A DNA stretch of 64,000 nt, taken from Candidatus Poribacteria bacterium. GTDB lineage: Bacteria; Poribacteria; WGA-4E; WGA-3G. The position numbers and the translations under genes are program-made. The stretch's first letter is position 1. Every line of letters starts with the position of its first letter. Shown piece after piece: positions 1-64,000 of the stretch. The DNA is taken from positions 124,001-188,000 of the forward strand of contig JAJDTM010000003.1 of assembly GCA_022827185.1 (NCBI GenBank), given 5' to 3'. The notes under the pieces were generated by a model, which ran no database searches, had not been told where the DNA came from, and saw nothing but the letters and a program-made list of their open reading frames with translations.

Positions 1-2
1 AA

Positions 3-383
3 ACTATAGATGCCAAAGAACAACACAGACGAGAGCAGCTGATGCCGCTTATTAACCGGGCATATCACGAACAGGACATTCAGACGCTGGAGCGGTTAAG
101 CCTTGGGGAAACAGAGCCAGACGTTTCTGAAAAAACGGCTGCCGAGAAACGGGCAGCATTACAAACAGAACTCCGAAATCTTAACCGTGCAGCAAGTGAA
201 CTGCGCTTAGAGATAAACCGACTCAAAACAGGACGCACCTATCAACTGAAGCAACAGGTAGAAAACGCTAAGAACGCCGGGACAGATCTCCTCTCTGGAC
301 TCGCAAAAGATTTGGAGCGGAAAGTTAAAGCGAGTCAAGCGCATTTGGCGCGTCTGATCAATATGTGGCGCCGCGCCGAATGA
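3..383 (+). CDS. C-terminal part of a coiled-coil protein, 5' end outside window
   Basis: An open frame runs from the first bases of the window to TGA at 381-383 with no upstream stop, so this is the tail of a longer gene. An internal ATG at 42 is unlikely to be the true start because the frame stays open and protein-like before it. The visible part is charged and helical; Leu-, Glu-, Arg- and Lys-rich stretches between about residues 45 and 120 look like a coiled coil. The segment LINRAYHEQD recalls the region after the J-domain in some bacterial DnaJ-like proteins, but no HPD motif is in the window, so I do not assign a function. The SDR gene follows 47 bp downstream on the same strand. Confidence 0.6.
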   Translation, partial: TIDAKEQHRREQLMPLINRAYHEQDIQTLERLSLGETEPDVSEKTAAEKRAALQTELRNLNRAASELRLEINRLKTGRTYQLKQQVENAKNAGTDLLSGLAKDLERKVKASQAHLARLINMWRRAE

Positions 384-430
384 CGGCGGAACGTCTAAAA
401 TTATAGACGCGTTCTCGGAAGGAATCAATC

Positions 431-1165
431 ATGCAACTGAAAGATAAAGTCGCTATCATCACTGGTGGGGGACGTGGTATTGGTAAAGCGATCTCTATTG
501 CTTACGCTGCTGAAGGTGCGAGCGTCGTCATCGCTGCACGAAGTGCCGCACAACTTGAGGAAGTCAATAAAGAGATCACAACGCAAGGCGGTGAAGCCCT
601 TGCCGTGCCAACGGACCTGCGAATCCGTGAAGAAGTAGAGACCCTCGTTCAGAAGACTGTAGATCAATTCGGACGGATAGATATACTTGTGAATAATGCT
701 GGTATCAATCCGAGAGGTCTGTTTTTAGATTCTACTGATGAAGAATGGGAGCAAGGCTGGCAGATTAATGTGATGGGTGTTGTGTACTGCTGTCGTGCTG
801 CGCTGCCAGTCATGCAGCAACAGGGCAGTGGTAATATCATCAACGTTGGCTCCGGTATGGGACAGGTTGGACGCTCGAACCTCAGCGTTTACTGTGCCTC
901 CAAAGCGGCACTGCATGGATTAACGCAGTCGATTGCCGAAGAGGTATGGGAAAATGGTATCATCGCGAACGTCCTTATTCCGGGTCCTGTGAAAACGGAG
1001 TTGTCAAAGCCCGCTTGGGAAAGCTCAGGAACTTTCAGGGCACAAAGCGATCCGTGGAAGGAACCGGAGCAGGTTGTTGCATCGGCACTTTTCCTCGCCA
1101 CGCAATCGCCAGCTACCGGCATGACTGGTCAGATTCTCAGCATCATGCGCCGAAATAGCCCGTAA
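431..1165 (+). CDS. SDR family NAD(P)-dependent oxidoreductase
   Basis: Classical short-chain dehydrogenase/reductase of 244 residues. Seen: the Rossmann glycine motif TGGGRGIG at residues 11-18, the NNAG motif near residue 88, an active-site Ser near 139 and the YxxxK motif (YCASK) near residue 152, in the usual order. GGAAGG lies 7 bases before the ATG and supports this start. Family knowledge: such enzymes oxidise or reduce alcohols, ketones or sugars with NAD(P); the substrate cannot be read from sequence. The C-terminus (TGQILSIMRR) lacks the usual VDGG ending and may have been altered. It converges with the Gfo/Idh gene, leaving a 14 bp gap. Confidence 0.92.
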   Translation: MQLKDKVAIITGGGRGIGKAISIAYAAEGASVVIAARSAAQLEEVNKEITTQGGEALAVPTDLRIREEVETLVQKTVDQFGRIDILVNNAGINPRGLFLDSTDEEWEQGWQINVMGVVYCCRAALPVMQQQGSGNIINVGSGMGQVGRSNLSVYCASKAALHGLTQSIAEEVWENGIIANVLIPGPVKTELSKPAWESSGTFRAQSDPWKEPEQVVASALFLATQSPATGMTGQILSIMRRNSP

Positions 1166-1179
1166 GATACGTGATATTT

Positions 1180-2232
1180 TCAGAGCGGAAATGTGATACG
1201 TCGTCCCTCTTGTGCGGAACGATATGCCCCCAAAATCATCTCTACTGAAACCCGTCCATCTTTTACTGTGACATCGGGTTCCGTATCGTTCTTGAGGCAG
1301 TCGATAAAGGGACGCGGCACACCAGCGATCCGTTCGCCGTGACCGTCTGGAATCGGGATACCCAAATCCTTCCATGCGGGTTCATCTGTTGTATACAATT
1401 TGAGCGCGACAGCATCTGCCGAACGCGGGATATTACACGAAGGAGCGTCGCCGTAGTTTTGTATCACCACGCCTTGATCGCCGTAAATCTCAGTTGTGTT
1501 TTCACCAGCGAGCGTCACGGATGTATTGAGTAGAATCGCCATCTCGCCACCCGCGAATCTATAGACTGCTAATCCCGTGTCATCAGGTGCAACATCCGTT
1601 AAAATGTTATCAATTTCAGCGATAACACTCGTCGGTTTACCGAGCATCCAGTGGATAAAATCGGTTGCATGCGAGGCATCGTCCATGAACATCCCCATGT
1701 TCTTCTCTGGATCAATATGCCAACGACTGGGTCCCGTCACAAAAGCCTCACTAAACAACGCATTGATACAGTGTCGGCGCCGCAGCACGCCGATTTTCCC
1801 CAATACACCGCTGTCAATGAGTTCTTTCATGGCGATGTTCGCTGGGTCGCGTCGCATCTGGTACCCCATCATAAACTTAACACCGGTCTTCTCTATGACC
1901 GCCGCAATCCGATCACAATCCGCCAGTGTGAGTGCCATCGGTTTTTGACAAAGGATGTGTTTCCCCTCCGATGCCGCTGCCTCTACCATCTCCGCGTGCC
2001 GATTTGTTTCACAGGTCACAATAACGGCGTGAATTTCTGGATGGTTGATAACGTCTTCGAGATGTAGTGAATAATTCATGCCGTATTGCGCTGCGGCGGC
2101 TTCGCCGCGTTCAACGTTATCGTCCCAACATGCGACGAGCTGGACATCGTCAAACGCCTTCATTTGGTTGCAATAGGCGTTGGCGTGTCCGTGTGCGAAA
2201 CTGATGATACCGATACCGATCTGTGTTTCCAT
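1180..2232 (-). CDS. Gfo/Idh/MocA family oxidoreductase
   Basis: A 350-residue protein with an N-terminal NAD(P)-binding Rossmann fold (GIISFAHGHA at about residues 7-16) followed by the family motif in the form QKPMA near residue 97, where the Lys is the expected catalytic or cofactor-contacting residue; EKP is more usual. The C-terminal half matches the alpha/beta dimerisation and substrate domain. Family members oxidise or reduce sugars, inositols and related polyols in the cytoplasm. The start lies 3 bp after the stop of the PIN-domain gene with no strong ribosome site, so translation is probably coupled to it. The substrate is unknown. Confidence 0.9.
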   Translation of the reverse strand: METQIGIGIISFAHGHANAYCNQMKAFDDVQLVACWDDNVERGEAAAAQYGMNYSLHLEDVINHPEIHAVIVTCETNRHAEMVEAAASEGKHILCQKPMALTLADCDRIAAVIEKTGVKFMMGYQMRRDPANIAMKELIDSGVLGKIGVLRRRHCINALFSEAFVTGPSRWHIDPEKNMGMFMDDASHATDFIHWMLGKPTSVIAEIDNILTDVAPDDTGLAVYRFAGGEMAILLNTSVTLAGENTTEIYGDQGVVIQNYGDAPSCNIPRSADAVALKLYTTDEPAWKDLGIPIPDGHGERIAGVPRPFIDCLKNDTEPDVTVKDGRVSVEMILGAYRSAQEGRRITFPL

Positions 2233-2235
2233 ATA

Positions 2236-2733
2236 TTAAGTTATCCAATCTGTGAGTGTCTGTTGTGAATCTATTTCGGGATTGAAGATTTGTAATCCTT
2301 CCGCATGGGCTGCTCGGAGAAGGCGTTGGTCTGAGGCGACGAGTACTAACCTATCACCTGCTCTGCGAAGTTCTGTTGCGATGTCTAACGCGGAACGTAA
2401 AACCAAAGCATCCACACTATTGAGTGAGTGCGTTTCAATCAAATCCATTGAGTTCCAAACAAGCGAATCAGGTACTGATATTTTCCTGAAGTTTGATTGG
2501 GTATCAACAACTTCCAATTTTAAATGGGTTGTAGATTCAGCAAATTGCCTCTCTGAAATGCGTCCATCATTCTTTTTTCGGACACATATCCAAAATACCT
2601 CCATGGCACCAATTGTCAAACACTGCAGACGTGTCAAAGAAACGTTCGCAAAAAGGAAATCAATTTTATCACTACCGACTTCTTCAGTATATCGTTTAGC
2701 AAGCGCGCTTGCATCGAAATAGAAGTAGTACAA
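2236..2733 (-). CDS. PIN-domain protein, VapC-like type II toxin
   Basis: A 165-residue PIN-domain protein. The N-terminus YFDASALAKRY carries the first conserved Asp of the ribonuclease active site; DALVLRSAL and VASDQRLL near the C-terminus supply further conserved acidic positions. VapC toxins are Mg2+-dependent RNases that cut tRNA or rRNA and are held in check by a cognate antitoxin. It starts at TTG (2731-2733), with GGGAGAAG just upstream, two bases after the stop of the putative antitoxin. The order antitoxin then toxin is typical of vapBC. It appears intact. Confidence 0.75.
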   Translation of the reverse strand: MYYFYFDASALAKRYTEEVGSDKIDFLFANVSLTRLQCLTIGAMEVFWICVRKKNDGRISERQFAESTTHLKLEVVDTQSNFRKISVPDSLVWNSMDLIETHSLNSVDALVLRSALDIATELRRAGDRLVLVASDQRLLRAAHAEGLQIFNPEIDSQQTLTDWIT

Positions 2734-2735
2734 TG

Positions 2736-3077
2736 TTACTTCTCCCGTTCCTCAATAATAGCGCGGCTAAATTCGTTATCTTCTGGACGGATGCCGCTCT
2801 CCACCATACTTTTACGAACTTCCTTGAGAGGCCTGGGTTTAAAATCAGGCGGATAGCCCATCCGTTCCAATATTTTCTCAATTACTTTCGTCCCGAGATT
2901 ATCACCTTGTTCGTCCTCCTGGACATCAGTGGCATTTATGGTACCAGTTTCACAATCTTTCGGTGTATCTGGAACTAATTCCTCAACAACCGAAGAGAGT
3001 TTCTGATTCAACTCCGCAACGATCTTTTCTAATTGATCCAACCGCTGCGTAATATTTTCAAGTGTCTCTTTTTCCAT
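2736..3077 (-). CDS. Putative antitoxin of the adjacent PIN toxin
   Basis: A 113-residue acidic protein. The ATG at 3077 is chosen over an upstream in-frame ATG at 3122 because AAGGAG sits at 3085-3090, ideally spaced. The N-terminus (ITQRLDQLEKIVAELNQKL) is a predicted coiled coil that could mediate dimerisation; the middle is disordered and acidic; the C-terminus (GYPPDFKPRPLKEVRKSM, then a charged tail) could wrap the toxin. I recognise no DNA-binding domain and no named family. The antitoxin role is inferred only from position directly upstream of the PIN gene. Confidence 0.6.
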   Translation of the reverse strand: MEKETLENITQRLDQLEKIVAELNQKLSSVVEELVPDTPKDCETGTINATDVQEDEQGDNLGTKVIEKILERMGYPPDFKPRPLKEVRKSMVESGIRPEDNEFSRAIIEEREK

Positions 3078-3165
3078 CGTAAAACTCCTTATTTTGATTT
3101 TGTGTGTCCTTAAGAATACCACAAAAATTGTCGAATTTCATGCCAATCCTCCGCAAACGAGTCGA

Positions 3166-4800
3166 TCATTTCTCCAAAACAATCCGAATTTCTGCATCTA
3201 CGCGCTGCGCACCAAAATCTACCTCAGCCGTAATCGGACCGAGAGACTCCAACGGAGACAAGTTCTCAGTGATACGCCGTGCCAATCGTGTATCCAATTC
3301 CAGCCCCGTAAGAGAAGCAAGCACAGTTGCCAGTGGCAGGAAACGTTTCAACTCCGGCACAAACAGTTCCGGTTGAATGAATACCTGAGCACCGTTTGTA
3401 TCCGTGGAAAATGTTACATCACTCAGGGTAGGCGTTTTACCTATTGTTGTATCAATCACAGCTTTTAATCCGGCAGTTGTCGTGCCCAAAACAAAATAGT
3501 CATCAACGATCGCATATCCACCTGCAATCGCTAACAAAAAATTGAGACGGAGTTGTACGGGTTGAATAGCAATACCGTTGTAATCTTGGGGTTCAAGGAA
3601 TTTAAGCGGTTTGCCAGCGACAGAAATTTTTCCCTGCTTTACAATATCCAATACGCCTTTCAACGCCTCGGGCGCTTTAGTATGCGCAATTAGGACCAAC
3701 GAAGGTACTACCCCTACCTCATCAGGTTCAGGCGCGATTAACATTATAGTCAGGTCCGTCCCCAAAACTTGGGAAAGGTCGATATTGCCGAAGAGTTCCT
3801 GCATCTGCTGATTCGGCACTGGAAACGTAGTAACAAAAGCAGTCCGCTCAGGGAAAGCGAGAAACGGTTTTGCCTTATCTCCAGCAGGCAGTTCACTCTG
3901 GTGAGTGTCTATACGTTTGCGGAAATGATGTTGTGAAACAATCACACCTTCCTTGTACCGATTGCTGAATGTCCAGAATTCTGTCTCCCCGAACATCCCA
4001 AAGATCTGTTTAATGCGTGCGTTAGGACTTACATTGTCCAACACAGGCGTAATTTGTTGGACATCCACGTATCCGGTACTTTTGTCTTGACGATAGTTTT
4101 CCTGAATCTCCGTCGTCATCGGATGTTCGGCGAGAAAGTTTCGCTTTTCCGGTGCCGTTTGCGCGCCAGGAAGCCCCGCATTATAGATGTCAAGTGTCTC
4201 TATCAAGAGCGTAGGGTCAAGGGTTAATATCCCAATTTTTCCGATGAACGTATAACTAAAATCGCGTGGATACCCCGTAATGGTATTAATTGTGAACTCG
4301 CCATAGTCGTTTTGGATGCGCTTGTATTTCGGGTTGATTGCATCCGTTGCAGTGATGGCCTCAATACTCAGTTTCTCTTGTGCGCCGACCGCTGTGATGA
4401 GGAGAAACGTGAGTTCTCCCTCACGTTGATAAAACGCCAGAATCGCCTCTTCACCGAAATAGCCCGTGACTGTCTTAAGGTCGAGTTTGGCACCCATCTC
4501 GTATTCCCAGACCAGCTTCTGATAGACGAGTTCTTTCCACCAACGTTGCTCCTGAATCTCAGCAAGAAGTGGCATTTTAGTGGCCTGTTTCCCAAACTCG
4601 CTCCGGTTGAATGTCTCGACGAAACCTTTCAATTCTTTGAGTGTCAAATAACAGATCGGAGATTTCGGGAGCAGTGTGATTAGGTGCTGTTCCGGTTCCC
4701 ATAGTGCCGTTCGGTTATAGATAACGGATAGCAAAATAATAACCCCAACAAGTAAGATTAGACTCATAATAACAATTTTTTTTCGTTTACTTAGCTGCAT
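3166..4800 (-). CDS. Membrane-anchored protein, DUF3352-like
   Basis: A 544-residue protein with a short basic N-terminus (QLSKRKK) and one hydrophobic segment at about residues 9-28, consistent with an uncleaved membrane anchor and an exported body. The body begins with LLPKSPICYLTLKELKGF, which resembles the opening of DUF3352-type proteins (conserved membrane-associated proteins without known function). No catalytic motif is visible. It has its own promoter upstream (4901-4929) and may be the first gene of the leftward run that continues with the putative antitoxin, PIN toxin and oxidoreductase, since the gap to the antitoxin start is only 88 bp. Confidence 0.55.
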   Translation of the reverse strand: MQLSKRKKIVIMSLILLVGVIILLSVIYNRTALWEPEQHLITLLPKSPICYLTLKELKGFVETFNRSEFGKQATKMPLLAEIQEQRWWKELVYQKLVWEYEMGAKLDLKTVTGYFGEEAILAFYQREGELTFLLITAVGAQEKLSIEAITATDAINPKYKRIQNDYGEFTINTITGYPRDFSYTFIGKIGILTLDPTLLIETLDIYNAGLPGAQTAPEKRNFLAEHPMTTEIQENYRQDKSTGYVDVQQITPVLDNVSPNARIKQIFGMFGETEFWTFSNRYKEGVIVSQHHFRKRIDTHQSELPAGDKAKPFLAFPERTAFVTTFPVPNQQMQELFGNIDLSQVLGTDLTIMLIAPEPDEVGVVPSLVLIAHTKAPEALKGVLDIVKQGKISVAGKPLKFLEPQDYNGIAIQPVQLRLNFLLAIAGGYAIVDDYFVLGTTTAGLKAVIDTTIGKTPTLSDVTFSTDTNGAQVFIQPELFVPELKRFLPLATVLASLTGLELDTRLARRITENLSPLESLGPITAEVDFGAQRVDAEIRIVLEK

Positions 4801-4900
4801 CGGTTTTCGGACCTTTGTGATATTTGTTAGAATCAGGAGACTTCCGTCAGCATACGAAAATCTTTGTTAGATATTTTTGTTGATCTTCCGTGCTTACTTG

Positions 4901-4929
4901 ATTATACCATATCCTCTTTCAGTAAGCAA
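4901..4929 (-). promoter_or_regulatory. Sigma-70-type promoter for the leftward run
   Basis: Read on the minus strand: TTGCTT (4924-4929), a 17-base spacer, then TATAAT (4901-4906). The predicted start point is near 4894, giving a leader of about 94 bases before the ATG at 4800. Confidence 0.55.
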
Positions 4930-5013
4930 TTCAATTGACCGCTGGCAAACACAAAATTCTTTGTCTAAAAGCGGAAAATGATGTAAAATATTACCGTTAT
5001 CTCTTGAAAGAAG

Positions 5014-6900
5014 GTGAACAACGTTCCAACCCAAGATCTCAGAATTCGGCCATTCACGATTTTCCTTGTCTGCGTGTTAGTGCCTGCCAACTGTTGGTGG
5101 GTATCCGTCTCAATCATGCGTGGCGGCGGGAGTCCGACGCAGGTCTCACTTTTCTACAATGCCGTTATCACCATTCTAATCTTATTAGGCATCGGGCTGC
5201 TTTTGCGTCGGTTGCATCATGCGCTCATCCTCAACCGCGCTGAACTGCTTGTCATTTATACTTGCATCTCCGTCGGCGCGGGTCTCGCGGGTGTTGATAG
5301 ATTCTTGGTGCTCATGCCGCTTATCGGGCATGCCCACTGGTTTGCGACCCCAGAGAACGATTGGGCAAATCTTTTTCACTTGCACATCCCGCAGTGGTTG
5401 GTTGTGAGTGATAAGCGCGTTCTTGATGGATATTATACCGGGTTTGCAAGTCTCTATGAATCACGCTACTTAACCGCTTGGCTGCCGGCAATCGTCTGGT
5501 GGACCCTCTTCATTGTGGCGATCCACCTCGTGATGCTCTGCCTGAGCCTGCTCTTTCGGCGGCAGTGGGTAGAATCGGAGCGGCTGAGTTATCCGATCAT
5601 CCAATTACCCTTTGAGATGACGACCCGAAGTCGGCGATTTTTTCGATCACCGTGGATGTGGCTCGGACTCTCAATCGGCGTTGTCATTGATGTCATCAAC
5701 GGTTTAAATTTTCTGTTTCCTGCCGTTCCAAGCCTCGGCGGAAAGTTGTATGACCTACGACGAATTTTTACAGAACGTCCGTGGAGCGGGATCGGCTGGA
5801 GTCCGATCGGGGTTTTTCCTTTCGGTGTCGGACTTTCGTTCTTCATACCGTTGGACCTCTCCTTCTCCTGTTGGGCGTTCTGGTTGATATGGCGAGCGGA
5901 ACGGTTGTTAGGTGTCATCGCGGGGTGGCGCGGGTTGCCACGTTTCCCTTATGAGGCGGAGCAGTCACACGGCGCATACTTGGGACTTTGCGTTGTCGCA
6001 ATCTGGATGGGCAGACGCTACCTGAAAGGAGTCGCACGCCAACTCATATCTCCGAAGGCGGACGAACCGATCTCATATCGACTCATCGTTATCGGACTGC
6101 TTGGTGGGGCAGCATTCATCGTCGGATTCTGTCTGAAGATGGGTATGAGTTTTTGGGTCATCATCGTCTATTTCGTGATCTGGTATGCGATTGCAATCGC
6201 GATTACGCGCTTGCGTGCTGAACTCGGTTCCCCAGTCCATGACTTGCACTTTATCGGACCCGATGAGATGCTCCCGCGACTGTTAGGTATCCGCCGATTA
6301 GGCGCGACAAACTTGACAGGGTTCGCTTATCTCTACTGTCTGAATCGTGCTCACCGCTCACACGCCATGCCACACCAACTCGAAGGCTTCAAATTAGCTG
6401 AGGGTGCGAATATCCCGATCCGACGGTTCGCGTTTATTATGATGTTGGCTTCTGCATTAGGCGCACTCGGCTCGTTTTGGGCGTATCTGCACATGTACCA
6501 CGCAGAAGGTGGTGTCGCAGGATTCGGACGTGAATCGTTTAATCGGTTAGAGACATGGCTCACCTACGCCGCACCGCCAGATGCACCGGCAATCAGTTTC
6601 GCAACGTTCGGATTCGGGCTGACGCTGCTCCTCGCCGCAATGCGGATGCGTTTCCTCTGGTGGAATCTACACCCTGTCGGCTACGCTATCTCCGGGAGTT
6701 GGGCGATCAACCCGATGATAGGTTCAATTTTTGTCGGATGGTTGCTAAAATGGCTTGTCCTGAAATACGGTGGCATCCGCTTGCATCGGAAAGCCGTCCC
6801 ATTTTTCCTTGGTATCGTGCTTGGCGAATTTGTGATTGGCGCGTTCTGGAGTCTTTTATCTATTGCGCTTGATCAACCGATGTACCGTTTTCTTTTTTAA
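5014..6900 (+). CDS. DUF6785-type polytopic membrane protein
   Basis: A 628-residue protein with about 14 hydrophobic segments. It is a paralogue of the gene at 15034: both carry FATPEN followed by a tryptophan and an HxHxPxW(L/M)VV stretch near residue 115, then an RxQW(V/I)ExER motif and (I/L)(I/V)QLPxEM near residue 195. These are the hallmark of DUF6785/DUF6784 proteins, which are often annotated as putative peptide-transporter-like membrane proteins; the function is not established. The GTG at 5014 is the only start that keeps the first membrane segment, but the purine-rich AAGAAGG touches it, so spacing is poor and the start is uncertain. Confidence 0.75.
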   Translation: MNNVPTQDLRIRPFTIFLVCVLVPANCWWVSVSIMRGGGSPTQVSLFYNAVITILILLGIGLLLRRLHHALILNRAELLVIYTCISVGAGLAGVDRFLVLMPLIGHAHWFATPENDWANLFHLHIPQWLVVSDKRVLDGYYTGFASLYESRYLTAWLPAIVWWTLFIVAIHLVMLCLSLLFRRQWVESERLSYPIIQLPFEMTTRSRRFFRSPWMWLGLSIGVVIDVINGLNFLFPAVPSLGGKLYDLRRIFTERPWSGIGWSPIGVFPFGVGLSFFIPLDLSFSCWAFWLIWRAERLLGVIAGWRGLPRFPYEAEQSHGAYLGLCVVAIWMGRRYLKGVARQLISPKADEPISYRLIVIGLLGGAAFIVGFCLKMGMSFWVIIVYFVIWYAIAIAITRLRAELGSPVHDLHFIGPDEMLPRLLGIRRLGATNLTGFAYLYCLNRAHRSHAMPHQLEGFKLAEGANIPIRRFAFIMMLASALGALGSFWAYLHMYHAEGGVAGFGRESFNRLETWLTYAAPPDAPAISFATFGFGLTLLLAAMRMRFLWWNLHPVGYAISGSWAINPMIGSIFVGWLLKWLVLKYGGIRLHRKAVPFFLGIVLGEFVIGAFWSLLSIALDQPMYRFLF

Positions 6901-6902
6901 TT

Positions 6903-7000
6903 GGCAGTCAGCCGTCAGTTAAGAGTCTTCCGTAAAACAGACCTCTGATTCAGCAGAGCATGTATTAACCAAGTACTGACAACTGACAACTGAGTACCAC
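6903..7000. repeat. CAGT-rich inverted element, copy 1
   Basis: Two arms of the motif family CAGT(C/T)A/TCAGTTAAG face each other: GCAGTCAGCCGTCAGTTAAG at 6905-6924 and CTGACAACTGACAACTGAG at 6977-6995. About 50 bp separate them. Similar arms occur at 22.2, 23.0, 29.0, 30.4 and 49.4 kb, always between genes. Confidence 0.65.
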
Positions 7001-7019
7001 TGGTAAATACGAAAAGGCG

Positions 7020-7047
7020 TTGTTATTTTTTAGGTTTGTGGTATAAT
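7020..7047 (+). promoter_or_regulatory. Sigma-70-type promoter of the endonuclease III gene
   Basis: TTGTTA (7020-7025), a 16-base spacer and a perfect TATAAT (7042-7047), 33 bases before the TTG start at 7080. Confidence 0.6.
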
Positions 7048-7079
7048 ATTTAAAACATAACAGTCACGGAAGAACACAA

Positions 7080-7748
7080 TTGGAACTCAAAGAGAAAGCA
7101 GCACTCATCTCAGAAACATTAGAGGATTTGCTCGGCGTGCCGACTCGGGACGGTGCAGGCGATGTCCTGGAATGCCTCATCTTAACGATCCTATCGCAGA
7201 ATACGACAGATGTGAATCGCGATAAGGGGTATGCTAAACTTAAAGAACGCTTCCCGACGTGGGAAGATGTCTTGCAGGCGGATGTCAAGGCGATAGAGGC
7301 AGCAATAAAAATCGCAGGATTGGGAAACCAGAAAAGCCACACCATCAAAAACTTTCTCACATGGCTAAAAGCCGAGCACGGCGAACTCTCTTTAGCATTC
7401 ATCCACGACATGGAAACAGCGGCAGCACTGGAACTGCTATGTCAGCACAAAGGTATCGGTATCAAAACGGCTTCCGTTACGCTCTCCTTCGCCTGCGGCA
7501 GAGAGGTCTTCCCCGTCGATACACACATTCTGCGGATTTCCAAACGCCTTGGACTGATTCCACCCAACTGCAGTGCAGAAAAAGCGCATCAGGTGTTACC
7601 ACCAATTGTGCCAGCCGGAAAGGCGTATCCTTTCCACATGAACTTAATCTATTTCGGTAGACGCATCTGTGATGCCCGGAAACCTTTATGTGAACGGTGC
7701 CCGTTAACAGAACACTGTCTCTATTTTAGGGATAACGTTCAGGCTTAA
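7080..7748 (+). CDS. nth: Endonuclease III family DNA glycosylase/AP lyase
   Basis: A 222-residue base-excision repair enzyme. Seen: the helix-hairpin-helix KGIGIKTA at about residues 124-131 with the catalytic Lys position, the catalytic Asp in PVDTH near residue 147, and a C-terminal four-cysteine cluster C197-x6-C204-x2-C207-x5-C213 that binds 4Fe-4S. The family removes oxidised pyrimidines and nicks the resulting abasic site. Start TTG at 7080 fits GGAAGA 7-8 bases upstream; no in-frame ATG precedes the conserved region. Sequence around the hairpin departs from E. coli Nth, so a related subfamily with other substrate preference is possible. Confidence 0.88.
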   Translation: MELKEKAALISETLEDLLGVPTRDGAGDVLECLILTILSQNTTDVNRDKGYAKLKERFPTWEDVLQADVKAIEAAIKIAGLGNQKSHTIKNFLTWLKAEHGELSLAFIHDMETAAALELLCQHKGIGIKTASVTLSFACGREVFPVDTHILRISKRLGLIPPNCSAEKAHQVLPPIVPAGKAYPFHMNLIYFGRRICDARKPLCERCPLTEHCLYFRDNVQA

Positions 7749-7774
7749 GTACTTAGATACATCGGAGAGAGAAC

Positions 7775-9880
7775 ATGTTTAACTGGAAACGTTGGTCATG
7801 GAAACACCTATTTGTGGTACTGCTGGTGTTGCACCTCCTTCCACTCTGGATTTTTGCCTATTTTCCCTCCCAAGATGGTGCCAGCCATGTGTATAACGGT
7901 CTGGTACTCAAGGAGTATGCCAAACACGAAAACTATAAGATGCGGGATGCCTGGCAGTTGAACATCACAATTTTCCCGAACTGGTTGTCCCATATTATGC
8001 TGATGGTACTCCTCTATGTATTTCCGCCTGTCATTGCGGAGAAGGTTTTTCTTTCAATCGCGATAGGCATGATACCGATCGCTTTCTTCTATTTCCTTAA
8101 CGCTGTCCACAAAGATCGAGAAGGAAAGTTTGTGTATGCTTGGCTGGGTTTCCCATTTGCCTATAACTACCTTCTCTACATGGGATTTTACAACTTCACG
8201 CTGAGCATCTCGTTCTTCTTCTTCAGTTTCGGTTTTTGGTGGAAATATAAAGAGGACATGCAGGTTCGACACCTTGCATGGCTCTATGTGTTACTACTGC
8301 TGACCTATCTGTCGCATATCGCCTCTTACGGGCTTATTGTTTTAGGGATTTCTATAGCAGGCGGATGTATCTGGGGTAGTAGCGCACTATCAGCGGCGTG
8401 GCGCGAACGACATGCCGAATGGTTCCGAGAGTTTATCATGCGTCTCAAACCACTTTTCGGCTTCTTTCTCTATATGGTGCCGGTCTATTTTGTGCTGATG
8501 GAGTACTACCTACAGAGTCTTAAACAGCATCAAGAGGGTAGCCATCGCGGTATGCAATGGATTTGGGATTACTTTTGGGGCGTTAAATCGATCGTCTACT
8601 TCACCGACTGGCATATTCCTGTTAATCATCTTCTCCTCTTCGTGTTAGGTATCGGAATTTTTATCTCTATCTGTTATCGCGTCCACCGCAAGGAATGGTT
8701 GAAACAGACCGATGTCTTTTTGCTAATTGCGATTGTGTTTACTTATATGTTCATCAGAGCACCGTGGGGTTATGGACCGGGCGGTTGGATTAATGACAGA
8801 ATCCATATCTATATTCTGTTGATGTTAGCACCTTGGTTAATTCCAGATATGGGCAAAGTTGCTCGCGGTGTTGTTGCGGCGTGTCTCATCATTTTCAGTC
8901 TACTTCACTTTGGAAGAACCGCTTATGACCATGGCCGCATTTCACCTGAGATTGCCGAACTTGTCTCCGGTGCGCATCTGATAGAACCGCATACGTCGTT
9001 TAGACACCGCAGCCCAGATTGGCACAAATCGGATGCCTTGGGCAGAGTTCAATACGTCACACCGTTTGTCCACTCCGTCGCCTTTTACGGCGTATACGCC
9101 GATGATGTAGCACATCTCTTGAACTATGAAGCCAACTATAACTATTTCCCGGTAAACCGCAACAACTATAAGAGCGTGGACTTAAATTATATCAGCGATG
9201 ATTATATGGTCGCTTGGTTCTATCCTGAATCTGAGAAGTTTGCAGACCTTACGCCGAATTATGACATCATCCATGAAACGAAAAACCTTAGATTGTTCAA
9301 AAGAAAACGCGCCCCGGAACCGATACTTGAACATTGGGATAAGACAGAAGCCGGAAATCTTGTTATCCGTTTTGACATGCAACCCGACAACGGTGAAACA
9401 GCACCGAATCATCACGCTATCGGACCGAGGACGATGTACGAGACAGGTAAATTCGGATGGGATACCGAGTGGAATCACAAGGATTCGAGAACCGATGCCC
9501 GGCGAATATCGCCTCGCCAAGCCTATCAAGGACCAGCGGGCCCCGGTCCCTTGGGAAGAGATGCCGTCTGGGGTATAGAAGATGCCGCCTTTAAACTCGA
9601 TTTACCGAACGGAACATATCGCATCACCAACACCTTCCAGTCCGCAGAAAGTGCGACGCACGAAGTCAATCTGTTGGCGAACGGGAAACCTATTGTGAAG
9701 AAACTTACTGTTCCGCCCGGTAACGAAAAAGTTGAAGAAATTGACACAGTTGAGGTAACAAACGGTTATCTTATCCAAGTCATTTTCACACCGAAACTGC
9801 GAATCAGGACAAGTGATAAACACAACCATTGGATATGGAACGGCTTTACAGCTGAACAGATAACCGCTGAAACAGAATAA
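7775..9880 (+). CDS. Large polytopic membrane protein, GT-C-like
   Basis: A 701-residue protein with a cytoplasmic N-terminus, about 10-12 hydrophobic segments up to residue 390, then a soluble C-terminal part of about 300 residues. The first external loop contains FPSQDGASHVYNG, an acidic loop resembling the active-site loop of GT-C glycosyltransferases, which use lipid-linked sugars outside the membrane; this is resemblance only. The C-terminal part looks beta-rich and could bind carbohydrate. GGAGAG lies before the ATG. It follows the endonuclease III gene by 26 bp and may share its transcript. Confidence 0.6.
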   Translation: MFNWKRWSWKHLFVVLLVLHLLPLWIFAYFPSQDGASHVYNGLVLKEYAKHENYKMRDAWQLNITIFPNWLSHIMLMVLLYVFPPVIAEKVFLSIAIGMIPIAFFYFLNAVHKDREGKFVYAWLGFPFAYNYLLYMGFYNFTLSISFFFFSFGFWWKYKEDMQVRHLAWLYVLLLLTYLSHIASYGLIVLGISIAGGCIWGSSALSAAWRERHAEWFREFIMRLKPLFGFFLYMVPVYFVLMEYYLQSLKQHQEGSHRGMQWIWDYFWGVKSIVYFTDWHIPVNHLLLFVLGIGIFISICYRVHRKEWLKQTDVFLLIAIVFTYMFIRAPWGYGPGGWINDRIHIYILLMLAPWLIPDMGKVARGVVAACLIIFSLLHFGRTAYDHGRISPEIAELVSGAHLIEPHTSFRHRSPDWHKSDALGRVQYVTPFVHSVAFYGVYADDVAHLLNYEANYNYFPVNRNNYKSVDLNYISDDYMVAWFYPESEKFADLTPNYDIIHETKNLRLFKRKRAPEPILEHWDKTEAGNLVIRFDMQPDNGETAPNHHAIGPRTMYETGKFGWDTEWNHKDSRTDARRISPRQAYQGPAGPGPLGRDAVWGIEDAAFKLDLPNGTYRITNTFQSAESATHEVNLLANGKPIVKKLTVPPGNEKVEEIDTVEVTNGYLIQVIFTPKLRIRTSDKHNHWIWNGFTAEQITAETE

Positions 9881-9940
9881 CCTGTCCTCGAAAAATTTGA
9901 TTGTAGATTACTGTTAATCTCAAAGGAGATGTTAGAAAAA

Positions 9941-11137
9941 ATGATTAAACCACATGGAGCCGAAACCTTACAACCGCTTTACGTTTCGGATGATGCACAA
10001 CGTGCCGAATTGACGAAGGAGGCGGAAAAACTACCGTCTGTTTTGATATCTTCGGGTGCCGCTGCATCAGCCGTCATGCTCGCATCAGGGTACTTTACAC
10101 CGCTCACGGGATACATGAATATCGCTGAAGCGACAAGCGTCGCTGTGGATATGAAACTATCGAACGGACTCTTCTGGCCCGTCCCTGTGATGAACATTGT
10201 TCCGTCTGAACAACTCACGGATGCAGTGAAAAACGCTGACAGTATCGCACTCCGCGACCCGAACGTAGACGGGAATCCGCCGCTCGCGATTATGAAGGTT
10301 TCGGCGATTGAGACCCTCTCAGTAGATCAGAAACAAACGCTCATCAAAAAAACTTTCGGAACCACCGACCCTGAACATCCGGGTGTCCCTGCTTTCGCTG
10401 ATGTTGGAGACAACGTGCTGTCAGGTCCGATCGAAGTATTGAACTACTCCTACTTCCGCGAAGATTTCCCGGATACATTCCGCACAGCCGTCGAGATTCG
10501 TGAAGACATCGCTGCGCGCGGATGGGACACCGTCGTCGCTTTCCAGACACGGAATCCGATGCACCGTGCCCATGAGGGGCTCTGCAAAATCGCACAAGAG
10601 GCAGTCAATGCCGATGGTATTCTAATTCACATGCTTCTCGGTAAGCTAAAGCCCGGGGACATTCCCGCTGATGTTCGTGATGCTTGCATCCGTACGATGG
10701 TGGAACACTATTTCCCTGAAAATACCGTCTCTATCACCGGTTACGGGTTCGATATGCTCTATGCTGGACCGAGAGAGGCACTCCTCCACGCCGTCTTCCG
10801 TCAGAATTGCGGTGCGTCGCACTTCATCGTCGGACGCGACCACGCAGGCGCAGGCGATTACTACGGCGACTTCGATGCACAGGAAATTTTCGACACAATC
10901 CCTGAAGACGCCCTCGAAATCGGTATCTTCCGTGGTAATTTCACCGTATGGAGCAAAAAGCGCAATGCAATCATCATGATGGGTGACTCCCCGCACGATC
11001 CAGACGATTATTTTCAGATCTCTGGGACAAAAATGCGTGAGATGCTCGCCGCTGGCGAACCACTCCCACCAGAAATTTCACGACCCGAAGTCGCCAAGAT
11101 TCTGATGGAATACTACCAGTCCCAAGCAAATGCTTAA
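9941..11137 (+). CDS. sat: Sulfate adenylyltransferase (ATP sulfurylase)
   Basis: A monofunctional ATP sulfurylase of 398 residues, forming adenosine 5'-phosphosulfate from ATP and sulfate. Seen: the HxxH-type nucleotide motif QTRNPMHRAH near residue 202 and GRDHAGAGD near residue 297, both diagnostic. An ATG at 9929 touches the AAAGGAG box, which makes it unusable; the next in-frame ATG at 9941 is 12 bases away and gives MIKPHG, the usual start of this family. No APS kinase, APS reductase or sulfate transporter is adjacent, so the assimilatory or dissimilatory role cannot be read from context. Confidence 0.95.
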   Translation: MIKPHGAETLQPLYVSDDAQRAELTKEAEKLPSVLISSGAAASAVMLASGYFTPLTGYMNIAEATSVAVDMKLSNGLFWPVPVMNIVPSEQLTDAVKNADSIALRDPNVDGNPPLAIMKVSAIETLSVDQKQTLIKKTFGTTDPEHPGVPAFADVGDNVLSGPIEVLNYSYFREDFPDTFRTAVEIREDIAARGWDTVVAFQTRNPMHRAHEGLCKIAQEAVNADGILIHMLLGKLKPGDIPADVRDACIRTMVEHYFPENTVSITGYGFDMLYAGPREALLHAVFRQNCGASHFIVGRDHAGAGDYYGDFDAQEIFDTIPEDALEIGIFRGNFTVWSKKRNAIIMMGDSPHDPDDYFQISGTKMREMLAAGEPLPPEISRPEVAKILMEYYQSQANA

Positions 11138-11231
11138 GCAATTTATCTATAGGCGGAGTTTGCTAATTTCCGCCTATGTCTCTACTCGCCATCTTAATTA
11201 GCACAGATAATTATCAAAGGAATAGATAAAG

Positions 11232-13127
11232 ATGAGCACTTTTAGTATTGATAGACCCTCACTTTCTGAGATACTCACGGATATAGGAACTGGAAGAATA
11301 CAACTTCCTGATTTTCAGCGGGACTGGATATGGGACGATTACCGGATCCAAAGTCTCTTGGCAAGTGTGTCACAAGCCTTTCCTATCGGAGCAGTACTGA
11401 CACTTGCGGTTGATGGTAAAAATTCCGTTACAAGACTCGTTGAAGGGGTTAACCGGGCGAACGTTGTAGAGTCACCTAATACGCTCATCCTGGATGGACA
11501 ACAACGGTTAACAGCCTTATTTCAAACCCTAAAGTCCGAAAGCGGTGTTTACACTTTAAACGCTAAGGGAAAACCAGTTACTCGGTATTACTATCTTGAC
11601 ATAGAAAAATGCCTTAGCGACGAAATTGACCGCGAAAAGGCAGTTCTTTCTTGTAGAAACAATCGCAGAGTCCAAAGAGCATGTGGAGCAATTATCGATC
11701 TTGATTCCGCCGAAATGGAATATGAAAATTCCATATTTCCAGTTAACAAAATCTTTGATTCAGACGATTGGGGAGACAAATACAAAGATCATTGGCGGGG
11801 AGTCCCTTCTAAACGTCAGTTATTCAATACTTTCAATCGTGAAGTGATTGGATGCTTTAAACAATACAATCTGCCTATTATTCATCTTCGCGAGGATACA
11901 CCGCGAAAAGCCGTCTGTTTAATATTTGAAAAGTTAAACACCAGAGGCGTAACGCTCACAGTATTTGAACTACTAACTGCTTCCTTTGCTATAGACAACT
12001 TTGAACTTCGTAAGGACTGGAGTGAGCGATTCAAACGTCTGGAAAAGTATCCAGTTCTCGGAAATCTTGATAGTACCAATTTCCTGAGGGCACTCACACT
12101 ACTTTCTACCAAGGCAAATCCAAAGATATCAACCCCCAATTGTACGCGACAATCTATATTACAGTTGACAGCAAAAGAGTATAAAAAATGGGCAGATATA
12201 ACTGAAAATGGTTTTATTAAAGCGGCTGAGTTCTTGCATAAGGAAAAAATATTTAGAGCGATAGATGTCCCGTACCAAACTCAACTCACTACCCTTGCAG
12301 CAATTCTTGCTGGTGTTAATTCAGCTTTTGAATCTGCCTATGAGTCTCTTAAGTCGGAAAAGTCCGCTCAGTTAGAGGAGCCAATAATAGAAGAAGTCAG
12401 GAAAGTATCAAAGGCAAAAGACGATGAAGATCAAAAAATTCCTCGTTGGTACTGGTGCGGCGTATTTGGTGAGATGTATGCTAGTGGGGTCAATACGCGA
12501 ATAGCTAACGATTTCTCGGAAGTAATCTCTTGGCTAAGAGAGGAAACTGGTTTACCTTCAACGGTTCGAGAAGCGAATTTCCAATCGAATAAATTACTTG
12601 AGGTTCAAACCCGCAGAAGCGCAGTATATACAGGCACTATCGCATTGCTTATACGTAATGGATGTCTTGATTTTCTCACAGGATCCTCTATTGAGAACAA
12701 AGTGTCGTCTGACAGTAATATTGACATTCATCACATATTCCCTAAAGATTGGTGTAAACGTGAAGGTATTGAATCCAATATCTTCAATAGCATTGTTAAC
12801 AAAACCGTCCTCTCGAGTGCGACAAATCGAAGCATAGGTAGGCAGGCTCCTTCAAAGTATTTGCTAAGAATGCAAGAAGAAACTGGAATAGACTCTAATC
12901 AGATGGATGAGATACTCGACTCCCATCTTATTTTTGGGGACGCTCTCCGAGAGGACTATTTCGATAAATTCTTTGACATCCGTCAAGAGGCACTGCTTAA
13001 GGTAATTGAAAAAGCGATGGGAAAAAAGGTAATCCGTGAAAGTGAGGAAGACAATCAAGAACCAGACATATTTAACATAAACGAACACATAAACGAACTC
13101 TTGAAAGGATCAGATTCCCAAAATTGA
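11232..13127 (+). CDS. DUF262/HNH nuclease-type protein (GmrSD/SspE-like)
   Basis: A 631-residue protein of two parts. The N-terminal DUF262 domain has IQLPDFQRDWIWD near residue 24 and the hallmark DGQQR motif (LILDGQQRLTAL) near residue 88, which in this family binds or hydrolyses nucleotide. The C-terminal part has DIHHIFPKDW near residue 497 and, further on, LSSATNRSIG with PSKYL, an HNH-type nuclease signature like DUF1524. GmrSD and SspE relatives attack modified or invading DNA. It stands alone without modification genes. Its codons are richer in A and T than its neighbours, suggesting acquisition by transfer. A good ribosome site (AAAGGAAT) precedes the ATG. Confidence 0.85.
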   Translation: MSTFSIDRPSLSEILTDIGTGRIQLPDFQRDWIWDDYRIQSLLASVSQAFPIGAVLTLAVDGKNSVTRLVEGVNRANVVESPNTLILDGQQRLTALFQTLKSESGVYTLNAKGKPVTRYYYLDIEKCLSDEIDREKAVLSCRNNRRVQRACGAIIDLDSAEMEYENSIFPVNKIFDSDDWGDKYKDHWRGVPSKRQLFNTFNREVIGCFKQYNLPIIHLREDTPRKAVCLIFEKLNTRGVTLTVFELLTASFAIDNFELRKDWSERFKRLEKYPVLGNLDSTNFLRALTLLSTKANPKISTPNCTRQSILQLTAKEYKKWADITENGFIKAAEFLHKEKIFRAIDVPYQTQLTTLAAILAGVNSAFESAYESLKSEKSAQLEEPIIEEVRKVSKAKDDEDQKIPRWYWCGVFGEMYASGVNTRIANDFSEVISWLREETGLPSTVREANFQSNKLLEVQTRRSAVYTGTIALLIRNGCLDFLTGSSIENKVSSDSNIDIHHIFPKDWCKREGIESNIFNSIVNKTVLSSATNRSIGRQAPSKYLLRMQEETGIDSNQMDEILDSHLIFGDALREDYFDKFFDIRQEALLKVIEKAMGKKVIRESEEDNQEPDIFNINEHINELLKGSDSQN

Positions 13128-13271
13128 TAGAGTATCAAGGACAAGCATTGGTCTTTTAAGTACCTTGCAGGTGGGTAGACTGACCAACCGGTAGAACTAT
13201 GTATTGGAATATACCTGTGATTCAACTGTGGATTATTATAACGCAAGTTGCCATTTATTTATAGATATATA

Positions 13272-13336
13272 GCACTCCGCTGGAGTGCAGCCGCTTAAAT
13301 ACACCGTTTCTATAGACATATCACCCCTCTGGGGTG
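13272..13336. repeat. Two covarying hairpins in tandem
   Basis: Hairpin A: GCACTCC, loop GCT, GGAGTGC (13272-13288). Hairpin B: CACCCC, loop TCT, GGGGTG (13322-13336). Both follow a similar lead-in, ATAGATATAT and ATAGACATAT. At the fifth stem position T-A in A is replaced by C-G in B, a compensatory change that favours a paired structure. They may be REP-like elements. Confidence 0.6.
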
Positions 13337-13374
13337 GGGAAAGTGGAAACCGAAAACCTCATTGAAATACGCAG

Positions 13375-13395
13375 AAATACCCAAGCAAAAACACC
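13375..13395 (+). repeat. 21-base dispersed repeat, copy 1
   Basis: The 21 bases from AAATACCCAA to AAAAACACC are identical to 58692-58712. Both copies are intergenic. At 58.69 kb the sequence forms part of a nested palindrome; here the opposite arm is missing. Confidence 0.6.
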
Positions 13396-13476
13396 AAAAT
13401 GTGTTAGTAGCAACTTGGGTTATAATACTTATAGCGGTGTGAAGGACGAAATAATAAATTCTAAGAGGAAAGCATT

Positions 13477-13731
13477 ATGATCACACTTACCGAAGAACTT
13501 CAACAAGCAGTTCAGGAAGCTAATGAGCAGCCTATACGCCTTGTTGATCCAAACACAAATTTAGAATACGTCGTGTTACCCGCAGAAGTACTTGATAAGG
13601 TACAACATGTATTTTACGATGCAAATCCACTAACGATAGAAGAACAGCGTGCCCTGCTTGTTCAGGTCGGGCTCAGCGTCGGATGGGACGATCCGGAAAT
13701 GGACGTTTACAATGAACTTGCTCCACGCTGA
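13477..13731 (+). CDS. Small orphan antitoxin-like protein
   Basis: An 84-residue protein with a strong ribosome site (AGAGGAAAG) before its ATG. The core RLVDPNTNLEYVVLPAEVLDKVQ resembles small proteins that precede MazF/PemK-like toxins in cyanobacteria and planctomycetes; the C-terminal GWDDPEMDVYNELAPR fits the same family. No toxin follows: the next 44 bases contain only a 13-codon frame (ATG at 13712) overlapping the end of this gene, which stops at once. So it is either an orphan antitoxin whose toxin was lost or a free regulator. The family link is from memory of sequence style, not a search. Confidence 0.55.
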   Translation: MITLTEELQQAVQEANEQPIRLVDPNTNLEYVVLPAEVLDKVQHVFYDANPLTIEEQRALLVQVGLSVGWDDPEMDVYNELAPR

Positions 13732-13775
13732 GATCGTGAAAGCCACGTTATGAAATCCTCTTTGGAAATAATATA

Positions 13776-15023
13776 GTGGAAGCCATTCAATATCACAAAA
13801 GCATCCCACGTTATCTCGCAATGCGCTACTTTGGCAAACGGTGGCGGGGTCTCTACACGTCGCCGTTTTCCTGTGTACATCTCGTTGACATCCCGGAGCC
13901 AGAGCTGGTAACCCCTGAATGGGTCAAGGTCAAGACTCGGCTCAGCGGGATTTGTGGTTCCGATTTAGCGACAATCACTGCGAAGGGCAGTCCTTATTTC
14001 TCGCCGTTCACATCGACACCTTTTGTGTTAGGACATGAGATCGTCGGTGAAATTGTGGAGATCGGTGATGCAGTGGAAGGTTTTCCTGTCGGTGCGCGGG
14101 TGGTGATTGAACCGGCACTTTCGTGTAAGGTAAGAGGGATTTCGCCACCCTGTTATCAATGTCAAGACCTACACTTCGCTAACTGCGAAAATATCACCAA
14201 AGGCGACATCTCCGAAGGCGTTCAGACGGGTTATTGTCGGGATACAGGCGGCGGGTGGAGCCAATATGTGCTCGCGCACCAATCACAACTCCATCTTGTC
14301 CCGGATGATGTTTCGGACGAAATTGCTGTGCTACTCGAACCCTTCGCCTGCGCGATACACGGCGTTTTGAAGGCAAACTACAATACGGCAGACAATATTT
14401 GCGTCATCGGTGGTGGCACGATCGGACTCCTTACCGTCGCAGCACTTCGGATGCTCGGCTATCAAAACCGAATCCTCATCCTCGCCAAGTATCCACACCA
14501 ACAGCAACTGGCACTTGACCTCGGTGCGAATGAGGTAATATTGCCGAATAGCGGTCGGTATACAGTCTTCTGTGACCTCACAGGTTCAGAATCGTATCAA
14601 CCGGAGTTGGGACAACAGGTCTTAATTGGGGGTGTAGATGTTACCTTTGATTGTATCGGTTCCGGTATCACAATAGACGATGCACTCCGTTTCACACACG
14701 CAAACGGTGAAGTCATCTTGCTCGGTATGCCAGCGACCCCGAAAAATATAGACTGGGTCTCGGTTTGGTATAAGCAGTTGAAAGTAGAAGGTGCTTATGC
14801 TTATGGGATCGAAACGCACAACGATGAACAGATCCATACCTTTGCCCTCGGCATGCAGCTCCTCGAAAAAACGGGAGCACAGTTGCGTCCACTGGTAATC
14901 AGACGGTTTCCGCTGCGAGACTACAAACATGCTATACAGACAGCCTTGAACACCGGGAAGACCGGCACAGTGAAAACCGTATTTGACTTACGTACCGATT
15001 CTGCTGGCTACACAATCACCTAA
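13776..15023 (+). CDS. Zinc-dependent alcohol dehydrogenase (MDR superfamily)
   Basis: A 415-residue medium-chain dehydrogenase. Seen: GICGSDL near residue 58 with the catalytic zinc Cys, GHEIVGE near residue 88 with the zinc His and Glu, a structural-zinc region with spaced Cys (SCKVRG, PPCYQCQ, FANCEN) at about residues 112-136, and the NAD(P) glycine motif GGGTIGLL near residue 213. Family members oxidise alcohols or polyols such as sorbitol or threonine. The spacing in the structural-zinc lobe is longer than usual, so this is not a standard Adh. Start GTG at 13776 has only a weak upstream site. The gene ends 10 bp before the DUF6785-type gene, suggesting one operon. Confidence 0.85.
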   Translation: MEAIQYHKSIPRYLAMRYFGKRWRGLYTSPFSCVHLVDIPEPELVTPEWVKVKTRLSGICGSDLATITAKGSPYFSPFTSTPFVLGHEIVGEIVEIGDAVEGFPVGARVVIEPALSCKVRGISPPCYQCQDLHFANCENITKGDISEGVQTGYCRDTGGGWSQYVLAHQSQLHLVPDDVSDEIAVLLEPFACAIHGVLKANYNTADNICVIGGGTIGLLTVAALRMLGYQNRILILAKYPHQQQLALDLGANEVILPNSGRYTVFCDLTGSESYQPELGQQVLIGGVDVTFDCIGSGITIDDALRFTHANGEVILLGMPATPKNIDWVSVWYKQLKVEGAYAYGIETHNDEQIHTFALGMQLLEKTGAQLRPLVIRRFPLRDYKHAIQTALNTGKTGTVKTVFDLRTDSAGYTIT

Positions 15024-15033
15024 TACAATCCCT

Positions 15034-17007
15034 ATGACCCGTCCTGTCACTTCGCAGCACCTCCCGCAAACGACGCATCCACCTACTTATCGCGGTATCA
15101 CAGCACGGAGTGTCCTCATCGGCATGCTGGCTGTCGTATGCCAATGTCTTGCTACCCCTTATAATGATTTCCACGTCGGCGGCACCTATCTCGCAGGGAA
15201 CCATCTGCCGATCGCTGTTGTCTTCGTGATGCTGGTTTTCATTCTCAGTGTCAATGTACTTCTCAAGAGACTGGTACCCGGCACCGAATTGCAAGGCAGC
15301 GAACTGCTCGTCATCTGGGGCATGATGCTGGTTGCATCGGGGATCCCGTCTTCAGGGTTGATGCGTTACCTCGTCCCGCTCGCTGTCAGTCCGGTCTATT
15401 TCGCAACCCCCGAAAACGAGTGGATCACGCTTTTCCATCAGCATCTTCCAGACTGGATGGTCGTGAAGGATCCGAAAGCGGTTTTCTATTTCTATGAGCA
15501 ATTGCCGGATGGTGACCGGATCCCATGGGCAGCATGGGTGAAACCGATTGTCGGATGGAGCGCGTTTGTCCTCATTTTCTATTTCGTTACTATCTGCTGG
15601 ACGGTGCTCCTCCGCAAACAGTGGATAGAACATGAAAGGTTCACTTTCCCGCTCGTCCAATTGCCAATAGAGATGTTTCAATCCCCGTCAGGTGGTAGCC
15701 TCGTGAACAGGTTTTTCAAATCTCGGCTGATGTGGTCAGGCTTTGCGATACCTGTCCTATTGCACGGCTTGAAGGGATTGCACCTCTACTTTCCATCTAT
15801 ACCAAACCCGCCGCTCTATTTCCCGATCGCCCAATTCTTTACTGAAAAACCCTTCTCTGCTATGGCATGGTGGCCCTCGGTGAATCTCTTCATTTACCCT
15901 TCAGTCATCGCTATTGTCTACCTGCTCACGCTCGAAATATCGTTTAGTTTCTGGTTCTTCTTCCTACTCGGCAAGATGGAGACGGTGCTTATCTACGCAA
16001 CGGGTTCAAAAGTGAATCAGTGGAATTTCCATCAAAACCAACAGATGGGTGCGCTGTTGGTCTTTATCGGATTTATTCTATTTATCGGCAAACGGCATTT
16101 CGGACGCGCATTCGCTACGATTTTCGGTAAACACGCAAACAACGATATGAACGAACCTTTACCTTACGTCTGGGCGGTATGGGGTATGATTGGCGGGATC
16201 CTACTGCTTACATTAATATGTAGCCTTGCGGGGATGAGTGTTTGGGTGGCACTCTTTATACTGGGTATCTTCCTCGCTATCACAACGGTAGGCACGTGGA
16301 TGGTGACCAACGGTGGTTTGATGTTTATCCTTTATTCTTTTTTGCCGGGTGAATATCTGATTACGCTGTTCGGCAGTGGGCGAGTCAATGCACCGAGTTG
16401 GACGTTGGTCGCTTATGAAAGAGTGCTAATGTTCGATATGCGGGAGATCCTGATGCCGAGCGTGATGAACAACTTTAAACTCGCGGAACCGCTCCGTCTG
16501 AAACAACGTCCGTTTCTACTGGCGATGGGTATCGCGATTGTCTTGGCGATGGGTGTCTCCTACTACTCGTCCATAGATCTCGCCTATACACACGGCGCGG
16601 TGAACCTACAGCACTGGACCTATATGATCTCCACAACGTCCCCATTTAATCGACTCACAAGTATTCTTCAACACCCCACCGGTATTGAATTGGAACGGTT
16701 CGGTTCGTTTATCTTCGGGGGTGCCACGATGTTCGGGATGCTCTGGATGCGGCACCACTACCTCTGGTGGAAACTGCATCCGATCGGTTCTCTCATGATG
16801 ACGAGTTATGCGACCTACTGTTTCTGGGGTTCATTTTTTATCGGTTGGTTCCTCAAATACACCACACTCAAGTTCGGCGGTGTTGCCTACTACCGTAAAC
16901 TCCGTCCGCTTATTTTAGGTGTTGTGTTAGGTGAATGCTTCATCGGTGGCATCTGGATTATTGTTGGATTGATGACTGGTATTGGGTATCGTCTACTACC
17001 GGGTTGA
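15034..17007 (+). CDS. DUF6785-type polytopic membrane protein, second copy
   Basis: A 657-residue paralogue of the protein at 5014. Shared signatures: YFATPENEW followed by LFHQHLPDWMVV, then RKQWIEHERF and LVQLPIEM; about 14 hydrophobic segments. An in-frame ATG at 14983 lies inside the dehydrogenase gene; the ATG at 15034, 10 bp after that gene's stop, is preferred and gives an N-terminus similar in length to the paralogue. No strong ribosome site is seen, so translational coupling to the dehydrogenase is likely. The transport role is a family-level guess; the dehydrogenase neighbour hints at uptake and oxidation of one substrate. Confidence 0.78.
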   Translation: MTRPVTSQHLPQTTHPPTYRGITARSVLIGMLAVVCQCLATPYNDFHVGGTYLAGNHLPIAVVFVMLVFILSVNVLLKRLVPGTELQGSELLVIWGMMLVASGIPSSGLMRYLVPLAVSPVYFATPENEWITLFHQHLPDWMVVKDPKAVFYFYEQLPDGDRIPWAAWVKPIVGWSAFVLIFYFVTICWTVLLRKQWIEHERFTFPLVQLPIEMFQSPSGGSLVNRFFKSRLMWSGFAIPVLLHGLKGLHLYFPSIPNPPLYFPIAQFFTEKPFSAMAWWPSVNLFIYPSVIAIVYLLTLEISFSFWFFFLLGKMETVLIYATGSKVNQWNFHQNQQMGALLVFIGFILFIGKRHFGRAFATIFGKHANNDMNEPLPYVWAVWGMIGGILLLTLICSLAGMSVWVALFILGIFLAITTVGTWMVTNGGLMFILYSFLPGEYLITLFGSGRVNAPSWTLVAYERVLMFDMREILMPSVMNNFKLAEPLRLKQRPFLLAMGIAIVLAMGVSYYSSIDLAYTHGAVNLQHWTYMISTTSPFNRLTSILQHPTGIELERFGSFIFGGATMFGMLWMRHHYLWWKLHPIGSLMMTSYATYCFWGSFFIGWFLKYTTLKFGGVAYYRKLRPLILGVVLGECFIGGIWIIVGLMTGIGYRLLPG

Positions 17008-17031
17008 TATGGTGTGAATCTTACCAGTGCT

Positions 17032-17058
17032 GCAGGCGAGGTTTCAAACCTCGCCTGC
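17032..17058. repeat. AGGTT palindrome, copy 1 (possible terminator)
   Basis: GCAGGCGAGGTTT, one base, then its exact complement AAACCTCGCCTGC: a 13-base-pair stem. It sits just after the stop of the membrane protein gene. Related palindromes occur at 32.35, 37.27, 38.44, 48.44 and 58.67 kb. No T-run follows this copy. Confidence 0.7.
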
Positions 17059-17095
17059 GGGGGGTTGGCATAAGTCCTGAACGAAAGACTCGGAA

Positions 17096-17144
17096 CTGCA
17101 CTATTTCGTGCAATGTGTTATGAGATTTGCACTATTTGGTGCAA
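17096..17144 (+). promoter_or_regulatory. Two palindromic activator-type sites
   Basis: Site 1: CTGCACTATTTCGTGCAA (17096-17113). Site 2: TTGCACTATTTGGTGCAA (17127-17144), a perfect 6-base inverted repeat around 6 bases. Their centres are 31 bp apart, close to three helical turns, so both lie on one face of the DNA. They are 70-105 bp upstream of the expected start of the sigma-54-type promoter, where enhancer-binding activators bind. The sites resemble NtrC boxes but the spacer is one base shorter. Confidence 0.55.
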
Positions 17145-17181
17145 TTTTTGTCAAGAAACCCAGCGATAATGCGATCTAAAC

Positions 17182-17197
17182 TGGCATAAAACTTGCT
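17182..17197 (+). promoter_or_regulatory. Sigma-54 (-24/-12) promoter
   Basis: TGGCATAAAACTTGCT matches the -24/-12 consensus; GG (17183-17184) and GC (17195-17196) are exactly 10 bases apart. The expected start point near 17208 leaves a leader of about 66 bases before the lipoprotein ATG at 17274. Confidence 0.65.
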
Positions 17198-17273
17198 CAT
17201 AATATTCACAGCATGAATTTTCCTAAATTAACGAATAAAAGACCTTTACGAGATAAAACCGAGGTGAAAACCA

Positions 17274-17864
17274 ATGTTGAGTAGAATCTATTCTTTGCAC
17301 GTATGTGTGGCGATGGGAATGTTGCTGTTCATCGGCGGTTGTGCGTCCTTGTTTCAGCCACTTCCGAAACGAATAAAGGCGACACACCTATCCTGCAAGA
17401 CGTATCCCTCGCTCGTTGATGGCAATCTTACCACGAATAGTTTCCTGAAGGTAAAAGGCTTTGTTGAAAAGGATAGCACTGCTTATAAGCACAGTACCCG
17501 ATACGGCGATTGGGTGGAAGGTAAACATAGGACTGAGGCACTGGTTCAACTTGACACGCTTACGCATGTCGCTTACATTAAGGTGCATCCAATCTCAAAC
17601 ATTTATCGTCTTTCAGTAGAAACATCAACGGCAGAGATAGCGGATGAAAAAGCATCTCTCTTTGAGCCAGTGAAAAGTCATAAGATTGCGAGATCCGAAA
17701 ATGGTGCGGTGATACGTATCGACATTGACAGAACCGTGCGGATGCTAAGGGTTACTATCTATGCCAATCGTGATTTAGCACAGACCACACAAGACCCGTT
17801 GACGCAGAAAACCAAAGTGTCCTTTAAGGATATTGTGATACGGGAAATTCAGGTGTATCAGTGA
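17274..17864 (+). CDS. Secreted lipoprotein of unknown function
   Basis: A 196-residue protein with a lipoprotein signal peptide: hydrophobic stretch at residues 8-22 and lipobox FIGGC, with Cys at about residue 23 as the lipidation site. The mature part is beta-rich and polar; TLTHVAYIKVHPISNIYRLSVE and the final IVIREIQVYQ recall the edge strands of discoidin-like (F5/8C) folds, but no family is recognised. GAGGTG precedes the ATG. It is the only gene behind the sigma-54-type promoter and tandem activator sites, so its expression is probably switched on by a specific signal rather than constitutive. Confidence 0.75.
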   Translation: MLSRIYSLHVCVAMGMLLFIGGCASLFQPLPKRIKATHLSCKTYPSLVDGNLTTNSFLKVKGFVEKDSTAYKHSTRYGDWVEGKHRTEALVQLDTLTHVAYIKVHPISNIYRLSVETSTAEIADEKASLFEPVKSHKIARSENGAVIRIDIDRTVRMLRVTIYANRDLAQTTQDPLTQKTKVSFKDIVIREIQVYQ

Positions 17865-17920
17865 TGGAAAACCGAGGCAATAGGAAAACCATCAACAGGC
17901 TTCGTAATTCGCTAAAAAAT

Positions 17921-17949
17921 TTGCACATTCCCATAAATTATGGTAAAAT
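17921..17949 (+). promoter_or_regulatory. Sigma-70-type promoter of the LarA-like gene
   Basis: TTGCAC (17921-17926), a 17-base spacer, TAAAAT (17944-17949). The start point near 17956 would give a very short leader to the TTG at 17971, or about 50 bases to the ATG at 18007. Confidence 0.55.
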
Positions 17950-17970
17950 AGATGGGTGATTGCAAAATGA

Positions 17971-19557
17971 TTGAAACTGTCTCATGAAGCGAGTTACCAC
18001 GATCAAATGAAATACTTCACCTATTTCGGAAACCATCTCATCAACGCGAAGTTGCCGGATAATTCGGAGGTCTATTACGCCAAGCCGCCACTGCCCGGAA
18101 TTAAGCGTGCTGCACTGAGTGAACATACACAGCGTGCATTTGAGAATCCGCTTGAGATGCCGCCGCTCAGCGAACTCGTCGATAGCAGCTCAAAGGTGCT
18201 TATCCTGTTTGACGATAACTGTCAACCTTTCCCTGCGACGAAACAGCCGGATATGCGGCAGATCATGATTGAGACGCTCCTGACGATGCTCTATAGCTAC
18301 GGCGTAGAAAAAAAGAATATCCAACTGATGTGTGCCGTCGCGCTGCACCGTAAAATGAAGGAACACGAACTCGCCTATATGCTCGGTAAAGATATCATGG
18401 ACGAGTTCTATCCGCATCAACTCCGAAACTTTGATGCGGAAGATGCCGACCAGATTGTTGCGGTAGGACACACGGAACAAGACGAAATCGTTGAAACAGA
18501 TAAGGCTGTCCTCGAAGCCGATCTGGTGATTTATGTGGATATGATACAGATCCCGCTTAACGGTGGACATAAATCCGTCGCAGTAGGTCTCGGCACGTAT
18601 AACTCCATTGCACCACACCACTCACCGCACATGACCTCGGAGAGTCCGCATGTGATGCAACCCGAAGGTTCACACATGCATGCCTGTATTGAGCGGATGA
18701 GTCGCCTCATTCAGAAAGAGACCCCCATCTTAGTCCTTGAAGCAGCGATGAACGGTGCGATCTATCCGTTTCACCTCCGCTACGTCGGGAAACCGAATCG
18801 GGACTGCAACATCGCCGAAAAGGTTATTAAAACCTTCACACCGGCAACCTTATCGCTCTTACCCGAATCGGTACGTTACGCAATTCTCAAGAGTGTGCGG
18901 ACAGACTACGAACCGATACAGATCAACGCAGGCGACATTGATGCCGTCCATGAGAGAACGTTGGAGTCGATGAAAGATCAGTTGGCAATAGACATCCCGC
19001 GCCAGTTTAGTACACTGGTGTTCGGACTCCCCGATATGAGTCCTTACGCCGTCGATGCACGTATCAATCCTGTGTTGGTGGTCAGCGACATTTTGGGCTA
19101 CGTCTTCAACTGGTTCTACAACAAACCCATCATCAAAAAGGATGGTGTTGTGATTATCATGAACCCGACATACGAAATCTTTCACGAAGAGTATCACGTC
19201 GCCTATAAGATGTTTTACGATGAGGTGCTTGCTGATACTACTGAGCCGTTTGAGATGCAGCAGAAGTTTCAGGAGAAATATGCGAAGGATGAATATCTCA
19301 TTGACTGCTATCGGAACAAGTTCGCGCACCACGGTTTTCATCCGTTCACTGTCTGGTATTGGGCGACGTATCCGCTGAAATATCTCTCAAAGGTCATCCT
19401 CGTGGGTCCGAAGGAACCGAGAGTCGCAGAGCGGTTGGGTGTTGATTGGGCAAAAGACTTGGATGATGCGCTCGCGATGGCACGTGAAATCTCTGGTGAT
19501 GATGACGTGGTCGCCTTGACGATGCCGCCGTTTTTCTATGCGAATGTTGGAAGTTAG
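17971..19557 (+). CDS. LarA-like (DUF2088) nickel-pincer racemase family protein
   Basis: A 528-residue protein, longer than typical LarA (about 425). The N-terminal region has the LarA-type ALHRKMKEHE segment near residue 125 with a conserved His, and NGGHKSVAVGLG near residue 200, matching the Lys region that carries the nickel-pincer nucleotide; several His follow. LarA racemises lactate, and relatives racemise or epimerise other 2-hydroxy acids, so the substrate is open. Starts: TTG at 17971 with GGGTGA 11 bases upstream, or ATG at 18007 without a visible site; I keep the longer form with low certainty. The larBCE cofactor genes are not in the window. Confidence 0.75.
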   Translation: MKLSHEASYHDQMKYFTYFGNHLINAKLPDNSEVYYAKPPLPGIKRAALSEHTQRAFENPLEMPPLSELVDSSSKVLILFDDNCQPFPATKQPDMRQIMIETLLTMLYSYGVEKKNIQLMCAVALHRKMKEHELAYMLGKDIMDEFYPHQLRNFDAEDADQIVAVGHTEQDEIVETDKAVLEADLVIYVDMIQIPLNGGHKSVAVGLGTYNSIAPHHSPHMTSESPHVMQPEGSHMHACIERMSRLIQKETPILVLEAAMNGAIYPFHLRYVGKPNRDCNIAEKVIKTFTPATLSLLPESVRYAILKSVRTDYEPIQINAGDIDAVHERTLESMKDQLAIDIPRQFSTLVFGLPDMSPYAVDARINPVLVVSDILGYVFNWFYNKPIIKKDGVVIIMNPTYEIFHEEYHVAYKMFYDEVLADTTEPFEMQQKFQEKYAKDEYLIDCYRNKFAHHGFHPFTVWYWATYPLKYLSKVILVGPKEPRVAERLGVDWAKDLDDALAMAREISGDDDVVALTMPPFFYANVGS

Positions 19558-19603
19558 GATTGATTGAACTCACGAACTTACGAGACAAAAACAGAGGAGT
19601 TTG

Positions 19604-20638
19604 ATGAAAGAGACAGACATATTGATACCCACAAGCACCATTGGCAGTTACGCGCCACCGAGTTGGTTGTGTGTGACACTTGAGGCAATCGGGCGCGGTG
19701 AACTTGGTGAAACCGATATTAACGAAACCCTTGACGACGCAGTCCGAACCGCAATCGCCGACCAAGAACGTGCCGGAGTTGACATTGTCACTGAAGGTGA
19801 GATGCGCCGACAGGACTTTGTGCTCGGTTTCTATGAACGGTTCCCCGGATTAGAACAACTCCCTGCGCCGAGGACACAAGGCCCCGACGGACACGATCAG
19901 CGCGGCAAATGGCTGCCTGCTGTCCCGCTTACAGCCCCCGACGGCCTCGGTATCCTCCCAGAATTTGAATTCGCGAAAAACGAAACGACGAAACCGCTCA
20001 AGGTGACATGTCCAGGTCCGTTCACGCTCTCAGGACGGATTCAGACGGGAGGCATTTATAAGGAACGCCTCGAAGTCGCCTACGCGTGTGCGGAGATTAT
20101 TAATACAGAACTCTGCCAGCTTGCTGAAGCAGGTGCGGAATTCATCCAGTTAGACGAACCCTCTTATGCCGTTTATCCCGATCGTCCACAAGAATTCGTG
20201 AAGTTGTTCAACCACACCGTTGAAGGTGTCTCCGCTAAAATTGGGCTACATATCTGTTTCGGTAACTACCGCGGTCGGGCAGTCGGCAAACGTTCTTACC
20301 GTCCGCTTTTCCCACATATCCTTGATGCTGCATTCGACCAACTCGCATTGGAATTTGCGAACCGAGAGATGGCAGAAATTGGATTGTGGAGCGAATTTCC
20401 AAACGATAAAGAACTCGCAGCGGGGCTTATTGATGTTAAAAATTACTATGTAGAGACACCAGAGGATGTCGCGGCACTGCTTCGAGAAGCACTTGAACAT
20501 GTGTCTCCTGAGAAACTCTCCATCACACCAGACTGCGGTTTCAGCCAAACAGCGCGGTGGGCAGCCGCTGCTAAACTGAAAACAATGGTAGCCGGTACCG
20601 AAATTGTACGCCGTGAACTCACAGGCACAACATCTTGA
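19604..20638 (+). CDS. MetE C-terminal-like (cobalamin-independent methyltransferase) protein
   Basis: A 344-residue single-domain member of the MetE/UROD-like barrel family. Seen: STIGSYAPPS at the N-terminus, EGEMRRQDFV near residue 68, FIQLDEPSYAVYP near residue 185, and GLHICFGNYRG near residue 213, where the Cys/His pattern resembles the zinc site of MetE. Such stand-alone proteins transfer methyl groups to thiols; whether this one makes methionine is unknown because the N-terminal half of full MetE is absent. GAGGAG at 19594-19599 selects the ATG at 19604 rather than the TTG at 19601. It follows the LarA-like gene by 46 bp. Confidence 0.82.
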   Translation: MKETDILIPTSTIGSYAPPSWLCVTLEAIGRGELGETDINETLDDAVRTAIADQERAGVDIVTEGEMRRQDFVLGFYERFPGLEQLPAPRTQGPDGHDQRGKWLPAVPLTAPDGLGILPEFEFAKNETTKPLKVTCPGPFTLSGRIQTGGIYKERLEVAYACAEIINTELCQLAEAGAEFIQLDEPSYAVYPDRPQEFVKLFNHTVEGVSAKIGLHICFGNYRGRAVGKRSYRPLFPHILDAAFDQLALEFANREMAEIGLWSEFPNDKELAAGLIDVKNYYVETPEDVAALLREALEHVSPEKLSITPDCGFSQTARWAAAAKLKTMVAGTEIVRRELTGTTS

Positions 20639-20656
20639 TAAAGGTTCAATAGCATT

Positions 20657-22222
20657 ATGAGTACGAATAAGAAAATACCTACACCCGAAGAAATCGAAAA
20701 GGAATTCCAAGAATTTTGGCAAAAGAAGTACGGTGGAACCGTCCGCTTGATAAACGCAACTGCAAGCGAAACCACACCTGAAGGAGAAGCAGAGGAGCCT
20801 GAACCGAAAAAGACCTTTGATCTGAAGTTTGATCTCAAACCGAAAGAGATTAAGAAATACCTTGATCGGTATGTGATTCAACAGGATGAAGCGAAGAAAG
20901 CCCTCGCGATTGCGGTCTGTGACCACTACAACCACGTCCGAGAATGCCACGAAAATCCGGATGCTGCCGATACCGATTACTCAAAGCAGAACATCGTCAT
21001 GCTCGGTCCGACAGGAGTCGGCAAGACGTATCTCATCCGACACATCGCCAAACTCATCGGCGTGCCGTTTGTCAAAGCGGATGCCACCCGATTTAGCGAA
21101 ACAGGTTACGTCGGTGCCAATGTAGACGACTTAATCCGTGAATTGGTGACACAAGCCGATGATAACCTCGAACTGGCACAATACGGTATTATCTACTTAG
21201 ACGAGGCAGACAAAATCTCGACACCACCGAATATCATCGGACGTGACGTGAGTGGACGCGGTGTGCAAATCGGGCTTCTCAAATTGATGGAGGAGACCGA
21301 AGTCGATCTGCGTGCTGGCAACGATGTCGCTTCACAGATGCGTGCTGCAATGGAATTCCAGAAAAGCGGTAAGGTCGAGAAAGAGGTGATCAACACGCGG
21401 CATATCCTGTTCATCATCAGCGGTGCGTTTACCGGTCTGGAGAAAATTATCAAGAAACGCATGCATCAAAGCAGAATCGGGTTCAACGCTGAGATCGTCA
21501 GCCAAACCGATGATACCTCAGAATACTTTGAAAGCGTCACACCCAAGGATTTCATCGACTTCGGTTTTGAACCCGAGTTCATCGGACGACTTCCGGTGCA
21601 TGTTGTTTGCAGTGAACTGGCGGTAGACGACCTTTTCCATATTTTGAAACATTCTGAAGGCTCTATTATCCGTCAATATGAGAACGCGTTTCGTGCGTAT
21701 GGCATCACAGTCCTGTTTTCGGACAACGGTTTACGCCGAATCGCCGAAAAAGCCATTGAACAAAAGACAGGTGCGCGCGCGTTAATGACAGTCTGTGAAA
21801 AGGCTTTGCGGAACTACAAATTTGAACTCCCTTCCACCGGCGTTAATGAATTCGTTGTCACTGCTGCGGTCATAGATGATCCCGATGCTGAACTAAAGTG
21901 CATAATCAAAGATGCCGATTACAATCGAAACATGGTGATGCACGAGCAGGTACGTCGGTATGAGGCGCGATTCTACGTTGATCATCAACTACAGATTCAG
22001 TTCGATGCCGAAGCCACTGCGCTTATCTGTGAACGTGCAATCGCAGAAGAAAAAGCGATAGAACAGATCTGCGATCAACTCCTCGAAAGTTACCAACACG
22101 GTTTGAACCTCATCAAGCAGAACACTGGAAAGTCCACGTTCACTTTCCCAAAGGGAGTCGTGGAAAATCCGGATCAGGTGCTTGAAGAGTGGATTCGTGC
22201 GTCATATACGACAAAACGTTGA
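20657..22222 (+). CDS. ClpX-like AAA+ unfoldase without zinc finger
   Basis: A 521-residue AAA+ ATPase of the ClpX group. Seen: Walker A GPTGVGKT at residues 117-124, pore loop GYVGANVDD near 153, Walker B IIYLDEADK near 180, and SRIGFNAEI near 270, equivalent to the IGF loop with which ClpX docks on ClpP; the arginine-finger region GFEPEFIGRLP follows. It lacks the N-terminal four-Cys zinc domain of true ClpX and has instead a charged 55-residue N-terminus, plus a C-terminal extension of about 100 residues. It may deliver special substrates to ClpP. No clpP lies nearby. The start ATG has only a distant AAGG. Confidence 0.85.
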   Translation: MSTNKKIPTPEEIEKEFQEFWQKKYGGTVRLINATASETTPEGEAEEPEPKKTFDLKFDLKPKEIKKYLDRYVIQQDEAKKALAIAVCDHYNHVRECHENPDAADTDYSKQNIVMLGPTGVGKTYLIRHIAKLIGVPFVKADATRFSETGYVGANVDDLIRELVTQADDNLELAQYGIIYLDEADKISTPPNIIGRDVSGRGVQIGLLKLMEETEVDLRAGNDVASQMRAAMEFQKSGKVEKEVINTRHILFIISGAFTGLEKIIKKRMHQSRIGFNAEIVSQTDDTSEYFESVTPKDFIDFGFEPEFIGRLPVHVVCSELAVDDLFHILKHSEGSIIRQYENAFRAYGITVLFSDNGLRRIAEKAIEQKTGARALMTVCEKALRNYKFELPSTGVNEFVVTAAVIDDPDAELKCIIKDADYNRNMVMHEQVRRYEARFYVDHQLQIQFDAEATALICERAIAEEKAIEQICDQLLESYQHGLNLIKQNTGKSTFTFPKGVVENPDQVLEEWIRASYTTKR

Positions 22223-22228
22223 GAATGG

Positions 22229-22258
22229 TAGTCAGCCATCAGCCATCGGCTGTCAGCA
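22229..22258. repeat. CAGT-rich repeat, solo copy
   Basis: GTAGTCAGCCATCAGCCATC followed by GGCTGTCAGC: the same motif family as the arms at 6.9 and 49.4 kb. The parts AGCCATC... and GGCTG can pair as a short hairpin. It lies between the AAA+ gene and the next gene. Confidence 0.5.
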
Positions 22259-22302
22259 GGAATAGCCGTTAACCACAAAGTAGAAAGTCATTGTAAAAAA
22301 TC

Positions 22303-23046
22303 ATGAACACTGAACAACAACGACCATCCCGACCTGAACCGGTAGACCTTCGAGAAGTTGGTGCATCGATTGATGGCGACCCCCAAGTTAGCGACCGACG
22401 CCTGTTCCTTCAACTCCATGTTTTTGAGGACTGCTCAGATCCAAATAATATTGTTGAAGTCCTTGAAAAGAGCAATCTGAACGCGGTACTCTACGACGAT
22501 ATCAACAATCCCACAGGCATCGGTGTACTTTTCATCGTAGAAGATCCAGCAGTGTTAGCGACAGAGGCGCGAGATCTACTAATAGGACTCCAACAGGCTG
22601 CTAATCTTTCATATCGTCCGGAAATGACGATGATCGGTCGCACCTATTCAAGCGGGAGAGAACCAAATCTGGAAGTGTGGCTTCTCAACAAACCGCTTCA
22701 AAACGCATTGAACCCTGATTTTCCGTGGGCAATTTGGTACCCGTTACGCCGAAATCCCGAATTCTATCGGCTTGAACACCGCGAGCGCGGACGGATTTTA
22801 GGTGAACACGCAATGCTCGGTCGCAGTTACGCCGCTGGTGGACACGCCAATGATATCCGACTTGCATGCTTCGGGTTAGATACCAACGACAACGAATTCG
22901 TCATCGGGTTAGTCGGTCCAGATTTATATCCGTTATCGCGACTGATACAGGATATGCGGCAAACGGAACAGACGACTAAATACATCGAATCACTCGGTCC
23001 CTTCTTTGTCGGAAAGGTTCGGCAACGGTTTGGCGCATGTCTCTGA
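22303..23046 (+). CDS. Chlorite dismutase / HemQ-family heme protein
   Basis: A 247-residue member of the chlorite dismutase family. Seen: the proximal region WYPLRRNPEFYRLEHRERG with ILGEHAMLGRSYA, which includes the His expected to ligate heme near residue 168, and YIESLGPFFVGK near the C-terminus, a family hallmark. In many bacteria these proteins are coproheme decarboxylases (HemQ) that finish heme synthesis; true chlorite dismutases are rarer, and sequence alone does not separate them here. No other heme gene is adjacent. The start is weakly supported (GAAAG upstream). Confidence 0.82.
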   Translation: MNTEQQRPSRPEPVDLREVGASIDGDPQVSDRRLFLQLHVFEDCSDPNNIVEVLEKSNLNAVLYDDINNPTGIGVLFIVEDPAVLATEARDLLIGLQQAANLSYRPEMTMIGRTYSSGREPNLEVWLLNKPLQNALNPDFPWAIWYPLRRNPEFYRLEHRERGRILGEHAMLGRSYAAGGHANDIRLACFGLDTNDNEFVIGLVGPDLYPLSRLIQDMRQTEQTTKYIESLGPFFVGKVRQRFGACL

Positions 23047-23065
23047 TAACTGACAACTGATAGCT
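23044..23065. repeat. CAGT-rich repeat overlapping a stop codon
   Basis: TGATAACTGACAACTGATAG: the first TGA is the stop codon of the preceding gene. The repeat fills the space where the ribosome site of the ABC permease would be; no Shine-Dalgarno box is seen there. Confidence 0.5.
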
Positions 23066-23073
23066 GAATACCA

Positions 23074-23802
23074 ATGAGAAACATTCTTGCAGTTTGTACC
23101 AAAGAACTCTACACCTATTTCGTTTCACCGATCGCCTATTTTGTCTGTTTTGTTTTCACAGCAATTTCAGGATTTCTATTCTCTATTATGCTGATTACAA
23201 CAAGTGGACAGCAGGCGGGTACCGGAACACAGGTGATGGGAACGATCTTCGGTAATATGGCAATCATTCTGCTCTTTTTTATACCCGTGTTGACAATGAA
23301 ACTCTTCGCCGAAGAACGGAAATCAGGGACAATTGAACTCCTCCTTACCTCACCCATTACAGATGGACAGGTCGTCTTGGGCAAATTTCTCGCGAGTTGG
23401 ACGCTGCTACTCATAATGCTCGCCTTGACGCTCTTTTTCCCACTTTTGGCGCGACGTTTTGGTCCCTTGGACGGCGGCGTCCTTTTGAGTGGTTATTTCG
23501 GTGTTATCCTTATCGGTTCCTCTTTCCTTGCCTTAGGGTTACTCATGTCGTCAATGTGTAAAAACCAACTCGTTGCAGCACTGACGAGTTTTGGTATCCT
23601 CATAACATTATGGGTAATTGGTTCGCTTTCATCTCAATACGGAGCCGTCGGAGAATTTCTAAGCTATCTGTCGTTGCTTGAACACTATGACGATTTTACG
23701 CGGGGAGTCATTCTGCTTAAAGATGTTATCTACCATCTGAGTTTTACAGGCGTCTGCCTGTTCGCAACGTTCAAGTCCCTTGAGTCATCAAAGTGGAGAT
23801 AA
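23074..23802 (+). CDS. ABC-2 type transporter permease, GldF-like
   Basis: A 242-residue permease with six hydrophobic segments. EERKSGTIELLLTSPI near residue 73 is the conserved cytoplasmic loop of ABC-2 permeases of the GldF/NosY type that contacts the ATPase. It begins 27 bp after the heme protein gene and ends 3 bp before the GldG-like gene, so it heads a three-gene transport unit (permease, GldG-like, DUF4340). The usual ATPase partner (GldA-like) is not in this window. In flavobacteria GldAFG supports gliding, but in most bacteria the transported substrate is unknown. Confidence 0.88.
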   Translation: MRNILAVCTKELYTYFVSPIAYFVCFVFTAISGFLFSIMLITTSGQQAGTGTQVMGTIFGNMAIILLFFIPVLTMKLFAEERKSGTIELLLTSPITDGQVVLGKFLASWTLLLIMLALTLFFPLLARRFGPLDGGVLLSGYFGVILIGSSFLALGLLMSSMCKNQLVAALTSFGILITLWVIGSLSSQYGAVGEFLSYLSLLEHYDDFTRGVILLKDVIYHLSFTGVCLFATFKSLESSKWR

Positions 23803-23805
23803 GAG

Positions 23806-25428
23806 ATGCCGAGCAAAAATGTTACAGGACCGCTGTTTGGGTTCCTCGCCTTGATTTTCGGTTTTGCTGCAGTGGTAAGCCTGCTTTTTGGTGCGAAACC
23901 TGTCTTTTGGATTTTTCTGCTCTTTTGCTTGACCGCATTGATTATTTTTGCGCGGCTGCGATTCACTGAGTTTGTTAACTTTTTCATCAGTCGTCAAGTC
24001 CGCTACGGTGCAAACGTTGCGCTGAGTATTGTTGGCGTTATCGGTATAGCAGTCTTCGTCAACGCTATTGTGGCACAGCGATTCGATAAAAGAACGGATC
24101 TGACCCGCGACCGACTGTATAGCCTCTCGGAACCGACCCAAAAAATCCTCAAATCCCTTAACATTGAAATTCATATAACCACATTTATGAGCGAAAGAGT
24201 TTCCGCGGCAGACCGACAACGCACAATAGAGCTATTAGAACTGTATCAACGTGAAACCGACTTCTTAACTATCTCTCATGCGAATCCTTACATTGACATC
24301 CAACTTGTAGAGAAGTATAATATTCGCAGAGATGGAACAGTAATTTTTGAGACCCAAGGACGGCAAGAGAAGGTCACCATACTTGAAGAGCAGAAATTCA
24401 CAAGTGCAATCCTTAAACTTGTCCGAAAACAGACAAAGAAAATTTATTTTACTGTTGAACATGAAGAGCATTCCTTGGATAATTTCAATACAGGGTATAG
24501 CGAAGTGAAAGCGGAACTCGAAAATCAGAATTATGCTGCAGCCCCCCTCTCACTTCGGGCGCAGCCGGCTGTTCCAACAGATTGTGAGGTGCTTGTCATT
24601 GCCGGTCCAAAAAATGCTTTCACTTCCGACGAAATCGGATTGGTATCAAGATACCTTGCACAGAACGGAAAACTGCTCCTACTGCTCGATCCATCGGTAA
24701 CTTCTGCAGAAGATGTGAACAAGGGACTCGTGCAGTTGATGAAAAGATGGGGGATAGCTATTGGCAACGACTTAGTAGTTGACAGAGTCAGCTTTGTTTT
24801 CGAGCTGGGACCCACTGCCCCGTTTTCAAGTTTTGAACCGCATGACATCACCCGCTCTGCTATGCAAGTGTCAATCCCGTTTCCGGTTACCCGTTCTGTT
24901 ACACCACTGGAAGATCGTAAAACGACGCTTAGTGTAAAAAGCCTCGCAAAAACCATCAATCCCACAGGTGTGAGTTGGGCAGAAACACAGCGTGAAACCG
25001 ATGAGACCTTCAATACGGATACATACAATGCCGGATTAGATATGGCGGGACCTATATCTATTGCAGTCGCAGCTGAAGAGAAAAATGAACCTCCGCAATT
25101 AGATACAGGTTCTCAAGACAGTGATACAGCGACTGAAACGGCAGAAAGTCCAACGCGAATCGTTGTTTTTGGGGATTCAGACTTTGCAACCAACCTCTTT
25201 TTCCGATCCGCAAGCCGCGACCTGTTTTTAGCGACAATCAATTGGCTCACATTAGAGGAAGATCTCATCGCCATCCGTCCCATTGATCTGAGGCAACAAG
25301 CCTTGCGTCAGATGACTGTCCAAGATATTCGTTTTGTGCAGATAACCTCCGTCTTTCTTATCCCTTTAATCGTGTTCATTGCCGGGTTAGTTGTTTGGTG
25401 GCAGCGTCGCGAAGGAGGAAGTGCGTGA
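23806..25428 (+). CDS. GldG-family ABC auxiliary protein
   Basis: A 540-residue protein. Two or three hydrophobic segments at the N-terminus (residues 7-50 and 66-88) are followed by a large extracytoplasmic region that begins with LTRDRLYSLSEPTQKILKSL, the signature of the GldG N-terminal domain. A C-terminal membrane segment (VFLIPLIVFIAGLVVWW) precedes a short basic tail (RREGG). The extracytoplasmic part contains LLLLLDPSVTS and IVVFGDSDFATN, typical of ABC auxiliary domains. GGAGATAAG supports the start. It overlaps the DUF4340 gene start by 4 bases. Confidence 0.85.
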   Translation: MPSKNVTGPLFGFLALIFGFAAVVSLLFGAKPVFWIFLLFCLTALIIFARLRFTEFVNFFISRQVRYGANVALSIVGVIGIAVFVNAIVAQRFDKRTDLTRDRLYSLSEPTQKILKSLNIEIHITTFMSERVSAADRQRTIELLELYQRETDFLTISHANPYIDIQLVEKYNIRRDGTVIFETQGRQEKVTILEEQKFTSAILKLVRKQTKKIYFTVEHEEHSLDNFNTGYSEVKAELENQNYAAAPLSLRAQPAVPTDCEVLVIAGPKNAFTSDEIGLVSRYLAQNGKLLLLLDPSVTSAEDVNKGLVQLMKRWGIAIGNDLVVDRVSFVFELGPTAPFSSFEPHDITRSAMQVSIPFPVTRSVTPLEDRKTTLSVKSLAKTINPTGVSWAETQRETDETFNTDTYNAGLDMAGPISIAVAAEEKNEPPQLDTGSQDSDTATETAESPTRIVVFGDSDFATNLFFRSASRDLFLATINWLTLEEDLIAIRPIDLRQQALRQMTVQDIRFVQITSVFLIPLIVFIAGLVVWWQRREGGSA

Positions 25429-27254
25429 ACTTTCGGACAACACTTATCATCATTGTGCTCCTTGTAGGCATCGGCGGTGCGTACTACCTGTTTTTCCAAG
25501 AACCGTCTGATAAGACGACCCCAAACGAAAAGCCACCGATTCATCAGGTTTACGATGTTCCGCGCAATAAGGTCGGACAGGTGGAAATCTCGTTTGCAGA
25601 TGCGGTATATCAAGATCTGAAATTGGTAAAAGACATGACCGGCAACTGGCGGTTAACAGCACCGTTTCAAGCGGATGCAGACAGTGAAAAAATAGATCAG
25701 ATGTTAGATGATATGCTCAACAAACGCGTTAAGCAGACGCTTGAAGTGACGGGATTAACACAGTACGGATTGGATACACCGAGTATTACCCTTTCACTCT
25801 GGACAGCAGACGGAACTTCACCAACAGCAACCTTCCTTATCGGTAAAAAGGCGATTAACTTTTCCGTCTATGTCAAAGAGAAATCGGAAAAACATATCTT
25901 TCTAATTGAATCCAGCGCACTTGATGATCTGACGAAATCGCCGACAGACCTTCGCGACCGGTCGGTTCTTAAATTCAATCCGGAAACGGTTTTAAGCCTT
26001 CAGTTTACACATAAGAACGCAGGTTCCGCCTCCCGATCAAGCACAATTAATTGTGAAAAACGAGATGACACATGGCACGTTATACATCCGATTAAAACAA
26101 AAGCAGATGCAGAAGAAATTGAGGCACTCCTTTCGGAATTGCGTTCGTTGAAAGTGTCATCCTTTGAGGCTGACGGTGCTGATGCCAATGTCCTCACACG
26201 GTTAGAAAAGGCAGGTTTAGATGATCCACGTCTTCAGATGAAACTCACAGATGGCGATAACACCTACACGCTTGGCATCGGTGCTTCAGTTGGATCGGAG
26301 ACGGGAACGCAGGGACGGGTCTATGTCAAGGCTACCGTTTATCAAGATGCCATCTACACTGTCTCTGAAGATATTTATAATCTTCTGAATAAATCTGTTT
26401 TTGATCTGCGTGATAAACGGGTTACTGACTTTCAACGTACGGATACAATCCGCTTTGAAATCAAACAAGGGACAGAGACAACTGTCGGCACGAGAAACCT
26501 TGATAACATCTGGGAATTGCAAACACCGACAGGAAAAATAAAAGCAGACGCGGATGCGGTGAGCGATCTGCTCTTCGGTGTAGACTCCCTTGAAGCTGCT
26601 GCATTCATTGACAATTCTACCCAAAACCTTGCATCATACGGATTAGCATCCCCATCAATCAAGGTCGCATTTACACAACGCGGTGAAGAAAACCCCGCAG
26701 TCCTACTTATCGGAGACTATGCACAAGACGGAACCGTCTATGTCAAAGCCGAGCAGTCCGATCAAGTTTTTCGTGTTAAACCTACTTTAATCGATAAGAT
26801 TGCCTTGGGGACAGCATGGTTACGCGATAAACAGGTGCTCAATTTTCATATTGACGACGCGATTCGATTGACCTCGACTTTGGATGGAGAAGAGCCTTTT
26901 ACATGCCAACGCCTCGGAACGAATTGGCGGCTCACCGCACCTGTCAGAGAAGACGCAAACAATACAGAAGTCAACGCGATCATGTATGAACTCGATGACC
27001 TGACGGCAGACGCATTTATAGGGAGCAAATCTACACCTACCGATGCTGCCACAGGTTTCAGTAAACCGAGTATGCAGCTGACCATCGAGCTGCGGAATCA
27101 GAAAGTGTATACCTTGCAAGTTGGCAAGATAGATGCGTCCGGACGTTCCTATGCCAGGTTTCAACATGAACCGAATTTAATTTTTCTGATCAATGCAGAA
27201 CGTATTGAAAAACTGAAAACACCCCTTGAATATATTCGCACTTCGGAACAGTGA
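25425..27254 (+). CDS. DUF4340 protein, membrane-anchored
   Basis: A 609-residue exported protein with one N-terminal membrane anchor (TLIIIVLLVGIGGAYYLFF). The body consists of repeated units of the DUF4340 type: WRLTAPFQADADSEKI near residue 70, WHVIHPIKTKADAEEI near 215, WELQTPTGKIKADADAV near 360 and WRLTAPVREDANNTEV near 500, each followed by YGLD-like or GLASP-like segments. The GTG at 25425 is chosen because GGAGGA lies 5 bases upstream and the codon overlaps the stop of the GldG-like gene. DUF4340 genes usually accompany GldF/GldG-like genes; their role is unknown. Confidence 0.85.
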   Translation: MNFRTTLIIIVLLVGIGGAYYLFFQEPSDKTTPNEKPPIHQVYDVPRNKVGQVEISFADAVYQDLKLVKDMTGNWRLTAPFQADADSEKIDQMLDDMLNKRVKQTLEVTGLTQYGLDTPSITLSLWTADGTSPTATFLIGKKAINFSVYVKEKSEKHIFLIESSALDDLTKSPTDLRDRSVLKFNPETVLSLQFTHKNAGSASRSSTINCEKRDDTWHVIHPIKTKADAEEIEALLSELRSLKVSSFEADGADANVLTRLEKAGLDDPRLQMKLTDGDNTYTLGIGASVGSETGTQGRVYVKATVYQDAIYTVSEDIYNLLNKSVFDLRDKRVTDFQRTDTIRFEIKQGTETTVGTRNLDNIWELQTPTGKIKADADAVSDLLFGVDSLEAAAFIDNSTQNLASYGLASPSIKVAFTQRGEENPAVLLIGDYAQDGTVYVKAEQSDQVFRVKPTLIDKIALGTAWLRDKQVLNFHIDDAIRLTSTLDGEEPFTCQRLGTNWRLTAPVREDANNTEVNAIMYELDDLTADAFIGSKSTPTDAATGFSKPSMQLTIELRNQKVYTLQVGKIDASGRSYARFQHEPNLIFLINAERIEKLKTPLEYIRTSEQ

Positions 27255-27266
27255 TGGTTGAAGGCT

Positions 27267-28481
27267 ATGCAGACGTATATTATCGCAACCGCTTATTTTT
27301 TCTTTATTGTTGAACTACTCATTATTAGCCGATCTTTTCTCTACACCCGGCGCGAACGCAACACGAAGAGACCTGACTATACACCAAAGACGGCAATTAT
27401 CGCACCTCATTACGGATGGGATGCTGAGACAGAAACACACGTCCAAGGACTTTTGCACCAAGACTATGCCGGTGAATACGAAGTCTTTTTTGTCACACAT
27501 CAAAGAACAGATACGGGACACGATGTGTCGTATCCACACCTCTGCGAAATCGCCGAACCGTATCCCAACGTCCATGTAATATTGGCACCGAATATCGTTG
27601 ACAACGATCTCGGTCGTTCGCAAAAGGTCCAGAACCTCTTGACAGCGATAGAAAAACTGCCAGACGATATTGAAGTTATCGCGTTTGTGGATGCAGATGT
27701 CGCTATCCAAAAAGATTGGTTAACCTTGCTTGTTAATCCGCTCCAAGAACCGGAAATAGGAGCTACCGTCGGCGGACGGTTCTATTTCCCGCAAACATGG
27801 AACATCGCCTCTCTTGCGGAATCCATCTGGGTAAACTTTCAGATGAGTTTCCAAGGCGATCATCCATTCACCATGGTGTGGGGTGGTTCTAACGCCTTTC
27901 GACGTGAAATGCTCGAAAAGGCACAAATTCTTGAACGTTGGGAACAGGCAACAATCGAAGACCTTAACACCACCCTGGCAATGCGAGATACCAAGCACAA
28001 GATACATTTTGTCCCAGACTGCGTAGCGGTTACACAGACGACCCATCGCACATGGCATCAAATCGTTGAATTTACGAACCGTCAGGTAATTATGACCTTT
28101 CACATGGGTCTCTGGGTGCAATGGTTAGCGAGTCTCCTTGTGTGTCTGCCGAAAGGCATCTGTGTGTTCGGATCAATCCCATTTCTGTTTCACAAGCGAG
28201 AGTTACTACCGGTTATCTTTATCCTTTTTCTGGAAGCACTTAGCTATCGGCTCTATTCCAAAAACCTACCGCGCTGGCTCCAAAACATGCCAAAGGTACG
28301 GCAGGCAATTAGTATCTCCTCCTACGTCACCTCGGTCGGGATATTCCTCGCAGGTTTCAATGCCGTATATGCTGTATTCCAGCGTAAGATCACTTGGGGT
28401 GGGGTGCGATACGAGATCCTATCTGCGACAACGTGTCGGGTTTTAGGTGCGGTTAAGCGAAACCGAAAAGACGGTGTTTAA
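27267..28481 (+). CDS. Glycosyltransferase family 2, membrane-bound
   Basis: A 404-residue GT2 enzyme. An N-terminal membrane segment (IATAYFFFIVELLIISRSF) is followed by the catalytic domain with FVDADV (the DxD metal and nucleotide-sugar site, near residue 140), GGSNAFRR near 210 and IEDLNTT near 230 (the catalytic ED), then two or three membrane segments at the C-terminus. The overall plan resembles ceramide glucosyltransferase or HpnI-type enzymes, which glycosylate membrane lipids. The start is ATG 27267 or TTG 27258; neither has a strong box. It begins 12 bp after the DUF4340 gene and is probably co-transcribed. Confidence 0.85.
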   Translation: MQTYIIATAYFFFIVELLIISRSFLYTRRERNTKRPDYTPKTAIIAPHYGWDAETETHVQGLLHQDYAGEYEVFFVTHQRTDTGHDVSYPHLCEIAEPYPNVHVILAPNIVDNDLGRSQKVQNLLTAIEKLPDDIEVIAFVDADVAIQKDWLTLLVNPLQEPEIGATVGGRFYFPQTWNIASLAESIWVNFQMSFQGDHPFTMVWGGSNAFRREMLEKAQILERWEQATIEDLNTTLAMRDTKHKIHFVPDCVAVTQTTHRTWHQIVEFTNRQVIMTFHMGLWVQWLASLLVCLPKGICVFGSIPFLFHKRELLPVIFILFLEALSYRLYSKNLPRWLQNMPKVRQAISISSYVTSVGIFLAGFNAVYAVFQRKITWGGVRYEILSATTCRVLGAVKRNRKDGV

Positions 28482-28598
28482 GGAATCGTCAGACACAACA
28501 TTTGAAACGCTCTTGATTTTTTTCTCAAAATGTGGCATAGTATTCATGCAGGACTATTTAACAGCAAGTTTTGCCTTATTTTATAAGAGGAGCAAAAA

Positions 28599-29012
28599 AT
28601 GAGCGAAGAAAAAGTTATCAAATCAGAAAAAGAGTGGAAAGAACAACTCACACCAGAAGAATTTAAAGTGACTCGGAAGAAGGGGACGGAACGCGCCTTT
28701 ACAGGAGAATACCACGATTGTAAAGAGCCAGGCATGTATCACTGTATCTGTTGTGGAAGTCCGCTCTTTAGTTCGGAAACCAAGTACGACTCTGGAACGG
28801 GGTGGCCCAGTTTTTGGGACGCTGTCTCTTCCGAATCTATTGAGATGAAATCGGATCGCAGTATTTTTTTTATGCCGCGCGTCGAAGTCGTCTGTAGTCG
28901 GTGTGACGCACACCTTGGGCACGTTTTCGATGATGGACCGCCGCCGACTGGCAAGCGTTATTGCATGAATTCTGCAGCACTTACGCTGGTAAAATCAGAA
29001 GACGAATCCTAA
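28599..29012 (+). CDS. msrB: Peptide-methionine (R)-S-oxide reductase
   Basis: A 137-residue MsrB that reduces the R form of methionine sulfoxide in proteins. Seen: two CxxC-type zinc pairs (YHCICCGSP near residue 48 and VVCSRCDAH near residue 100), the substrate motif GTGWPSFW near residue 67, and the catalytic Cys in RYCMNSAAL near residue 122. The length is normal for a single-domain MsrB. AGAGGAGC lies six bases before the ATG. No msrA is adjacent. Confidence 0.96.
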
Positions 29013-29013
29013 A

Positions 29014-29203
29014 GCAGTTACCAGTGGTCAGTAGTCAGTTTTCAGTTAAAGAAGTCCAGTAAAGTCTTGTAAAGTGTAGCTAAAGTTGATAACTTCCTAT
29101 GCTTTAGATCACTTTAGAACACTTGCTAACTTTTCTATGCTTTAGCACACTTTGAAACTTTCTTCACTTGCTAACATTGACAACCGATAACTGACAACTA
29201 ATA
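29014..29203. repeat. CAGT-armed element with internal repeats (MITE-like)
   Basis: Outer arms: GTCAGTAGTCAGTTTTCAGT near 29026-29048 and its inverse relative CCGATAACTGACAACTAAT at 29184-29202. Inside are two imperfect tandem copies starting CTATGCTTTAG (29097-29130 and 29135-29175), both ending CTTGCTAAC, and an inverted relative AAAGTGTAGCTAAAG at 29071-29085 that can pair with the second copy. This fills the whole gap between msrB and the radical SAM gene. Confidence 0.6.
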
Positions 29204-29218
29204 AACAAAGGAGAATAA

Positions 29219-30439
29219 ATGGCACTACGAAGTCGAATCTCATCAAGATTTCTTGTCAATGAACTCGCCACCGCTATGTCGGAGGATTGGGGGACTTCGC
29301 GCAAGTTCATGCGCTACCAACTCGCTAAAGAGAGTTTTAACTGGCGACACCCGCTTGGTGCGAAACACGGTAGAGGCGACGCTATTCAACTGGTAAGCCT
29401 CCGAATAACCGATATGTGCAACCTCCGTTGCCATTCCTGTGGCCAGTGGGGTGATAACGGTTATCTTCTTGGGCAATCCCTCAAAGAACTCAAACAACGC
29501 GAAGTCCCTGTCGAAGTCTATAAAGATCTTGTCGATCAGATTGTTGACGAGGGTTGGTCCCCTGTCTGGTATATCTGGGGTGGTGAACCGATGCTTTACC
29601 CCGGTATTATCGAATTGATGCATTATATCAAAGAGAAGGGAATGCCCATATCACTCGTTAGCAACGCAACGAATATCGCGAGGCGTGCCGACGATATTTT
29701 GGAAACTTGCAAAATTATCTACCTGAGCGTCGATGGACCGAATGAAGAAATTCACAACACGCAACGTCCCGGTGTCTCTGAAAACTACGATAACTTCAAA
29801 GATGTCAAAGCCGCTCTCGAAACACTTAGCGCGGCGAAAAAAGAACGGGATAGTGCGTTTCCTTACATTATTCCACTGAGTTGCGTCACAATGTACAATA
29901 TTGATGTCGTTGTAGATCTCTACAAATTCACGAGTCAATACGCCGACGCACAAATCTTCTACCTGACATGGTGGATAGATTCTCAATCTGCGCAGGAACA
30001 CACAGAAGATTTTGAGAAACGTTTCGGGTTCAAACCGCAAACCCATTACGGTTGGATAGGAACGTGGAAAGACTTTGACCACGGCGTAATCTTGGATCGG
30101 TTTGAAGAGATGGAGAATCTTTCCAACGAACAACGACGCTGCCCGCCGATCATGATGCCGAGACTCAATACAAAAGGTGAAATCCAACGTTACTACACCG
30201 ATCATGAGCAGACTTTTGGCTACAACCAGTGTGTCAGTATCTATATGACGATGGAGATTGATAGCAATGGCGATGTGAGCCTCTGCCGAGATTACCACGA
30301 TTATATCATCGGCAATATAAAGACAGATAAAGTTGTTGATATGTGGAACAATCAGAAGGCGATGAAGTTTCGACAGTCCGTGAGTAACGACGGTCCTATG
30401 CCCGTGTGTCGCCGATGCTGTGGATTGATGGGGTTTTAA
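29219..30439 (+). CDS. Radical SAM protein with SPASM-like C-terminus
   Basis: A 406-residue radical SAM enzyme. Seen: the 4Fe-4S motif CNLRCHSC (Cx3Cx2C) near residues 67-74, the GGEP motif near residue 121, SNAT near 151 and LSVDGP near 172. The C-terminal part (YNQCVSIYMTMEIDSNGDVS, then LCRDYHDYIIGN and MPVCRRCCGLMGF) is a SPASM/twitch-like region that would hold auxiliary iron-sulfur clusters. SPASM proteins often modify peptides or proteins; no precursor peptide is obvious nearby. AAAGGAG precedes the ATG. It is followed by a sugar isomerase and a dioxygenase on the same strand. Confidence 0.88.
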   Translation: MALRSRISSRFLVNELATAMSEDWGTSRKFMRYQLAKESFNWRHPLGAKHGRGDAIQLVSLRITDMCNLRCHSCGQWGDNGYLLGQSLKELKQREVPVEVYKDLVDQIVDEGWSPVWYIWGGEPMLYPGIIELMHYIKEKGMPISLVSNATNIARRADDILETCKIIYLSVDGPNEEIHNTQRPGVSENYDNFKDVKAALETLSAAKKERDSAFPYIIPLSCVTMYNIDVVVDLYKFTSQYADAQIFYLTWWIDSQSAQEHTEDFEKRFGFKPQTHYGWIGTWKDFDHGVILDRFEEMENLSNEQRRCPPIMMPRLNTKGEIQRYYTDHEQTFGYNQCVSIYMTMEIDSNGDVSLCRDYHDYIIGNIKTDKVVDMWNNQKAMKFRQSVSNDGPMPVCRRCCGLMGF

Positions 30440-30440
30440 T

Positions 30441-30466
30441 AGTTGTCAGTTATCAGATATCAGTTA
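30441..30466. repeat. CAGT-rich repeat, solo copy
   Basis: AGTTGTCAGTTATCAGATAT continues with CAGTTA. It lies directly between the radical SAM stop and the AAGGAG of the isomerase, in the same motif family as the other intergenic arms. Confidence 0.5.
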
Positions 30467-30476
30467 AGGAGACTTT

Positions 30477-31340
30477 ATGAAAATAGGATTACGTATTCCC
30501 GGCACAGCCCGTCAATTACCTTTCGCAGATTTTTGCAAGTGGTGTGCTGATAACGGGTTTGATGCCGTTGATATTGGAGAAGTTACGCCCGAAATTGTCC
30601 AAACCGCGAGGGATGCCGGTCTTGCTATCGGCTCCGCGGACCTCCCAGGCACCAGAGACCTGCTCAGCGCGAAAAAATCTAAACAGAAAGCCGGTGCCTC
30701 GGCAGCAAAAGCCGCTATCGAAGCCGCTGCTGATAATGATGTTCATATTATGTTCTGTGTCTTTGTTCCTGAAGATGCAAGTCTCGGTAGGGCAAAAAAC
30801 TTTGATATTTGGAAAGAGACCGTTCCACCTGTCGCTGAATTCGCCGCTTCTAAAGGCGTTACGATCGCAGTCGAAGGATGGCCCGGTTCCGGTCCCGACT
30901 ATCCTGCGCTCGGCTGTACACCAGAGATGTGGCGTGCGATGTTCGCGGAATGCGACTCTCCGGGGTTAGGACTTAACTACGATCCGTCGCACCTTGTTAG
31001 AATCGGCATCGACTACCTACGTGCCCTGAATGAATTCGCATCGTACGTTAAACACGTCCACGGCAAAGATACCGCCTTCGACGAAGAGGCACTCTATTTG
31101 CACGGCAATTTGGGACCGAGTTTCCAAAGTCCTCGCGGCTTCGGTGAAGATTGGTGGCGTTATACGATTCCGGGTGACGGCATCGTGGATTGGCTACGAG
31201 TCGTACAACGTTTAGAGGACGAAGAATTCGACGGTATCGTGAGTGTGGAACTTGAGGATTACCGTTACTGGCGGACGTGGGAAGCAGAATCTGACGGTTT
31301 GATCCGTTCACGCGAGTTCCTTGATGAGTTTGTCCGGTAA
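30477..31340 (+). CDS. Sugar phosphate isomerase/epimerase family TIM barrel
   Basis: A 287-residue xylose-isomerase-like barrel (AP endonuclease 2 fold). Seen: FADFCKWCADNGFDAVDIGE at the start, VEGWPGSGPDYP near residue 138 with the first metal Glu, LNYDPSHLVRIG near residue 177 (a DPxH metal motif), KHVHGKD near 196 and SVELEDYRY near 261 with the last metal Glu. Such enzymes isomerise or epimerise sugars or inositol derivatives. TTAAGGAG precedes the ATG. The position between a radical SAM protein and a dioxygenase suggests a catabolic group, but the substrate is not evident. Confidence 0.87.
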   Translation: MKIGLRIPGTARQLPFADFCKWCADNGFDAVDIGEVTPEIVQTARDAGLAIGSADLPGTRDLLSAKKSKQKAGASAAKAAIEAAADNDVHIMFCVFVPEDASLGRAKNFDIWKETVPPVAEFAASKGVTIAVEGWPGSGPDYPALGCTPEMWRAMFAECDSPGLGLNYDPSHLVRIGIDYLRALNEFASYVKHVHGKDTAFDEEALYLHGNLGPSFQSPRGFGEDWWRYTIPGDGIVDWLRVVQRLEDEEFDGIVSVELEDYRYWRTWEAESDGLIRSREFLDEFVR

Positions 31341-31349
31341 TCCGTCCTG

Positions 31350-31385
31350 CTGCTGCGTAGGCTTGCATAGTCCCCTACACAGCAG
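31350..31385. repeat. Intercistronic hairpin
   Basis: CTGCTGCGTAGG (31350-31361) and CCTACACAGCAG (31374-31385) pair with one G-U position around a 12-base loop. It lies between the isomerase stop and the ribosome site of the dioxygenase and could stabilise or end the upstream message; no T-run follows. Confidence 0.5.
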
Positions 31386-31406
31386 CGCAATTAAGGAGAA
31401 ATTGCC

Positions 31407-32336
31407 ATGAACGAACTTCTTAATATTGGTATGGAGGCTTCGCCTGAGAAGTATCTCCCGCACTTAATCACAGAAGAAGAACGCACCCATTTTGAAGAAA
31501 ATGGCTATCTATATATACCAAATGCTCTCTCATCAGAGATGCGCGAAGCACTGGTATGTGCCGTAGATACCTTGCACAACAAAGCACTTGCTACAGGCAG
31601 GGCAAAGCCTGGTTCACACTGGGGCTGGTCGGATTTCTTAGGTGCCGATGATGTGCTTTTAAATCTCGTTGATCTGCCGACGACGTTGCCCAAAGTGTGG
31701 GGCATCTTGGGATGGAATATCTACCTATACCACGCGCACATGCACGTCAAACCGCCTGATGCCTCGGATGCCAAAGAAGGCGAAGGGTGGCTGGAATGGC
31801 ACCAAGACAGCGGACGCGTCAACATTGAGATGGAAACGCATCCACGTCCACGTCTGTCCATGAAAGTGGCATATTTCCTTACGGATGTCTCTGAACCCGG
31901 CCGCGGTAACTTCTATATTCGTCCGGGCAGCCATCTAAAGTCAGATATGTCGGTTCCAGAGTCCGAAATCAGCCGCGATCCGCGGGAAGGCACCGCAGAT
32001 GATGTCCCTGACGATGCGATGCCGGTCTGTGTTGAACCCGGAACCGCTGTTCTGTTCGATAGACGGCTCTGGCATTCGCGGAGTCCGAACCATTCTCAAA
32101 TGACCCGGAAGGCACTCTTTTACGGGTACGGGTATCGCTGGATCCGTCCAAAGGATGAGATGACAGTTGAACCGCTCTATGAACGGTGTGACCCGATTCG
32201 TCGGCAGCTGCTCGGTGCCGCTACCCGAAACAACGGACGCTACGTCCCCTCCGAAGACGATGTACCGCTGCGCGGCTGGCTCATTGACAACCTCGGAGAC
32301 AACCCAGCCTACGCAATGGGACCCCAGCACGCTTAA
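31407..32336 (+). CDS. Phytanoyl-CoA dioxygenase (PhyH) family protein
   Basis: A 309-residue Fe(II)/2-oxoglutarate-dependent oxygenase. Seen: the metal triad as H132-x-D134 (WHQD) and H223 (LWHSRSP), with an Arg near residue 233 (MTRKALF) placed to bind 2-oxoglutarate. The N-terminal THFEENGYLYIPNAL is the typical PhyH entry motif. The family hydroxylates many small molecules or lipids; the substrate is unknown. AAGGAG precedes the ATG. A second PhyH-like gene, of different subfamily, is at 42413. Confidence 0.92.
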   Translation: MNELLNIGMEASPEKYLPHLITEEERTHFEENGYLYIPNALSSEMREALVCAVDTLHNKALATGRAKPGSHWGWSDFLGADDVLLNLVDLPTTLPKVWGILGWNIYLYHAHMHVKPPDASDAKEGEGWLEWHQDSGRVNIEMETHPRPRLSMKVAYFLTDVSEPGRGNFYIRPGSHLKSDMSVPESEISRDPREGTADDVPDDAMPVCVEPGTAVLFDRRLWHSRSPNHSQMTRKALFYGYGYRWIRPKDEMTVEPLYERCDPIRRQLLGAATRNNGRYVPSEDDVPLRGWLIDNLGDNPAYAMGPQHA

Positions 32337-32350
32337 GTCGTAATTTGTTA

Positions 32351-32378
32351 GGGCGAGGTTGCCTTGCATACCTCGTCC
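32351..32378. repeat. AGGTT palindrome, degenerate copy
   Basis: GGGCGAGGT (32351-32359) and ACCTCGTCC (32370-32378) pair with one G-U position around 10 bases. It lies after the dioxygenase stop and matches the family at 17.03, 38.44 and 58.67 kb. Confidence 0.5.
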
Positions 32379-32436
32379 AACTATATCTCCTCAATACACA
32401 TTTTACTTTCCTCACTACACGATTTTTTAGCAAAAT

Positions 32437-32466
32437 TTGACATCTCATCTATATTTAGGGTAACAT
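32437..32466 (+). promoter_or_regulatory. Sigma-70-type promoter of the PIN/antitoxin pair
   Basis: A perfect TTGACA (32437-32442), an 18-base spacer and TAACAT (32461-32466), about 50 bases before the toxin ATG. Confidence 0.5.
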
Positions 32467-32514
32467 ATTTATATCTTTTATTTAACGGAGATTAGTAGAA
32501 AAACCAATTCCAAG

Positions 32515-33009
32515 ATGCTATTTACGGACAGAAAGCCAAAGGTCTACATTGAAACCACAGTCATTAGTTATTTAGCCGCTCGCCTCAGCCGAGATGCAAC
32601 GATAGCCAATCGTCAACGGTTAACCCAGCAGTTTTGGTATGAACATGCACATAGATTTGAATTAGTGATTTCTCCCACAGTCATTTCTGAAATTAATCGA
32701 GGCGACACAGAAGCTGCTCTGTCCCGAATCAACTTGGTATCAGATATAACCAGATTACCAATGTCAGACATAATCTCAAATCTTACGCAAACTCTACTGG
32801 ATACCGGAGCTATCCCGCGAAACGCTGAGGCAGATGCAACACATATAGCGATAGCAGCCATCCACAATATTGAATACCTTGCAACGTGGAACTATAAACA
32901 CATTGTAAATGTATATAAACGTCAACATATTGAACAGGTCTGTAGAGATAAAGGTTTTCAACCGGCAATTATTTGCACACCTGCTGAACTCATGGAGGTG
33001 AATTTATGA
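32515..33009 (+). CDS. PIN-domain protein, type II toxin-like
   Basis: A 164-residue PIN protein beginning KVYIETTVISYLAAR; Glu replaces Asp at the first acidic position. Further conserved acidic sites are in ISEINRG near residue 61 and EADATHIAIAA near 103, followed by TWNYKHI near 121. The end (ICTPAELMEV) resembles the relic at 55.63 kb. It appears intact. The toxin precedes its partner and overlaps it by 4 bases (ATGA). Ribonuclease activity is inferred from the fold. No clear ribosome site precedes the ATG, so the toxin may be translated poorly. Confidence 0.75.
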   Translation: MLFTDRKPKVYIETTVISYLAARLSRDATIANRQRLTQQFWYEHAHRFELVISPTVISEINRGDTEAALSRINLVSDITRLPMSDIISNLTQTLLDTGAIPRNAEADATHIAIAAIHNIEYLATWNYKHIVNVYKRQHIEQVCRDKGFQPAIICTPAELMEVNL

Positions 33010-33650
33010 AACCTGATCCCATTCTTGAAGAATGCTACCGTATCAAGGAAGAATACAGTGCCCAGTTTAAGGACGTACAAGCTTTCTTTGAACACTTAAA
33101 AGAGGTCGAAGCAGAAGAAAAGCGGAAAGGTAGGAAGTACGCCCCACCACCACAATACCTCGAATTTAGCGTCACAGCCGAACATCTGGAATTCGTAATA
33201 GATCGCGTCAAAAAAGCGGTCAAGGATCCGCAAATCGTTGCGTTGCTCAAACGATTGAAAATCGGACTGATAACCTGCGATGCAGCAAAAGACGGAGCGA
33301 AAGATAACTTTGGTGCAACTTTAGAAGCAGAAACGGCTCGCGCACTCATACAAGATTGGGCGATTGCAGCAATTCGGTTCATCCTCAGCGAAGATACTGA
33401 GTTAGAATCCGAAACGTCTTCTATTGCAGGTGAGGTTCGCCAGATACTAACGGCATGGCTGCCAGACTTTGTCGCCCTGAATTTTACGTTGGATCTCTCA
33501 GAAGATATGGAAATCGTAGCGAAACCTATCATCAATGTTGACCAGCGGGAAGGACGGGAATATCTCGCGAGCGCGCACCTCCAAATTAGAATGAAGCGCG
33601 GCGAGATACCCGAAGAATTGCCGCAGCTTTTGAACCGTTTTAAGGACTAA
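33006..33650 (+). CDS. Antitoxin-like N-terminus with a long unknown C-terminal domain
   Basis: A 214-residue protein. Residues 1-50 (ILEECYRIKEEYSAQF, then a charged helix ending GRKYAPPP) match the antitoxin part of the relic at 55.63 kb and are probably the toxin-binding segment. Residues 51-214 form an extra domain I do not recognise, mixed helix and strand, with FGATLEAETARALIQDWAIAA and a C-terminal beta-like part. Known antitoxins of this type end soon after the first segment. GGAGGTGA (32994-33001) gives a very strong ribosome site, stronger than the toxin's, as expected for an antitoxin. The extra domain might sense a ligand or bind DNA; this is open. Confidence 0.65.
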   Translation: MKPDPILEECYRIKEEYSAQFKDVQAFFEHLKEVEAEEKRKGRKYAPPPQYLEFSVTAEHLEFVIDRVKKAVKDPQIVALLKRLKIGLITCDAAKDGAKDNFGATLEAETARALIQDWAIAAIRFILSEDTELESETSSIAGEVRQILTAWLPDFVALNFTLDLSEDMEIVAKPIINVDQREGREYLASAHLQIRMKRGEIPEELPQLLNRFKD

Positions 33651-33675
33651 CGACTTTCGCGAGCGTGATTGGAAA

Positions 33676-34011
33676 ATGGAAGGATGGAAGCTTCAGATGA
33701 GCGACGACTATGAACTGAAGAAGGAGTTTTTAAGAAAATGGCTGATTGTCGTCAGTCGATCAGGTAAATTCAGTACGGTTTTCAATCTGATTATCTTATC
33801 CCTTGCACTCGGTACCTTTATCACGCTTTTTCTTGGTGACACCTATAATTTTCTAAATCAGTGTCTTGTAACGCCTTGTAGCTGGATGGCAGCAGCACGG
33901 CTGTTTGTTTTTAAATTGGAGTATCAGAACTCGCGTGTTATCCGGTGGATTTTTCGTTTCGTTCTGCTAATGAGCGTCATCCACACAATATTACTGGTAA
34001 AATATTTATGA
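33676..34011 (+). CDS. Small membrane protein of unknown function
   Basis: A 111-residue protein with a charged N-terminus and three hydrophobic segments (around residues 36-54, 64-76 and 91-108). No family recognised. An alternative start is the ATG at 33697 (MSDDYELKK); neither has a clear ribosome site. It ends by overlapping the start of the secreted protein gene by 3 bases (ATGA arrangement), suggesting the two are co-translated. Confidence 0.55.
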   Translation: MEGWKLQMSDDYELKKEFLRKWLIVVSRSGKFSTVFNLIILSLALGTFITLFLGDTYNFLNQCLVTPCSWMAAARLFVFKLEYQNSRVIRWIFRFVLLMSVIHTILLVKYL

Positions 34012-34793
34012 AAACTACATTGTTTATTTGCATTTTGGCGGTACTTACCCTATCCAGTGCGTTTGCTGCACCTGAATGGAAACCTTATGACGATTTTGAG
34101 GGAGATTTAGACGCAATTGACGAGACACCTGGGCAGATACCCGATCTCGGCACGAAATGGGTTCAATTTGTTCCTGAAAACCGCTTAGAGATGGGTATCA
34201 AAGATGGCGTGCTTCGGATGGAAGTTAAAGCACCGGGAGGTCGTGATCCGGGTTTTAAACTTGTTTTCGGATGGGAGCCGCGCGACATCCTCGGTATCCA
34301 ATTCACGGTGAAGGTCGCTGAACTCTCTGATGCCGGTGGATGGTTCGGGGTGCTGTGTACCAACGAGGAGACGAACTGGAAAAATCCGAACTGGGTTTTC
34401 GGCATGTCGCCGAGCCACCAACATAACTGGGGACCTAAGGGTGTGTTCGGTTCCGGTTCTGTCGGGCAGCTCGGGGGTTGGCAGGCGTTCGCTTATGAAG
34501 ACATCCCTGAAAATACGAATATGCTCCGAACGCTCCGTTTGGAATGGAACGATGCGAAACATGAAATGGCTGTCACCGTTGATCCTGGAGAAAAGACGGA
34601 ATGGAAAAAGGACGATATTCCCTCTAATGCCGACTTAGGCGAATTTCCGTGGTGGAGTATCTACCTCACTGCCGACCAAGAAGTCGAAGTCGCCGTTGAT
34701 GATGTTTTCGTAAAGTCGGAAAGTCTACCCTATCCCGTAGAAGCACGTGGCAAATTGGCTGCACGTTGGGGCGAAATAAAATTAGTGGATTAG
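34008..34793 (+). CDS. Secreted protein with KLxxTWGxIK-type C-terminal tail
   Basis: A 261-residue protein with a clear signal peptide (KTTLFICILAVLTLSSAFA, cleavage after AFA). The ATG at 34008 is chosen because it gives this signal and overlaps the upstream stop; an earlier in-frame ATG at 33945 would hide it. The mature part is beta-rich, opens with PYDDFEGDLDAIDE, and resembles concanavalin-like or 3-keto-disaccharide-hydrolase-like jelly rolls; no catalytic assignment. It ends in GKLAARWGEIKLVD, the tail also seen at the ends of three other secreted proteins in this window (41464, 48496 and 57914). Confidence 0.75.
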   Translation: MKTTLFICILAVLTLSSAFAAPEWKPYDDFEGDLDAIDETPGQIPDLGTKWVQFVPENRLEMGIKDGVLRMEVKAPGGRDPGFKLVFGWEPRDILGIQFTVKVAELSDAGGWFGVLCTNEETNWKNPNWVFGMSPSHQHNWGPKGVFGSGSVGQLGGWQAFAYEDIPENTNMLRTLRLEWNDAKHEMAVTVDPGEKTEWKKDDIPSNADLGEFPWWSIYLTADQEVEVAVDDVFVKSESLPYPVEARGKLAARWGEIKLVD

Positions 34794-34801
34794 TGCAATC
34801 C

Positions 34802-36889
34802 TTATGAGTTCCTCAAATAAGGTTTCAAGTCCCATAACAGAATCGTGTGATCAAAACCCCCACTTGCCAAGATGGTGCTATCTGGTGAAAACGCAAGACA
34901 TTGAATATCTGTCGGGTGTCCGAGAAAAGTGGCTATGTTTTCACCGGTGCGAATATCCCATAACTGAACAGGAACTTTCTCTAATCCCGGTTGCCAAATT
35001 TCGCCGAAAGCCACATACCGACCGCAAGGCGAGATTTCTATCGGATCTATATTAGGATACTCTCCATCTGGCACTGTAAGTGGGAGCAGCATTGTCATAC
35101 GTGTTTTACACTGCTCAATATCCCACACAAGTATACTAGCACCGGAAACTCCCACAATTAGATTTCCACAAAGAGAAAAAACGAGGGGAACAAAATAAGC
35201 TAGTGCTCTTAAGTCCTCTCCAAGTGATTTAATATACGCAGTATCAAAATATTCGGGAGGCATCACAAAAACTTCTGGAAACTCACCGATCTCTTCACCG
35301 GACATCATGTCCCACACCCGATTTATCCAGCTATCACATTTGCTGATAAGGCGTGTGCCGTCCGGACTGAATCTCACGTAATTGATGGAATTCGCATGTT
35401 TACCTCTGAGTATGTGTTTCATCTCTCCGCGTGCGACATCCCATACATACACTGCCCCATTTTGGGGGTCATTTTCATCCCAGCTCTCACTATCCTTTTC
35501 CGTTCCGGTCCCACAGGCCAGTAGTTGCGTGGTGGGCGTGTATGCCATCGCACGCCGATTAGGTAATTCTCCAGGGATCGTTAGTTCAGCGATCCGTTCA
35601 CTTTGTCCAATTTCCCACAGATTCAGGGTGTTGCTCCAATAGTCAGATTCTCCTGGGGGAAACCCGGTTGCATAAAATTTTCCAGTCGCCGGGTCCGAAT
35701 AAACGGCAACGATATGACAACGCGGCTCTGTAACAACATGTTGTGGACGATGGGTTGTTACATCCCATAGCACGACACCGCCAAATTGCCGGTACCCCGC
35801 ACAGAGTGTCTTTCCATCAGGCGAAAATACGAGAGAATGCAGATCGCCCTGTTCCCACGGCAGTATTGCAAGGGGCTCTGTCCCCCCCACTGACTTGACT
35901 TGGACTTCAAAGTCACTTTGGAAGGCAAGATGTGTCCCGTTGGAAAAATGAATAGGATAAATTTCAGCTTCACAATAATTTTTTTCATGAAAAGTATATA
36001 ACGCCTTTTGCTGTGCGACATCCCACACAGTGACTGTGCATTGATCCTGAGAAATACCTGCTGCCCGAAGCGTGCCATCGGGGGTGTAGGAAACATTCAT
36101 AAAGTAGTCTCCAAACGATGGATACGTTTGCTGCAGCTGCCAAGTAGAAGTCTCCCAGACTTGCACAGTCCCCTTTATTCCACCAGTCGCAAGGAACTGA
36201 CCGCAAGGTGAAAAACTGAGCGCGTGCACACCTTCGGAATGTCCGGTGAGGCGGATGATGCGTTCACGGGTCGTTATATCCCAGACGCTGATAAAATCCG
36301 ACCAATGTGACGAGGCAAAGAGCCGATCGCCCGGTGAAAACGCCAAAGCACCGCTAAAATTCCAAAAGAATCCATTGTCAGAGTCATCTATGCTACATAA
36401 CTCGATGTCTTCAGAAGGTAATTCCAGTGATGCATGGACTCTACCGGTTAACGACGCATAGATGTCAACGATAACACTACCATCTCGACTTGCAGCAAGC
36501 CATTGCCCTGAAGGCGAAAAACAGGGACTGCCTAAATAATTTCGAGGTGGATCGTCCCTCCACCTTGCCGGATGGTCCATGACAGCGATACATTTCTGTC
36601 TTTGCGTATCCCATATCTTAATCACCTCATCCCCATTTTTGTCACTATTTTTCACTGCCAACCACGGTTGACTTGAACAGAGGGCGATGTCGTCGACCAT
36701 GCCTCGCCCCGTTTCAAACAACGAAACAGGCTGGCGTGTGGTGAGGTCATACCACCACACGCCCATCCCAGTCCCAGCTGCCAAGGACGTTCCATCTGCA
36801 GAAACTGCTAAATCACATAAGGCACCCGACCCATAACGAGCAATTGCCCCCTGTGGCAGTTCCCAAACAGTGAAATTATTTTTATTCAT
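34802..36889 (-). CDS. WD40 repeat protein
   Basis: A 695-residue protein made almost entirely of WD40 repeats. About twelve W-D (or W-E, Y-D) ends are visible, for example IKIWDTQ, ISVWDITT, VTVWDVAQ, VVLWDVTT, VYVWDVAR, ILVWDIEQ, VQLWDIRT and ILLWDLKP, enough for two beta-propellers. No signal peptide, membrane segment or kinase domain is present, so it is likely a cytoplasmic scaffold. The ATG at 36889 is chosen over 36919 because AAGGG lies just upstream. It converges on the secreted-protein gene with an 8 bp gap. Partner unknown. Confidence 0.88.
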   Translation of the reverse strand: MNKNNFTVWELPQGAIARYGSGALCDLAVSADGTSLAAGTGMGVWWYDLTTRQPVSLFETGRGMVDDIALCSSQPWLAVKNSDKNGDEVIKIWDTQRQKCIAVMDHPARWRDDPPRNYLGSPCFSPSGQWLAASRDGSVIVDIYASLTGRVHASLELPSEDIELCSIDDSDNGFFWNFSGALAFSPGDRLFASSHWSDFISVWDITTRERIIRLTGHSEGVHALSFSPCGQFLATGGIKGTVQVWETSTWQLQQTYPSFGDYFMNVSYTPDGTLRAAGISQDQCTVTVWDVAQQKALYTFHEKNYCEAEIYPIHFSNGTHLAFQSDFEVQVKSVGGTEPLAILPWEQGDLHSLVFSPDGKTLCAGYRQFGGVVLWDVTTHRPQHVVTEPRCHIVAVYSDPATGKFYATGFPPGESDYWSNTLNLWEIGQSERIAELTIPGELPNRRAMAYTPTTQLLACGTGTEKDSESWDENDPQNGAVYVWDVARGEMKHILRGKHANSINYVRFSPDGTRLISKCDSWINRVWDMMSGEEIGEFPEVFVMPPEYFDTAYIKSLGEDLRALAYFVPLVFSLCGNLIVGVSGASILVWDIEQCKTRMTMLLPLTVPDGEYPNIDPIEISPCGRYVAFGEIWQPGLEKVPVQLWDIRTGENIATFLGHPTDIQCLAFSPDSTILASGGFDHTILLWDLKPYLRNS

Positions 36890-37046
36890 AGAAACCCTTA
36901 AGGAACTTGCAAGAAACATAAAAATTTCCTAAATCAATTTTACTGACATTTATCAAAGTTATGGTCAGACTACTACAGGCGTTGCCTAAGAGCGTATCGT
37001 ATTATGAAAATGCGTTTTGCTTTTAAAAAGTTGCTTGATTTTTAGC

Positions 37047-37100
37047 GCATGAGATGACCACCTAAAAGTTAACCAAACTTTTCAGGAGGACATCTCATGC
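37047..37100 (+). repeat. Large inverted repeat hiding an AGGAGG box and ATG
   Basis: Left arm 37047-37070 (GCATGAGATG... CCTAAAAGTT) and right arm 37076-37100 (AACTTTTCAGGAGG... CTCATGC) are complementary at about 22 of 25 positions around a 5-base loop. The right arm contains AGGAGG (37084-37089) and the ATG at 37097, so an RNA hairpin would block translation. A similar sequestered ribosome site is known at the left end of IS200-type elements. Confidence 0.65.
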
Positions 37101-37315
37101 AACAACATATTATCAGATCAGCAGCATTTTTCAATCCGCTTTCTACGCAAAACTATTATACAATGTTTTATACTTCCGTTAAACACCTTTATGGAAAACT
37201 AAACAGCCTTGGGCTGTTTCCAGGGCTATTCAGTTTTCGGTTTTTAGTCCAATTTTGGCCCCCAGACCCGGTAGGTTCGGTTTCCCAACCGAACCGGATC
37301 CTAAAAAAAGGATGA
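37097..37315 (+). CDS. Doubtful small open frame with perfect ribosome site
   Basis: A 72-residue frame starting MQQHIIRSAAFF. Its AGGAGG is exactly seven bases from the ATG, as good as any gene here, but both are inside the inverted repeat above. The second half of the frame runs through hairpins 37201-37219 and 37274-37295 and looks unlike protein (WPPDPVGSVSQPNRILKKG). It may be a leader peptide, the stump of a lost transposase or other gene, or chance. Confidence 0.3.
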   Translation: MQQHIIRSAAFFNPLSTQNYYTMFYTSVKHLYGKLNSLGLFPGLFSFRFLVQFWPPDPVGSVSQPNRILKKG

Positions 37316-37351
37316 GAAACTCTATATTTTCTTAAAACTGAATGACTCTGG
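37201..37351. repeat. Nested hairpins, possible structured RNA
   Basis: AAACAGCC-TTG-GGCTGTTT (37201-37219) is a perfect hairpin. It is followed by an 18-base arm (37220-37237, CCAGGGCTATTCAGTTTT) that pairs with 37334-37351 (AAAACTGAATGACTCTGG) with two G-U pairs and one mismatch. Enclosed is GGTTCGGTT-TCCC-AACCGAACC (37274-37295), a member of the AGGTT palindrome family. Confidence 0.5.
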
Positions 37352-37369
37352 GGCAGTTTCTATAAGGAC

Positions 37370-37398
37370 TTGATTATTTTCAAATTTCTGGGTATAAT
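37370..37398 (+). promoter_or_regulatory. Sigma-70-type promoter of mdh
   Basis: TTGATT (37370-37375), a 17-base spacer and TATAAT (37393-37398), about 50 bases before the GTG start. Confidence 0.65.
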
Positions 37399-37451
37399 TA
37401 ATACTGTCAATCTTAGCATAAAAACGATACATTTTCATAATGGAGGCAGAA

Positions 37452-38378
37452 GTGGCAAGAAAAAAAATCAGTGTTATTGGTGCGGGGAATGTTGGCGCAA
37501 CAGCGGCGTTCCTGATCGCACAGAAACAACTCGGGGATGTCGTCATGATAGACATCGTGGACGGGGTCCCGCAAGGTAAGGCATTGGATATGGCACAAAT
37601 GGGTCCCGTGGAACTCTTTGATGCCGCAATCGACGGAGACCTGGATTACACAGCAACCGCAGGCTCCGACTTGGTAATTATTACATCAGGCTCCCCGCGT
37701 AAACCGGGGATGTCGCGCGAAGATCTGTTGCAAACGAACGCCAATATCGTCGGCAGCGTCACAGAAAACGTGGTGAAGCACTCACCAGATACTATTATTA
37801 TGATGCTCACCAACCCATTGGATATCATGACCTACCATGCGTGGAAGGTTTCAGGATTCCCGTCACATCGCGTCGTCGGTCAAGCAGGTGTGCTGGATTC
37901 GGCACGGTTCCGCCATTTTATCTCGCTTGAACTCGGTGTATCTGTAGAAGACATCCACGCGCTTGTCCTCGGTGGACACGGCGATACAATGGTTCCACTC
38001 CCGCGCTATACCACTGTTAACGGTATCCCGATTCCGCAATTAATTCCAGAAGATCGTATTGAAGCGATGGCACAACGGACGCGTGACGGTGGTGCCGAAA
38101 TCGTCAATCTCCTGAAAACAAGTGGCTATTATGCCGCGGGTGCCTCGTTGGCACAGATGGCGGAAGCCATCATTCTGGATAAGAAACGGTTACTGCCTTG
38201 CTCTGCCCATCTTACCGGTCAATACGGTATTGATGATCTCTATATTGGCGTTCCTATTAAACTTGGTGGAAACGGTGTAGAAGAGATTCTCGAAATCGAA
38301 CTGACTGAAGCCGAGCTCGGTTCTTTACAGCACTCCGCACAAACGTATCGGGAAGGTATTGGGTTATTGGGATATTAA
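37452..38378 (+). CDS. mdh: Malate dehydrogenase
   Basis: An LDH-like malate dehydrogenase of 308 residues, interconverting malate and oxaloacetate with NAD in the citrate cycle. Seen: the NAD motif GAGNVGA at residues 10-16, the substrate loop SPRKPGMSRED with the paired Arg that select malate over lactate, TNPLD near residue 118, and the catalytic His in GGHGDTMVP near residue 174. The GTG at 37452 is chosen because GGAGG (37442-37446) lies 5 bases upstream and it gives the usual ARKKISVIG start; the ATG at 37440 overlaps that box. Confidence 0.95.
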   Translation: MARKKISVIGAGNVGATAAFLIAQKQLGDVVMIDIVDGVPQGKALDMAQMGPVELFDAAIDGDLDYTATAGSDLVIITSGSPRKPGMSREDLLQTNANIVGSVTENVVKHSPDTIIMMLTNPLDIMTYHAWKVSGFPSHRVVGQAGVLDSARFRHFISLELGVSVEDIHALVLGGHGDTMVPLPRYTTVNGIPIPQLIPEDRIEAMAQRTRDGGAEIVNLLKTSGYYAAGASLAQMAEAIILDKKRLLPCSAHLTGQYGIDDLYIGVPIKLGGNGVEEILEIELTEAELGSLQHSAQTYREGIGLLGY

Positions 38379-38443
38379 GCGGTGGGATGTAGTGGAAATG
38401 TGAAGGTATACGGGTGGATGAGAGGCATTTATTAGGGAAGATC

Positions 38444-38464
38444 GGCGAGGTTAGAAACCTCGCC
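38444..38464. repeat. AGGTT palindrome, copy after mdh
   Basis: GGCGAGGTT (38444-38452), loop AGA, AACCTCGCC (38456-38464): a perfect 9-base-pair hairpin between two convergent genes, so it could end both transcripts. No T-run follows. Confidence 0.6.
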
Positions 38465-38495
38465 TACCGTGGATGAGGAGAATAAATGACCTTGC

Positions 38496-39101
38496 TCATG
38501 CCTTTTGTGCGACCATGCTGGCGAGGATGCCGAGGAGTCTGTCACACCGCTCAAGCGTGTAGCTTGTCATATCAATGTGCAGGTGCTTTTCTTCTAACTT
38601 GAGGAACTGCCACTCTATGCCTGTCGTAGAGGCACCGTAAATACAACGGATGTCATTCCCTTTTTCGGCATTAAAGCGTTGTGAGGCAACCATTTCAGCA
38701 ACGCATTGCCCTAATCCAAGTTTCAAGTCAAGATTTTTTGCCTCAACAAGGATAATGACGGGTGCTTCCAAGTAAAATTGTTCTGGCGATAAACTGACCA
38801 AAAAATCACATACGCCCGTCAAACCTTTCTCAGCATCAACGTTGAAGTCAATCCCAGAAAACAGACTAATGCGGCGATCGAAATGCTCGATAAGTTCTAC
38901 GAGTACATCGGCGACAATCATTTCTGATCGTGCTTTCTCAGTGCCGATAGCGGTGGCCAATGATGCCTTTCTTGCTAACCCTGTCGTCAGATATGCGCTT
39001 GGTGCCACTGGCTCCATTTCAGAGAAGATTCCTACAGACCGAACTGTCTCCAGTTGGAATGTTTTCTGCACCGACTCTAAGGTAAATTCGCTATAAGCCA
39101 T
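38496..39101 (-). CDS. PD-(D/E)XK nuclease-superfamily-like protein
   Basis: A 201-residue protein. GVCDFLVSLSPEQF near residue 97 followed by VIILVEAKNLDL near residue 115 gives the D...E-x-K arrangement of PD-(D/E)XK phosphodiesterases, and the conserved Gln-containing helix (GLGQCVAEMVASQRF) follows as in that fold. Similar single-domain proteins of unknown role occur in cyanobacteria. GGGAG lies before the ATG. No methyltransferase or helicase is adjacent, so a restriction role is unsupported. It lies 139 bp downstream of the end of dnaK on the same strand. Confidence 0.6.
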   Translation of the reverse strand: MAYSEFTLESVQKTFQLETVRSVGIFSEMEPVAPSAYLTTGLARKASLATAIGTEKARSEMIVADVLVELIEHFDRRISLFSGIDFNVDAEKGLTGVCDFLVSLSPEQFYLEAPVIILVEAKNLDLKLGLGQCVAEMVASQRFNAEKGNDIRCIYGASTTGIEWQFLKLEEKHLHIDMTSYTLERCDRLLGILASMVAQKA

Positions 39102-39240
39102 TGCTTAAACTCCCTTACGGTCCTAAAGCATCTCTACAACATAACCTCACGGTGAAAGTATGGAAGAAGATTCTCCGAACCTTCCACACTTCCATACTTC
39201 CATTCTGGTCAACAAAGAAAAGGACTTTGCATCCGCCCCA

Positions 39241-41169
39241 TTAATTTTTCTTCTCATCCTCGTCAACGACTTCGTATTCAGCGTCAACGACTTCGCTATC
39301 CTCGGATTCAGCTGTCGGATCAGCAGCGGATGGATCTCCCTGCGCAGCACCCGGATCTGTGCCTGCAGTCTGTTGGTACATCTGTGCGGAGACTTCATGC
39401 CAGACCTGCGTTAACTCGTCCGTTGCGGATTGAATCTCGGCGTGGTTGTCTGCCTCTAACGCTTGTTTGACACGAGCGACAGCAGCGTTGACCTTCTCCT
39501 TAGCAGCAGCATCTACCTTATCGCCAAACTCACTGAGGTTTTTCTCAGTCTCGTAAACCATAGAATCTGCCTGGTTCCGCGCCTCAACTTCCTCGCGTTT
39601 CTGCTTATCCTCTTCCGCGTGTGCTTCGGCATCTTTCACCATCTGATCAATCTCGGCTTCCGAAAGTCCAGAGGACGCGGTAATGGTAATTTTCTGCTCT
39701 TTACCGGTCGCGGTATCTTTCGCGGATACATTAAGGATGCCGTTTGCGTCAATATCAAACGTCACCTCAATCTGCGGTATACCTCTCGGTGCTGGCGGCA
39801 ACTCACTCAAACGGAAACGTCCGATGGTTTTGTTATAAACCGCCTGTTCGCGTTCGCCTTGAAGGACATGCACATCAACCGATGTCTGGTTGTTCTCAGG
39901 TGTCGTGAATATGTTCGATTTCTTTGTAGGAATTGTTGTGTTCCTGTCAATCAGTCGTGTGAACATACCGCCGAGTGTCTCAATTCCAAGCGAAAGGGGT
40001 GTAACATCCAACAAGAGAATGTCTTTGACCTCTTCATCGCCTGCAAGGACACCGCCCTGAATTGCGGCTCCAATTGCGACGACTTCATCTGGATTGACCC
40101 CTTTGTGCGGCTCTTTACCGAAGAGTTGTTCCACGGCTTCTTGCACCTTCGGCATGCGTGTTTGTCCACCAACAAGGATCACTTCGTCGATATCGGAGGG
40201 TTGTATCTCAGCATCCGCGAGTGCTTGTCGGCACGGCTCAAGCGACCGTTGGACGAGATCATCTGTAATCTGCTCCAGTTTTGCGCGGGTAAGTGTCAAG
40301 TTAAGGTGCTTCGGGCCGCTGGCATCAACGGTGACAAACGGTAGGTTTATGTCTGTCTGTAAAGTGCTGGAGAGTTCACATTTTGCGGTTTCTGCTGCCT
40401 CTTTTAAGCGTTGCAATGCCATCTGATCACTGCGGAGATCAATGCCTTGGCTACTGAGAAATTCTTGTGCCATCCAGTCAATAATCACTTGGTCAAAATC
40501 GTCGCCGCCGAGATGCGTATCGCCATTTGTACTCTTGACCTCAAAGACTCCGTCCCCGATTTCAAGAATAGAAATATCAAATGTCCCACCACCGAGATCG
40601 TAAACAGCAATTCTCTTGTCGCCTTCGCTTTGTAACCCATAGGCGAGGGATGCAGCGGTCGGTTCATTGATAATCCGCTCGACTTCTAACCCCGCGATTT
40701 TGCCTGCGTCTGCCGTCGCCTGACGTTGGGAATCGTTAAAGTAGGCGGGAACGGTAATAACTGCCTTTGTAACATCTTCTCCGAGGTACGCCTCGGCAGT
40801 CTCTTTCATTTTCCGTAAAACCATCGCGGAGATTTCGGGCGGTGTGTAATCTTTACCCTCAATATTTACAGCGACATCACCATCTTTATCGGCTTTTAAT
40901 TCATAAGGCACACGAGAAGCATCATCACCGATCTCGCTATGTTTTCGTCCCATGAACCTTTTAATCGAAAAAATTGTATTTTCAGGGTTTGTGGTAGCTT
41001 GTCTTTTGGCAACCAGCCCTACAGGACGTTCCCCTTCTTTGGTAAAAGCGACAACCGAGGGAGTCGTCCGATTCCCCTCTGCGTTTTCGATCACCTTAGC
41101 ATCGCCGCTCTCTAAGACAGCCACGCATGAATTTGTTGTTCCTAAATCAATTCCTATGACCTTGCTCAT
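39241..41169 (-). CDS. dnaK: Molecular chaperone DnaK (Hsp70)
   Basis: A full-length Hsp70 of 642 residues. Seen: [15 protein letters not shown] at the N-terminus (phosphate 1), [15 protein letters not shown] near residue 195, [13 protein letters not shown] near 335, [14 protein letters not shown] near 390 at the linker to the substrate domain, and the acidic C-terminal tail that ends in [12 protein letters not shown]. It binds unfolded proteins in an ATP-driven cycle with DnaJ and GrpE, whose genes are not here. GAGGAG precedes the ATG. The promoter looks vegetative; I saw no CIRCE element. Confidence 0.97.
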
Positions 41170-41202
41170 TTCTAATTTCTCCTCTGTATGAATAATTTTG
41201 AA

Positions 41203-41230
41203 ATTATAGTCGTAAAGTTCATAATTACAA
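41203..41230 (-). promoter_or_regulatory. Sigma-70-type promoter of dnaK
   Basis: On the minus strand: TTGTAA (41225-41230), a 16-base spacer and a perfect TATAAT (41203-41208), about 34 bases before the dnaK ATG. No heat-shock-type -35/-10 pair is apparent. Confidence 0.55.
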
Positions 41231-41358
41231 AGACCCTATTGACGGACGCACCTCAGAAGGAAACGACGTACCTACCAGCAAATGGTTAAATAACCGCGAG
41301 CACAGCTTCCCACCAGAAAACAGATCGACAATATACCTTAGCTACGAAATAGTGTGCA

Positions 41359-41431
41359 ATATCCGTGCCAATATTAATTGGTTAAAATAGTCGAAATTCT
41401 TACTGAATGTCTGCCAAATTGGCACGGATAT
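41359..41431. repeat. 14-base perfect inverted repeat upstream of dnaK
   Basis: ATATCCGTGCCAAT (41359-41372) and ATTGGCACGGATAT (41418-41431) are exact complements, separated by 45 bases. They lie between the dnaK promoter and the LamG gene. No frame fits between them. They could be a long-stem terminator for the LamG gene or the ends of a very small element. Confidence 0.6.
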
Positions 41432-41463
41432 AAAAATGAGGTAAGTTCACAAGTCAATTTGAC

Positions 41464-42258
41464 TTACTGCACCCTATATTTTTCCTTGACGGATCCCCAT
41501 GTAATCGGCAATTTTGCTTCCGGATCAACCGCCAAAATCTCTTGGATACCGCCTTGGATCTCTTTAATCTCATCCTGTGATAACCCTCGATCAAAGAGTG
41601 CAAAGTCGTCAATAATACCATTATAGTAACGGTTGAGAGCGGGGGGTTCCTCCATGCCAATCATAAGCGGTGCATCAATCGGCACCAGTTTATCGCCAGT
41701 CTTCGGGTAATCTATCAACACCTCACCATCAAGATAGGTGGTCCACCACTTTCCACTCTGAAACGAAACAGCGACATGCTGCCATTTGTCTTTGACAACA
41801 TCGCGCGGACTCTGTGCGGGGACATTCCGTCCACCTGTCAATTTCCAACCCATCCATATAAAACCGTCCGGATGGAGCAGCACCTCAAAAAATTCCTGTA
41901 CATCCGGTCCCTTCGCCGCGATCAGTTGCCACGTACCGGGACCCACCTTCAGCGTCGGTTTAATCCAAGCGGCAATGGTAATGCCATCGGTAAATTCAAA
42001 CGCATCGGAATGTTCTACCCGAACAATCCCATCTTTCCCACCGAAATTGACCGCCTTCCCGAATTTACCGTCGCTCCACGACGTATCACCCTCTAATTTC
42101 CCATCCTGTTTGTTCCCAGACAGATCCTTGACAGTCTTGCCCGCCCCCTCTTCAAAAGCGAAATAGACGACTAAACCTTCGAGTTCTGCGGCTGTGCTAA
42201 CGCTTTGGAAACTCCCTATCAGATACACAGCACACAAGCAAATTAAAAATGGACGCAT
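41464..42258 (-). CDS. Secreted LamG-domain protein with KLxxTWGxIK-type tail
   Basis: A 264-residue protein with a signal peptide (PFLICLCAVYLIGSFQSVSTA). Residues 25-235 form one LamG/concanavalin-like jelly roll: LVVYFAFEEGAGKTVKDLSG at its start, ITIAAWIKP near residue 93, WQHVAVSFQSGKWWTTYLDG near residue 160 and YYNGIIDDFALFDRGLS near residue 215 are all classic. Such domains bind carbohydrate or mediate adhesion. The protein ends VDPEAKLPITWGSVKEKYRVQ, the tail shared with the secreted proteins at 34008, 48496 and 57914. GGAGG precedes the ATG. Confidence 0.88.
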   Translation of the reverse strand: MRPFLICLCAVYLIGSFQSVSTAAELEGLVVYFAFEEGAGKTVKDLSGNKQDGKLEGDTSWSDGKFGKAVNFGGKDGIVRVEHSDAFEFTDGITIAAWIKPTLKVGPGTWQLIAAKGPDVQEFFEVLLHPDGFIWMGWKLTGGRNVPAQSPRDVVKDKWQHVAVSFQSGKWWTTYLDGEVLIDYPKTGDKLVPIDAPLMIGMEEPPALNRYYNGIIDDFALFDRGLSQDEIKEIQGGIQEILAVDPEAKLPITWGSVKEKYRVQ

Positions 42259-42329
42259 GAGTGGCCTCCAATTCCTATAGGGATCAGTATGTTAACGTGA
42301 ATTCGATAATAAAAATGTGAGTCTGTTAC

Positions 42330-42391
42330 GGCACGCGGCGCGTGCCTACTACTTTTAATGCAATACGGGCGGATGCGAAGCACACCCGCCC
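42330..42391. repeat. Two hairpins between convergent-type ends
   Basis: GGCACGC-GGC-GCGTGCC (42330-42346) and GGGCGG...CCGCCC (42367-42372 with 42386-42391). They fill the gap between the dioxygenase and LamG genes, both leftward, and may end the dioxygenase transcript. Confidence 0.45.
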
Positions 42392-42412
42392 TTTAAACAC
42401 CAGTGTATATCT

Positions 42413-43135
42413 CTAAGCGAACGGGAACGTGCCTTGATACCCACGCGGTCGAGAAACGTGCCAAACGCCTTCATACATCGGGGTTACCTGATAATGGCAC
42501 ACGACATTACTCCGTTCCATATCGTCGCGTTCTTTCGCACCTTGATGCGGGATATGGTTGATGAACACGACACAATCACCTGCTTTCGGACGCAGAATAA
42601 CGTGTTCTTGTGCTTCACACCATTCTTCAAATTTAGGACGATCTAACGGATAGAGATGTGGCGGTTCCGACAGGTGTCCGCCTTTGATAAACTTGAGGTG
42701 CCCCTCACCCGGATTGTTGTCTTGAAAATAGAACGTCGTGTTAATCCCGACGGGTGCCATGGCGAACGGATGTTCTTCAACATACCGTTGTTCTTGCCAG
42801 TAGCCGTAAAAATCCATGTGCCATTCTTGGAGATACGGACCCGGGTTGATGTGTGCGCGTAGACTCCGTAGCTGACACTGTTTCCCCATTAAGCCTTCAA
42901 GGTAAGGACGAACACTCGGATGTCCGACAAGCGACTGGTATGTATCCGGCTCACGGTCGAGTAAGGTATCAAACCACATGTTGCCGACAGCGTTCAAGCC
43001 TTCTTCCCAACCCTGTTCCCGCGCATAGTTAATGCGTTGCCGAACATGTTCCGTCTCGTCTGGTGACAACGCGCCCTCTATTAAAACGAAACCTTGCTGT
43101 TGCAGTTTCGCGAGTTCGTTTTTCATGTCTGACAT
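42413..43135 (-). CDS. Phytanoyl-CoA dioxygenase (PhyH) family protein
   Basis: A 240-residue Fe(II)/2-oxoglutarate oxygenase. Seen: H106-x-D108 (EWHMD) and the distal His in HIPHQGA near residue 197, with an Arg near 209 (MERSNVV) for 2-oxoglutarate; KLQQQGFVLIEGALS is the PhyH entry motif. It is shorter than, and clearly diverged from, the family member at 31407. The substrate is unknown. AAAGGAG lies 9 bases before the ATG. It is followed upstream, on the same strand, by an Nramp-like transporter and a ThuA-like protein. Confidence 0.9.
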   Translation of the reverse strand: MSDMKNELAKLQQQGFVLIEGALSPDETEHVRQRINYAREQGWEEGLNAVGNMWFDTLLDREPDTYQSLVGHPSVRPYLEGLMGKQCQLRSLRAHINPGPYLQEWHMDFYGYWQEQRYVEEHPFAMAPVGINTTFYFQDNNPGEGHLKFIKGGHLSEPPHLYPLDRPKFEEWCEAQEHVILRPKAGDCVVFINHIPHQGAKERDDMERSNVVCHYQVTPMYEGVWHVSRPRGYQGTFPFA

Positions 43136-43205
43136 GATTTTATCTCCTTTTGAAGATTCAGCGTAATTGACGATATTCTATATGCTTATGTGATAGGTTT
43201 CAACT

Positions 43206-44693
43206 TTAATTGCCAGCGAAAAGTTTGACGCACAAACCCCAACCATTAATCCCCGCAAATGTAATAAGCACCGCTGCAGAAATCAAGGCACCGATGAACA
43301 TAAAGGGACGTGTTCGATACGCAGCGGGTAGCTTCGCGTTCAGATATAACGCAGCGAGCATCATCAACGCGATTGAAAAATTCGCCAAAATAAAGCCCGC
43401 GATCTGTGTCAGGATGTCAAACGGAATGTTCAACCAGATCAGCACCATTGTTGTAAGGAAAATATAGAGGCAGACCCATTTGCGAAGCGTATCGTAACGC
43501 CATTCGCGGTGGGGCCAGACTGCCTGAAAGAATTCTTGCATTACGCGTGCGTAGATTTCTGGAAGTGCTTGTAGCGTTCCCCATAGCGCCACAATGATAC
43601 AGATGTAGTAGACCCACACCAACGAGGCATGAATATTTTTCCAGACGCTTGCCTGATCGGTGAGTAAGCTCCATCCCTCAAAAGTGCTCTCCATTCCATA
43701 TAGGACCGCAGCTCCTGAAATCATGAACGCCGCTGTTACAATGAAAAGTACAATCGCGCCCATACCGATATCCCATCGCAACGGTGCAAGGATTTTTCGG
43801 AGTTGGCTAACCTTTTCGGGGTGTTCAGGGAGATAATCAATTCTATCACTGTTCGCGGCGCGTTGACGGATAGCATCAATGTTCTGATGAGAAGTCATGC
43901 CCCAGCGGTGCATACTCACCCAATTGGCGTAGACAACGTATCCCATAACAGAACCGCCGACGTAACCGAACGCTGTCGCCATTGTCAACAGCGGATTTTC
44001 AACAGCATCCTTCGGTGCCCATTCAGGAAATTCAGGGAGGTGTCCAAAACGGAGGCTCCCGACCAGTGCTTTGCCAAAGTCGGGACGCACCATCAATGTG
44101 CCGATAATCGTTCCCACAACGAGAATAGCACAGATAATGAGCTGCTGCTTTTCCAGTCTTTCAAAGGAGATGCGTAAACCGAAAAGGAGCGCGAGCGTGA
44201 TAAAACAGGATGTGATTAGATTCTCCCAAACAGGCTGCGCGATCCCAGAAGGGAGCGTATCTCTGAACAGAAAATGGAGCAGCGCACCGCAAGGTTTGGC
44301 GATCGGTACCCATGCCAAAGGCGCGCCTACCATTTCAAAGATGACGATCGCAATGAGGAGCCATCCACGCGGTCCGGGCAGTTTCGCAAGTCGATTCCCA
44401 ATATACTCACCGCTGACTGCCGTATAGCGACCCAGCAGATAAGTAACGAAAATACCTTTCACGACGCAGCTGAGTAGCACAAGCCAGAGCAAGTTATATT
44501 CAGCCCACGCGCCTGCGCGGACAACAACGATCGTTTCGCCGGCACCGATGCTTACTGAAGCGACAATCGCCGCAGGTCCAAACACGGCAGCAAGTGCCAT
44601 AATTTTCTTAAGGGACCACGGTTCAGCAAACGGACCGGTGACGGGTGGAATATCAATGTGTTCAGTATTCTCTTGGATATCTTCTGTCTGCAT
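43206..44693 (-). CDS. Nramp-like transporter
   Basis: A 495-residue membrane protein with about 11-12 hydrophobic segments and overall Nramp-family order. In helix 1, where classical Nramp metal transporters have DPGN, this protein reads GPAAIVASVSIGAGET, so the metal-binding Asp is missing; the helix 6 metal-site Met is also not obvious. Related proteins in planctomycetes have the same GPA/G..IGxGE pattern and unknown substrates. The ATG at 44693 (QTEDIQEN) is chosen over a GTG at 44771 because AGGGAA lies nearby and the extra 26 residues have no membrane or conserved features. Confidence 0.75.
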   Translation of the reverse strand: MQTEDIQENTEHIDIPPVTGPFAEPWSLKKIMALAAVFGPAAIVASVSIGAGETIVVVRAGAWAEYNLLWLVLLSCVVKGIFVTYLLGRYTAVSGEYIGNRLAKLPGPRGWLLIAIVIFEMVGAPLAWVPIAKPCGALLHFLFRDTLPSGIAQPVWENLITSCFITLALLFGLRISFERLEKQQLIICAILVVGTIIGTLMVRPDFGKALVGSLRFGHLPEFPEWAPKDAVENPLLTMATAFGYVGGSVMGYVVYANWVSMHRWGMTSHQNIDAIRQRAANSDRIDYLPEHPEKVSQLRKILAPLRWDIGMGAIVLFIVTAAFMISGAAVLYGMESTFEGWSLLTDQASVWKNIHASLVWVYYICIIVALWGTLQALPEIYARVMQEFFQAVWPHREWRYDTLRKWVCLYIFLTTMVLIWLNIPFDILTQIAGFILANFSIALMMLAALYLNAKLPAAYRTRPFMFIGALISAAVLITFAGINGWGLCVKLFAGN

Positions 44694-44774
44694 AGCAGGT
44701 TCCCTAACAGCGATGAGCGGACTTAGGAGCGTCCGCTCACCAGAGGCATCGCGATTACAAATCGCTCCCACCCG

Positions 44775-45503
44775 TTAATCTAACGGTTCTAACGGTTTGG
44801 CATTCCCAAAGACCGGGGTCGGTGCGTTGCCCGGTGCTGCCCATCGCGCAGCATTCGCGATGACATGTCGAACATTCTCGTCGTAATAGATCGGGTATGT
44901 CTCATGACCGGGACGGAAATAGAAGATCTTGCCGCGTCCGCGATAATAACAGCACCCACTTCGGAAGACTTCACCGCCGGGGAACCAACTGACGAAAACG
45001 AGGGTGTCGGGTTCAGGAATATCAAAAGGCTCGCCATACATTTCGGCGTGCTCAATTTCAAAGTATTCGCCTAAGCCTTCAACAATGGGGTGTCCGTGTT
45101 CAATGACCCAGAGACGCTCCTTTTCACCAGCTTCACGCCATTTGAGGCTACAAGATGTGCCCATCAAACGGGTAAAAGGTTTGGAGTAGTGCGCTGAGTG
45201 GAGCACGATAAGCCCCATGCCGTCCAAAACGCGTGCGCGAACTTTGTCGGCGATTGCGTCCTCAACGGCACCGTGTGCGGCATGTCCCCACCAGATTAAA
45301 ACATCTGTGCTCGAAAGCACATCGTCGGTTAAGCCGTGTTCGGGTTCATCTAAAGTCGCGCTCTGGACGTTAAAACCGCCGGAGTCGTTCAGACCATCGG
45401 CAATTGCGGCGTGGATACCTTTTGGATAAATACCACGGATGGTTTCGTTCGTTTTTTCGTGTCTAAATTCATTCCAAACTGTAACCTGAATGGGTTGCGT
45501 CAT
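44775..45503 (-). CDS. ThuA-like (trehalose utilisation) protein
   Basis: A 242-residue glutamine-amidotransferase-like protein of the ThuA group. Seen: [14 protein letters not shown] at the start, [14 protein letters not shown] near residue 65, [19 protein letters not shown] near 95, and a His-rich C-terminal part ([18 protein letters not shown]). ThuA proteins occur in sugar-catabolic clusters with Gfo/Idh/MocA oxidoreductases; the true reaction is not settled. The ATG at 45503 is chosen because AAGGAG lies just upstream; an earlier in-frame ATG at 45542 lacks a site. Confidence 0.88.
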
Positions 45504-45596
45504 AAATTTCTCCTTACTTATCTGATAACAGAAATATATCAAAAACCCCTTTTGAGATTTTCGCTTCCAACTATAGTAAATTCTGAATATATTCGG

Positions 45597-46010
45597 TTAA
45601 CGGATATCACTACTCTCGGTAGTGACTTCAAGATTCGGGTCTGCGTTTTCTCTTGGTGTGACTGGATAATTCTCGTCTGTATGATGCAAACTGGAACTCT
45701 CAGCCTTTAGCGGTTGAATAGACAGCCGACACCCAAGCCCCTGAAGAATTATATTGAGCGTATCCAGACGCGGTGCCTCTTCGCTTGAGAGCACGTCCGA
45801 GAGGACTCGCGGCGCAATGCCGATTTTCTTAGCGACCTCCGAAACCCCGCCCCGTGCCTCAATGACATGCTGAAGTCCCAGCAGAAAGAATAGAGTATCG
45901 CCATCCTCTTGATATTCCTCAAGTGCCACGTCGAGATAGCTGATTGCTTCTTCCGTGTCAGCCGCAAATCGTTCCATTAGGAACTCGTGCAGGGTCCTCA
46001 ATTTTCTCAT
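45597..46010 (-). CDS. HigA/XRE-type antitoxin
   Basis: A 137-residue protein with a Cro/XRE-like helix-turn-helix at about residues 50-85 (GGVSEVAKKIGIAPRVLSDV, then LDTLNIILQGLG), preceded by a helical segment (AISYLDVALEEYQEDG) typical of addiction-module antidote proteins. The acidic C-terminal tail of about 40 residues is unusual. In HigBA modules the toxin gene comes first and the antitoxin represses both. Here the toxin gene overlaps this start by 4 bases but is frameshifted, while this gene is intact. The ribosome site AAGGAG lies about 6 bases upstream, inside the toxin end. Confidence 0.82.
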   Translation of the reverse strand: MRKLRTLHEFLMERFAADTEEAISYLDVALEEYQEDGDTLFFLLGLQHVIEARGGVSEVAKKIGIAPRVLSDVLSSEEAPRLDTLNIILQGLGCRLSIQPLKAESSSLHHTDENYPVTPRENADPNLEVTTESSDIR

Positions 46011-46344
46011 GATTGTGTCTCCTTGTATTCAAGCCAATAGTTTTTTGCACGTTCAATATCCCGCGACTGTGTTGACTTATCTCCACCACAGAGTACAAGG
46101 ACGCGTATGTTATCGGGATTACTGAAATAGATGCGATAGCCTGCACCAAAATGAAACCTCAATTCAAACACACCTGCCCGATAACATGGCAGTCACCAAA
46201 ATTGCCAGCTTCAAGCCTCACAAGCCTCCGTTGAATTCTGGTTCGCGTCGTTGTGTCTCGAATTGCGTTAAACCACTCTGCAAAAGGTTCATGCCCGTTT
46301 GGGGTGCGGTAGAATTGCAATTCTTTCGGTTGTACATCCCGCAT
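46007..46344 (-). pseudogene. HigB/RelE-type toxin, broken by a one-base deletion
   Basis: From ATG 46344 the frame reads MRDVQPKELQFYRTPNGHEP to GNFGDCHVIGQ, then hits TGA at 46159. If one base is restored near 46172-46176 (the expected GGT-GTG reads GT-GTG), translation continues as VFELRFHFGAGYRIYF, then VLVLCGGDKSTQSRDIERA and ends at TGA 46007-46009, overlapping the antitoxin ATG exactly as in working HigBA modules. All hallmark positions survive outside the shift, so the loss is recent or a sequencing error. No slippery sequence supports programmed frameshifting. HigB toxins cut mRNA at the ribosome. Confidence 0.8.
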
Positions 46345-46363
46345 TCAGGTTTATTGCCTTCTA

Positions 46364-47557
46364 TTAGAACATTACTTCTGTCTCTACCGCTTCATCGTAG
46401 TCTACACCTTCAACTTCAAAACCGAAAAGGTTTCGGAAACGTCGTCTAAAGCCTGCGTAATCGGAGAGTTCGTGGAAATTGTCGGTATCAATTTGCTCCC
46501 ACCGCTCGGTCACTGCGTCAGTGACTTCAGGTTGCAATTCGCGGTCATCAAGTCGGATATAACGTTCAGAATCGAGTTGGGGTTGCAGCCCTGGGCCGAG
46601 ATGTTCTGAGAAAAGGCGTTGCATCTGCCCGATCGGCGCCTCATTGATGCCCCTCGCGTTCATAATATCATAGAGGATGCTCACATAGAGCGGTACGACA
46701 GGGATTGCTGCAGAGGCTTGCGTCACGACGGCTTTGTTCACTGAAATATAGGCATTACCGCCGAGTTGATTTGCGAGCCGTTCATCAAGGGCATCCACGC
46801 GTGCTTTCAGATCATCCTTTGCTCTACCGATAGTGCCGTCCCGATAAATGGGCCAGGTCAAGGAACTCCCGATATAGTTATAGGCGACAACCGTCACCTC
46901 TGGTGCAAGCAATTCCGCGTCCGTCAACGCGTCAATCCACAGCTCTAAGTCTTCACCGCCCATCACAGCGATTGTATCGGTGATCTCTTGGTCATTCGCC
47001 GGCTCAATCGTTACAGGGGTAATGACTTCCCGATTCAGATCAATCGTCTTCCCGGTATACGGCGCCCCGATTGGTTTGAGCTCGGATTGATGTGAGACCC
47101 CTGTGGTCGGATGGACTCGGCGTGGTGCAGCGATACTATAGACGAGAATATCTATTTTGCCGAAATCTGCTTTGAGTCGGTTAATAGTCTCTGCTTTCAT
47201 CTCATCGGAAAACGCATCTCCGTTGAGGCTGTCCGCGAAAAATCCATCCGCCGTCGCCTGTCGATGGAAAGCCGCGGTGTTATAGTAACCTGCCGTCGCA
47301 GTGCGTCTCTCATCGGCTGGACGTTCATAGAGAAGCCCAAGCGTTTTGGCACCGTAAGCATAAGTCAAAGCGATGCGGGAAGCCAGCCCGTAACCTGTTG
47401 AGGCACCAATGACAAGGGCATTTAGATCCATCTCTTTGTAAGGAATGCCGTGTTTAATCTCGTCTATCTGGTTAAGTACATTCGCGTGGCAACCCGCTGG
47501 ATGCGCATTGGTGCAGATAAACCCGCGTATCCGAGGTTTAACAATTTGAACTGCCAT
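46364..47557 (-). CDS. fabV: Enoyl-[acyl-carrier-protein] / trans-2-enoyl-CoA reductase FabV
   Basis: A 397-residue FabV/Ter-type reductase, the last step of the fatty acid elongation cycle (or crotonyl-CoA reduction in Ter). Seen: the N-terminal PRIRGFICTNAHPAGC motif, the NAD site GASTGYG at residues 51-57, SIAAPRR near 140, and the Y-x8-K active site in PIYRDGTIGRAK near residue 240. FabV is triclosan-resistant compared with FabI. AAGGAAAG precedes the ATG. The RidA gene lies 105 bp upstream on the same strand and both probably use the promoter at 48235-48263. Confidence 0.95.
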   Translation of the reverse strand: MAVQIVKPRIRGFICTNAHPAGCHANVLNQIDEIKHGIPYKEMDLNALVIGASTGYGLASRIALTYAYGAKTLGLLYERPADERRTATAGYYNTAAFHRQATADGFFADSLNGDAFSDEMKAETINRLKADFGKIDILVYSIAAPRRVHPTTGVSHQSELKPIGAPYTGKTIDLNREVITPVTIEPANDQEITDTIAVMGGEDLELWIDALTDAELLAPEVTVVAYNYIGSSLTWPIYRDGTIGRAKDDLKARVDALDERLANQLGGNAYISVNKAVVTQASAAIPVVPLYVSILYDIMNARGINEAPIGQMQRLFSEHLGPGLQPQLDSERYIRLDDRELQPEVTDAVTERWEQIDTDNFHELSDYAGFRRRFRNLFGFEVEGVDYDEAVETEVMF

Positions 47558-47662
47558 TTTTTAACTTTCCTTGCGGAGTATTCTTCTCCCGAATCGCCCT
47601 CCACTTCGTTTCGGGCTGCGCTTTCGTGACTCACAATACCGATTTTAAGTTTCCCCAGGAGA

Positions 47663-48124
47663 TTAATCTTCGATTTCGACGACCATCTCAACTTCAACGG
47701 GAATCCCACCGGGTAATTGGACCATACCGACTGCGGAACGGGCATGTCTGCCCTTATCACCGAATACTTCAACGAAGAAGTCGGATGCGCCATTGACGAC
47801 TGCGGGTTGGTCGGTAAAATCGGGTGCCGAATTGACAAATCCAATCACTTTGACGACACGTTTCACTCTATCCAAATCGCCGAGCGCGTGCTTAAGAGTG
47901 CTTAACAAGCAGATCGCCACCTGACGCGCCGATGCGTAACCCTGTTCAATTGTGGCATCGGTACCGAGTTGGCTTTTATAGATCGGGCCTTCGCCTGTCC
48001 CGGGACCGTGCCCGGAAGTAAATATAAGATTGCCGGTCTGTACCGTTGTGACGTAATTTGCTACGGGAACCGCGGGTTCCGGTAATTCCACACCTAATTC
48101 TTCAAGTCGTTGTTCTATATTCAT
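47663..48124 (-). CDS. RidA family (YjgF/YER057c/UK114) protein
   Basis: A 153-residue RidA-like protein. Seen: FTSGHGPGTGEG near residue 35, RQVAICLLSTLKHALGDLDR near residue 87, VIGFVNSAPDFT near 109, and RHARSAVGMVQLPGGIPVEV near the C-terminus, including the conserved Arg that binds the imine substrate. RidA hydrolyses reactive enamines and imines from PLP enzymes; this longer form, with an N-terminal extension EQRLEELGVELPEP, belongs to the divergent RidA-like subfamilies whose substrates vary. AAGGAA precedes the ATG. Confidence 0.9.
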   Translation of the reverse strand: MNIEQRLEELGVELPEPAVPVANYVTTVQTGNLIFTSGHGPGTGEGPIYKSQLGTDATIEQGYASARQVAICLLSTLKHALGDLDRVKRVVKVIGFVNSAPDFTDQPAVVNGASDFFVEVFGDKGRHARSAVGMVQLPGGIPVEVEMVVEIED

Positions 48125-48234
48125 CAGATTATTCCTTTTGCAAATGGATTAAATTCTATATGCCGAAAAGGACGGCATTTATGGCATAACTTGCAAGTCA
48201 AAGCTTGCCGTGATTTTTTACTTCTGCCTCTACT

Positions 48235-48263
48235 ATTAAACAGATTTTCGTCAATTTTGTCAA
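48235..48263 (-). promoter_or_regulatory. Sigma-70-type promoter of ridA-like/fabV
   Basis: On the minus strand: a perfect TTGACA (48258-48263), a 17-base spacer and TTTAAT (48235-48240). The leader of about 100 bases contains the hairpin at 48160-48178. Confidence 0.5.
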
Positions 48264-48346
48264 GAAATCTTTTGAGCAAGACAGAGCTATTCCCCTGACC
48301 ACCTATAACTGAAGACTGAATGCCGTACGCAAGCTATGTCACATAT

Positions 48347-48375
48347 TTGACAAATTGTTGTTAAGCATGTATAAT
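48347..48375 (+). promoter_or_regulatory. Consensus sigma-70-type promoter
   Basis: TTGACA (48347-48352), a 17-base spacer and TATAAT (48370-48375): both boxes and the spacing match consensus exactly. It should drive the secreted protein at 48496 strongly, with a leader of about 113 bases holding a hairpin. Confidence 0.75.
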
Positions 48376-48440
48376 TCGTATAATAAATTTTCTAATGAAT
48401 CCGAAGTTATATTGGAATTCAAGAATCCGCTCACAAAATA

Positions 48441-48461
48441 AGCAGGTTCCTAAAACCTGCT
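48441..48461 (+). repeat. AGGTT-type hairpin in the leader
   Basis: AGCAGGTT (48441-48448), loop CCTAA, AACCTGCT (48454-48461). It ends about 25 bases before the ribosome site of the secreted-protein gene and would fold in its leader RNA. Confidence 0.55.
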
Positions 48462-48495
48462 ATATTTATGATTTGTCTATAAGAAGGTAAAGTTT

Positions 48496-49332
48496 ATGAA
48501 AAGTATTTCCTGGCTGACAATCACGATCGCGGTTGTCTTTGTACTGGCTATCGAAACCTCACAATCTGTATTCGCGCAGGCGAACGATATCAAGGGGGGT
48601 CCCTTGAAAAACGACGAACTCCTGAAAGATCCAAACCCGAACGGTGACGAACTGAGGGAAGATCACTCTGACAATAAAAACTGGATTACCAAGTGGTATG
48701 GTCCCGATGGCAACTATGAGAACAATGGCGGTTTTGGGGCATCCTCAAAGATAGATCTCATTGACAAAGGCACTAATGGTACACTCACGGAATCCAAACT
48801 TTCGACAGGAGGAGGACTGAACCTCACAAAAATAGTCAAGATGAACTGGGAAGACGCTAACGGGGGGCCTCGGGAGTGGACGGTCTTTGAACTCGATCCG
48901 GCAGACGGGCACAACATGAACAGAGGCGGTCCTGTTGATAATATTGATACTTACGGAATGATCGTTATTCACTCGCCTATAGCGAGAAAAGCCGTTATGT
49001 CTCCTGCACATGATGACCACGCCCAAATTTGGATTAACGGCGAAAAATGGTACAACAACTCCAGATGGACAGGTGCCGCACGAACAATCCTTCATAACGT
49101 CGAAGTCGATTTGAAAAAAGGTGGCAATGTGCTGCTCTATCGGGTTGGTGAATCCGCGGGCGCCGCGTATATCAACCTCCATTTTGATGAGGAGACCCAC
49201 GAAAAAACCAGGATCTATCCCGATAAATCAAATGACCAGAAGAGTTTCTTCGCCGAAATCCAAGGTTTCCTTGATGTTGAACCTGTAGGTAAGTTGACGA
49301 CGACTTGGGCAGACATCAAACAACGGAAATAA
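48496..49332 (+). CDS. Secreted protein with KLxxTWADIK tail
   Basis: A 278-residue protein with a signal peptide (SWLTITIAVVFVLAIETSQS, cleavage near VFAQA). The mature part starts with an unusual acidic, Asn-rich region and then a beta-rich domain; HAQIWINGEKWYNN near residue 178 and NVLLYRVGESAGAAYINL near 214 resemble PA14/sialate-esterase-like carbohydrate-binding jelly rolls (W-x-N-G-x motif), without a clear family. The last residues are VEPVGKLTTTWADIKQRK, the tail shared with three other secreted proteins here. AGAAGG precedes the ATG. It has the strongest promoter in the window, so it is probably abundant. Confidence 0.78.
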   Translation: MKSISWLTITIAVVFVLAIETSQSVFAQANDIKGGPLKNDELLKDPNPNGDELREDHSDNKNWITKWYGPDGNYENNGGFGASSKIDLIDKGTNGTLTESKLSTGGGLNLTKIVKMNWEDANGGPREWTVFELDPADGHNMNRGGPVDNIDTYGMIVIHSPIARKAVMSPAHDDHAQIWINGEKWYNNSRWTGAARTILHNVEVDLKKGGNVLLYRVGESAGAAYINLHFDEETHEKTRIYPDKSNDQKSFFAEIQGFLDVEPVGKLTTTWADIKQRK

Positions 49333-49351
49333 GCATTTATTCCTATTATCG

Positions 49352-49385
49352 TAGGCGCGCTGCTTATAGCGTGCCTATTTTTTTT
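49352..49385 (+). terminator. Rho-independent terminator
   Basis: TAGGCGCGCT (49352-49361), loop GCTTAT, AGCGTGCCTA (49368-49377), pairing with one G-U, followed by eight T. It ends the secreted-protein transcript. Confidence 0.85.
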
Positions 49386-49387
49386 AA

Positions 49388-49517
49388 TAGTTGTCAGTTA
49401 ACAGTACTCAGTTTTTAGTTAAGAGGTGTGTTATAGCAGTGAACCGAAAAGTCACTACCACAAGAGCGGGACTCTCACTGTAAGGTAAACTGACTGCCGA
49501 TGGCTGATGGCTTAACA
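49388..49517. repeat. CAGT-rich inverted element, copy after the terminator
   Basis: Arms AGTTGTCAGTTAACAGTACT (49389-49408, continuing CAGTTTTTAGTTAAG) and CTGACTGCCGATGGCTGATG (49490-49509), separated by about 65 bp. Same family as at 6.9 and 29.0 kb. Confidence 0.55.
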
Positions 49518-49599
49518 AGGAATCCACTTGACAAATCCGAATCGGCACGTTAAAATATTCCCACAGAACCTACCCAAACAGAGACGCTGAGGTTATATC

Positions 49600-50232
49600 A
49601 TGCGAAATGAGTGCCTTATCTGCTTTTTATTAATCTTGTTCTCTATTGCACTTGTCGGATGGATCGGCGGTTGGACGCGCACGATGCAAGCAGGTCACGA
49701 AGCATATTTGTATGGGAACTACGACGCGGCACAGATCGCCTTTCAAGAAGCGACATTTCAGAAACCTGACAATTCGGTTGCACATTATAACCTCGGCACC
49801 GTGCTGTATAGAAACGGTAAGTTCAGCGAAGCAGTACAAGCATTTCGAGAAGCGTTAGCAAGGCACAGTGGCAACCCTGAAAAAGTGCCAAATCAGGCAC
49901 ACATCTATTACAACTTGGGAAATGCCCAATTTAAAGCGCGTGATCTCAGACGTGCCATTGATGCCTATAGGCATTCGCTCCGCTTGAATCCGCAGGATAC
50001 GGATGCAGAACATAATCTCGCATTAGCACTTCAACTCGTAAAACAACAAGAGGACTTCGCGCAGCAACAGAAGGCGAATAAAAACGCTGAACCGAAGACT
50101 GAACCGGACGATATTGGTGAAGCAGAGAGACTTCAACTCTTAGAACGTTTAAGTAAGAATGAAAATAGGGTACGGCAAAAATTATTACAGCAGCAGCGCA
50201 AAAGCGGGCTCCGGCGTGCGAAGGATTGGTAA
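49600..50232 (+). CDS. Membrane-anchored TPR protein, Bat-operon-like
   Basis: A 210-residue protein with an N-terminal membrane segment (CLICFLLILFSIALVGWI) and about three TPR units: YGNYDAAQIAFQEATFQKPD near residue 38, AHYNLGTVLYRNGKFSEAVQ near 65 and IYYNLGNAQFKARDLRRAID near 105, followed by a charged, Gln-rich coiled tail. TPR proteins of this kind (BatC/BatE-like) sit next to BatD in aerotolerance operons, as here. The vWA proteins BatA and BatB are not in the window. The ribosome site is GAGGTT. It overlaps the BatD-like gene. Confidence 0.8.
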   Translation: MRNECLICFLLILFSIALVGWIGGWTRTMQAGHEAYLYGNYDAAQIAFQEATFQKPDNSVAHYNLGTVLYRNGKFSEAVQAFREALARHSGNPEKVPNQAHIYYNLGNAQFKARDLRRAIDAYRHSLRLNPQDTDAEHNLALALQLVKQQEDFAQQQKANKNAEPKTEPDDIGEAERLQLLERLSKNENRVRQKLLQQQRKSGLRRAKDW

Positions 50233-51952
50233 ACTGCCGAAAACCGCTTTAGGCACACTTTTTTTCCTATGCTTCTCTGTTCTCAATGCTATGCAGAGCA
50301 CAGCGGGGCAGGTGCCCACGCGACCGCCTACCATCAATGTGGCAGCTGCAGTAAAACCTCGCCATATACAACTTGGAGAGAAGGCGCGATTAGATCTTAC
50401 GATTTCGGGAGATGCCTTCATCCAGCATATTGAGGCACCGAAATTCGATTTTCTACCCGCATTCCTCGCTGTGCCGCTACACACTGAAACGACACCACGA
50501 TTAGAATCAAATAAAATTGCGGTTTCTATGGCGTGGGTTTACGAACTGATTCCGCAAGCAATCGGCGACTTTTCATTATCGGATGTCCGGTTTGTCTACC
50601 AAGGGACCGATTATTTTGCAAATCCAGGATCAATTCGGGTGAGCAGTGCAGATACCTATATAGATGTATCAACGCGTAGCACCCACCAAGTCAAAGTCAG
50701 TGTTGATACCTCCGAACCTTATCTTAACGCCCCACTAACCTACACCTTTCGTTATCTGTATACCGCTGTGCTGCCCACACAGGAATCTCCTATCCCGCGA
50801 CTCCCGACATTCCCCGATTTTTTCGTCGAGGAACTCCCAACGCTGCCACCGCACACGCAGCAAATTCGCGGAAAAACGTTTTGGGTCGAGGAACACGTCC
50901 GTAGGCTATATCCACAGAAAACAGGACAGATTGTCATCAAACCGGCTACATTGGTGCTTCCGATCCCACGCGGACGTAAGACGTTGACAACCGGACCATT
51001 GAAGTTGAATATTCAACCGTTACCGGAAATAGGCAAACCGTCGCACTTCAGTGGTGCCGTTGGTGAATACCAGATCTCCGCACAGGTTGATCGTACTTCG
51101 GTAGAAACCGGAAGTGCCCTAACGCTGTCTATACAGATTTCCGGACGTGGTAACATACAAACGGTCACGGCTCCGAAGTTCCCAGCCGTAGCGGGTGTTG
51201 TTGTGAACGGACCTAATCTCGTTGAAGATTCTACACCGACAAACCGCACCTATGCGTACGCTTTAATCCCTGCTCGAACAGGCACACTGCGTATCCCTGC
51301 TATCGCGTATGTCTACTTCGACCCGAGTCAAGCCGTTTATGCGACAACACAGACGACCCCTATTCCTATCTCGGTGCACCCAAATCCGAACGACGCGACT
51401 GACATCGAGACAGACATTTCATCGTGGAGCATCTGGTTAATCCTATCAGCAGTTTTGATCGTGGTATTGGTAGTGGCGGGCTTCCTCTGGTATCGCACAA
51501 GATTTCAGATGTTTAGGAGCGCAGCGGTAAATCCGGGGACTGCAACACCTACACCCGATAGCAGCCAAACAACGGAGCGAGGGAGGCAACGGTCAGAAAC
51601 AGAACCGGGCACTGCAGCTGAACAAGCACGCGATGCATTAATGGAACTTGCACACAGCAACACGACTGACGAAGCAACAGCGTTTGCCAATGCACTTGCG
51701 CAGATACTCTACGAATATCTTGCGGATACGCTCGCTTTGACGCAACGTAATATAGACACAGTGCGCGAGGTGTGCGTGCAATCCGGTATTGCTGAATCCA
51801 TTCTTGAGGAACTGGTTGATCTCCTCACGAAGTGTGATTACCATCGCTTCGCCCCGGTACCGCTCACAGCAGCCGAGCGTGGCCTGTTAATCACTCGCAC
51901 CGAAACAGTCATCAATAATATTGAAGGTCTTCAGAACACTCGCACAGGGTAG
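50216..51952 (+). CDS. BatD-like protein
   Basis: About 578 residues. A signal peptide (TALGTLFFLCFSVLNAMQS) leads to a large periplasmic part of repeated beta-sandwich units: VKPRHIQLGEKARLDLTISG near residue 45 and VDRTSVETGSALTLSIQISG near residue 290 start two of them. One membrane segment (IWLILSAVLIVVLVVAGFLW) at about residue 420 is followed by a cytoplasmic helical domain. This is the BatD/oxygen-tolerance plan. Start GTG at 50216 is chosen because it gives a compact signal peptide; an ATG at 50159 further inside the TPR gene is the alternative. Neither has a strong ribosome site, so coupling to the TPR gene is likely. Confidence 0.8.
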   Translation: MRRIGKLPKTALGTLFFLCFSVLNAMQSTAGQVPTRPPTINVAAAVKPRHIQLGEKARLDLTISGDAFIQHIEAPKFDFLPAFLAVPLHTETTPRLESNKIAVSMAWVYELIPQAIGDFSLSDVRFVYQGTDYFANPGSIRVSSADTYIDVSTRSTHQVKVSVDTSEPYLNAPLTYTFRYLYTAVLPTQESPIPRLPTFPDFFVEELPTLPPHTQQIRGKTFWVEEHVRRLYPQKTGQIVIKPATLVLPIPRGRKTLTTGPLKLNIQPLPEIGKPSHFSGAVGEYQISAQVDRTSVETGSALTLSIQISGRGNIQTVTAPKFPAVAGVVVNGPNLVEDSTPTNRTYAYALIPARTGTLRIPAIAYVYFDPSQAVYATTQTTPIPISVHPNPNDATDIETDISSWSIWLILSAVLIVVLVVAGFLWYRTRFQMFRSAAVNPGTATPTPDSSQTTERGRQRSETEPGTAAEQARDALMELAHSNTTDEATAFANALAQILYEYLADTLALTQRNIDTVREVCVQSGIAESILEELVDLLTKCDYHRFAPVPLTAAERGLLITRTETVINNIEGLQNTRTG

Positions 51953-51989
51953 ATTTCTAAGCCACCGATAATCAAAAAGGATTTCAAAC

Positions 51990-52496
51990 ATGGATATATT
52001 CTCTCTTTTAGTTCTCTGGATACACGTTATCGCCGCTGTTATATGGGTCGGCGGCAATCTCATTTTAGCGATGGTAATCGTCCCGCATTTCAGACAGAGT
52101 TTACCACCTGTTCAACGTATCCAACTTTTGATGCAGATCGGTAAACGATTTGAACCGGTCGTCTGGGGCTGTATCGGTGTGCTATTTTTTACCGGTATCA
52201 TCAACATCTTTTTCGCCGTAGATCTCACCTCTCCGACTGCGCTCTCCGATGCGTTTATGCGAACGCTCATCATCAAAATTCTACTTTTCTTTGTGTTGAT
52301 TATCCTTACGGTCCTGCACAGCATGATTTTCGCGCCCCGATTGGTGGTAGCGATTGAGGATTTAGACCCCACAATTGAAGAACTTCCGCCAGAAATTAAG
52401 CCGCTCCGTACCCAGATGTCAGTTGTGTCGAGTCTGATAGGTGTTGTTTCCTTAATCATCCTGCTCGCCGCAGTCGCGCTCCGCATGGGAATTTAA
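51990..52496 (+). CDS. CopD-like four-helix membrane protein
   Basis: A 168-residue integral membrane protein with four hydrophobic segments. LWIHVIAAVIWVGGNL at the N-terminus carries the HxxAxxxWxGG pattern typical of CopD-type and DUF2269-type proteins, in which the His may bind heme or copper. A second conserved-looking His lies in TVLHSMIFAPRL. AAGGAT precedes the ATG, 37 bp after the BatD-like stop. Copper transport is a family association only, with no copper chaperone or efflux ATPase nearby. Confidence 0.75.
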   Translation: MDIFSLLVLWIHVIAAVIWVGGNLILAMVIVPHFRQSLPPVQRIQLLMQIGKRFEPVVWGCIGVLFFTGIINIFFAVDLTSPTALSDAFMRTLIIKILLFFVLIILTVLHSMIFAPRLVVAIEDLDPTIEELPPEIKPLRTQMSVVSSLIGVVSLIILLAAVALRMGI

Positions 52497-52618
52497 CGAC
52501 AGCGTAAACCAATTAAACCTATTTGCGTTTTTAAAGTCAATTGGGTTATTATAGATAGTGATCACAAGCATATGAGATTAGAATTGAATTCACATTAACT
52601 AAGGGAGTTATACCTCAA

Positions 52619-53761
52619 GTGTACTTTTCTATGCGCAAAACCTTTATACTACTTTTATGGCTTGCCGTCTTTCTGCCGGTTACCGCGCTTGCGGGCCCCG
52701 GACGGACCGGGGCACAAATTTTGAACCTCGGCGGTGGCGCGCGAGCAAGAGCCCTCGGCGACGCGTTTTATGCAGTGTCTGGTGATGTAACAACATCGCT
52801 CTGGAATCCAAGCGGACTCGCAGATATGCCTGAAAGTAAACTCCGATCGGGCAAAAAAGCTGCACAAGCCTCAATGTTTTATACAGACCGCACTGCTATT
52901 TTTGGGGAAGCGGGTGAAGGCTTATACTATACCTTCCTTTCGGGTGCGATGCCTCTCGGTGATTTCGGAACCATCGGTGCTACACTCCAAATGGAAGGAC
53001 AAGGCACGATTGCTGTAACAACAGATTCCCCAGATATCCTCCGCGAGGAGAACCTTGGCACTAATTTCGCGTTAACATTCTCCTACGCAGATAGGATCAC
53101 TGACTCTTTATCGGCAGGCATTAACGGGAAAATAATTCGGATGGTCCTCGGGCGTGAGAACGGAAATTCTTATGCCCTTGATTTGGGGATGCAGTACCGC
53201 ATCCCGTTTGACCTTATGCCGACGACACTCGGCGTTGCAATACAGAACATTGGACCGGGTATCTCCTTCATTGATGAAAACCAAGCGGATCCGTTACCTC
53301 GGTTTTTACGGATTGGTACCGCAACGAGCCTCTACCGCGATAATTATAACCATCTGCGTCTTGTCAGTGGTATCACGGCATACATTGATAAATTGGCAGA
53401 GGATAAAGACGAATTAGCAGTCGATTTAGAACGGCTTAACGCCGAAAGAGAGGAAAAACTGACGCGCGAACAGCTGCTTTCCGATCGCGGGGTCGGTATC
53501 CGAGCATTTGAGTGGCGACACCTCCAAAAGAATCTCGGTTTGGAGTACTGGCTCGGTGATATTTTTGCGATCCGCGTCGGCTGTAAAGTTGAGCCTGGTA
53601 TCAATCTACCAAACTTAACAGATTATCTTACCGGCGGTATCGGTGTGAAACTATTCCTATTCAACCTTGATTTGAGTTATCGTGCCAACCCCGGTCCAGG
53701 TCGTGCATCGAGTGGCACAATACCCGGACTTATTGAAGTGACAGGGATCATCATCTTTTAG
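52619..53761 (+). CDS. PorV/PorQ-like outer membrane beta-barrel protein
   Basis: A 380-residue outer membrane protein. The signal peptide (KTFILLLWLAVFLPVTALA) is followed by AQILNLGGGARARALGDAF near residue 35 and a WNPSGLA segment near 63, the hallmark opening of the PorV/PorQ (UPF0164) family of FadL-like barrels. The remainder alternates in beta-barrel style. In Bacteroidetes PorV and PorQ belong to the type IX secretion machinery; in other phyla the family is broader. GTG at 52619 (AAGGGAG 11 bases upstream) or ATG at 52631 is the start. The next gene follows by 14 bp. Confidence 0.85.
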   Translation: MYFSMRKTFILLLWLAVFLPVTALAGPGRTGAQILNLGGGARARALGDAFYAVSGDVTTSLWNPSGLADMPESKLRSGKKAAQASMFYTDRTAIFGEAGEGLYYTFLSGAMPLGDFGTIGATLQMEGQGTIAVTTDSPDILREENLGTNFALTFSYADRITDSLSAGINGKIIRMVLGRENGNSYALDLGMQYRIPFDLMPTTLGVAIQNIGPGISFIDENQADPLPRFLRIGTATSLYRDNYNHLRLVSGITAYIDKLAEDKDELAVDLERLNAEREEKLTREQLLSDRGVGIRAFEWRHLQKNLGLEYWLGDIFAIRVGCKVEPGINLPNLTDYLTGGIGVKLFLFNLDLSYRANPGPGRASSGTIPGLIEVTGIIIF

Positions 53762-53775
53762 AGGAGACACCCAAC

Positions 53776-54603
53776 GTGAAATTTTACACACACATTTTGA
53801 TATTCGTGCTGCTATTCTGTTTATCCGTTGGTGTCTGCTCAGCCTCTGATATTTTACAAGCGCAGCCCTTTACGGCTTTCTATCTGGAATCTACGCTCGG
53901 AAACCGTTCATTAGCAGATCAATCAACTGTCGCCACGGCAGCGAGCCAAGCACTTCAACCTCGGAAATCGCCAAATGAGGCGTTCCTTTATTCGCTTGTC
54001 ATCCCCGGCATGGGACAACTCTATACAGGTGCCAAACGCGGTTATATCTACACCGCAGCAGAAGTCGGTTTCCTCGCGACCTTTTTTATTTTGCGGAACT
54101 CCGCCTCAAACATACGCGATGATTACCGCGATGTCGTCAGAGATCATGTTGTTTTTATCGGTCCTGGCTCGTTTGAAGATTGGGATCCGATTGAAGATTT
54201 TGAACACGCCACACAATATGAAACATGGAACCATGACTATGATACAGAAGCGACCCAAAAGCGTACCGGTAAGTGGTATTGGAAAGATCTTGATCCAGAC
54301 CTAAAAAATGAGAGACATAGAGATCTTGAGAAGAGAGGTATTGCTTCAAACTACCGACAAGAGGCTTTCGATTTGAGGGAACAAGCGAATGATACTTTTG
54401 AACGCGCGAAATTCTTCTTGGGATTAGCAATCTTAAACCATGCCATTAGTGCCGTAGAAGCACGCATCACGACCAAACGTTTCAACAGTCGATTAGAAAA
54501 TATGCCCACGCAGACACAAACTCGCGCGTTTGATATAGATGTGCAAGCGGACAGGTCCACAGGCGCGCTGACAGGAATGTTCGTCCTACGGAAAAGATTT
54601 TAA
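53776..54603 (+). CDS. DUF5683-like membrane protein
   Basis: A 275-residue protein with a signal peptide or first membrane segment (HILIFVLLFCLSVGVCSA). The segment FLYSLVIPGMGQLYTGAKRG near residue 72, followed by a hydrophobic stretch, is the DUF5683 signature (a small domain often found with outer membrane or cell-surface systems). The rest is charged and helical. GAGGAG lies 9 bases before the GTG start. It is linked by position to the PorV/PorQ-like gene and probably works with it at the envelope. Confidence 0.7.
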   Translation: MKFYTHILIFVLLFCLSVGVCSASDILQAQPFTAFYLESTLGNRSLADQSTVATAASQALQPRKSPNEAFLYSLVIPGMGQLYTGAKRGYIYTAAEVGFLATFFILRNSASNIRDDYRDVVRDHVVFIGPGSFEDWDPIEDFEHATQYETWNHDYDTEATQKRTGKWYWKDLDPDLKNERHRDLEKRGIASNYRQEAFDLREQANDTFERAKFFLGLAILNHAISAVEARITTKRFNSRLENMPTQTQTRAFDIDVQADRSTGALTGMFVLRKRF

Positions 54604-54614
54604 AAGGAGCACCT

Positions 54615-55553
54615 ATGCCATTAGAGATACCACAACTTTTGGAGGCACTTAACTCAGTTACCGCGATCCCCATTATCCCGTTCAAAGAAGGCAAGGTTGA
54701 TTATACTGGCCATGCCAAAAATATCGACTATTTAATGCGTAACAACTACCTTGACGCGGGTAGACAGCGTGTCATCGCTATTGCTGGTACCAGCCTGATT
54801 CACCACATCAACGAAACCCAGCAACTCCGTATCATCGACAAAACTGGACAACAAATAGGCGAGGAAGGCATCCTCATATCCGGTATCGTCCCGAATCCCA
54901 TCCGCCAAGCCGGTCAACTTATTGAAGCACAGACGGAACTCAGTAGACCCCCAGATGCCTATCTACTCATGCCACTCACTGGCATCTCCAGCCCGGAAGG
55001 TGTCTACGAACAGTACATGGAATTCGGTGAAAGATACGGCACTGCTTGCGGCGCGCGGTTTCTCTATTACTTCCGACAGAAACGCGATATGTCCGCTGTT
55101 ATCCGTCTCTTAAAAGACTCACCGCATTTCATCGGTGTGAAGATCGGGACGGGTGAAGAGGATGTCGAGCCACTCGTCGAAGGTGTAGGCGATAGCGGGA
55201 TCGTGATGTGGGGTATCGGGGATAGGTGTACGCGACCTGCACAGTTAGGTGCGAAAGGACATACCTCCGGAATAGCTGTCGCTTTCGCGCGTGCCTCTGA
55301 CGAGATTAACAACGCACAACGTCGTGGCGATTATGAGACCTCCGCTCGTATTGAAGCCGACATCGCACCGCTTGAGGAGATCCGTTTCATGAACGAGCGG
55401 GTCTATAACTATTCTGCTGTTATTGAAGCAATGATCCTGAGTGGATTTGATGATATTGAGGCAGGGACGGGTGGTCCGTTTAATCCACGCGTACCAACGG
55501 AAATTCAGGCACAACTCCGTGAAGTGACACAGAACTTAAAGCACTACCATTAA
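54615..55553 (+). CDS. Dihydrodipicolinate-synthase family lyase
   Basis: A 312-residue class I aldolase-like barrel. Seen: TAIPIIPFKEGKVDYTGHAK near the N-terminus, the Schiff-base Lys in FIGVKIGTGEED near residue 178, and a Tyr in FLYYFRQ near 150 placed as the catalytic Tyr. The family includes DapA, N-acetylneuraminate lyase and several sugar-acid aldolases; the usual GTTGE motif is changed (AIAGTSLIHH), so this is probably not DapA itself. AAAGGAG precedes the ATG. Confidence 0.87.
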   Translation: MPLEIPQLLEALNSVTAIPIIPFKEGKVDYTGHAKNIDYLMRNNYLDAGRQRVIAIAGTSLIHHINETQQLRIIDKTGQQIGEEGILISGIVPNPIRQAGQLIEAQTELSRPPDAYLLMPLTGISSPEGVYEQYMEFGERYGTACGARFLYYFRQKRDMSAVIRLLKDSPHFIGVKIGTGEEDVEPLVEGVGDSGIVMWGIGDRCTRPAQLGAKGHTSGIAVAFARASDEINNAQRRGDYETSARIEADIAPLEEIRFMNERVYNYSAVIEAMILSGFDDIEAGTGGPFNPRVPTEIQAQLREVTQNLKHYH

Positions 55554-55627
55554 GGTCAAGTGCTATATTCTGTTTGACAACCACAATCGAATGCCAAACA
55601 TCGCCAATTTGACAGAAGCGTCACTTC

Positions 55628-56002
55628 ATGATACAATATTCAGCGATAATACCAAAAGTCTATGTTGAAACAACAGTTATAAGTTACCTGGTTGCGCGCC
55701 CGAGCAATGAAATAAAGCGGCAGCTCATCAATGAGGTTTGTCACGCAGCGGGGTTTCAATCACCAACTATTTGCACACCAATAGAAATTATTGAGGAGGC
55801 CCAAATGAGAGAGAAAGTTGATACGTACACGGATGCGGTACTTGAGGAATGCTATCGGATGAAAGAGGAATTCAATGCGCAATTTAACTCTGTGAAGGAG
55901 CTCTCTGATTATTTGAAAGCAGAAAATAAAAAACGCAAAGCACTTGGATGGAAATATGTTTCAGCGGCACGGCCACACGACAACAGCCAGAAAAAAAATT
56001 GA
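55628..56002 (+). pseudogene. Collapsed PIN toxin fused in frame to its antitoxin
   Basis: A 124-residue frame. Residues 9-27 (PKVYVETTVISYLVARPSN) equal the start of a PIN toxin like that at 32515. The next residues (EIKRQLINEVCHAAGF, then SPTICTPIEIIEE) equal the end of the same toxin, so about 100-110 residues with most of the catalytic acids are missing. The frame then runs without a stop through the antitoxin ATG (55805, with GAGGAGG upstream) into DAVLEECYRMKEEFNAQF, the antitoxin segment also seen at the start of the 33006 protein. A single internal deletion explains this. The antitoxin could still be made from 55805. Confidence 0.78.
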
Positions 56003-56086
56003 ATCCCTCTTGAAGACTGCTTAAGATGTGGTCTCATGAAAGTCCAACTTGCCATTTGTTAATCTCCAGTTACATTAGATTTTACC

Positions 56087-57799
56087 ATGTCTTTTGATAG
56101 TTTAGCACTCCGCATTGTTACACAAGAACTCCGCGAAGCCCTTTTAGGCGGCACGATTCGACACATTGAACAGACGAATGCGCACACCCTTTCACTCAAA
56201 ATTGGTCGTGTTAATGAAACACACTGGCTCACTTTATCAGCGCATTCGGTGCATGCCCGCGCCCATCTGATCCAAAAGCCCGCGCCCGGGCAAAAACAGT
56301 CCTATCTCGCAGACTTCCTCACAACGCATCTCAGACGCGGCACGGTTACTGATATTGAACAACTCGGTTGGGATCGGATTCTCAAAATAACCGTCCAACC
56401 CGTCTCCGATGAACCGATACAACCGTCCCCGAAAGCTATTATCGTAGAGATAATGGGTAAACACAGTAACATTATTCTCATAGATGCAACCGACGATAGG
56501 ATTTTGGAGAGTCTCAAACGTATTGACGAGACGATGAGCCGACACCGAGAAATTTTGCCCGGCGAAACTTATACTTTGCCGCCACAGCAGGATAAGGTGG
56601 ATCCGTTGACGTTAGACGCAGCAGCGTTTACTGAACTGTTTGATGGCCAAACGGACGTGAGTTGGCGACAACTTTTTAACAAGATCGACGGTTTCAGTCC
56701 GACACTCGCGAAAGAGGTTGTTGCGCGGGCAGCTGAAACGGCACTCTGGGATGCTTATCAGCGGGTTATCGCCTATTTCGATCTGAAGCACGCTTCACCG
56801 CAGCTGCTCACGGATGGTGGTGAACCGATTGCGGCATCAACGCTCCCACTGCAACAATTTCCACACGTCGCTTCTCAAACATTCAACACGATGAGCGATG
56901 CGCTTGCAGCATACTACGAGGCAATCACACTGAAAGAGCACATCGTTTCAGAACGCGGCACCCTCACACAGGCGTTGACGAAGCAGAAAGGTCTACTTCA
57001 ACGCAAAGCAACAGCACTACACACCGATTTGGAACGCGCGGAAAAAGCTGAAGAATACCGTATTCAAGGCGAATTAATTCTTGCCAACCTACACGCTATT
57101 ACCCGCGGGCAGAAAGAGGTAGCGTTGCAGAACTACTATAGTCCTGAACTCGAAAAACTATCGATTCCACTTAATCCAGAGCAAAGTCCCTCCGAAAACG
57201 CACAGACCTATTTCAAAAAATATACGAAGGCGAAACGCGGTCGCTCGCGCATTCAACAACTCATCTCAGATTTGGATGCAGACTGCGAGACGCTTGAACT
57301 CTATGTATCCAAGTTAGCATCCGCCGATACGCTGGCAGCACTGCAGAAACTCCGCGCTGAGTTTGTTGAAAACGGCTATCTCAAAGCACCGCAACGTGGA
57401 AAACAGAAACAGGAAGTCGGTGAAGGTCCCTTCCGAAGATATACCTCTACCAACGGCTTCCAGATGTATGTCGGTAAAAACAGTCAGTCGAACGATCTGC
57501 TCCTGCGCCAGATTGCCAAACCGAGTGATATGTGGCTCCATGCGAAGCAGATTCACGGTTCGCATGTCATCATCCGCAACCCAGAAAACCGTCCGGATAT
57601 CCCGATGCCGACGTTACTGCAAGCCGCCCAACTCGCTGCCTATTATAGTAAAGCGCATCATGCCAGTAATGTTCCTGTTGACTATACGTGGGCGCGCTAC
57701 GTCGTAAAACGCAAAGGCAACGTCGCAGGCTATGTGCATTACACCCGCGAAAAAACATTATACGTCGAACCCGCTGTCCCATCGTCAGACGATAAATAA
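56087..57799 (+). CDS. rqcH: RqcH / NFACT family protein
   Basis: A 570-residue NFACT protein of the bacterial ribosome quality control pathway, which adds alanine tails to peptides stuck on split 50S subunits. Seen: the NFACT-N domain with the D96-R97 pair (GWDRILKI) that recruits tRNA, a coiled-coil middle with two long helices (about residues 285-425), and the NFACT-R domain YTSTNGFQMYVGKNSQSN, then DMWLHAKQIHGSHVIIR near residue 485. Older annotation calls this fibronectin-binding protein A. The start has no clear ribosome site, but the frame and N-terminus (SFDSLALRIVTQEL) match the family. Confidence 0.93.
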   Translation: MSFDSLALRIVTQELREALLGGTIRHIEQTNAHTLSLKIGRVNETHWLTLSAHSVHARAHLIQKPAPGQKQSYLADFLTTHLRRGTVTDIEQLGWDRILKITVQPVSDEPIQPSPKAIIVEIMGKHSNIILIDATDDRILESLKRIDETMSRHREILPGETYTLPPQQDKVDPLTLDAAAFTELFDGQTDVSWRQLFNKIDGFSPTLAKEVVARAAETALWDAYQRVIAYFDLKHASPQLLTDGGEPIAASTLPLQQFPHVASQTFNTMSDALAAYYEAITLKEHIVSERGTLTQALTKQKGLLQRKATALHTDLERAEKAEEYRIQGELILANLHAITRGQKEVALQNYYSPELEKLSIPLNPEQSPSENAQTYFKKYTKAKRGRSRIQQLISDLDADCETLELYVSKLASADTLAALQKLRAEFVENGYLKAPQRGKQKQEVGEGPFRRYTSTNGFQMYVGKNSQSNDLLLRQIAKPSDMWLHAKQIHGSHVIIRNPENRPDIPMPTLLQAAQLAAYYSKAHHASNVPVDYTWARYVVKRKGNVAGYVHYTREKTLYVEPAVPSSDDK

Positions 57800-57913
57800 A
57801 ATCTTAGTGGAAAGTAATGCTAATAATTGGTGTGTGCTAACCAAAATTTGTAGACATTATTTATAACAATTCTGTTATACTATGCTCACAGATTAACATA
57901 GGAGGAATTCGTT

Positions 57914-58642
57914 ATGAAACTGGTTAAGTTGCTCATACTGATTGCATCTGTCTGTGCCGTCAGTCTTTTTTCAACAGGAATTGCGACAGCGTTAGATGAA
58001 TGGATACATGTTGACATAGAACCCTATTCAAATACGAAACTGGTTAAACACCAATGGTGGACGTTAGCCCCGGGTGATAGTACCCTTTCCCGTCTACCTA
58101 TCGGCGAGGTTGGCGAATTTGAGGGCCCCGACGGTAAGGTTGAATTCCAGATTATTGATGGTGCCATCGTCGTCTTTGGGACAAATGCAGCGAGATGGCC
58201 CAAAGCCGTTGAGGACATTGCCGTTGAAGGTCAGGCGAAGTTCATCTATTTTTTCCACGCAACGGGGTGGGAACAGAACGGCGTGCCGAGTTACAAATTC
58301 GTCATGAACTACCGAGATGGTAAAAAGGAAGAACTTGAACTCATTTCAGGTGTTAATTCCGATGACTGGTGTCACGATGGTGCTAATCTTGAAGACGATA
58401 ACTCCGTCTGGGGTTGGATCAAGAAAGAGGGCGGTCCCTGTGGACATGCTGGACTGATTACCACGAAATGGAAAAATCCGCGCCCCGATATCTGGATTTC
58501 TACCATAGACATCGTCTCTTTGGAATTAGGTTCAGTCCCTATAATTCCAGCGATTACGTTGGGTGAGGCAACACTCGCAGTTGAACCTTCACAGAAATTG
58601 GCAGTCACATGGGGAAGTCTAAAGGACTCCAGTGGGTTATAG
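57914..58642 (+). CDS. Secreted protein with KLxxTWGxLK tail
   Basis: A 242-residue protein with a signal peptide (KLVKLLILIASVCAVSLFST, cleavage near ATA). The mature part is beta-rich with several Trp and two Cys pairs (DDWCHDGANL and GGPCGHAGLI near residues 153 and 177); WKNPRPDIWISTIDIVSLEL near residue 190 resembles the edge strand of a jelly-roll carbohydrate-binding module. Function is unknown. It ends VEPSQKLAVTWGSLKDSSGL, the tail shared with three other secreted proteins. AGGAGG lies seven bases before the ATG. An extended -10 box (TGTTATACT, 57874-57882) upstream may be its promoter. Confidence 0.78.
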   Translation: MKLVKLLILIASVCAVSLFSTGIATALDEWIHVDIEPYSNTKLVKHQWWTLAPGDSTLSRLPIGEVGEFEGPDGKVEFQIIDGAIVVFGTNAARWPKAVEDIAVEGQAKFIYFFHATGWEQNGVPSYKFVMNYRDGKKEELELISGVNSDDWCHDGANLEDDNSVWGWIKKEGGPCGHAGLITTKWKNPRPDIWISTIDIVSLELGSVPIIPAITLGEATLAVEPSQKLAVTWGSLKDSSGL

Positions 58643-58672
58643 ACCCCTCATAATTAACGAATCTACTCTTGC

Positions 58673-58718
58673 TGGCGAGGTTTCTTGGGGAAAATACCCA
58701 AGCAAAAACACCTCGCCA
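58673..58718. repeat. AGGTT palindrome with nested inner hairpin
   Basis: Outer arms TGGCGAGGT (58673-58681) and ACCTCGCCA (58710-58718); inner arms CTTGGG (58684-58689) and CCCAAG (58697-58702). Its right half includes the 21-base sequence shared with 13375-13395. T-rich sequence follows, so it may act as a terminator. Confidence 0.6.
58692..58712 (+). repeat. 21-base dispersed repeat, copy 2
   Basis: Identical to 13375-13395. Here it makes up the right part of the nested palindrome. Confidence 0.6.
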
Positions 58719-58748
58719 TTTTCAGTTAATCTTGCCTTAGATAATTCC

Positions 58749-58777
58749 TTGACATTAGAATTTATATATGATAAACT
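58749..58777 (+). promoter_or_regulatory. Sigma-70-type promoter of comF
   Basis: A perfect TTGACA (58749-58754), a 17-base spacer and TAAACT (58772-58777), about 42 bases before the ComF start. Confidence 0.55.
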
Positions 58778-58818
58778 TATTATATAATAACTTTTTATTT
58801 CAATCGGTTTAAAATCTT

Positions 58819-59571
58819 ATGGAACTCAAATCAATCCGTTTACGAGTACCGCCCTTGTTGCAACAGGCAATTGAAACAGCGATCACATTTCTCTATCCCG
58901 CAGAATGTCATGTCTGCAAAGGTTTTCTTGGGGTTGCGTCCATGCCTTACATCTGTGCGAGCTGCTGGCAGGACGTTCAATTCCTTGAGCCACCTTGGTG
59001 CGATATATGTGGCACCCCGGATGCTAACGGACTCTGTGATGACTGTGCTATCTCTCCGCCTCGCTACGGCAAATTGAGATCCATCGCATTTTACCAGACA
59101 ACACTTCAACAAGCGATACATCTCTTTAAATTTAGAAAGAAAAAGGTATTTGCGCCGCACTTGGTTCAGCTGATGAATGCGCATATTCCCGTAGACTGCA
59201 GCATCCCAGAATACGACTTTGTGCTGCCGATCCCAATTCATAAAAAACGGCTGCGGGAACGCGGCTTCAACCAAGCGATGCTACTCGCCGATGGGATTGC
59301 AAAAGCGGAAAATTTGCCAGTTCTTGCTGATGTACTGGTGCGGAAGCGACATACGGTCGCACAAAGCAGTTTGGACAAAGAGACCCGTCAACAAAATATC
59401 GTCGGTGCTTTTGAAGTCCGAAACCCGGATGTTATCCGTGGCAAACGCCTCTTGGTGATTGATGATGTTTTCACAACCGGGGCAACGATTCGCGAGGCAG
59501 TCAGCGAATTATGGACTGCCGATCCTGCTGAAATCGATGTTTTGACGCTGGCGAGAACTTTGGACCCTTAA
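58819..59571 (+). CDS. comF: ComF family phosphoribosyltransferase-like protein
   Basis: A 250-residue ComF protein. The N-terminal zinc-ribbon-like part has spaced Cys pairs (CHVCKGF, CASCW, CDICG, CDDC at residues 32-76), followed by the phosphoribosyltransferase fold with IPIHKKRLRERGFNQA near residue 137 and the PRPP motif LLVIDDVFTTGATI near 215. ComF is required for DNA uptake in transformable bacteria, but homologues are also found in bacteria not known to be competent, and no other com gene is here. No ribosome site is visible before the ATG. Confidence 0.9.
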   Translation: MELKSIRLRVPPLLQQAIETAITFLYPAECHVCKGFLGVASMPYICASCWQDVQFLEPPWCDICGTPDANGLCDDCAISPPRYGKLRSIAFYQTTLQQAIHLFKFRKKKVFAPHLVQLMNAHIPVDCSIPEYDFVLPIPIHKKRLRERGFNQAMLLADGIAKAENLPVLADVLVRKRHTVAQSSLDKETRQQNIVGAFEVRNPDVIRGKRLLVIDDVFTTGATIREAVSELWTADPAEIDVLTLARTLDP

Positions 59572-59728
59572 GAACCGTGAAACTTTTTCATTTATACTAC
59601 GTATATATCAACGTTCACGCTGAGACAAGGTTGTAGCGCGCTTTCACATTGCAAGGTGAGGGAGCGTTTGAACACTGCTTGTCATTGCGATTATTATTTT
59701 TTAAACTTGTAGTGGGAGGGTTGAACCT

Positions 59729-62700
59729 TTGCACTTAAACAGCATAAAAATTCGAGGATTCAAGAGTTTTGCCGAAGATGTTGAATTAATACTTGAACCC
59801 GGCATCACTACCATTGTCGGACCCAACGGTTGCGGGAAAAGTAATGTCTCCGATGCGATTCGGTGGGTGCTTGGCGAACAGAGTGCCCGGGCACTTCGGT
59901 GTACCTCTATGCGTGATCTGCTTTTCAACGGCGGTTCTAATTTCGCGCCCGCACAGAAAACAGAGGTGGCATTACGCTTTTCAAATGTTAACGGTAATTC
60001 AGATACACCCACACAAGATGCCCCCAACCCTGCGCTCGGATCTCCTGAAGTTGAAGTCTGTCGTCATCTTACCCGCGATGGCGAAAGCCGCTACCTAATC
60101 AATCAAAGTCCGTGTCGGCTCCGTGATATCAGTGAACTCTTTATGGATACGGGTATCGGTGTTGATGCTTATTCCGTTATGGAACAGAGCAAAATCGACG
60201 TTCTTCTGAACGTACGTCCAGAAGAACGTCGCTTCCTATTCGATGAAGTCGCTGGCATTACCAAGTATAAGCATCGCAAGAAGACGGCACTCCGTAAACT
60301 CGAACAGGCTGAGCAAAACCTTGTCCGTATCAACGATGTGATTCAGGAGTTGCAACACGAGACCGAATCACTCAAGGAACAGGCGGAGCAAGCGCGACAC
60401 TATAATGCGCAACAGGCACAACTAAAGCAGTTTGAGTTGGACCTCGCGCGTAGGGAATACGAAAAACTTCACACGGATTATAGCCAAGCGCAAACCGATT
60501 TGGATGAGATTTTAAGTAGTGTCTCAACGGCTTCTGAAACGCTTAAAGCGGCTGAAGAGCGCATTGAGAGTTCCACGAACCGCCAGTCCGAGTTGGACGA
60601 GGCGATACGTACCGGACAGGCAGCACTTCGCGAGACCGAAACGCAAATTGAGCAGATTGAGCGACAGATCGTACTTCACAAGGAACGACAACTCAATATC
60701 CAAAAGCAACGTGAACGCGCGCTCCAGACGCTTGAATCCTTAAAGGCGGAGCAGACAGCACTCCTCAGAAAAAAACGGGAACGGACGCAAGAATACCAAA
60801 AACTTGAGGCATCCTGCAAGATAGAAGAAAGCCGCTTGGCAGCACGTCAGCAGCTTCTGACACAACTCGCCGATCGCATCAGCGGCTCCAAGGAATCTGT
60901 GCAAGAGGCACAGACCGTTTTACAGGAAACCGCAACGGAATTAGAAGATCGTGAGCGTAAACGCCTTGCAATTGAGCACAAGTTAACAAGCACCGAGGGC
61001 AATCTTGATCGTCTCAAAGAGAATACAGAAACCTTGACAGCCCAACTTAAGTCCGCTACTGACACGCACGCTGCGGTCCAGCGCGCTGAAACACAACTGA
61101 AGGCGGAATTGGTTCAGATTGAAACCGAGAGAAGTCAGGTAGAGACAGACCTGCAGGAAAATCAGGACGCACTCCGCAAGCTCGAAGCCGAGATTCAAGG
61201 TTTACAGAATACCTTAGGGAGTAATGTCTCACGGCTTAAATCGCTGCAGGAATTACAATCTGCTTACGAAGGATATTACGCCGGTGTTCGGGCAATCATG
61301 CGAGCGAAAACCCACTATCCTGATCAATTTCAAGGCGTTTGTGGGGTCGTTGCCGAACTGCTCACGACGGATTCCGAATACGAGGTTGCAATAGAGGTCG
61401 CACTCGGTAGTGATATCCAGAGTGTTATTACTGAGACTGCAGAGGACGCACAAAGCGGTGTCGCTTTCCTGAAAAAGCATCGCGCGGGTCGGGTAAAATT
61501 TCTTCCCCTTGATTTCATACGGGAACGCAGGTTCTATGATGAGGCACTGCTTAACAAACCCGGTGTCATCGGCATCGCTCAGGAATTGATTGATTATGAC
61601 CGTAAATACGCGCCTGCCATGCAACACCTGCTCGGTAATACACTCGTCATTGAGGATTTGGACGCTGCGGTCGCACTTACCCGTCAATTCCGTCCACGGG
61701 CACGTCTCGTTACTTTAGATGGTGAGGTTATTGATACGTCTGGAGCTATCACCGGCGGTCAAACGAGTCAAAAGCAGAGCGGGTTGCTCGGTCGGGCACG
61801 TGAACTGGAGACACTTGAAGATAAGATTGGAAAGTTGACGCAGAGCTCGAATAAGAAGGTTGAGGAGCGCAAGGCATACGCCGCAACGATAGCGGAATTG
61901 GAAAGAAAGCGGCAAAACCTTACCAGAGACTGGCAAGATAAACGACTTGAGAAAGCGTCCCTAACGAAAGATGTGGAACAAGCGAACCTCCAAGTCACGC
62001 AGTTTGAGCAGCAACTCGCCACGGTTGAGGTGGAAAACCGTGAATTAAAGGATGCAGTCGCTGTGTCACGCGAGGCACAGCAGGCACTTAAAACTGAAAT
62101 CTTGGCATTAACACAAAAGCGGGATCGCACCGGACGTTGGATTGAGCGGATGTCCGAGCAGATTGAGAGTGAAGACCGAAAACGTGCTGAAGTCGCGGAG
62201 AATTGTCAAGAGATGCAAGTCTTCTTAGCCGGACAGCATCAGAAATTGGAAAGTATGACCGCTGAGCTACAAGCACTCGAGGAGACACAACAGCGAACAA
62301 CAAAAGAGATCGCTGAACAGCAAGCCATTATTGATTCAGATGAGCAGACCAAAATCGACCTTGGTGAGCAGGTAGCAGCGGCACAACGCGAGTTCCTACG
62401 TTTAGAGGGTGATCGCGCCGAAGCCGAATCACATGTTGATGAACTCAATACAGAACGGGAAACACTGCTTGAAGCGGTAGCCGTTCTTCAAAAGGAGATG
62501 CGTGCCACCCGCAGAAACTTTGAAAGACAGAACAAAGCGCGCCATCAACTTGAAGTCAAAACGACGCAACTTGAGATGCGGATCAAATCGGTCTCAACCC
62601 GTATCCATGAGAAATATCAGGTCTCGATTGATGCACTGCCACCATTGATGAATGATGAACAGGCGATGGATGAGATTGATCTGCTTGATAGTATTGAAAA

Positions 62701-63319
62701 GTTGAAGGCAGAACTCTCAGGAATGGGCGCGGTGAACCTTAAAGCGATTGAGGCTTATGAGGAACATAAGCAACGACACGATTTCCTTATTTCGCAGCGT
62801 GAAGATATTCAACAGTCGATTCAGGCTACCTATCAAGTGATCGAGAAAATCAATCAGACCTCAAGAGACGTATTTATGGAGACGTTTGAAAAGGTACAGA
62901 CGAACTTCCAAGAGGTCTTTACACAACTCTTCGGCGGCGGCGAGACGGAATTGTTACTGACCGACCCTTCCAATGCGCTTGATTCAGGCATTGACATTAT
63001 TGCGCGTCCGCCGGGCAAACGTCCGCAGAGCATCACGCAACTTTCTGGTGGTGAACGTTCCCTCGTCGCTATCGGACTTCTGTTTGCTGTCTTCAAAATC
63101 AAACCGAGTCCGTTCTGTGTGCTTGATGAAGTCGATGCCGCACTCGACGAGGCGAATGTACTGCGCTTCGCCAATCTTATCCGTGTCTACGCCGAGAACA
63201 CGCAGTTCATCATTATAACGCACAACCGTCGCACGGTCGAAATCGCTGACGTGATGTACGGTGTAACGATGGAACAGGCGGGTATCTCAAAGATTCTCTC
63301 TGCCAAATTTGCGGAGTAG
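59729..63319 (+). CDS. smc: Chromosome segregation protein SMC
   Basis: A full-length SMC ATPase of 1196 residues. Seen: Walker A GPNGCGKS at residues 31-38, two long coiled-coil arms (about residues 170-510 and 680-1030), a hinge between them (starting near GYYAGVRAIM and containing GVAFLKKHRAGRVKFLPLDF), the signature LSGGERSL near residue 1107 and Walker B FCVLDEVDAALDE near 1130. SMC organises and segregates the chromosome with ScpA and ScpB, which are not in the window. Start TTG at 59729 is set by GGGAGGG 8 bases upstream. Confidence 0.96.
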   Translation: MHLNSIKIRGFKSFAEDVELILEPGITTIVGPNGCGKSNVSDAIRWVLGEQSARALRCTSMRDLLFNGGSNFAPAQKTEVALRFSNVNGNSDTPTQDAPNPALGSPEVEVCRHLTRDGESRYLINQSPCRLRDISELFMDTGIGVDAYSVMEQSKIDVLLNVRPEERRFLFDEVAGITKYKHRKKTALRKLEQAEQNLVRINDVIQELQHETESLKEQAEQARHYNAQQAQLKQFELDLARREYEKLHTDYSQAQTDLDEILSSVSTASETLKAAEERIESSTNRQSELDEAIRTGQAALRETETQIEQIERQIVLHKERQLNIQKQRERALQTLESLKAEQTALLRKKRERTQEYQKLEASCKIEESRLAARQQLLTQLADRISGSKESVQEAQTVLQETATELEDRERKRLAIEHKLTSTEGNLDRLKENTETLTAQLKSATDTHAAVQRAETQLKAELVQIETERSQVETDLQENQDALRKLEAEIQGLQNTLGSNVSRLKSLQELQSAYEGYYAGVRAIMRAKTHYPDQFQGVCGVVAELLTTDSEYEVAIEVALGSDIQSVITETAEDAQSGVAFLKKHRAGRVKFLPLDFIRERRFYDEALLNKPGVIGIAQELIDYDRKYAPAMQHLLGNTLVIEDLDAAVALTRQFRPRARLVTLDGEVIDTSGAITGGQTSQKQSGLLGRARELETLEDKIGKLTQSSNKKVEERKAYAATIAELERKRQNLTRDWQDKRLEKASLTKDVEQANLQVTQFEQQLATVEVENRELKDAVAVSREAQQALKTEILALTQKRDRTGRWIERMSEQIESEDRKRAEVAENCQEMQVFLAGQHQKLESMTAELQALEETQQRTTKEIAEQQAIIDSDEQTKIDLGEQVAAAQREFLRLEGDRAEAESHVDELNTERETLLEAVAVLQKEMRATRRNFERQNKARHQLEVKTTQLEMRIKSVSTRIHEKYQVSIDALPPLMNDEQAMDEIDLLDSIEKLKAELSGMGAVNLKAIEAYEEHKQRHDFLISQREDIQQSIQATYQVIEKINQTSRDVFMETFEKVQTNFQEVFTQLFGGGETELLLTDPSNALDSGIDIIARPPGKRPQSITQLSGGERSLVAIGLLFAVFKIKPSPFCVLDEVDAALDEANVLRFANLIRVYAENTQFIIITHNRRTVEIADVMYGVTMEQAGISKILSAKFAE

Positions 63320-63325
63320 CCGTAT

Positions 63326-64000
63326 ATGGATAGACTGAATCGTGAGCGACTCACAGTTCTCCCGCTCTCCGAACGCCGACATAAAATGACGGTGGCAGAT
63401 GTCTACGCGTTAGACGCAGAGCCGCCGTCCTACGAAAATCCGCACCTCGATATCGTTGCGGATCGAATTGTGGAGGCACATCGCGCGGGAAAACAGGTCA
63501 TCTGGATGATGGGTGCGCACGTCATGCGACGTGGCAATTCCCGATTCATCATCGATTTGATGGAACGCGGTATCATCACGCATGTCGCCACTAACGGTGC
63601 ATGCGCCATACACGATTTTGAACTCGCGCATATCGGTGCAACGCTTGAGGATGTAGAAGACTATATCTCGGATGGTAAGTTCGGCAATTGGGAGGAGACA
63701 GGACGTTACCTGAACGAGGCGATTGTTCGGGGATACCGGGATAAAATCGGTTTTGGAGAGGCAATCGGTAGACTCATCCAAGAAGGCGAGCAGGGTATCT
63801 CTTTTCCACATCGTGATGTGAGTATGTTTGCCGCTGCATACCGCTTAGGGGTACCGTTCACCGTTCACAAAGGTATCGGATTTGACATCATTGACCAGCA
63901 CCCTGCTGCCGATTACGCTGCGATGGGATGGACGACAGGTGAGGATTTTCTCCGATTTGCGCACAATGTCTCTCAATTGGAAGATGGCGTTTTTCTTAAT
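63326..64000 (+). CDS. Deoxyhypusine-synthase-like protein, cut by window end
   Basis: The ATG at 63326, 6 bases after the SMC stop, opens a frame that runs 225 codons to the last base without a stop. Seen: VIWMMGAHVMRRGNSRFI near residue 52, THVATNGACAIHDFELAHIG near 77 and GKFGNWEETGRYLNEAI near 110; NGA.xHDFEL and the dG.fG..EtG spacing are the pattern of the deoxyhypusine synthase family. In bacteria, relatives act as homospermidine synthases or have unknown roles; EF-P hypusination is not a bacterial trait. The distance to smc implies one operon. Confidence 0.75.
   Translation, partial: MDRLNRERLTVLPLSERRHKMTVADVYALDAEPPSYENPHLDIVADRIVEAHRAGKQVIWMMGAHVMRRGNSRFIIDLMERGIITHVATNGACAIHDFELAHIGATLEDVEDYISDGKFGNWEETGRYLNEAIVRGYRDKIGFGEAIGRLIQEGEQGISFPHRDVSMFAAAYRLGVPFTVHKGIGFDIIDQHPAADYAAMGWTTGEDFLRFAHNVSQLEDGVFLN

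Follow-up and report, generated by a model that had tools for sequence, protein, structure and literature searches.

The described systems closest to the promoter studied here pair sigma-54 with an NtrC-family activator. In E. coli the NtrC box spans 17 bp (TGCACCAnnnTGGTGCA; PMC8743547), and that of AtoC consists of two 20-bp sites in inverted orientation (GCTATGCAGAAATTTGCACA; PMC3118216). In the PrsK/PrsR PEP-CTERM system, a response regulator and a kinase control single-gene surface-protein targets through a sigma-54 box and a 17-nt activator motif that is sometimes repeated ~63 nt upstream (Haft et al. 2006, PMC1569441). More generally, Francke et al. 2011 presented sigma-54 as a controller of the bacterial exterior (PMC3162934); Poribacteria are not mentioned there, and the motif and regulon reported below are not described. 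The Poribacteria single-cell genome paper does not mention sigma factors and describes possible C-terminal domains of the Por type (TIGR04183) in the absence of the Por machinery (PMC3909097). Our literature search for a sigma-54 regulon in Poribacteria found none.

The present locus shares with the NtrC regulon the TGCAC/GTGCA half-sites, paired sites near -100/-70, sigma-54 and an NtrC-like candidate activator; unlike that regulon, it has a 16-bp oriented site instead of the 17-bp box, and envelope targets. Common to this locus and PrsK/PrsR are the sigma-54 box, an upstream motif, surface-protein targets (5/16 of which here end in a shared C-terminal tail) and the combination of regulator and kinase; the PrsK/PrsR activator motif, however, contains TTTACA. 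The envelope and lipoprotein targets are also in keeping with the sigma-54 exterior-control survey, and the domain layout of our candidate enhancer-binding protein (EBP) is similar to that of AtoC in AtoSC. The circuit apparently works like other NtrC-family/sigma-54 systems, with a regulon and a motif that appear to be undescribed. Taken as a whole, the locus is very probably an enhancer-dependent sigma-54 promoter, one of about 16 that would make up a family-conserved envelope regulon.

A probable sigma-54 promoter with two upstream sites

The window, the 64-kb stretch of DNA analysed, corresponds to C57:124001-188000 in a 6.1-Mb draft genome of Candidatus Poribacteria. Poribacteria are an uncultured, largely sponge-associated phylum. 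The promoter region comprises the following features:

14983..17007, + strand: upstream gene (ORF), 674-aa membrane protein DUF6785/DUF6784 (PF20581, E 1.3e-152; PF20580)
17035..17055, no strand assigned: GGCGAGGTTTCAAACCTCGCC, a perfect inverted repeat that follows the upstream gene and recurs at 38444-38464
17097..17112, + strand: distal activator site TGCACTATTTCGTGCA, centre 17104.5, about -104, matching the genome consensus
17128..17143, + strand: proximal activator site TGCACTATTTGGTGCA, centre 17135.5, about -73, matching the genome consensus
17182..17197, + strand: sigma-54 -24/-12 box TGGCATAAAACTTGCT, GG at 17183-17184, GC at 17195-17196
17208 (within 1-2 bases), + strand: predicted transcription start (+1), from the box spacing
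17261..17267, + strand: likely ribosome-binding site GAGGTGA, from the sequence
17274..17864, + strand: target gene, a 196-aa lipoprotein with lipobox Cys23, the ORF directly behind the promoter

An earlier sequence-only reading had described a -24/-12 box with exact GG-N10-GC spacing, two upstream sites with centres 31 bp apart at about -104 and -73, and a lipoprotein gene as the gene behind them, all of which we could read directly from the bases. The box has no mismatch to the pattern TGGCAYRNNNNTTGCW and fits the consensus TGGCAYR-N4-TTGCW by which sigma-54 promoters are recognised; the predicted +1 and the site centres were computed with the C of the box GC taken as -12. Both sites are 16 bp long (the spanning 18-mers are CTGCACTATTTCGTGCAA for the distal and TTGCACTATTTGGTGCAA for the proximal site) and lie at -77 and -46 relative to the box, positions that recur in three relatives (G019, G001 and G033). 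This site-to-box distance is 14 bp off the usual value, an offset that the three relatives share, and the two site copies are unusually symmetrical compared with the genome consensus, with TGCAC in the left half. Judged within the 64-kb window alone, the parts of the promoter are modest evidence; GCAC-N6-GTGC is expected by chance 0.84 times per 64 kb.

The DUF6785/DUF6784 gene also precedes the equivalent promoter in G033. The inverted repeat behind it (two matches in the window versus none in shuffles) is possibly a terminator or a (mobile) repeat element and probably lies outside the promoter proper. The same perfect repeat, GGCGAGGTTNNNAACCTCGCC, is found at 17035-17055 and 38444-38464, and the L127 promoter has a similar repeat upstream of it.

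The architecture recurs across the genome

The sequence-only reading had proposed searching the genome for rpoN and for further copies of the sites upstream of other -24/-12 boxes. Both searches were productive: rpoN is present (E 1.4e-58), and two sites were found at 16 of the 55 strict boxes with usable context. The genome also encodes 14 strong PF00158 proteins, of which 13 have a loop of the GAFTGA type, and rpoN and enhancer-binding proteins are found together with upstream sites at looping distance. The strict box occurs 56 times in the genome versus twice for the reversed pattern, and TGCACN6GTGCA 15 times versus once for its control. Allowing up to three mismatches, the 16/55 paired sites compare with 0.34 in shuffles; at up to two mismatches the figures are 14/55 and 0.00. 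Two sites were seen in two of the downstream control stretches of the 55 promoters. This recurrence at genome scale (16/55 versus 0.34, 56 versus 2) indicates that the promoter pattern is not due to chance, and the combination of box and paired sites is more than a single case. The proposed enhancer-dependent layout is thus supported by rpoN and by its recurrence in the genome and, as described below, in the family.

The geometry is tightly kept. The centres of the paired sites are 31 bp apart in ten of the 16 promoters, 30 bp in three, 32 bp in two and 33 bp in one, and in 13/16 the centre of the proximal site precedes the box by 59-60 bp, the window promoter (-46) being one of the three with another offset. 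The consensus of 33 sites, TGCMCYATTTYGTGCA, is an imperfect inverted repeat with a nearly invariant right half (GTGCA), a left half that is mostly TGCCC and a directional ATTT core. Accordingly oriented matches dominate, with 31 forward versus three reverse, two of the latter being near-symmetrical sites counted both ways. The box, the sites, their geometry, recurrence and conservation, and the presence of rpoN are established by sequence statistics.

The predicted targets in the window's genome, with domains taken from Pfam or, for those without a listed domain, assigned by reading the sequence, are:

L064: DUF4159/TonB-like
L018, L027: vWA proteins, N-terminus similar to the DUF4159/TonB-like protein
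L074: MoxR-type ATPase
L010, L032, L071: TolB-like propellers
L002, L039: LamG
L029: YCF48-like
L084: WD40
L005: YibE/F
L035: PhyH
L011, L044 and the window gene: lipoprotein-like genes

Strict sigma-54 boxes were also seen ahead of dnaK, groEL, one hsp20 gene and one Clp gene (a box in the window; L026, L077, L017), the example in the window being a box at 41355-41370 (- strand) ahead of dnaK at 39241-41169 (- strand). These chaperone-gene boxes carry a different upstream palindrome resembling TGCCAAWWTGGCA, which may indicate a second sub-regulon, of chaperone genes, served by an activator of its own. Some 90 bp ahead of the L021 and L043 boxes stands an inverted repeat of yet another, third type (TTGGACAGAAGTGTCCAG / TTGAACAAAACTGTCCAG).

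Conservation and probable history of the regulon

Site plus box was found in all 59 genomes of the window's family, and the tandem-site pattern in 57/59 with no reversed-control matches; across all 85 genomes of the phylum, the reversed-control search for site plus box returned none. The window promoter is thereby, by comparison of sequences, a predicted member of a conserved regulon, which goes beyond what the reading of a single window could show. Outside the family, site plus box is sparse. Nearly all of the outgroup loci that we examined (families f2, f3, f4, f5 and f8) precede a gene with a TonB-like N-terminus, a label that rests on an N-terminal membrane stretch and a proline-rich segment; at one f3 locus (L288), site plus box precedes a WD40-type protein instead. 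The one member of this gene family that was tested comes from the genome of the window and carries DUF4159 at its C-terminus. A plain TonB identity for the outgroup target was rejected, as Pfam gives DUF4159 and no TonB domain. Since the outgroup copies sit before the gene with the TonB-like N-terminus, the ancestral target was probably this DUF4159/TonB-like envelope gene, and the regulon appears to have expanded later, in the window's family, to other envelope and surface proteins.

Sigma-54 usage differs strongly between families: compared with 56 strict boxes versus two controls in the window's genome, the counts are 31 versus 2 in G061, 17 versus 6 in G071 and 14 versus 7 in G077.

The lipoprotein keeps the same kind of predicted control

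The tandem-site sigma-54 promoter stands ahead of the lipoprotein gene in 23 of 30 family members, our genome included. The gene lies directly behind the promoter, with the -77/-46 geometry, in our genome and in G019, G001 and G033; in the other promoter-bearing orthologues it is distal, after TolB-like and lipoprotein genes and mostly with a -101/-71 geometry, and G044 has a transposase-like ORF between promoter and gene. Most of the 7/30 orthologues without such a promoter are either more distantly related copies or situated at the end of a contig. Because the lipoprotein keeps one type of control though its operons change, these comparisons argue that the control matters. Cys23 of the lipobox is invariant across 23 aligned sequences. 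A Pfam and NCBIfam profile search with the lipoprotein gave no match; its predicted model, of low confidence (pLDDT 53), resembles a CBM32/discoidin sandwich, which offers a lead to a CBM32/discoidin-like fold.

A candidate activator and its kinase

On general sigma-54 biology we infer how such a promoter would work, including EBP binding, looping and activation; the identity of the EBP and the signal are likewise matters of inference. The two head-to-tail 16-bp sites, three helical turns apart, would be bound by an EBP, while sigma-54 RNA polymerase would be held in a closed state at TGGCATAAAACTTGCT. The EBP would contact the polymerase through DNA looping and use ATP to open the complex, so that the lipoprotein would be made only once the activator is switched on, presumably under phospho-control by a kinase. 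The genes that we favour for these roles are:

C5:76224-77615: NtrC-family response regulator, 463 aa, candidate activator
C5:77651-79207: adjacent membrane histidine kinase, HAMP/HisKA

The EBP repertoires of ten regulon-bearing genomes were compared (our own, G002, G004, G007, G011, G013, G020, G022, G026 and G034), and the C5 regulator was the only EBP with an orthologue in all of them. Five families, among them the motif-sharing f5, have a similar recognition helix in this protein; in G082 (family f4) the orthologue is present and a strict site-plus-box match is absent. The gene sits next to that of the kinase and is convergent with rhodanese and TonB-dependent-receptor genes, and the protein is 91% identical to one encoded in the Candidatus Poribacteria record OY282374.1. 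The activator loop reads GAFTDA, which has been listed among the variants compatible with activation (PMC4641369); NorR G266D, which is equal to GAFTDA, still forms open complexes (PMC2941729). A scan for activator sites upstream of EBP genes, as a sign of autoregulation, gave nothing usable. By this phyletic pattern among draft genomes, the activator is probably the C5 regulator, paired with its adjacent kinase.

The same promoter and regulon could instead be served by one of three other EBPs, the receiver-less C59:11032-12468, C10:15063-16574 or C19:111208-112656, an alternative that we hold to be possible and distinctly less probable. All three are widespread in the family and have GAFTGA or GAFSGA loops, and the C59:11923 helix GVRTLHRKL is conserved also in f2, f3 and f5. 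However, C59:11923 is absent from G020 (94% complete, with 17 site-plus-box matches) and from G034, C10 from G011 (96% complete) and C19 from G022 (90% complete), and the C19 helix differs in the motif-sharing G061. Orthologues of C47 and C59:81442 were likewise not found in G007. Since these absences come from drafts that are 84-96% complete, each may be an assembly gap. The receiver-less C59:11923 had been our first choice by phyletic pattern and was demoted because G020 and G034 lack it. The C59:11032-12468 clade (also L164, L240, L250) is represented in outgroup families by a response regulator with a histidine kinase next to it; its member in the window's family has lost the receiver domain and the kinase neighbour.

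We consider it very unlikely that the locus represents a nitrogen-controlled NtrC promoter whose box has become shorter. The half-sites TGCAC/GTGCA are indeed those of NtrC, and the C5 protein scores 440.8 bits on the NtrC equivalog TIGR01818, but this falls below the cut-off of 558.6. Moreover, the sites are 16-bp and not 17-bp, the glnA-type promoter of the genome (L030) lacks such a site, and the regulon targets are envelope proteins. Upstream of the 55 strict boxes we found N6 palindromes and no N7 (17-bp, NtrC-type) GCAC/GTGC palindrome, and the 16-bp site in place of the 17-bp NtrC box supports the earlier suggestion of a different activator. Nor does the candidate reach the cut-offs of two other equivalogs, scoring 355.5 versus 502.6 for PrsR (TIGR02915) and 423.1 versus 714 for AtoC (NF008469). 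Its recognition helix is presumably similar to GISRR of AtoC, which we take as a lead.

Least credible of all is a reading in which the palindromes serve the upstream gene as terminators or hairpins and the match to the box arose by chance: a pattern scan does label TTGCACTATTTGGTGCAATTTTTG terminator-like, but 22 of the 33 sites have a stem-breaking C in the left arm as well as the directional ATTT core, the sites keep a fixed distance to boxes with zero reversed controls, and the upstream gene is already followed by another strong inverted repeat.

A C-terminal tail on exported-looking proteins

Many LamG, propeller and other exported-looking proteins share the C-terminal tail LxVxPxxKLxTTWGxIKxx, with at least 150 matches in our genome (in the window, for example, at 41464-42258, - strand, and 48496-49332, + strand) and 118, 113 and 130 in three further genomes of the phylum, one class other than that of the window being included. 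No NCBIfam or Pfam model matches the tail, and a scan of tailed proteins against TIGR04183 and other tail models gave no match at E 0.01. It looks like a sorting tag. It lacks the PEP motif, transmembrane stretch and basic end of the PEP-CTERM tag; unlike with that tag, most tailed proteins lie outside the regulon. More speculatively, and in our view doubtful, a phylum-specific circuit, analogous to but independent of PrsK/PrsR-PEP-CTERM, might co-express surface proteins bearing this tail, as a new sorting tag, with their handling machinery (the lipoprotein, vWA, MoxR and DUF4159 proteins).

Collectively, the site definition, the list of targets, the probable ancestral target and a named activator candidate with its kinase would make envelope control in Poribacteria testable. 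A single site around which a regulon has apparently grown across the family, and a lipoprotein that switches operons while its control stays the same, would present a clean case of regulon expansion.

Follow-up and report, generated by a model that had tools for sequence, protein, structure and literature searches.

Why should four exported proteins with different bodies, encoded within a single stretch of a genome, all end in the same short block of residues? The genome belongs to the Poribacteria, an uncultured phylum counted among the most dominant in marine sponges (excerpt of PMC3909097), and the window considered here is the whole 64,000-nucleotide stretch that was analyzed. Translation verified the positions and ends that the original prediction had assigned to the four proteins (listed in the table). 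Their common tail spans about 16 residues, with the consensus V-[ED]-[PA]-x-x-K-L-[AT]-T-T-W-[GA]-x-[LI]-K followed by 1-10 further residues. The block first described occurs in all four, though it is longer than the ten residues then given, beginning at a Val that precedes the Trp by 10 residues. The distance from the last Lys to the stop, put at 3 to 6 residues, measures 3, 6, 3 and 5, and V-[ED]-P precedes the block in three of the four as claimed, with V-E-A in its place in the first protein.

Exported tail proteins, their tail cores and a secretion-related gene in the window (positions counted from the first nucleotide of the stretch)
Feature	Position	Strand	Details
Exported protein 1	34008..34793	+	261 aa; translation; body without Pfam or NCBIfam match at E 1
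Tail core VEARGKLAARWGEIK, protein 1	34737..34781	+	matches two other tails weakly in pairwise BLAST, E 0.1-0.5
Exported protein 2	41464..42258	-	264 aa; LamG (Laminin_G_3) body, Pfam PF13385 E 3.3e-23
Tail core VDPEAKLPITWGSVK, protein 2	41485..41529	-	K249, W254 and K258 invariant in LamG alignment
Exported protein 3	48496..49332	+	278 aa; beta-rich body, tail at C-terminal end
Tail core VEPVGKLTTTWADIK, protein 3	49276..49320	+	tail pLDDT mostly <50
PorV/PorQ-family outer-membrane protein	52619..53761	+	NCBIfam NF033709 181.6 bits, cut-off 90
Exported protein 4	57914..58642	+	242 aa; translation; body without Pfam or NCBIfam match
Tail core VEPSQKLAVTWGSLK, protein 4	58580..58624	+	translation and pairwise BLAST

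Chance is excluded as the origin of the four shared ends, of which about 5e-6 would be expected in the window (body composition; 50 genes, 4 offsets). A looser pattern, L-x-x-[TRS]-W-[GA]-x-[ILVF]-[KR], scanned in six frames, matches exactly these four places in the 64 kb, each directly before a stop, in agreement with the claim that no other protein in the window ends in this way. A signal peptide is present on all four by a home-made rule, and the LamG body ascribed to one of them is borne out, protein 2 being the only window tail protein that Pfam recognizes at E ≤1. Pairwise BLAST shows no alignment of the four beyond the tail, so that they are not full-length homologues; full-length homology would have undone the prediction. 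Every piece with E <0.1 is a tail match of 19-23 residues, and the tail is the best piece in five of the six pairs, the sixth (proteins 1 and 2) yielding nothing better than E 0.99.

Judged by BLAST and Pfam, the tail is spread over unrelated bodies throughout the genome. The 149 tail proteins collected from it (median length 262 aa) have bodies that fall into 24 BLAST clusters, of which the largest, LamG-like, holds 95, and the remaining 54 are divided among 23. Pfam recognizes LamG in 79 bodies, PD40 propellers in 11, 3keto-disac_hyd in 11, CBM9 in 3 and kelch in 1, while the body of protein 3 bears a weak resemblance by fold to glycosidase accessory and carbohydrate-binding domains. These proteins derive from 161 frames, after leaving out ten that begin at a stretch boundary, one of 69 aa preceded by a stop (L046) and a chance frame on the opposite strand (L092). 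The set was first kept by a lenient signal-peptide call, and a selection made independently of signal peptides (frames of at least 180 aa, not cut by an edge) yields the same 149. De-duplication left out a fuller copy of at least one protein (L040), present in another locus. At E 0.01, the 149 full proteins match 22 NCBIfam families, none of them a CTERM or sortase-signal family; one protein matches T9SS_PorE (E 2e-4) and 11 match TolB models, which are read as matches to propeller bodies.

The size of the LamG-like cluster (95 of 149) is what ordinary paralogy would predict, with a single ancestral gene behind all tail proteins and the tail as the part that stayed alike, or as a structural element of the fold. 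Against this stand the 54 proteins in the other 23 clusters, the beta-propeller, kelch and CBM9 bodies that Pfam finds besides LamG, the four window proteins that share the tail alone, and the position of the tail outside the confident fold in both structure models discussed below. Paralogy is refuted as it stands and retains very little probability, though deep fold homology between some clusters may remain.

The tail is strictly C-terminal. Among 299 sampled genes, its pattern occurs 11 times at the C-terminus and never internally, and a DNA pattern blind to stop codons matches 132 places in other records, all of which read in frame to a stop 1-8 residues further on. The latter matches were selected on V, an E/D-type codon, a P/A-type codon, K, L, T, T, W and K, and are therefore evidence for place only, not for conservation. 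The proximity of the tail to stop codons (within 1-10 codons) could also reflect the copying of a DNA-level element, be it a repeat, a terminator or a mobile cassette, into the ends of genes. However, synonymous codons vary about as freely in the tail as in the bodies, the nucleotide identity of the core is no higher than its residues demand (0.596 vs 0.587 expected from residues and codon usage), and the stop-blind matches keep the reading frame without exception; a DNA-level origin can scarcely be credited.

Conservation at the protein level is evident in an alignment of 60 LamG proteins, themselves taken from tail-selected loci, in which the mean frequency of the top residue is 0.69 in the tail, compared with 0.41 in the body, 0.31 just before the tail and 0.18 just after it; the three residues named for protein 2 in the table are the only invariant columns. 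Trp is found in 100% and Lys in 99% of the tail set, values that are partly built in because the pattern used to choose frames demanded W and K/R. In the own-genome set, for which the first profile consisted of the four window tails, no such demand was placed on the V, P/A, first K, L, T and T columns. The fixed residues (two Lys, Trp, Leu and Thr-Thr) amount to 43 bits, partly set by selection, and the 160 tails behind the composition and bit figures include edge-cut and chance frames.

The tail is coupled to signal peptides. By a strict form of the rule (home-made rather than SignalP, its background positives including some membrane proteins and a malate-dehydrogenase-like protein), a signal peptide is present in 132 of the 149 own-genome tail proteins and 112 of 120 in other records, vs 62 of 281 non-tail genes, a clear outcome for the enrichment test that had been proposed for the genome and its relatives. 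In each of the 17 own-genome proteins that the rule missed, a hydrophobic stretch is visible by eye at the N-terminus. With the window excluded, random stretches give 11 of 14 tail genes vs 52 of 231 others (Fisher p 3e-5), with one of the 14 pattern-bearing genes being a chance match. Nor does the pattern occur equally often at cytoplasmic ends, which would have told against an export-related role: 15 of its 18 matches in the 299 sampled genes have a strict signal peptide, two more have one by eye, and the last, in a protein lacking one, is due to chance.

Within the genome, the tail profile scored at least 150 places, and the tail was found in 13 of 245 genes (5.3%) in random stretches, a share that may be high given that these were drawn from 29 tail-bearing contigs (4.6 of 6.1 Mb) and that five of the 13 form one tandem array (L250); the corresponding 17 of 299 sampled genes includes the window, which was itself chosen for its tails. 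The core DNA pattern has 134 matches in this genome vs one for the reversed pattern, and 14-156 vs 0-3 in each of 60 genomes. The distribution is phylum-wide: the profile matches in 60/60 relatives, and the tail is present in all 84 Poribacteria genomes examined (assigned to the phylum by named matches elsewhere), with dozens to hundreds of exported tail proteins per genome. It is absent from 40/40 relatives of a Planctomycetota bin, control genomes whose identity was taken from that bin at their centre; the bin itself has two matches. Among the matches listed from the DNA scan, 80 of 112 stretches carry a taxon, namely 78 Poribacteria, one Pseudomonadota and one Planctomycetota, and two bins bearing the label of another phylum contain two and five tail matches.

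The tail is basic, with a mean net charge of +2.6 from seven residues before the Trp to the end, and after the last core Lys it is enriched 5.6-fold in Arg and 1.9-fold in Lys over body composition; it contains no Cys. The last 45 aa of the proteins hold no transmembrane segment, as the highest 19-residue hydropathy has a median of 0.4 and reaches 1.6 in one protein of 149 (1.64, borderline). In the AlphaFold model of protein 2, the body is confident and the last 24 residues have pLDDT 57-66 by blocks; in this model and that of protein 3 alike, the tail is poorly ordered, outside the confident fold, and drawn as a low-confidence helix. An amphipathic helix was expected from L-x3-W-x2-L, but the hydrophobic moment at 100 degrees (0.238) is below that of shuffled tails (0.263) and peaks, among five angles, at 160 degrees (0.485 vs 0.264 shuffled). 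With models and moment at odds, no shape is proposed for the bound tail, a point that counts against the sorting tag set out below.

A basic, poorly ordered end on bodies that are mostly LamG- or binding-domain-like would suit a docking or anchoring tag, with export achieved by other means and the tail holding the protein in place via a scaffold protein, lipopolysaccharide or another anionic polymer. Dockerin-like ends on three other exported proteins among the 299 sampled genes (home-made pattern) are consistent with this, but the fixed residues described above exceed the specificity that charge alone needs, and we regard such docking as a tentative alternative. Dockerins are C-terminal domains of exported proteins that dock to a partner, and the tail resembles them in position; their Asp-rich calcium-binding repeat was found by the same pattern in 0/149 tail proteins. 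Being short, C-terminal, poorly ordered and borne by exported soluble proteins, the tail could also govern quality control or stability in the periplasm, for instance by offering a protease or chaperone a place to bind. Known signals of that type are hydrophobic ends with a free carboxylate, unlike the 1-10 variable residues that follow the last Lys here, and this function seems quite improbable.

As far as can be judged from sequence, sorting, anchoring or docking fits the tail best. This part of the original prediction is partly supported: the checks run against it did not refute it, and we infer the rest, namely reading of the tail in the envelope, its binding by a single receptor, and the surface as destination. 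In its specific form, whose chances we consider evenly balanced, the tail would be a C-terminal sorting tag of Poribacteria for Sec-exported soluble proteins. Such proteins would be made with a Sec signal peptide, be freed of it once across the inner membrane, and fold, leaving the flexible and basic tail exposed; one conserved envelope receptor would then bind this tail and pass its cargo to an outer-membrane secretion route leading to the cell surface or outside. Were this so, a 16-residue tail would mark a large part of the secreted proteome in an uncultured phylum, in each genome dozens to hundreds of proteins with poor annotation could be assigned to one route, and the placement of proteins outside the cell by Poribacteria would become testable with the tail fused to a reporter. 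The tail has the look of a molecular address, not described before, that sends proteins to the cell envelope or surface. As such it would be of a kind missing from the curated libraries that were scanned, since it would share sequence specificity with CTERM tags while having no membrane segment. An extended version, which we hold to be improbable, makes it a class of sorting tag without a membrane segment, on about 5% of sampled genes throughout one phylum, with its own envelope receptor and with two near-invariant lysines at which a PorU-like C25 transpeptidase could cut or join, attaching proteins covalently to the surface.

Among known tags, PEP-CTERM, GlyGly-CTERM, PGF-CTERM, MYXO-CTERM and LPXTG likewise mark numerous exported proteins of unrelated body by a short signature at the C-terminus, and share with the tail a basic end, restriction to a lineage and many substrates per genome. 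CTERM-type tags combine their signature with a transmembrane helix and a basic cluster (excerpt of PMC11980579), whereas the tail lacks the helix (apart from the one borderline case), Cys and any model match (0/84 tails at E 1 in NCBIfam, the 85th being too short, in a search where short models may be hard to hit with single tails). The dissimilarity to LPXTG, PEP-CTERM and type IX tails that had been asserted holds by model search and by the missing membrane segment. Two Pfam matches of one tail each (E 0.095 and 0.17) were taken as chance. A PDB profile search returned five sequences at E ≤1, the best of them (8prj_A, v31Bagel8, E 5.2e-6) over a 9-residue stretch, with none passing alone, and was treated as uninformative. 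A vague likeness of WGSLK to encapsulin or microcompartment targeting peptides was rejected because tail proteins have Sec signal peptides.

Type IX C-terminal domains resemble the tail proteins in joining a signal peptide to a C-terminal signal, in having candidate machinery genes in the same genomes and in their proposed role. Their model, TIGR04183, has 72 positions vs about 16 conserved residues in the tail, and matches 0/149 tail proteins at E 0.01; it works in this genome, with 74 matches elsewhere, mostly on long proteins. That long proteins already carry this signal means that a second sorting signal needs a reason, which weighs against the sorting tag proposed here. Known type IX signals are folded, seven-stranded domains that bury about 1,850 square angstroms in the translocon (excerpt of PMC10994853), an interface that a 16-residue tail cannot offer, and neither structure model shows the tail as a folded beta-sandwich of such a size. 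As a special case of the sorting tag, the tail might still be a type IX-like substrate signal, read by SprA with a PorV-like protein and cut by a PorU-like C25 peptidase. The genome encodes a SprA-like protein (TIGR04189, 154 bits, below the cut-off of 200), three PorU-like proteins (NF033707, 346-406 bits, below the cut-off of 420) and PorV-family proteins; Peptidase_C25 occurs in 13/13 genomes, with two to four matches each, and SprA_N passes its cut-off in 6/13. In 8/9 genomes of the genus, sprA has a tail gene as its nearest or next neighbour: seven share one and the same upstream, same-strand gene (in one case separated from sprA by an opposite-strand frame), and the eighth has a different gene in divergent orientation. 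Outside the genus this adjacency is found in 0/4, which, with the size and fold of known signals, makes a type IX-like signal rather unlikely.

The other special case, a type II secretion substrate tag, is doubtful as well, if somewhat less so. Type II cargo is not known to carry a linear tag, which counts against it. GspD is present in 13/13 genomes, and GlyGly-CTERM and MYXO-CTERM proteins depend on type II secretion (excerpt of PMC11980579). In 3/9 genomes of the genus, two tail genes directly follow gspD on the same strand, and two more genomes have a similar pair 5-6 kb downstream; however, gspD has no adjoining tail gene in three others and only a convergent one in another, and outside the genus a tail gene adjoins 0/6 gspD-like loci. 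Of six hub genes in the genome (sprA, gspD, three PorU-like and the PorV-like gene of the window), two have an adjacent tail gene, and 9.2% of sampled genes neighbour one (7.8% without the window). The linkage to sprA and gspD, confined to one genus against a background of 8-9%, was not counted as evidence. Type II and type IX-like marker genes are both present in 13/13 genomes. A 2014 single-cell study had reported finding no type IX-like genes; they are found here, and the PorV/PorQ-family protein in the window is a candidate component of such a route.

Translation of the window confirmed the coordinates and C-terminal ends of the four secreted proteins with a shared tail that had been proposed from sequence, and a looser pattern located no further such end in the six frames of the window. 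The window corresponds to G000:C57:124001-188000 of a 6.1-Mb assembly comprising 65 contigs. In pairwise BLAST, the four proteins align by the tail while their bodies do not, as the original prediction held. The tail was the best common piece in five of six pairs (15-23 residues; E 0.0004-0.5). Every piece in the pair 34008/41464 had E 0.99 or higher, and body pieces had E 0.94 or higher in all pairs. The protein at 41464-42258, earlier described as LamG, indeed matches Laminin_G_3 and weakly Laminin_G_2 in Pfam; the other three gave no match in the same search. The body of 48496-49332 weakly resembles GH31 accessory, CBM35 and PA14-type domains (Foldseek; best E 5e-4, no query-normalised TM-score above 0.33 among the matches listed).

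Features discussed, with their locations in the window or in fetched loci (L)
Feature	Location	Strand
Tail protein	window 34008-34793	+
Tail protein (LamG)	window 41464-42258	-
Tail protein	window 48496-49332	+
Tail protein	window 57914-58642	+
PorV-like gene	window 52619-53761	
SprA-like gene	L276:4457-11089	
PorU-like gene	L295:4114-10371	
PorU-like gene	L296:2415-7514	
PorU-like gene	L297:1457-7915	
Gene row with gspD and two tail genes	L298:401-9846	
Three genes with differing ends	L258:6286-7272, 7792-9474, 9683-10489	
Tail-ended frames	L080:1-8853 (G000:C38:120154-129006)	
Tail protein, Planctomycetota bin	L151:451-1272	
Two tail proteins, Pseudomonadota-labelled bin	L138:912-3140	
Three genes presumably resembling an ABC-2 permease, a GldG-like protein and a DUF4340-like protein	window 23074-27254	

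The tail is abundant in this genome. A four-tail profile gave at least 150 scored matches (221 candidates; weakest E 0.006), and the 150 loci yielded 161 frames ending in a W-x-x-[ILVFM]-[KR]-type motif, 149 of which were kept as full length. A DNA pattern for K-L-x3-W-[GA]-x-[ILMF]-K matched 134 times, against once when read backwards. Tail genes made up 13 of 245 genes in 20 random 15-kb stretches (five of the 13 forming one tandem array), a density of about 43 per Mb, or about 270 per genome by extrapolation, and 17 of 299 once the window was included. Within these 299 genes, the protein tail pattern was C-terminal 11 times and never internal. A DNA pattern for the tail, run over 84,980 species without a stop-codon requirement, matched at least 112 stretches, and among the 112 listed a stop followed within 1-8 residues in 132 of 132 matches; in the window's genome, 1-10 residues (commonest 3) separate the last Lys from the stop. 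One locus (L080) holds nine tail-ended frames within 8.9 kb, some with PD40/TolB-type propeller-like and others with LamG-like bodies by eye.

Across 160 distinct frames of this genome (cut frames and one chance frame included), numbered relative to Trp, the consensus carries 43 bits: L(-12) 56%, V(-10) 92%, E or D(-9) 69%, P or A(-8) 91%, G(-6) 52%, K(-5) 91%, L(-4) 85%, A or T(-3) 87%, T(-2) 77%, T(-1) 79%, W, G or A(+1) 98%, L or I(+3) 93% and K(+4), the conservation of W and the last K being partly built in by frame selection. The tail is basic, with Arg enriched 5.6-fold after its last Lys. Cys is absent from the last 20 residues of all 149 full-length proteins; a lipobox occurs in one of them, and hydropathy near the C-terminus rises to a membrane-like level in one.

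Stripped of signal peptide and tail, the 149 bodies fall into 24 BLAST clusters (a large one of 95 LamG-like members, three of 11, 9 and 5, four with three members each, one pair and 15 singletons). Pfam assigns Laminin_G_3 to 79, PD40 propellers to 11, 3keto-disac_hyd to 11, CBM9 to 3 and kelch to 1, among the matches listed (best 25 of 48 families). By these comparisons the tail appears to sit on unrelated bodies, with deep fold kinship between clusters possible. Mean nucleotide identity of the 45-nt tail cores is 0.596, versus 0.587 expected from their residues and body codon usage, and synonymous codon variation in the tail approximates that in bodies; selection on the tail, judged from these sequences, is at the protein level. 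An alignment of 60 LamG proteins has just three invariant columns, the K, W and K of the tail. Tail columns average a top-residue frequency of 0.69, which is inflated because the proteins were drawn from loci selected for the tail; the averages are 0.41 for the LamG domain, 0.31 immediately before the tail and 0.18 immediately after it.

The predicted enrichment in signal peptides was also found. A strict home-made rule detected them in 132/149 tail proteins of this genome and 112/120 from other records (uncut, at least 180 aa), versus 62/281 genes lacking the tail, membrane proteins included; the failures in this genome have a hydrophobic N-terminus visible by eye. In the gene sample, the counts were 15/18 versus 62/281 with the window (Fisher p 2e-7) and 11/14 versus 52/231 without it (p 3e-5). 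The rule failures among the 18, and among the 14, include one chance match lacking a signal peptide (L253), and two further failures among the 18 are tail proteins with a visible signal peptide. Sequence statistics establish the tail, its C-terminal place and its coupling to export.

Across the 84,980 species, 78 of the 80 named stretches (among the at least 112 found) belong to Poribacteria. Tail matches numbered at least 25 in each of 60/60 relatives (17 genera) and in each of 84/84 genomes of the phylum (21 genera). The Planctomycetota bin G085 has two, and 40 genomes related to it have none. One of its tail proteins, on a 4.3-kb contig whose other two genes have no match among the collected loci, is 72% identical to a tail protein of the window's genome, and the second is 37% identical to another; transfer or misbinning may account for both. 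The Pseudomonadota-labelled bin G084 (1.9 Mb) has five matches at E 0.01, in proteins whose bodies have no match among the collected loci.

In AlphaFold models, pLDDT of the LamG protein is mostly 80-97 in body blocks of ten and 57-66 over the last 24 residues, and that of 48496-49332 is below 50 over most of 262-278 (13 sequences only). Low pLDDT at the C-terminus in both models suggests that the tail is probably exposed and flexible, without a shape predictable in the absence of a partner. It is also distinct from LPXTG, PEP-CTERM and type IX tails, as first surmised: none of 84 tails matched an NCBIfam model at E 1, Pfam gave two single weak matches, and matches of the profile to PDB rest on short stretches. 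Sortase-type tags possess a membrane helix (PMC11980579, available text), and the signals of type IX substrates fold into seven-stranded domains (PMC10994853, available text); neither feature is present in the tail. In the literature searched, which covered few subscription papers, no account of such a tail appeared among the entries listed on Poribacteria or C-terminal tags, and no paper contained the strings KLATTWG, LATTWG, KLTTTWG, TTWGKLK or TTWGxLK.

It is about an even call that the tail is a sorting tag that directs exported proteins to the surface by an outer-membrane route. The protein would be exported by Sec and fold, an envelope receptor would capture its flexible basic tail, and the outer-membrane route would carry it to the surface; capture, receptor and destination are the conjectural parts. 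A role in docking or anchoring proteins that arrive by another path is the strongest rival, and a rather unlikely one. Both readings predict an altered fate for a signal-peptide reporter bearing a grafted tail, and they diverge on tail loss: a sorted protein would stay in the periplasm, a docked one would float off.

For the sorting reading, candidate routes are encoded. Against TIGR04189, whose cut-off is 200 bits, the SprA-like protein (2,210 aa) reaches 154 bits (E 2.7e-45), and 13/13 genomes have SprA_N matches in frames of 1,952-2,312 aa, weak and above cut-off in 6. All three PorU-like proteins fall below the NF033707 cut-off of 420 bits, at 346-406 bits. C25 peptidases occur in 13/13 genomes, and PorV-family proteins are encoded in the window (52619-53761) and beside one PorU-like gene. 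The sorting domain model TIGR04183 has 74 matches in this genome and none among the 149 tail proteins. A type II secretin (gspD) occurs in 13/13 genomes; therefore, markers of two outer-membrane routes exist, and the tail could serve the type IX-like route, the type II route or neither. The type IX-like genes contrast with a 2014 single-cell study, which in its available text reports sorting domains in Poribacteria and structural genes as not found (PMC3909097).

A tail gene lies beside sprA in 8/9 genomes of the genus (in seven, position and end mark it as one and the same gene) and in 0/4 outside it. Two tail genes directly follow gspD in 3/9 genomes of the genus, and a similar pair lies 5-6 kb from it in two more. 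A single genome has a convergent tail frame next to gspD, and the remaining three have no adjacent tail gene, nor do any of six gspD loci outside the genus. The baseline of sampled genes neighbouring a tail gene is 9.2% with the window and 7.8% without. As a single inherited event may underlie each adjacency, neither linkage was counted for either route. At L298, two tail genes come after a row of genes for type II secretion that includes gspD and pseudopilin-like starts, all names but gspD being assigned by eye. At L258, three neighbouring genes have similar N-terminal parts by eye and differing ends. Two finish in a dockerin-like module and the third in a type IX-like sorting domain, a pattern such as the swapping of C-terminal tags on one body would leave.
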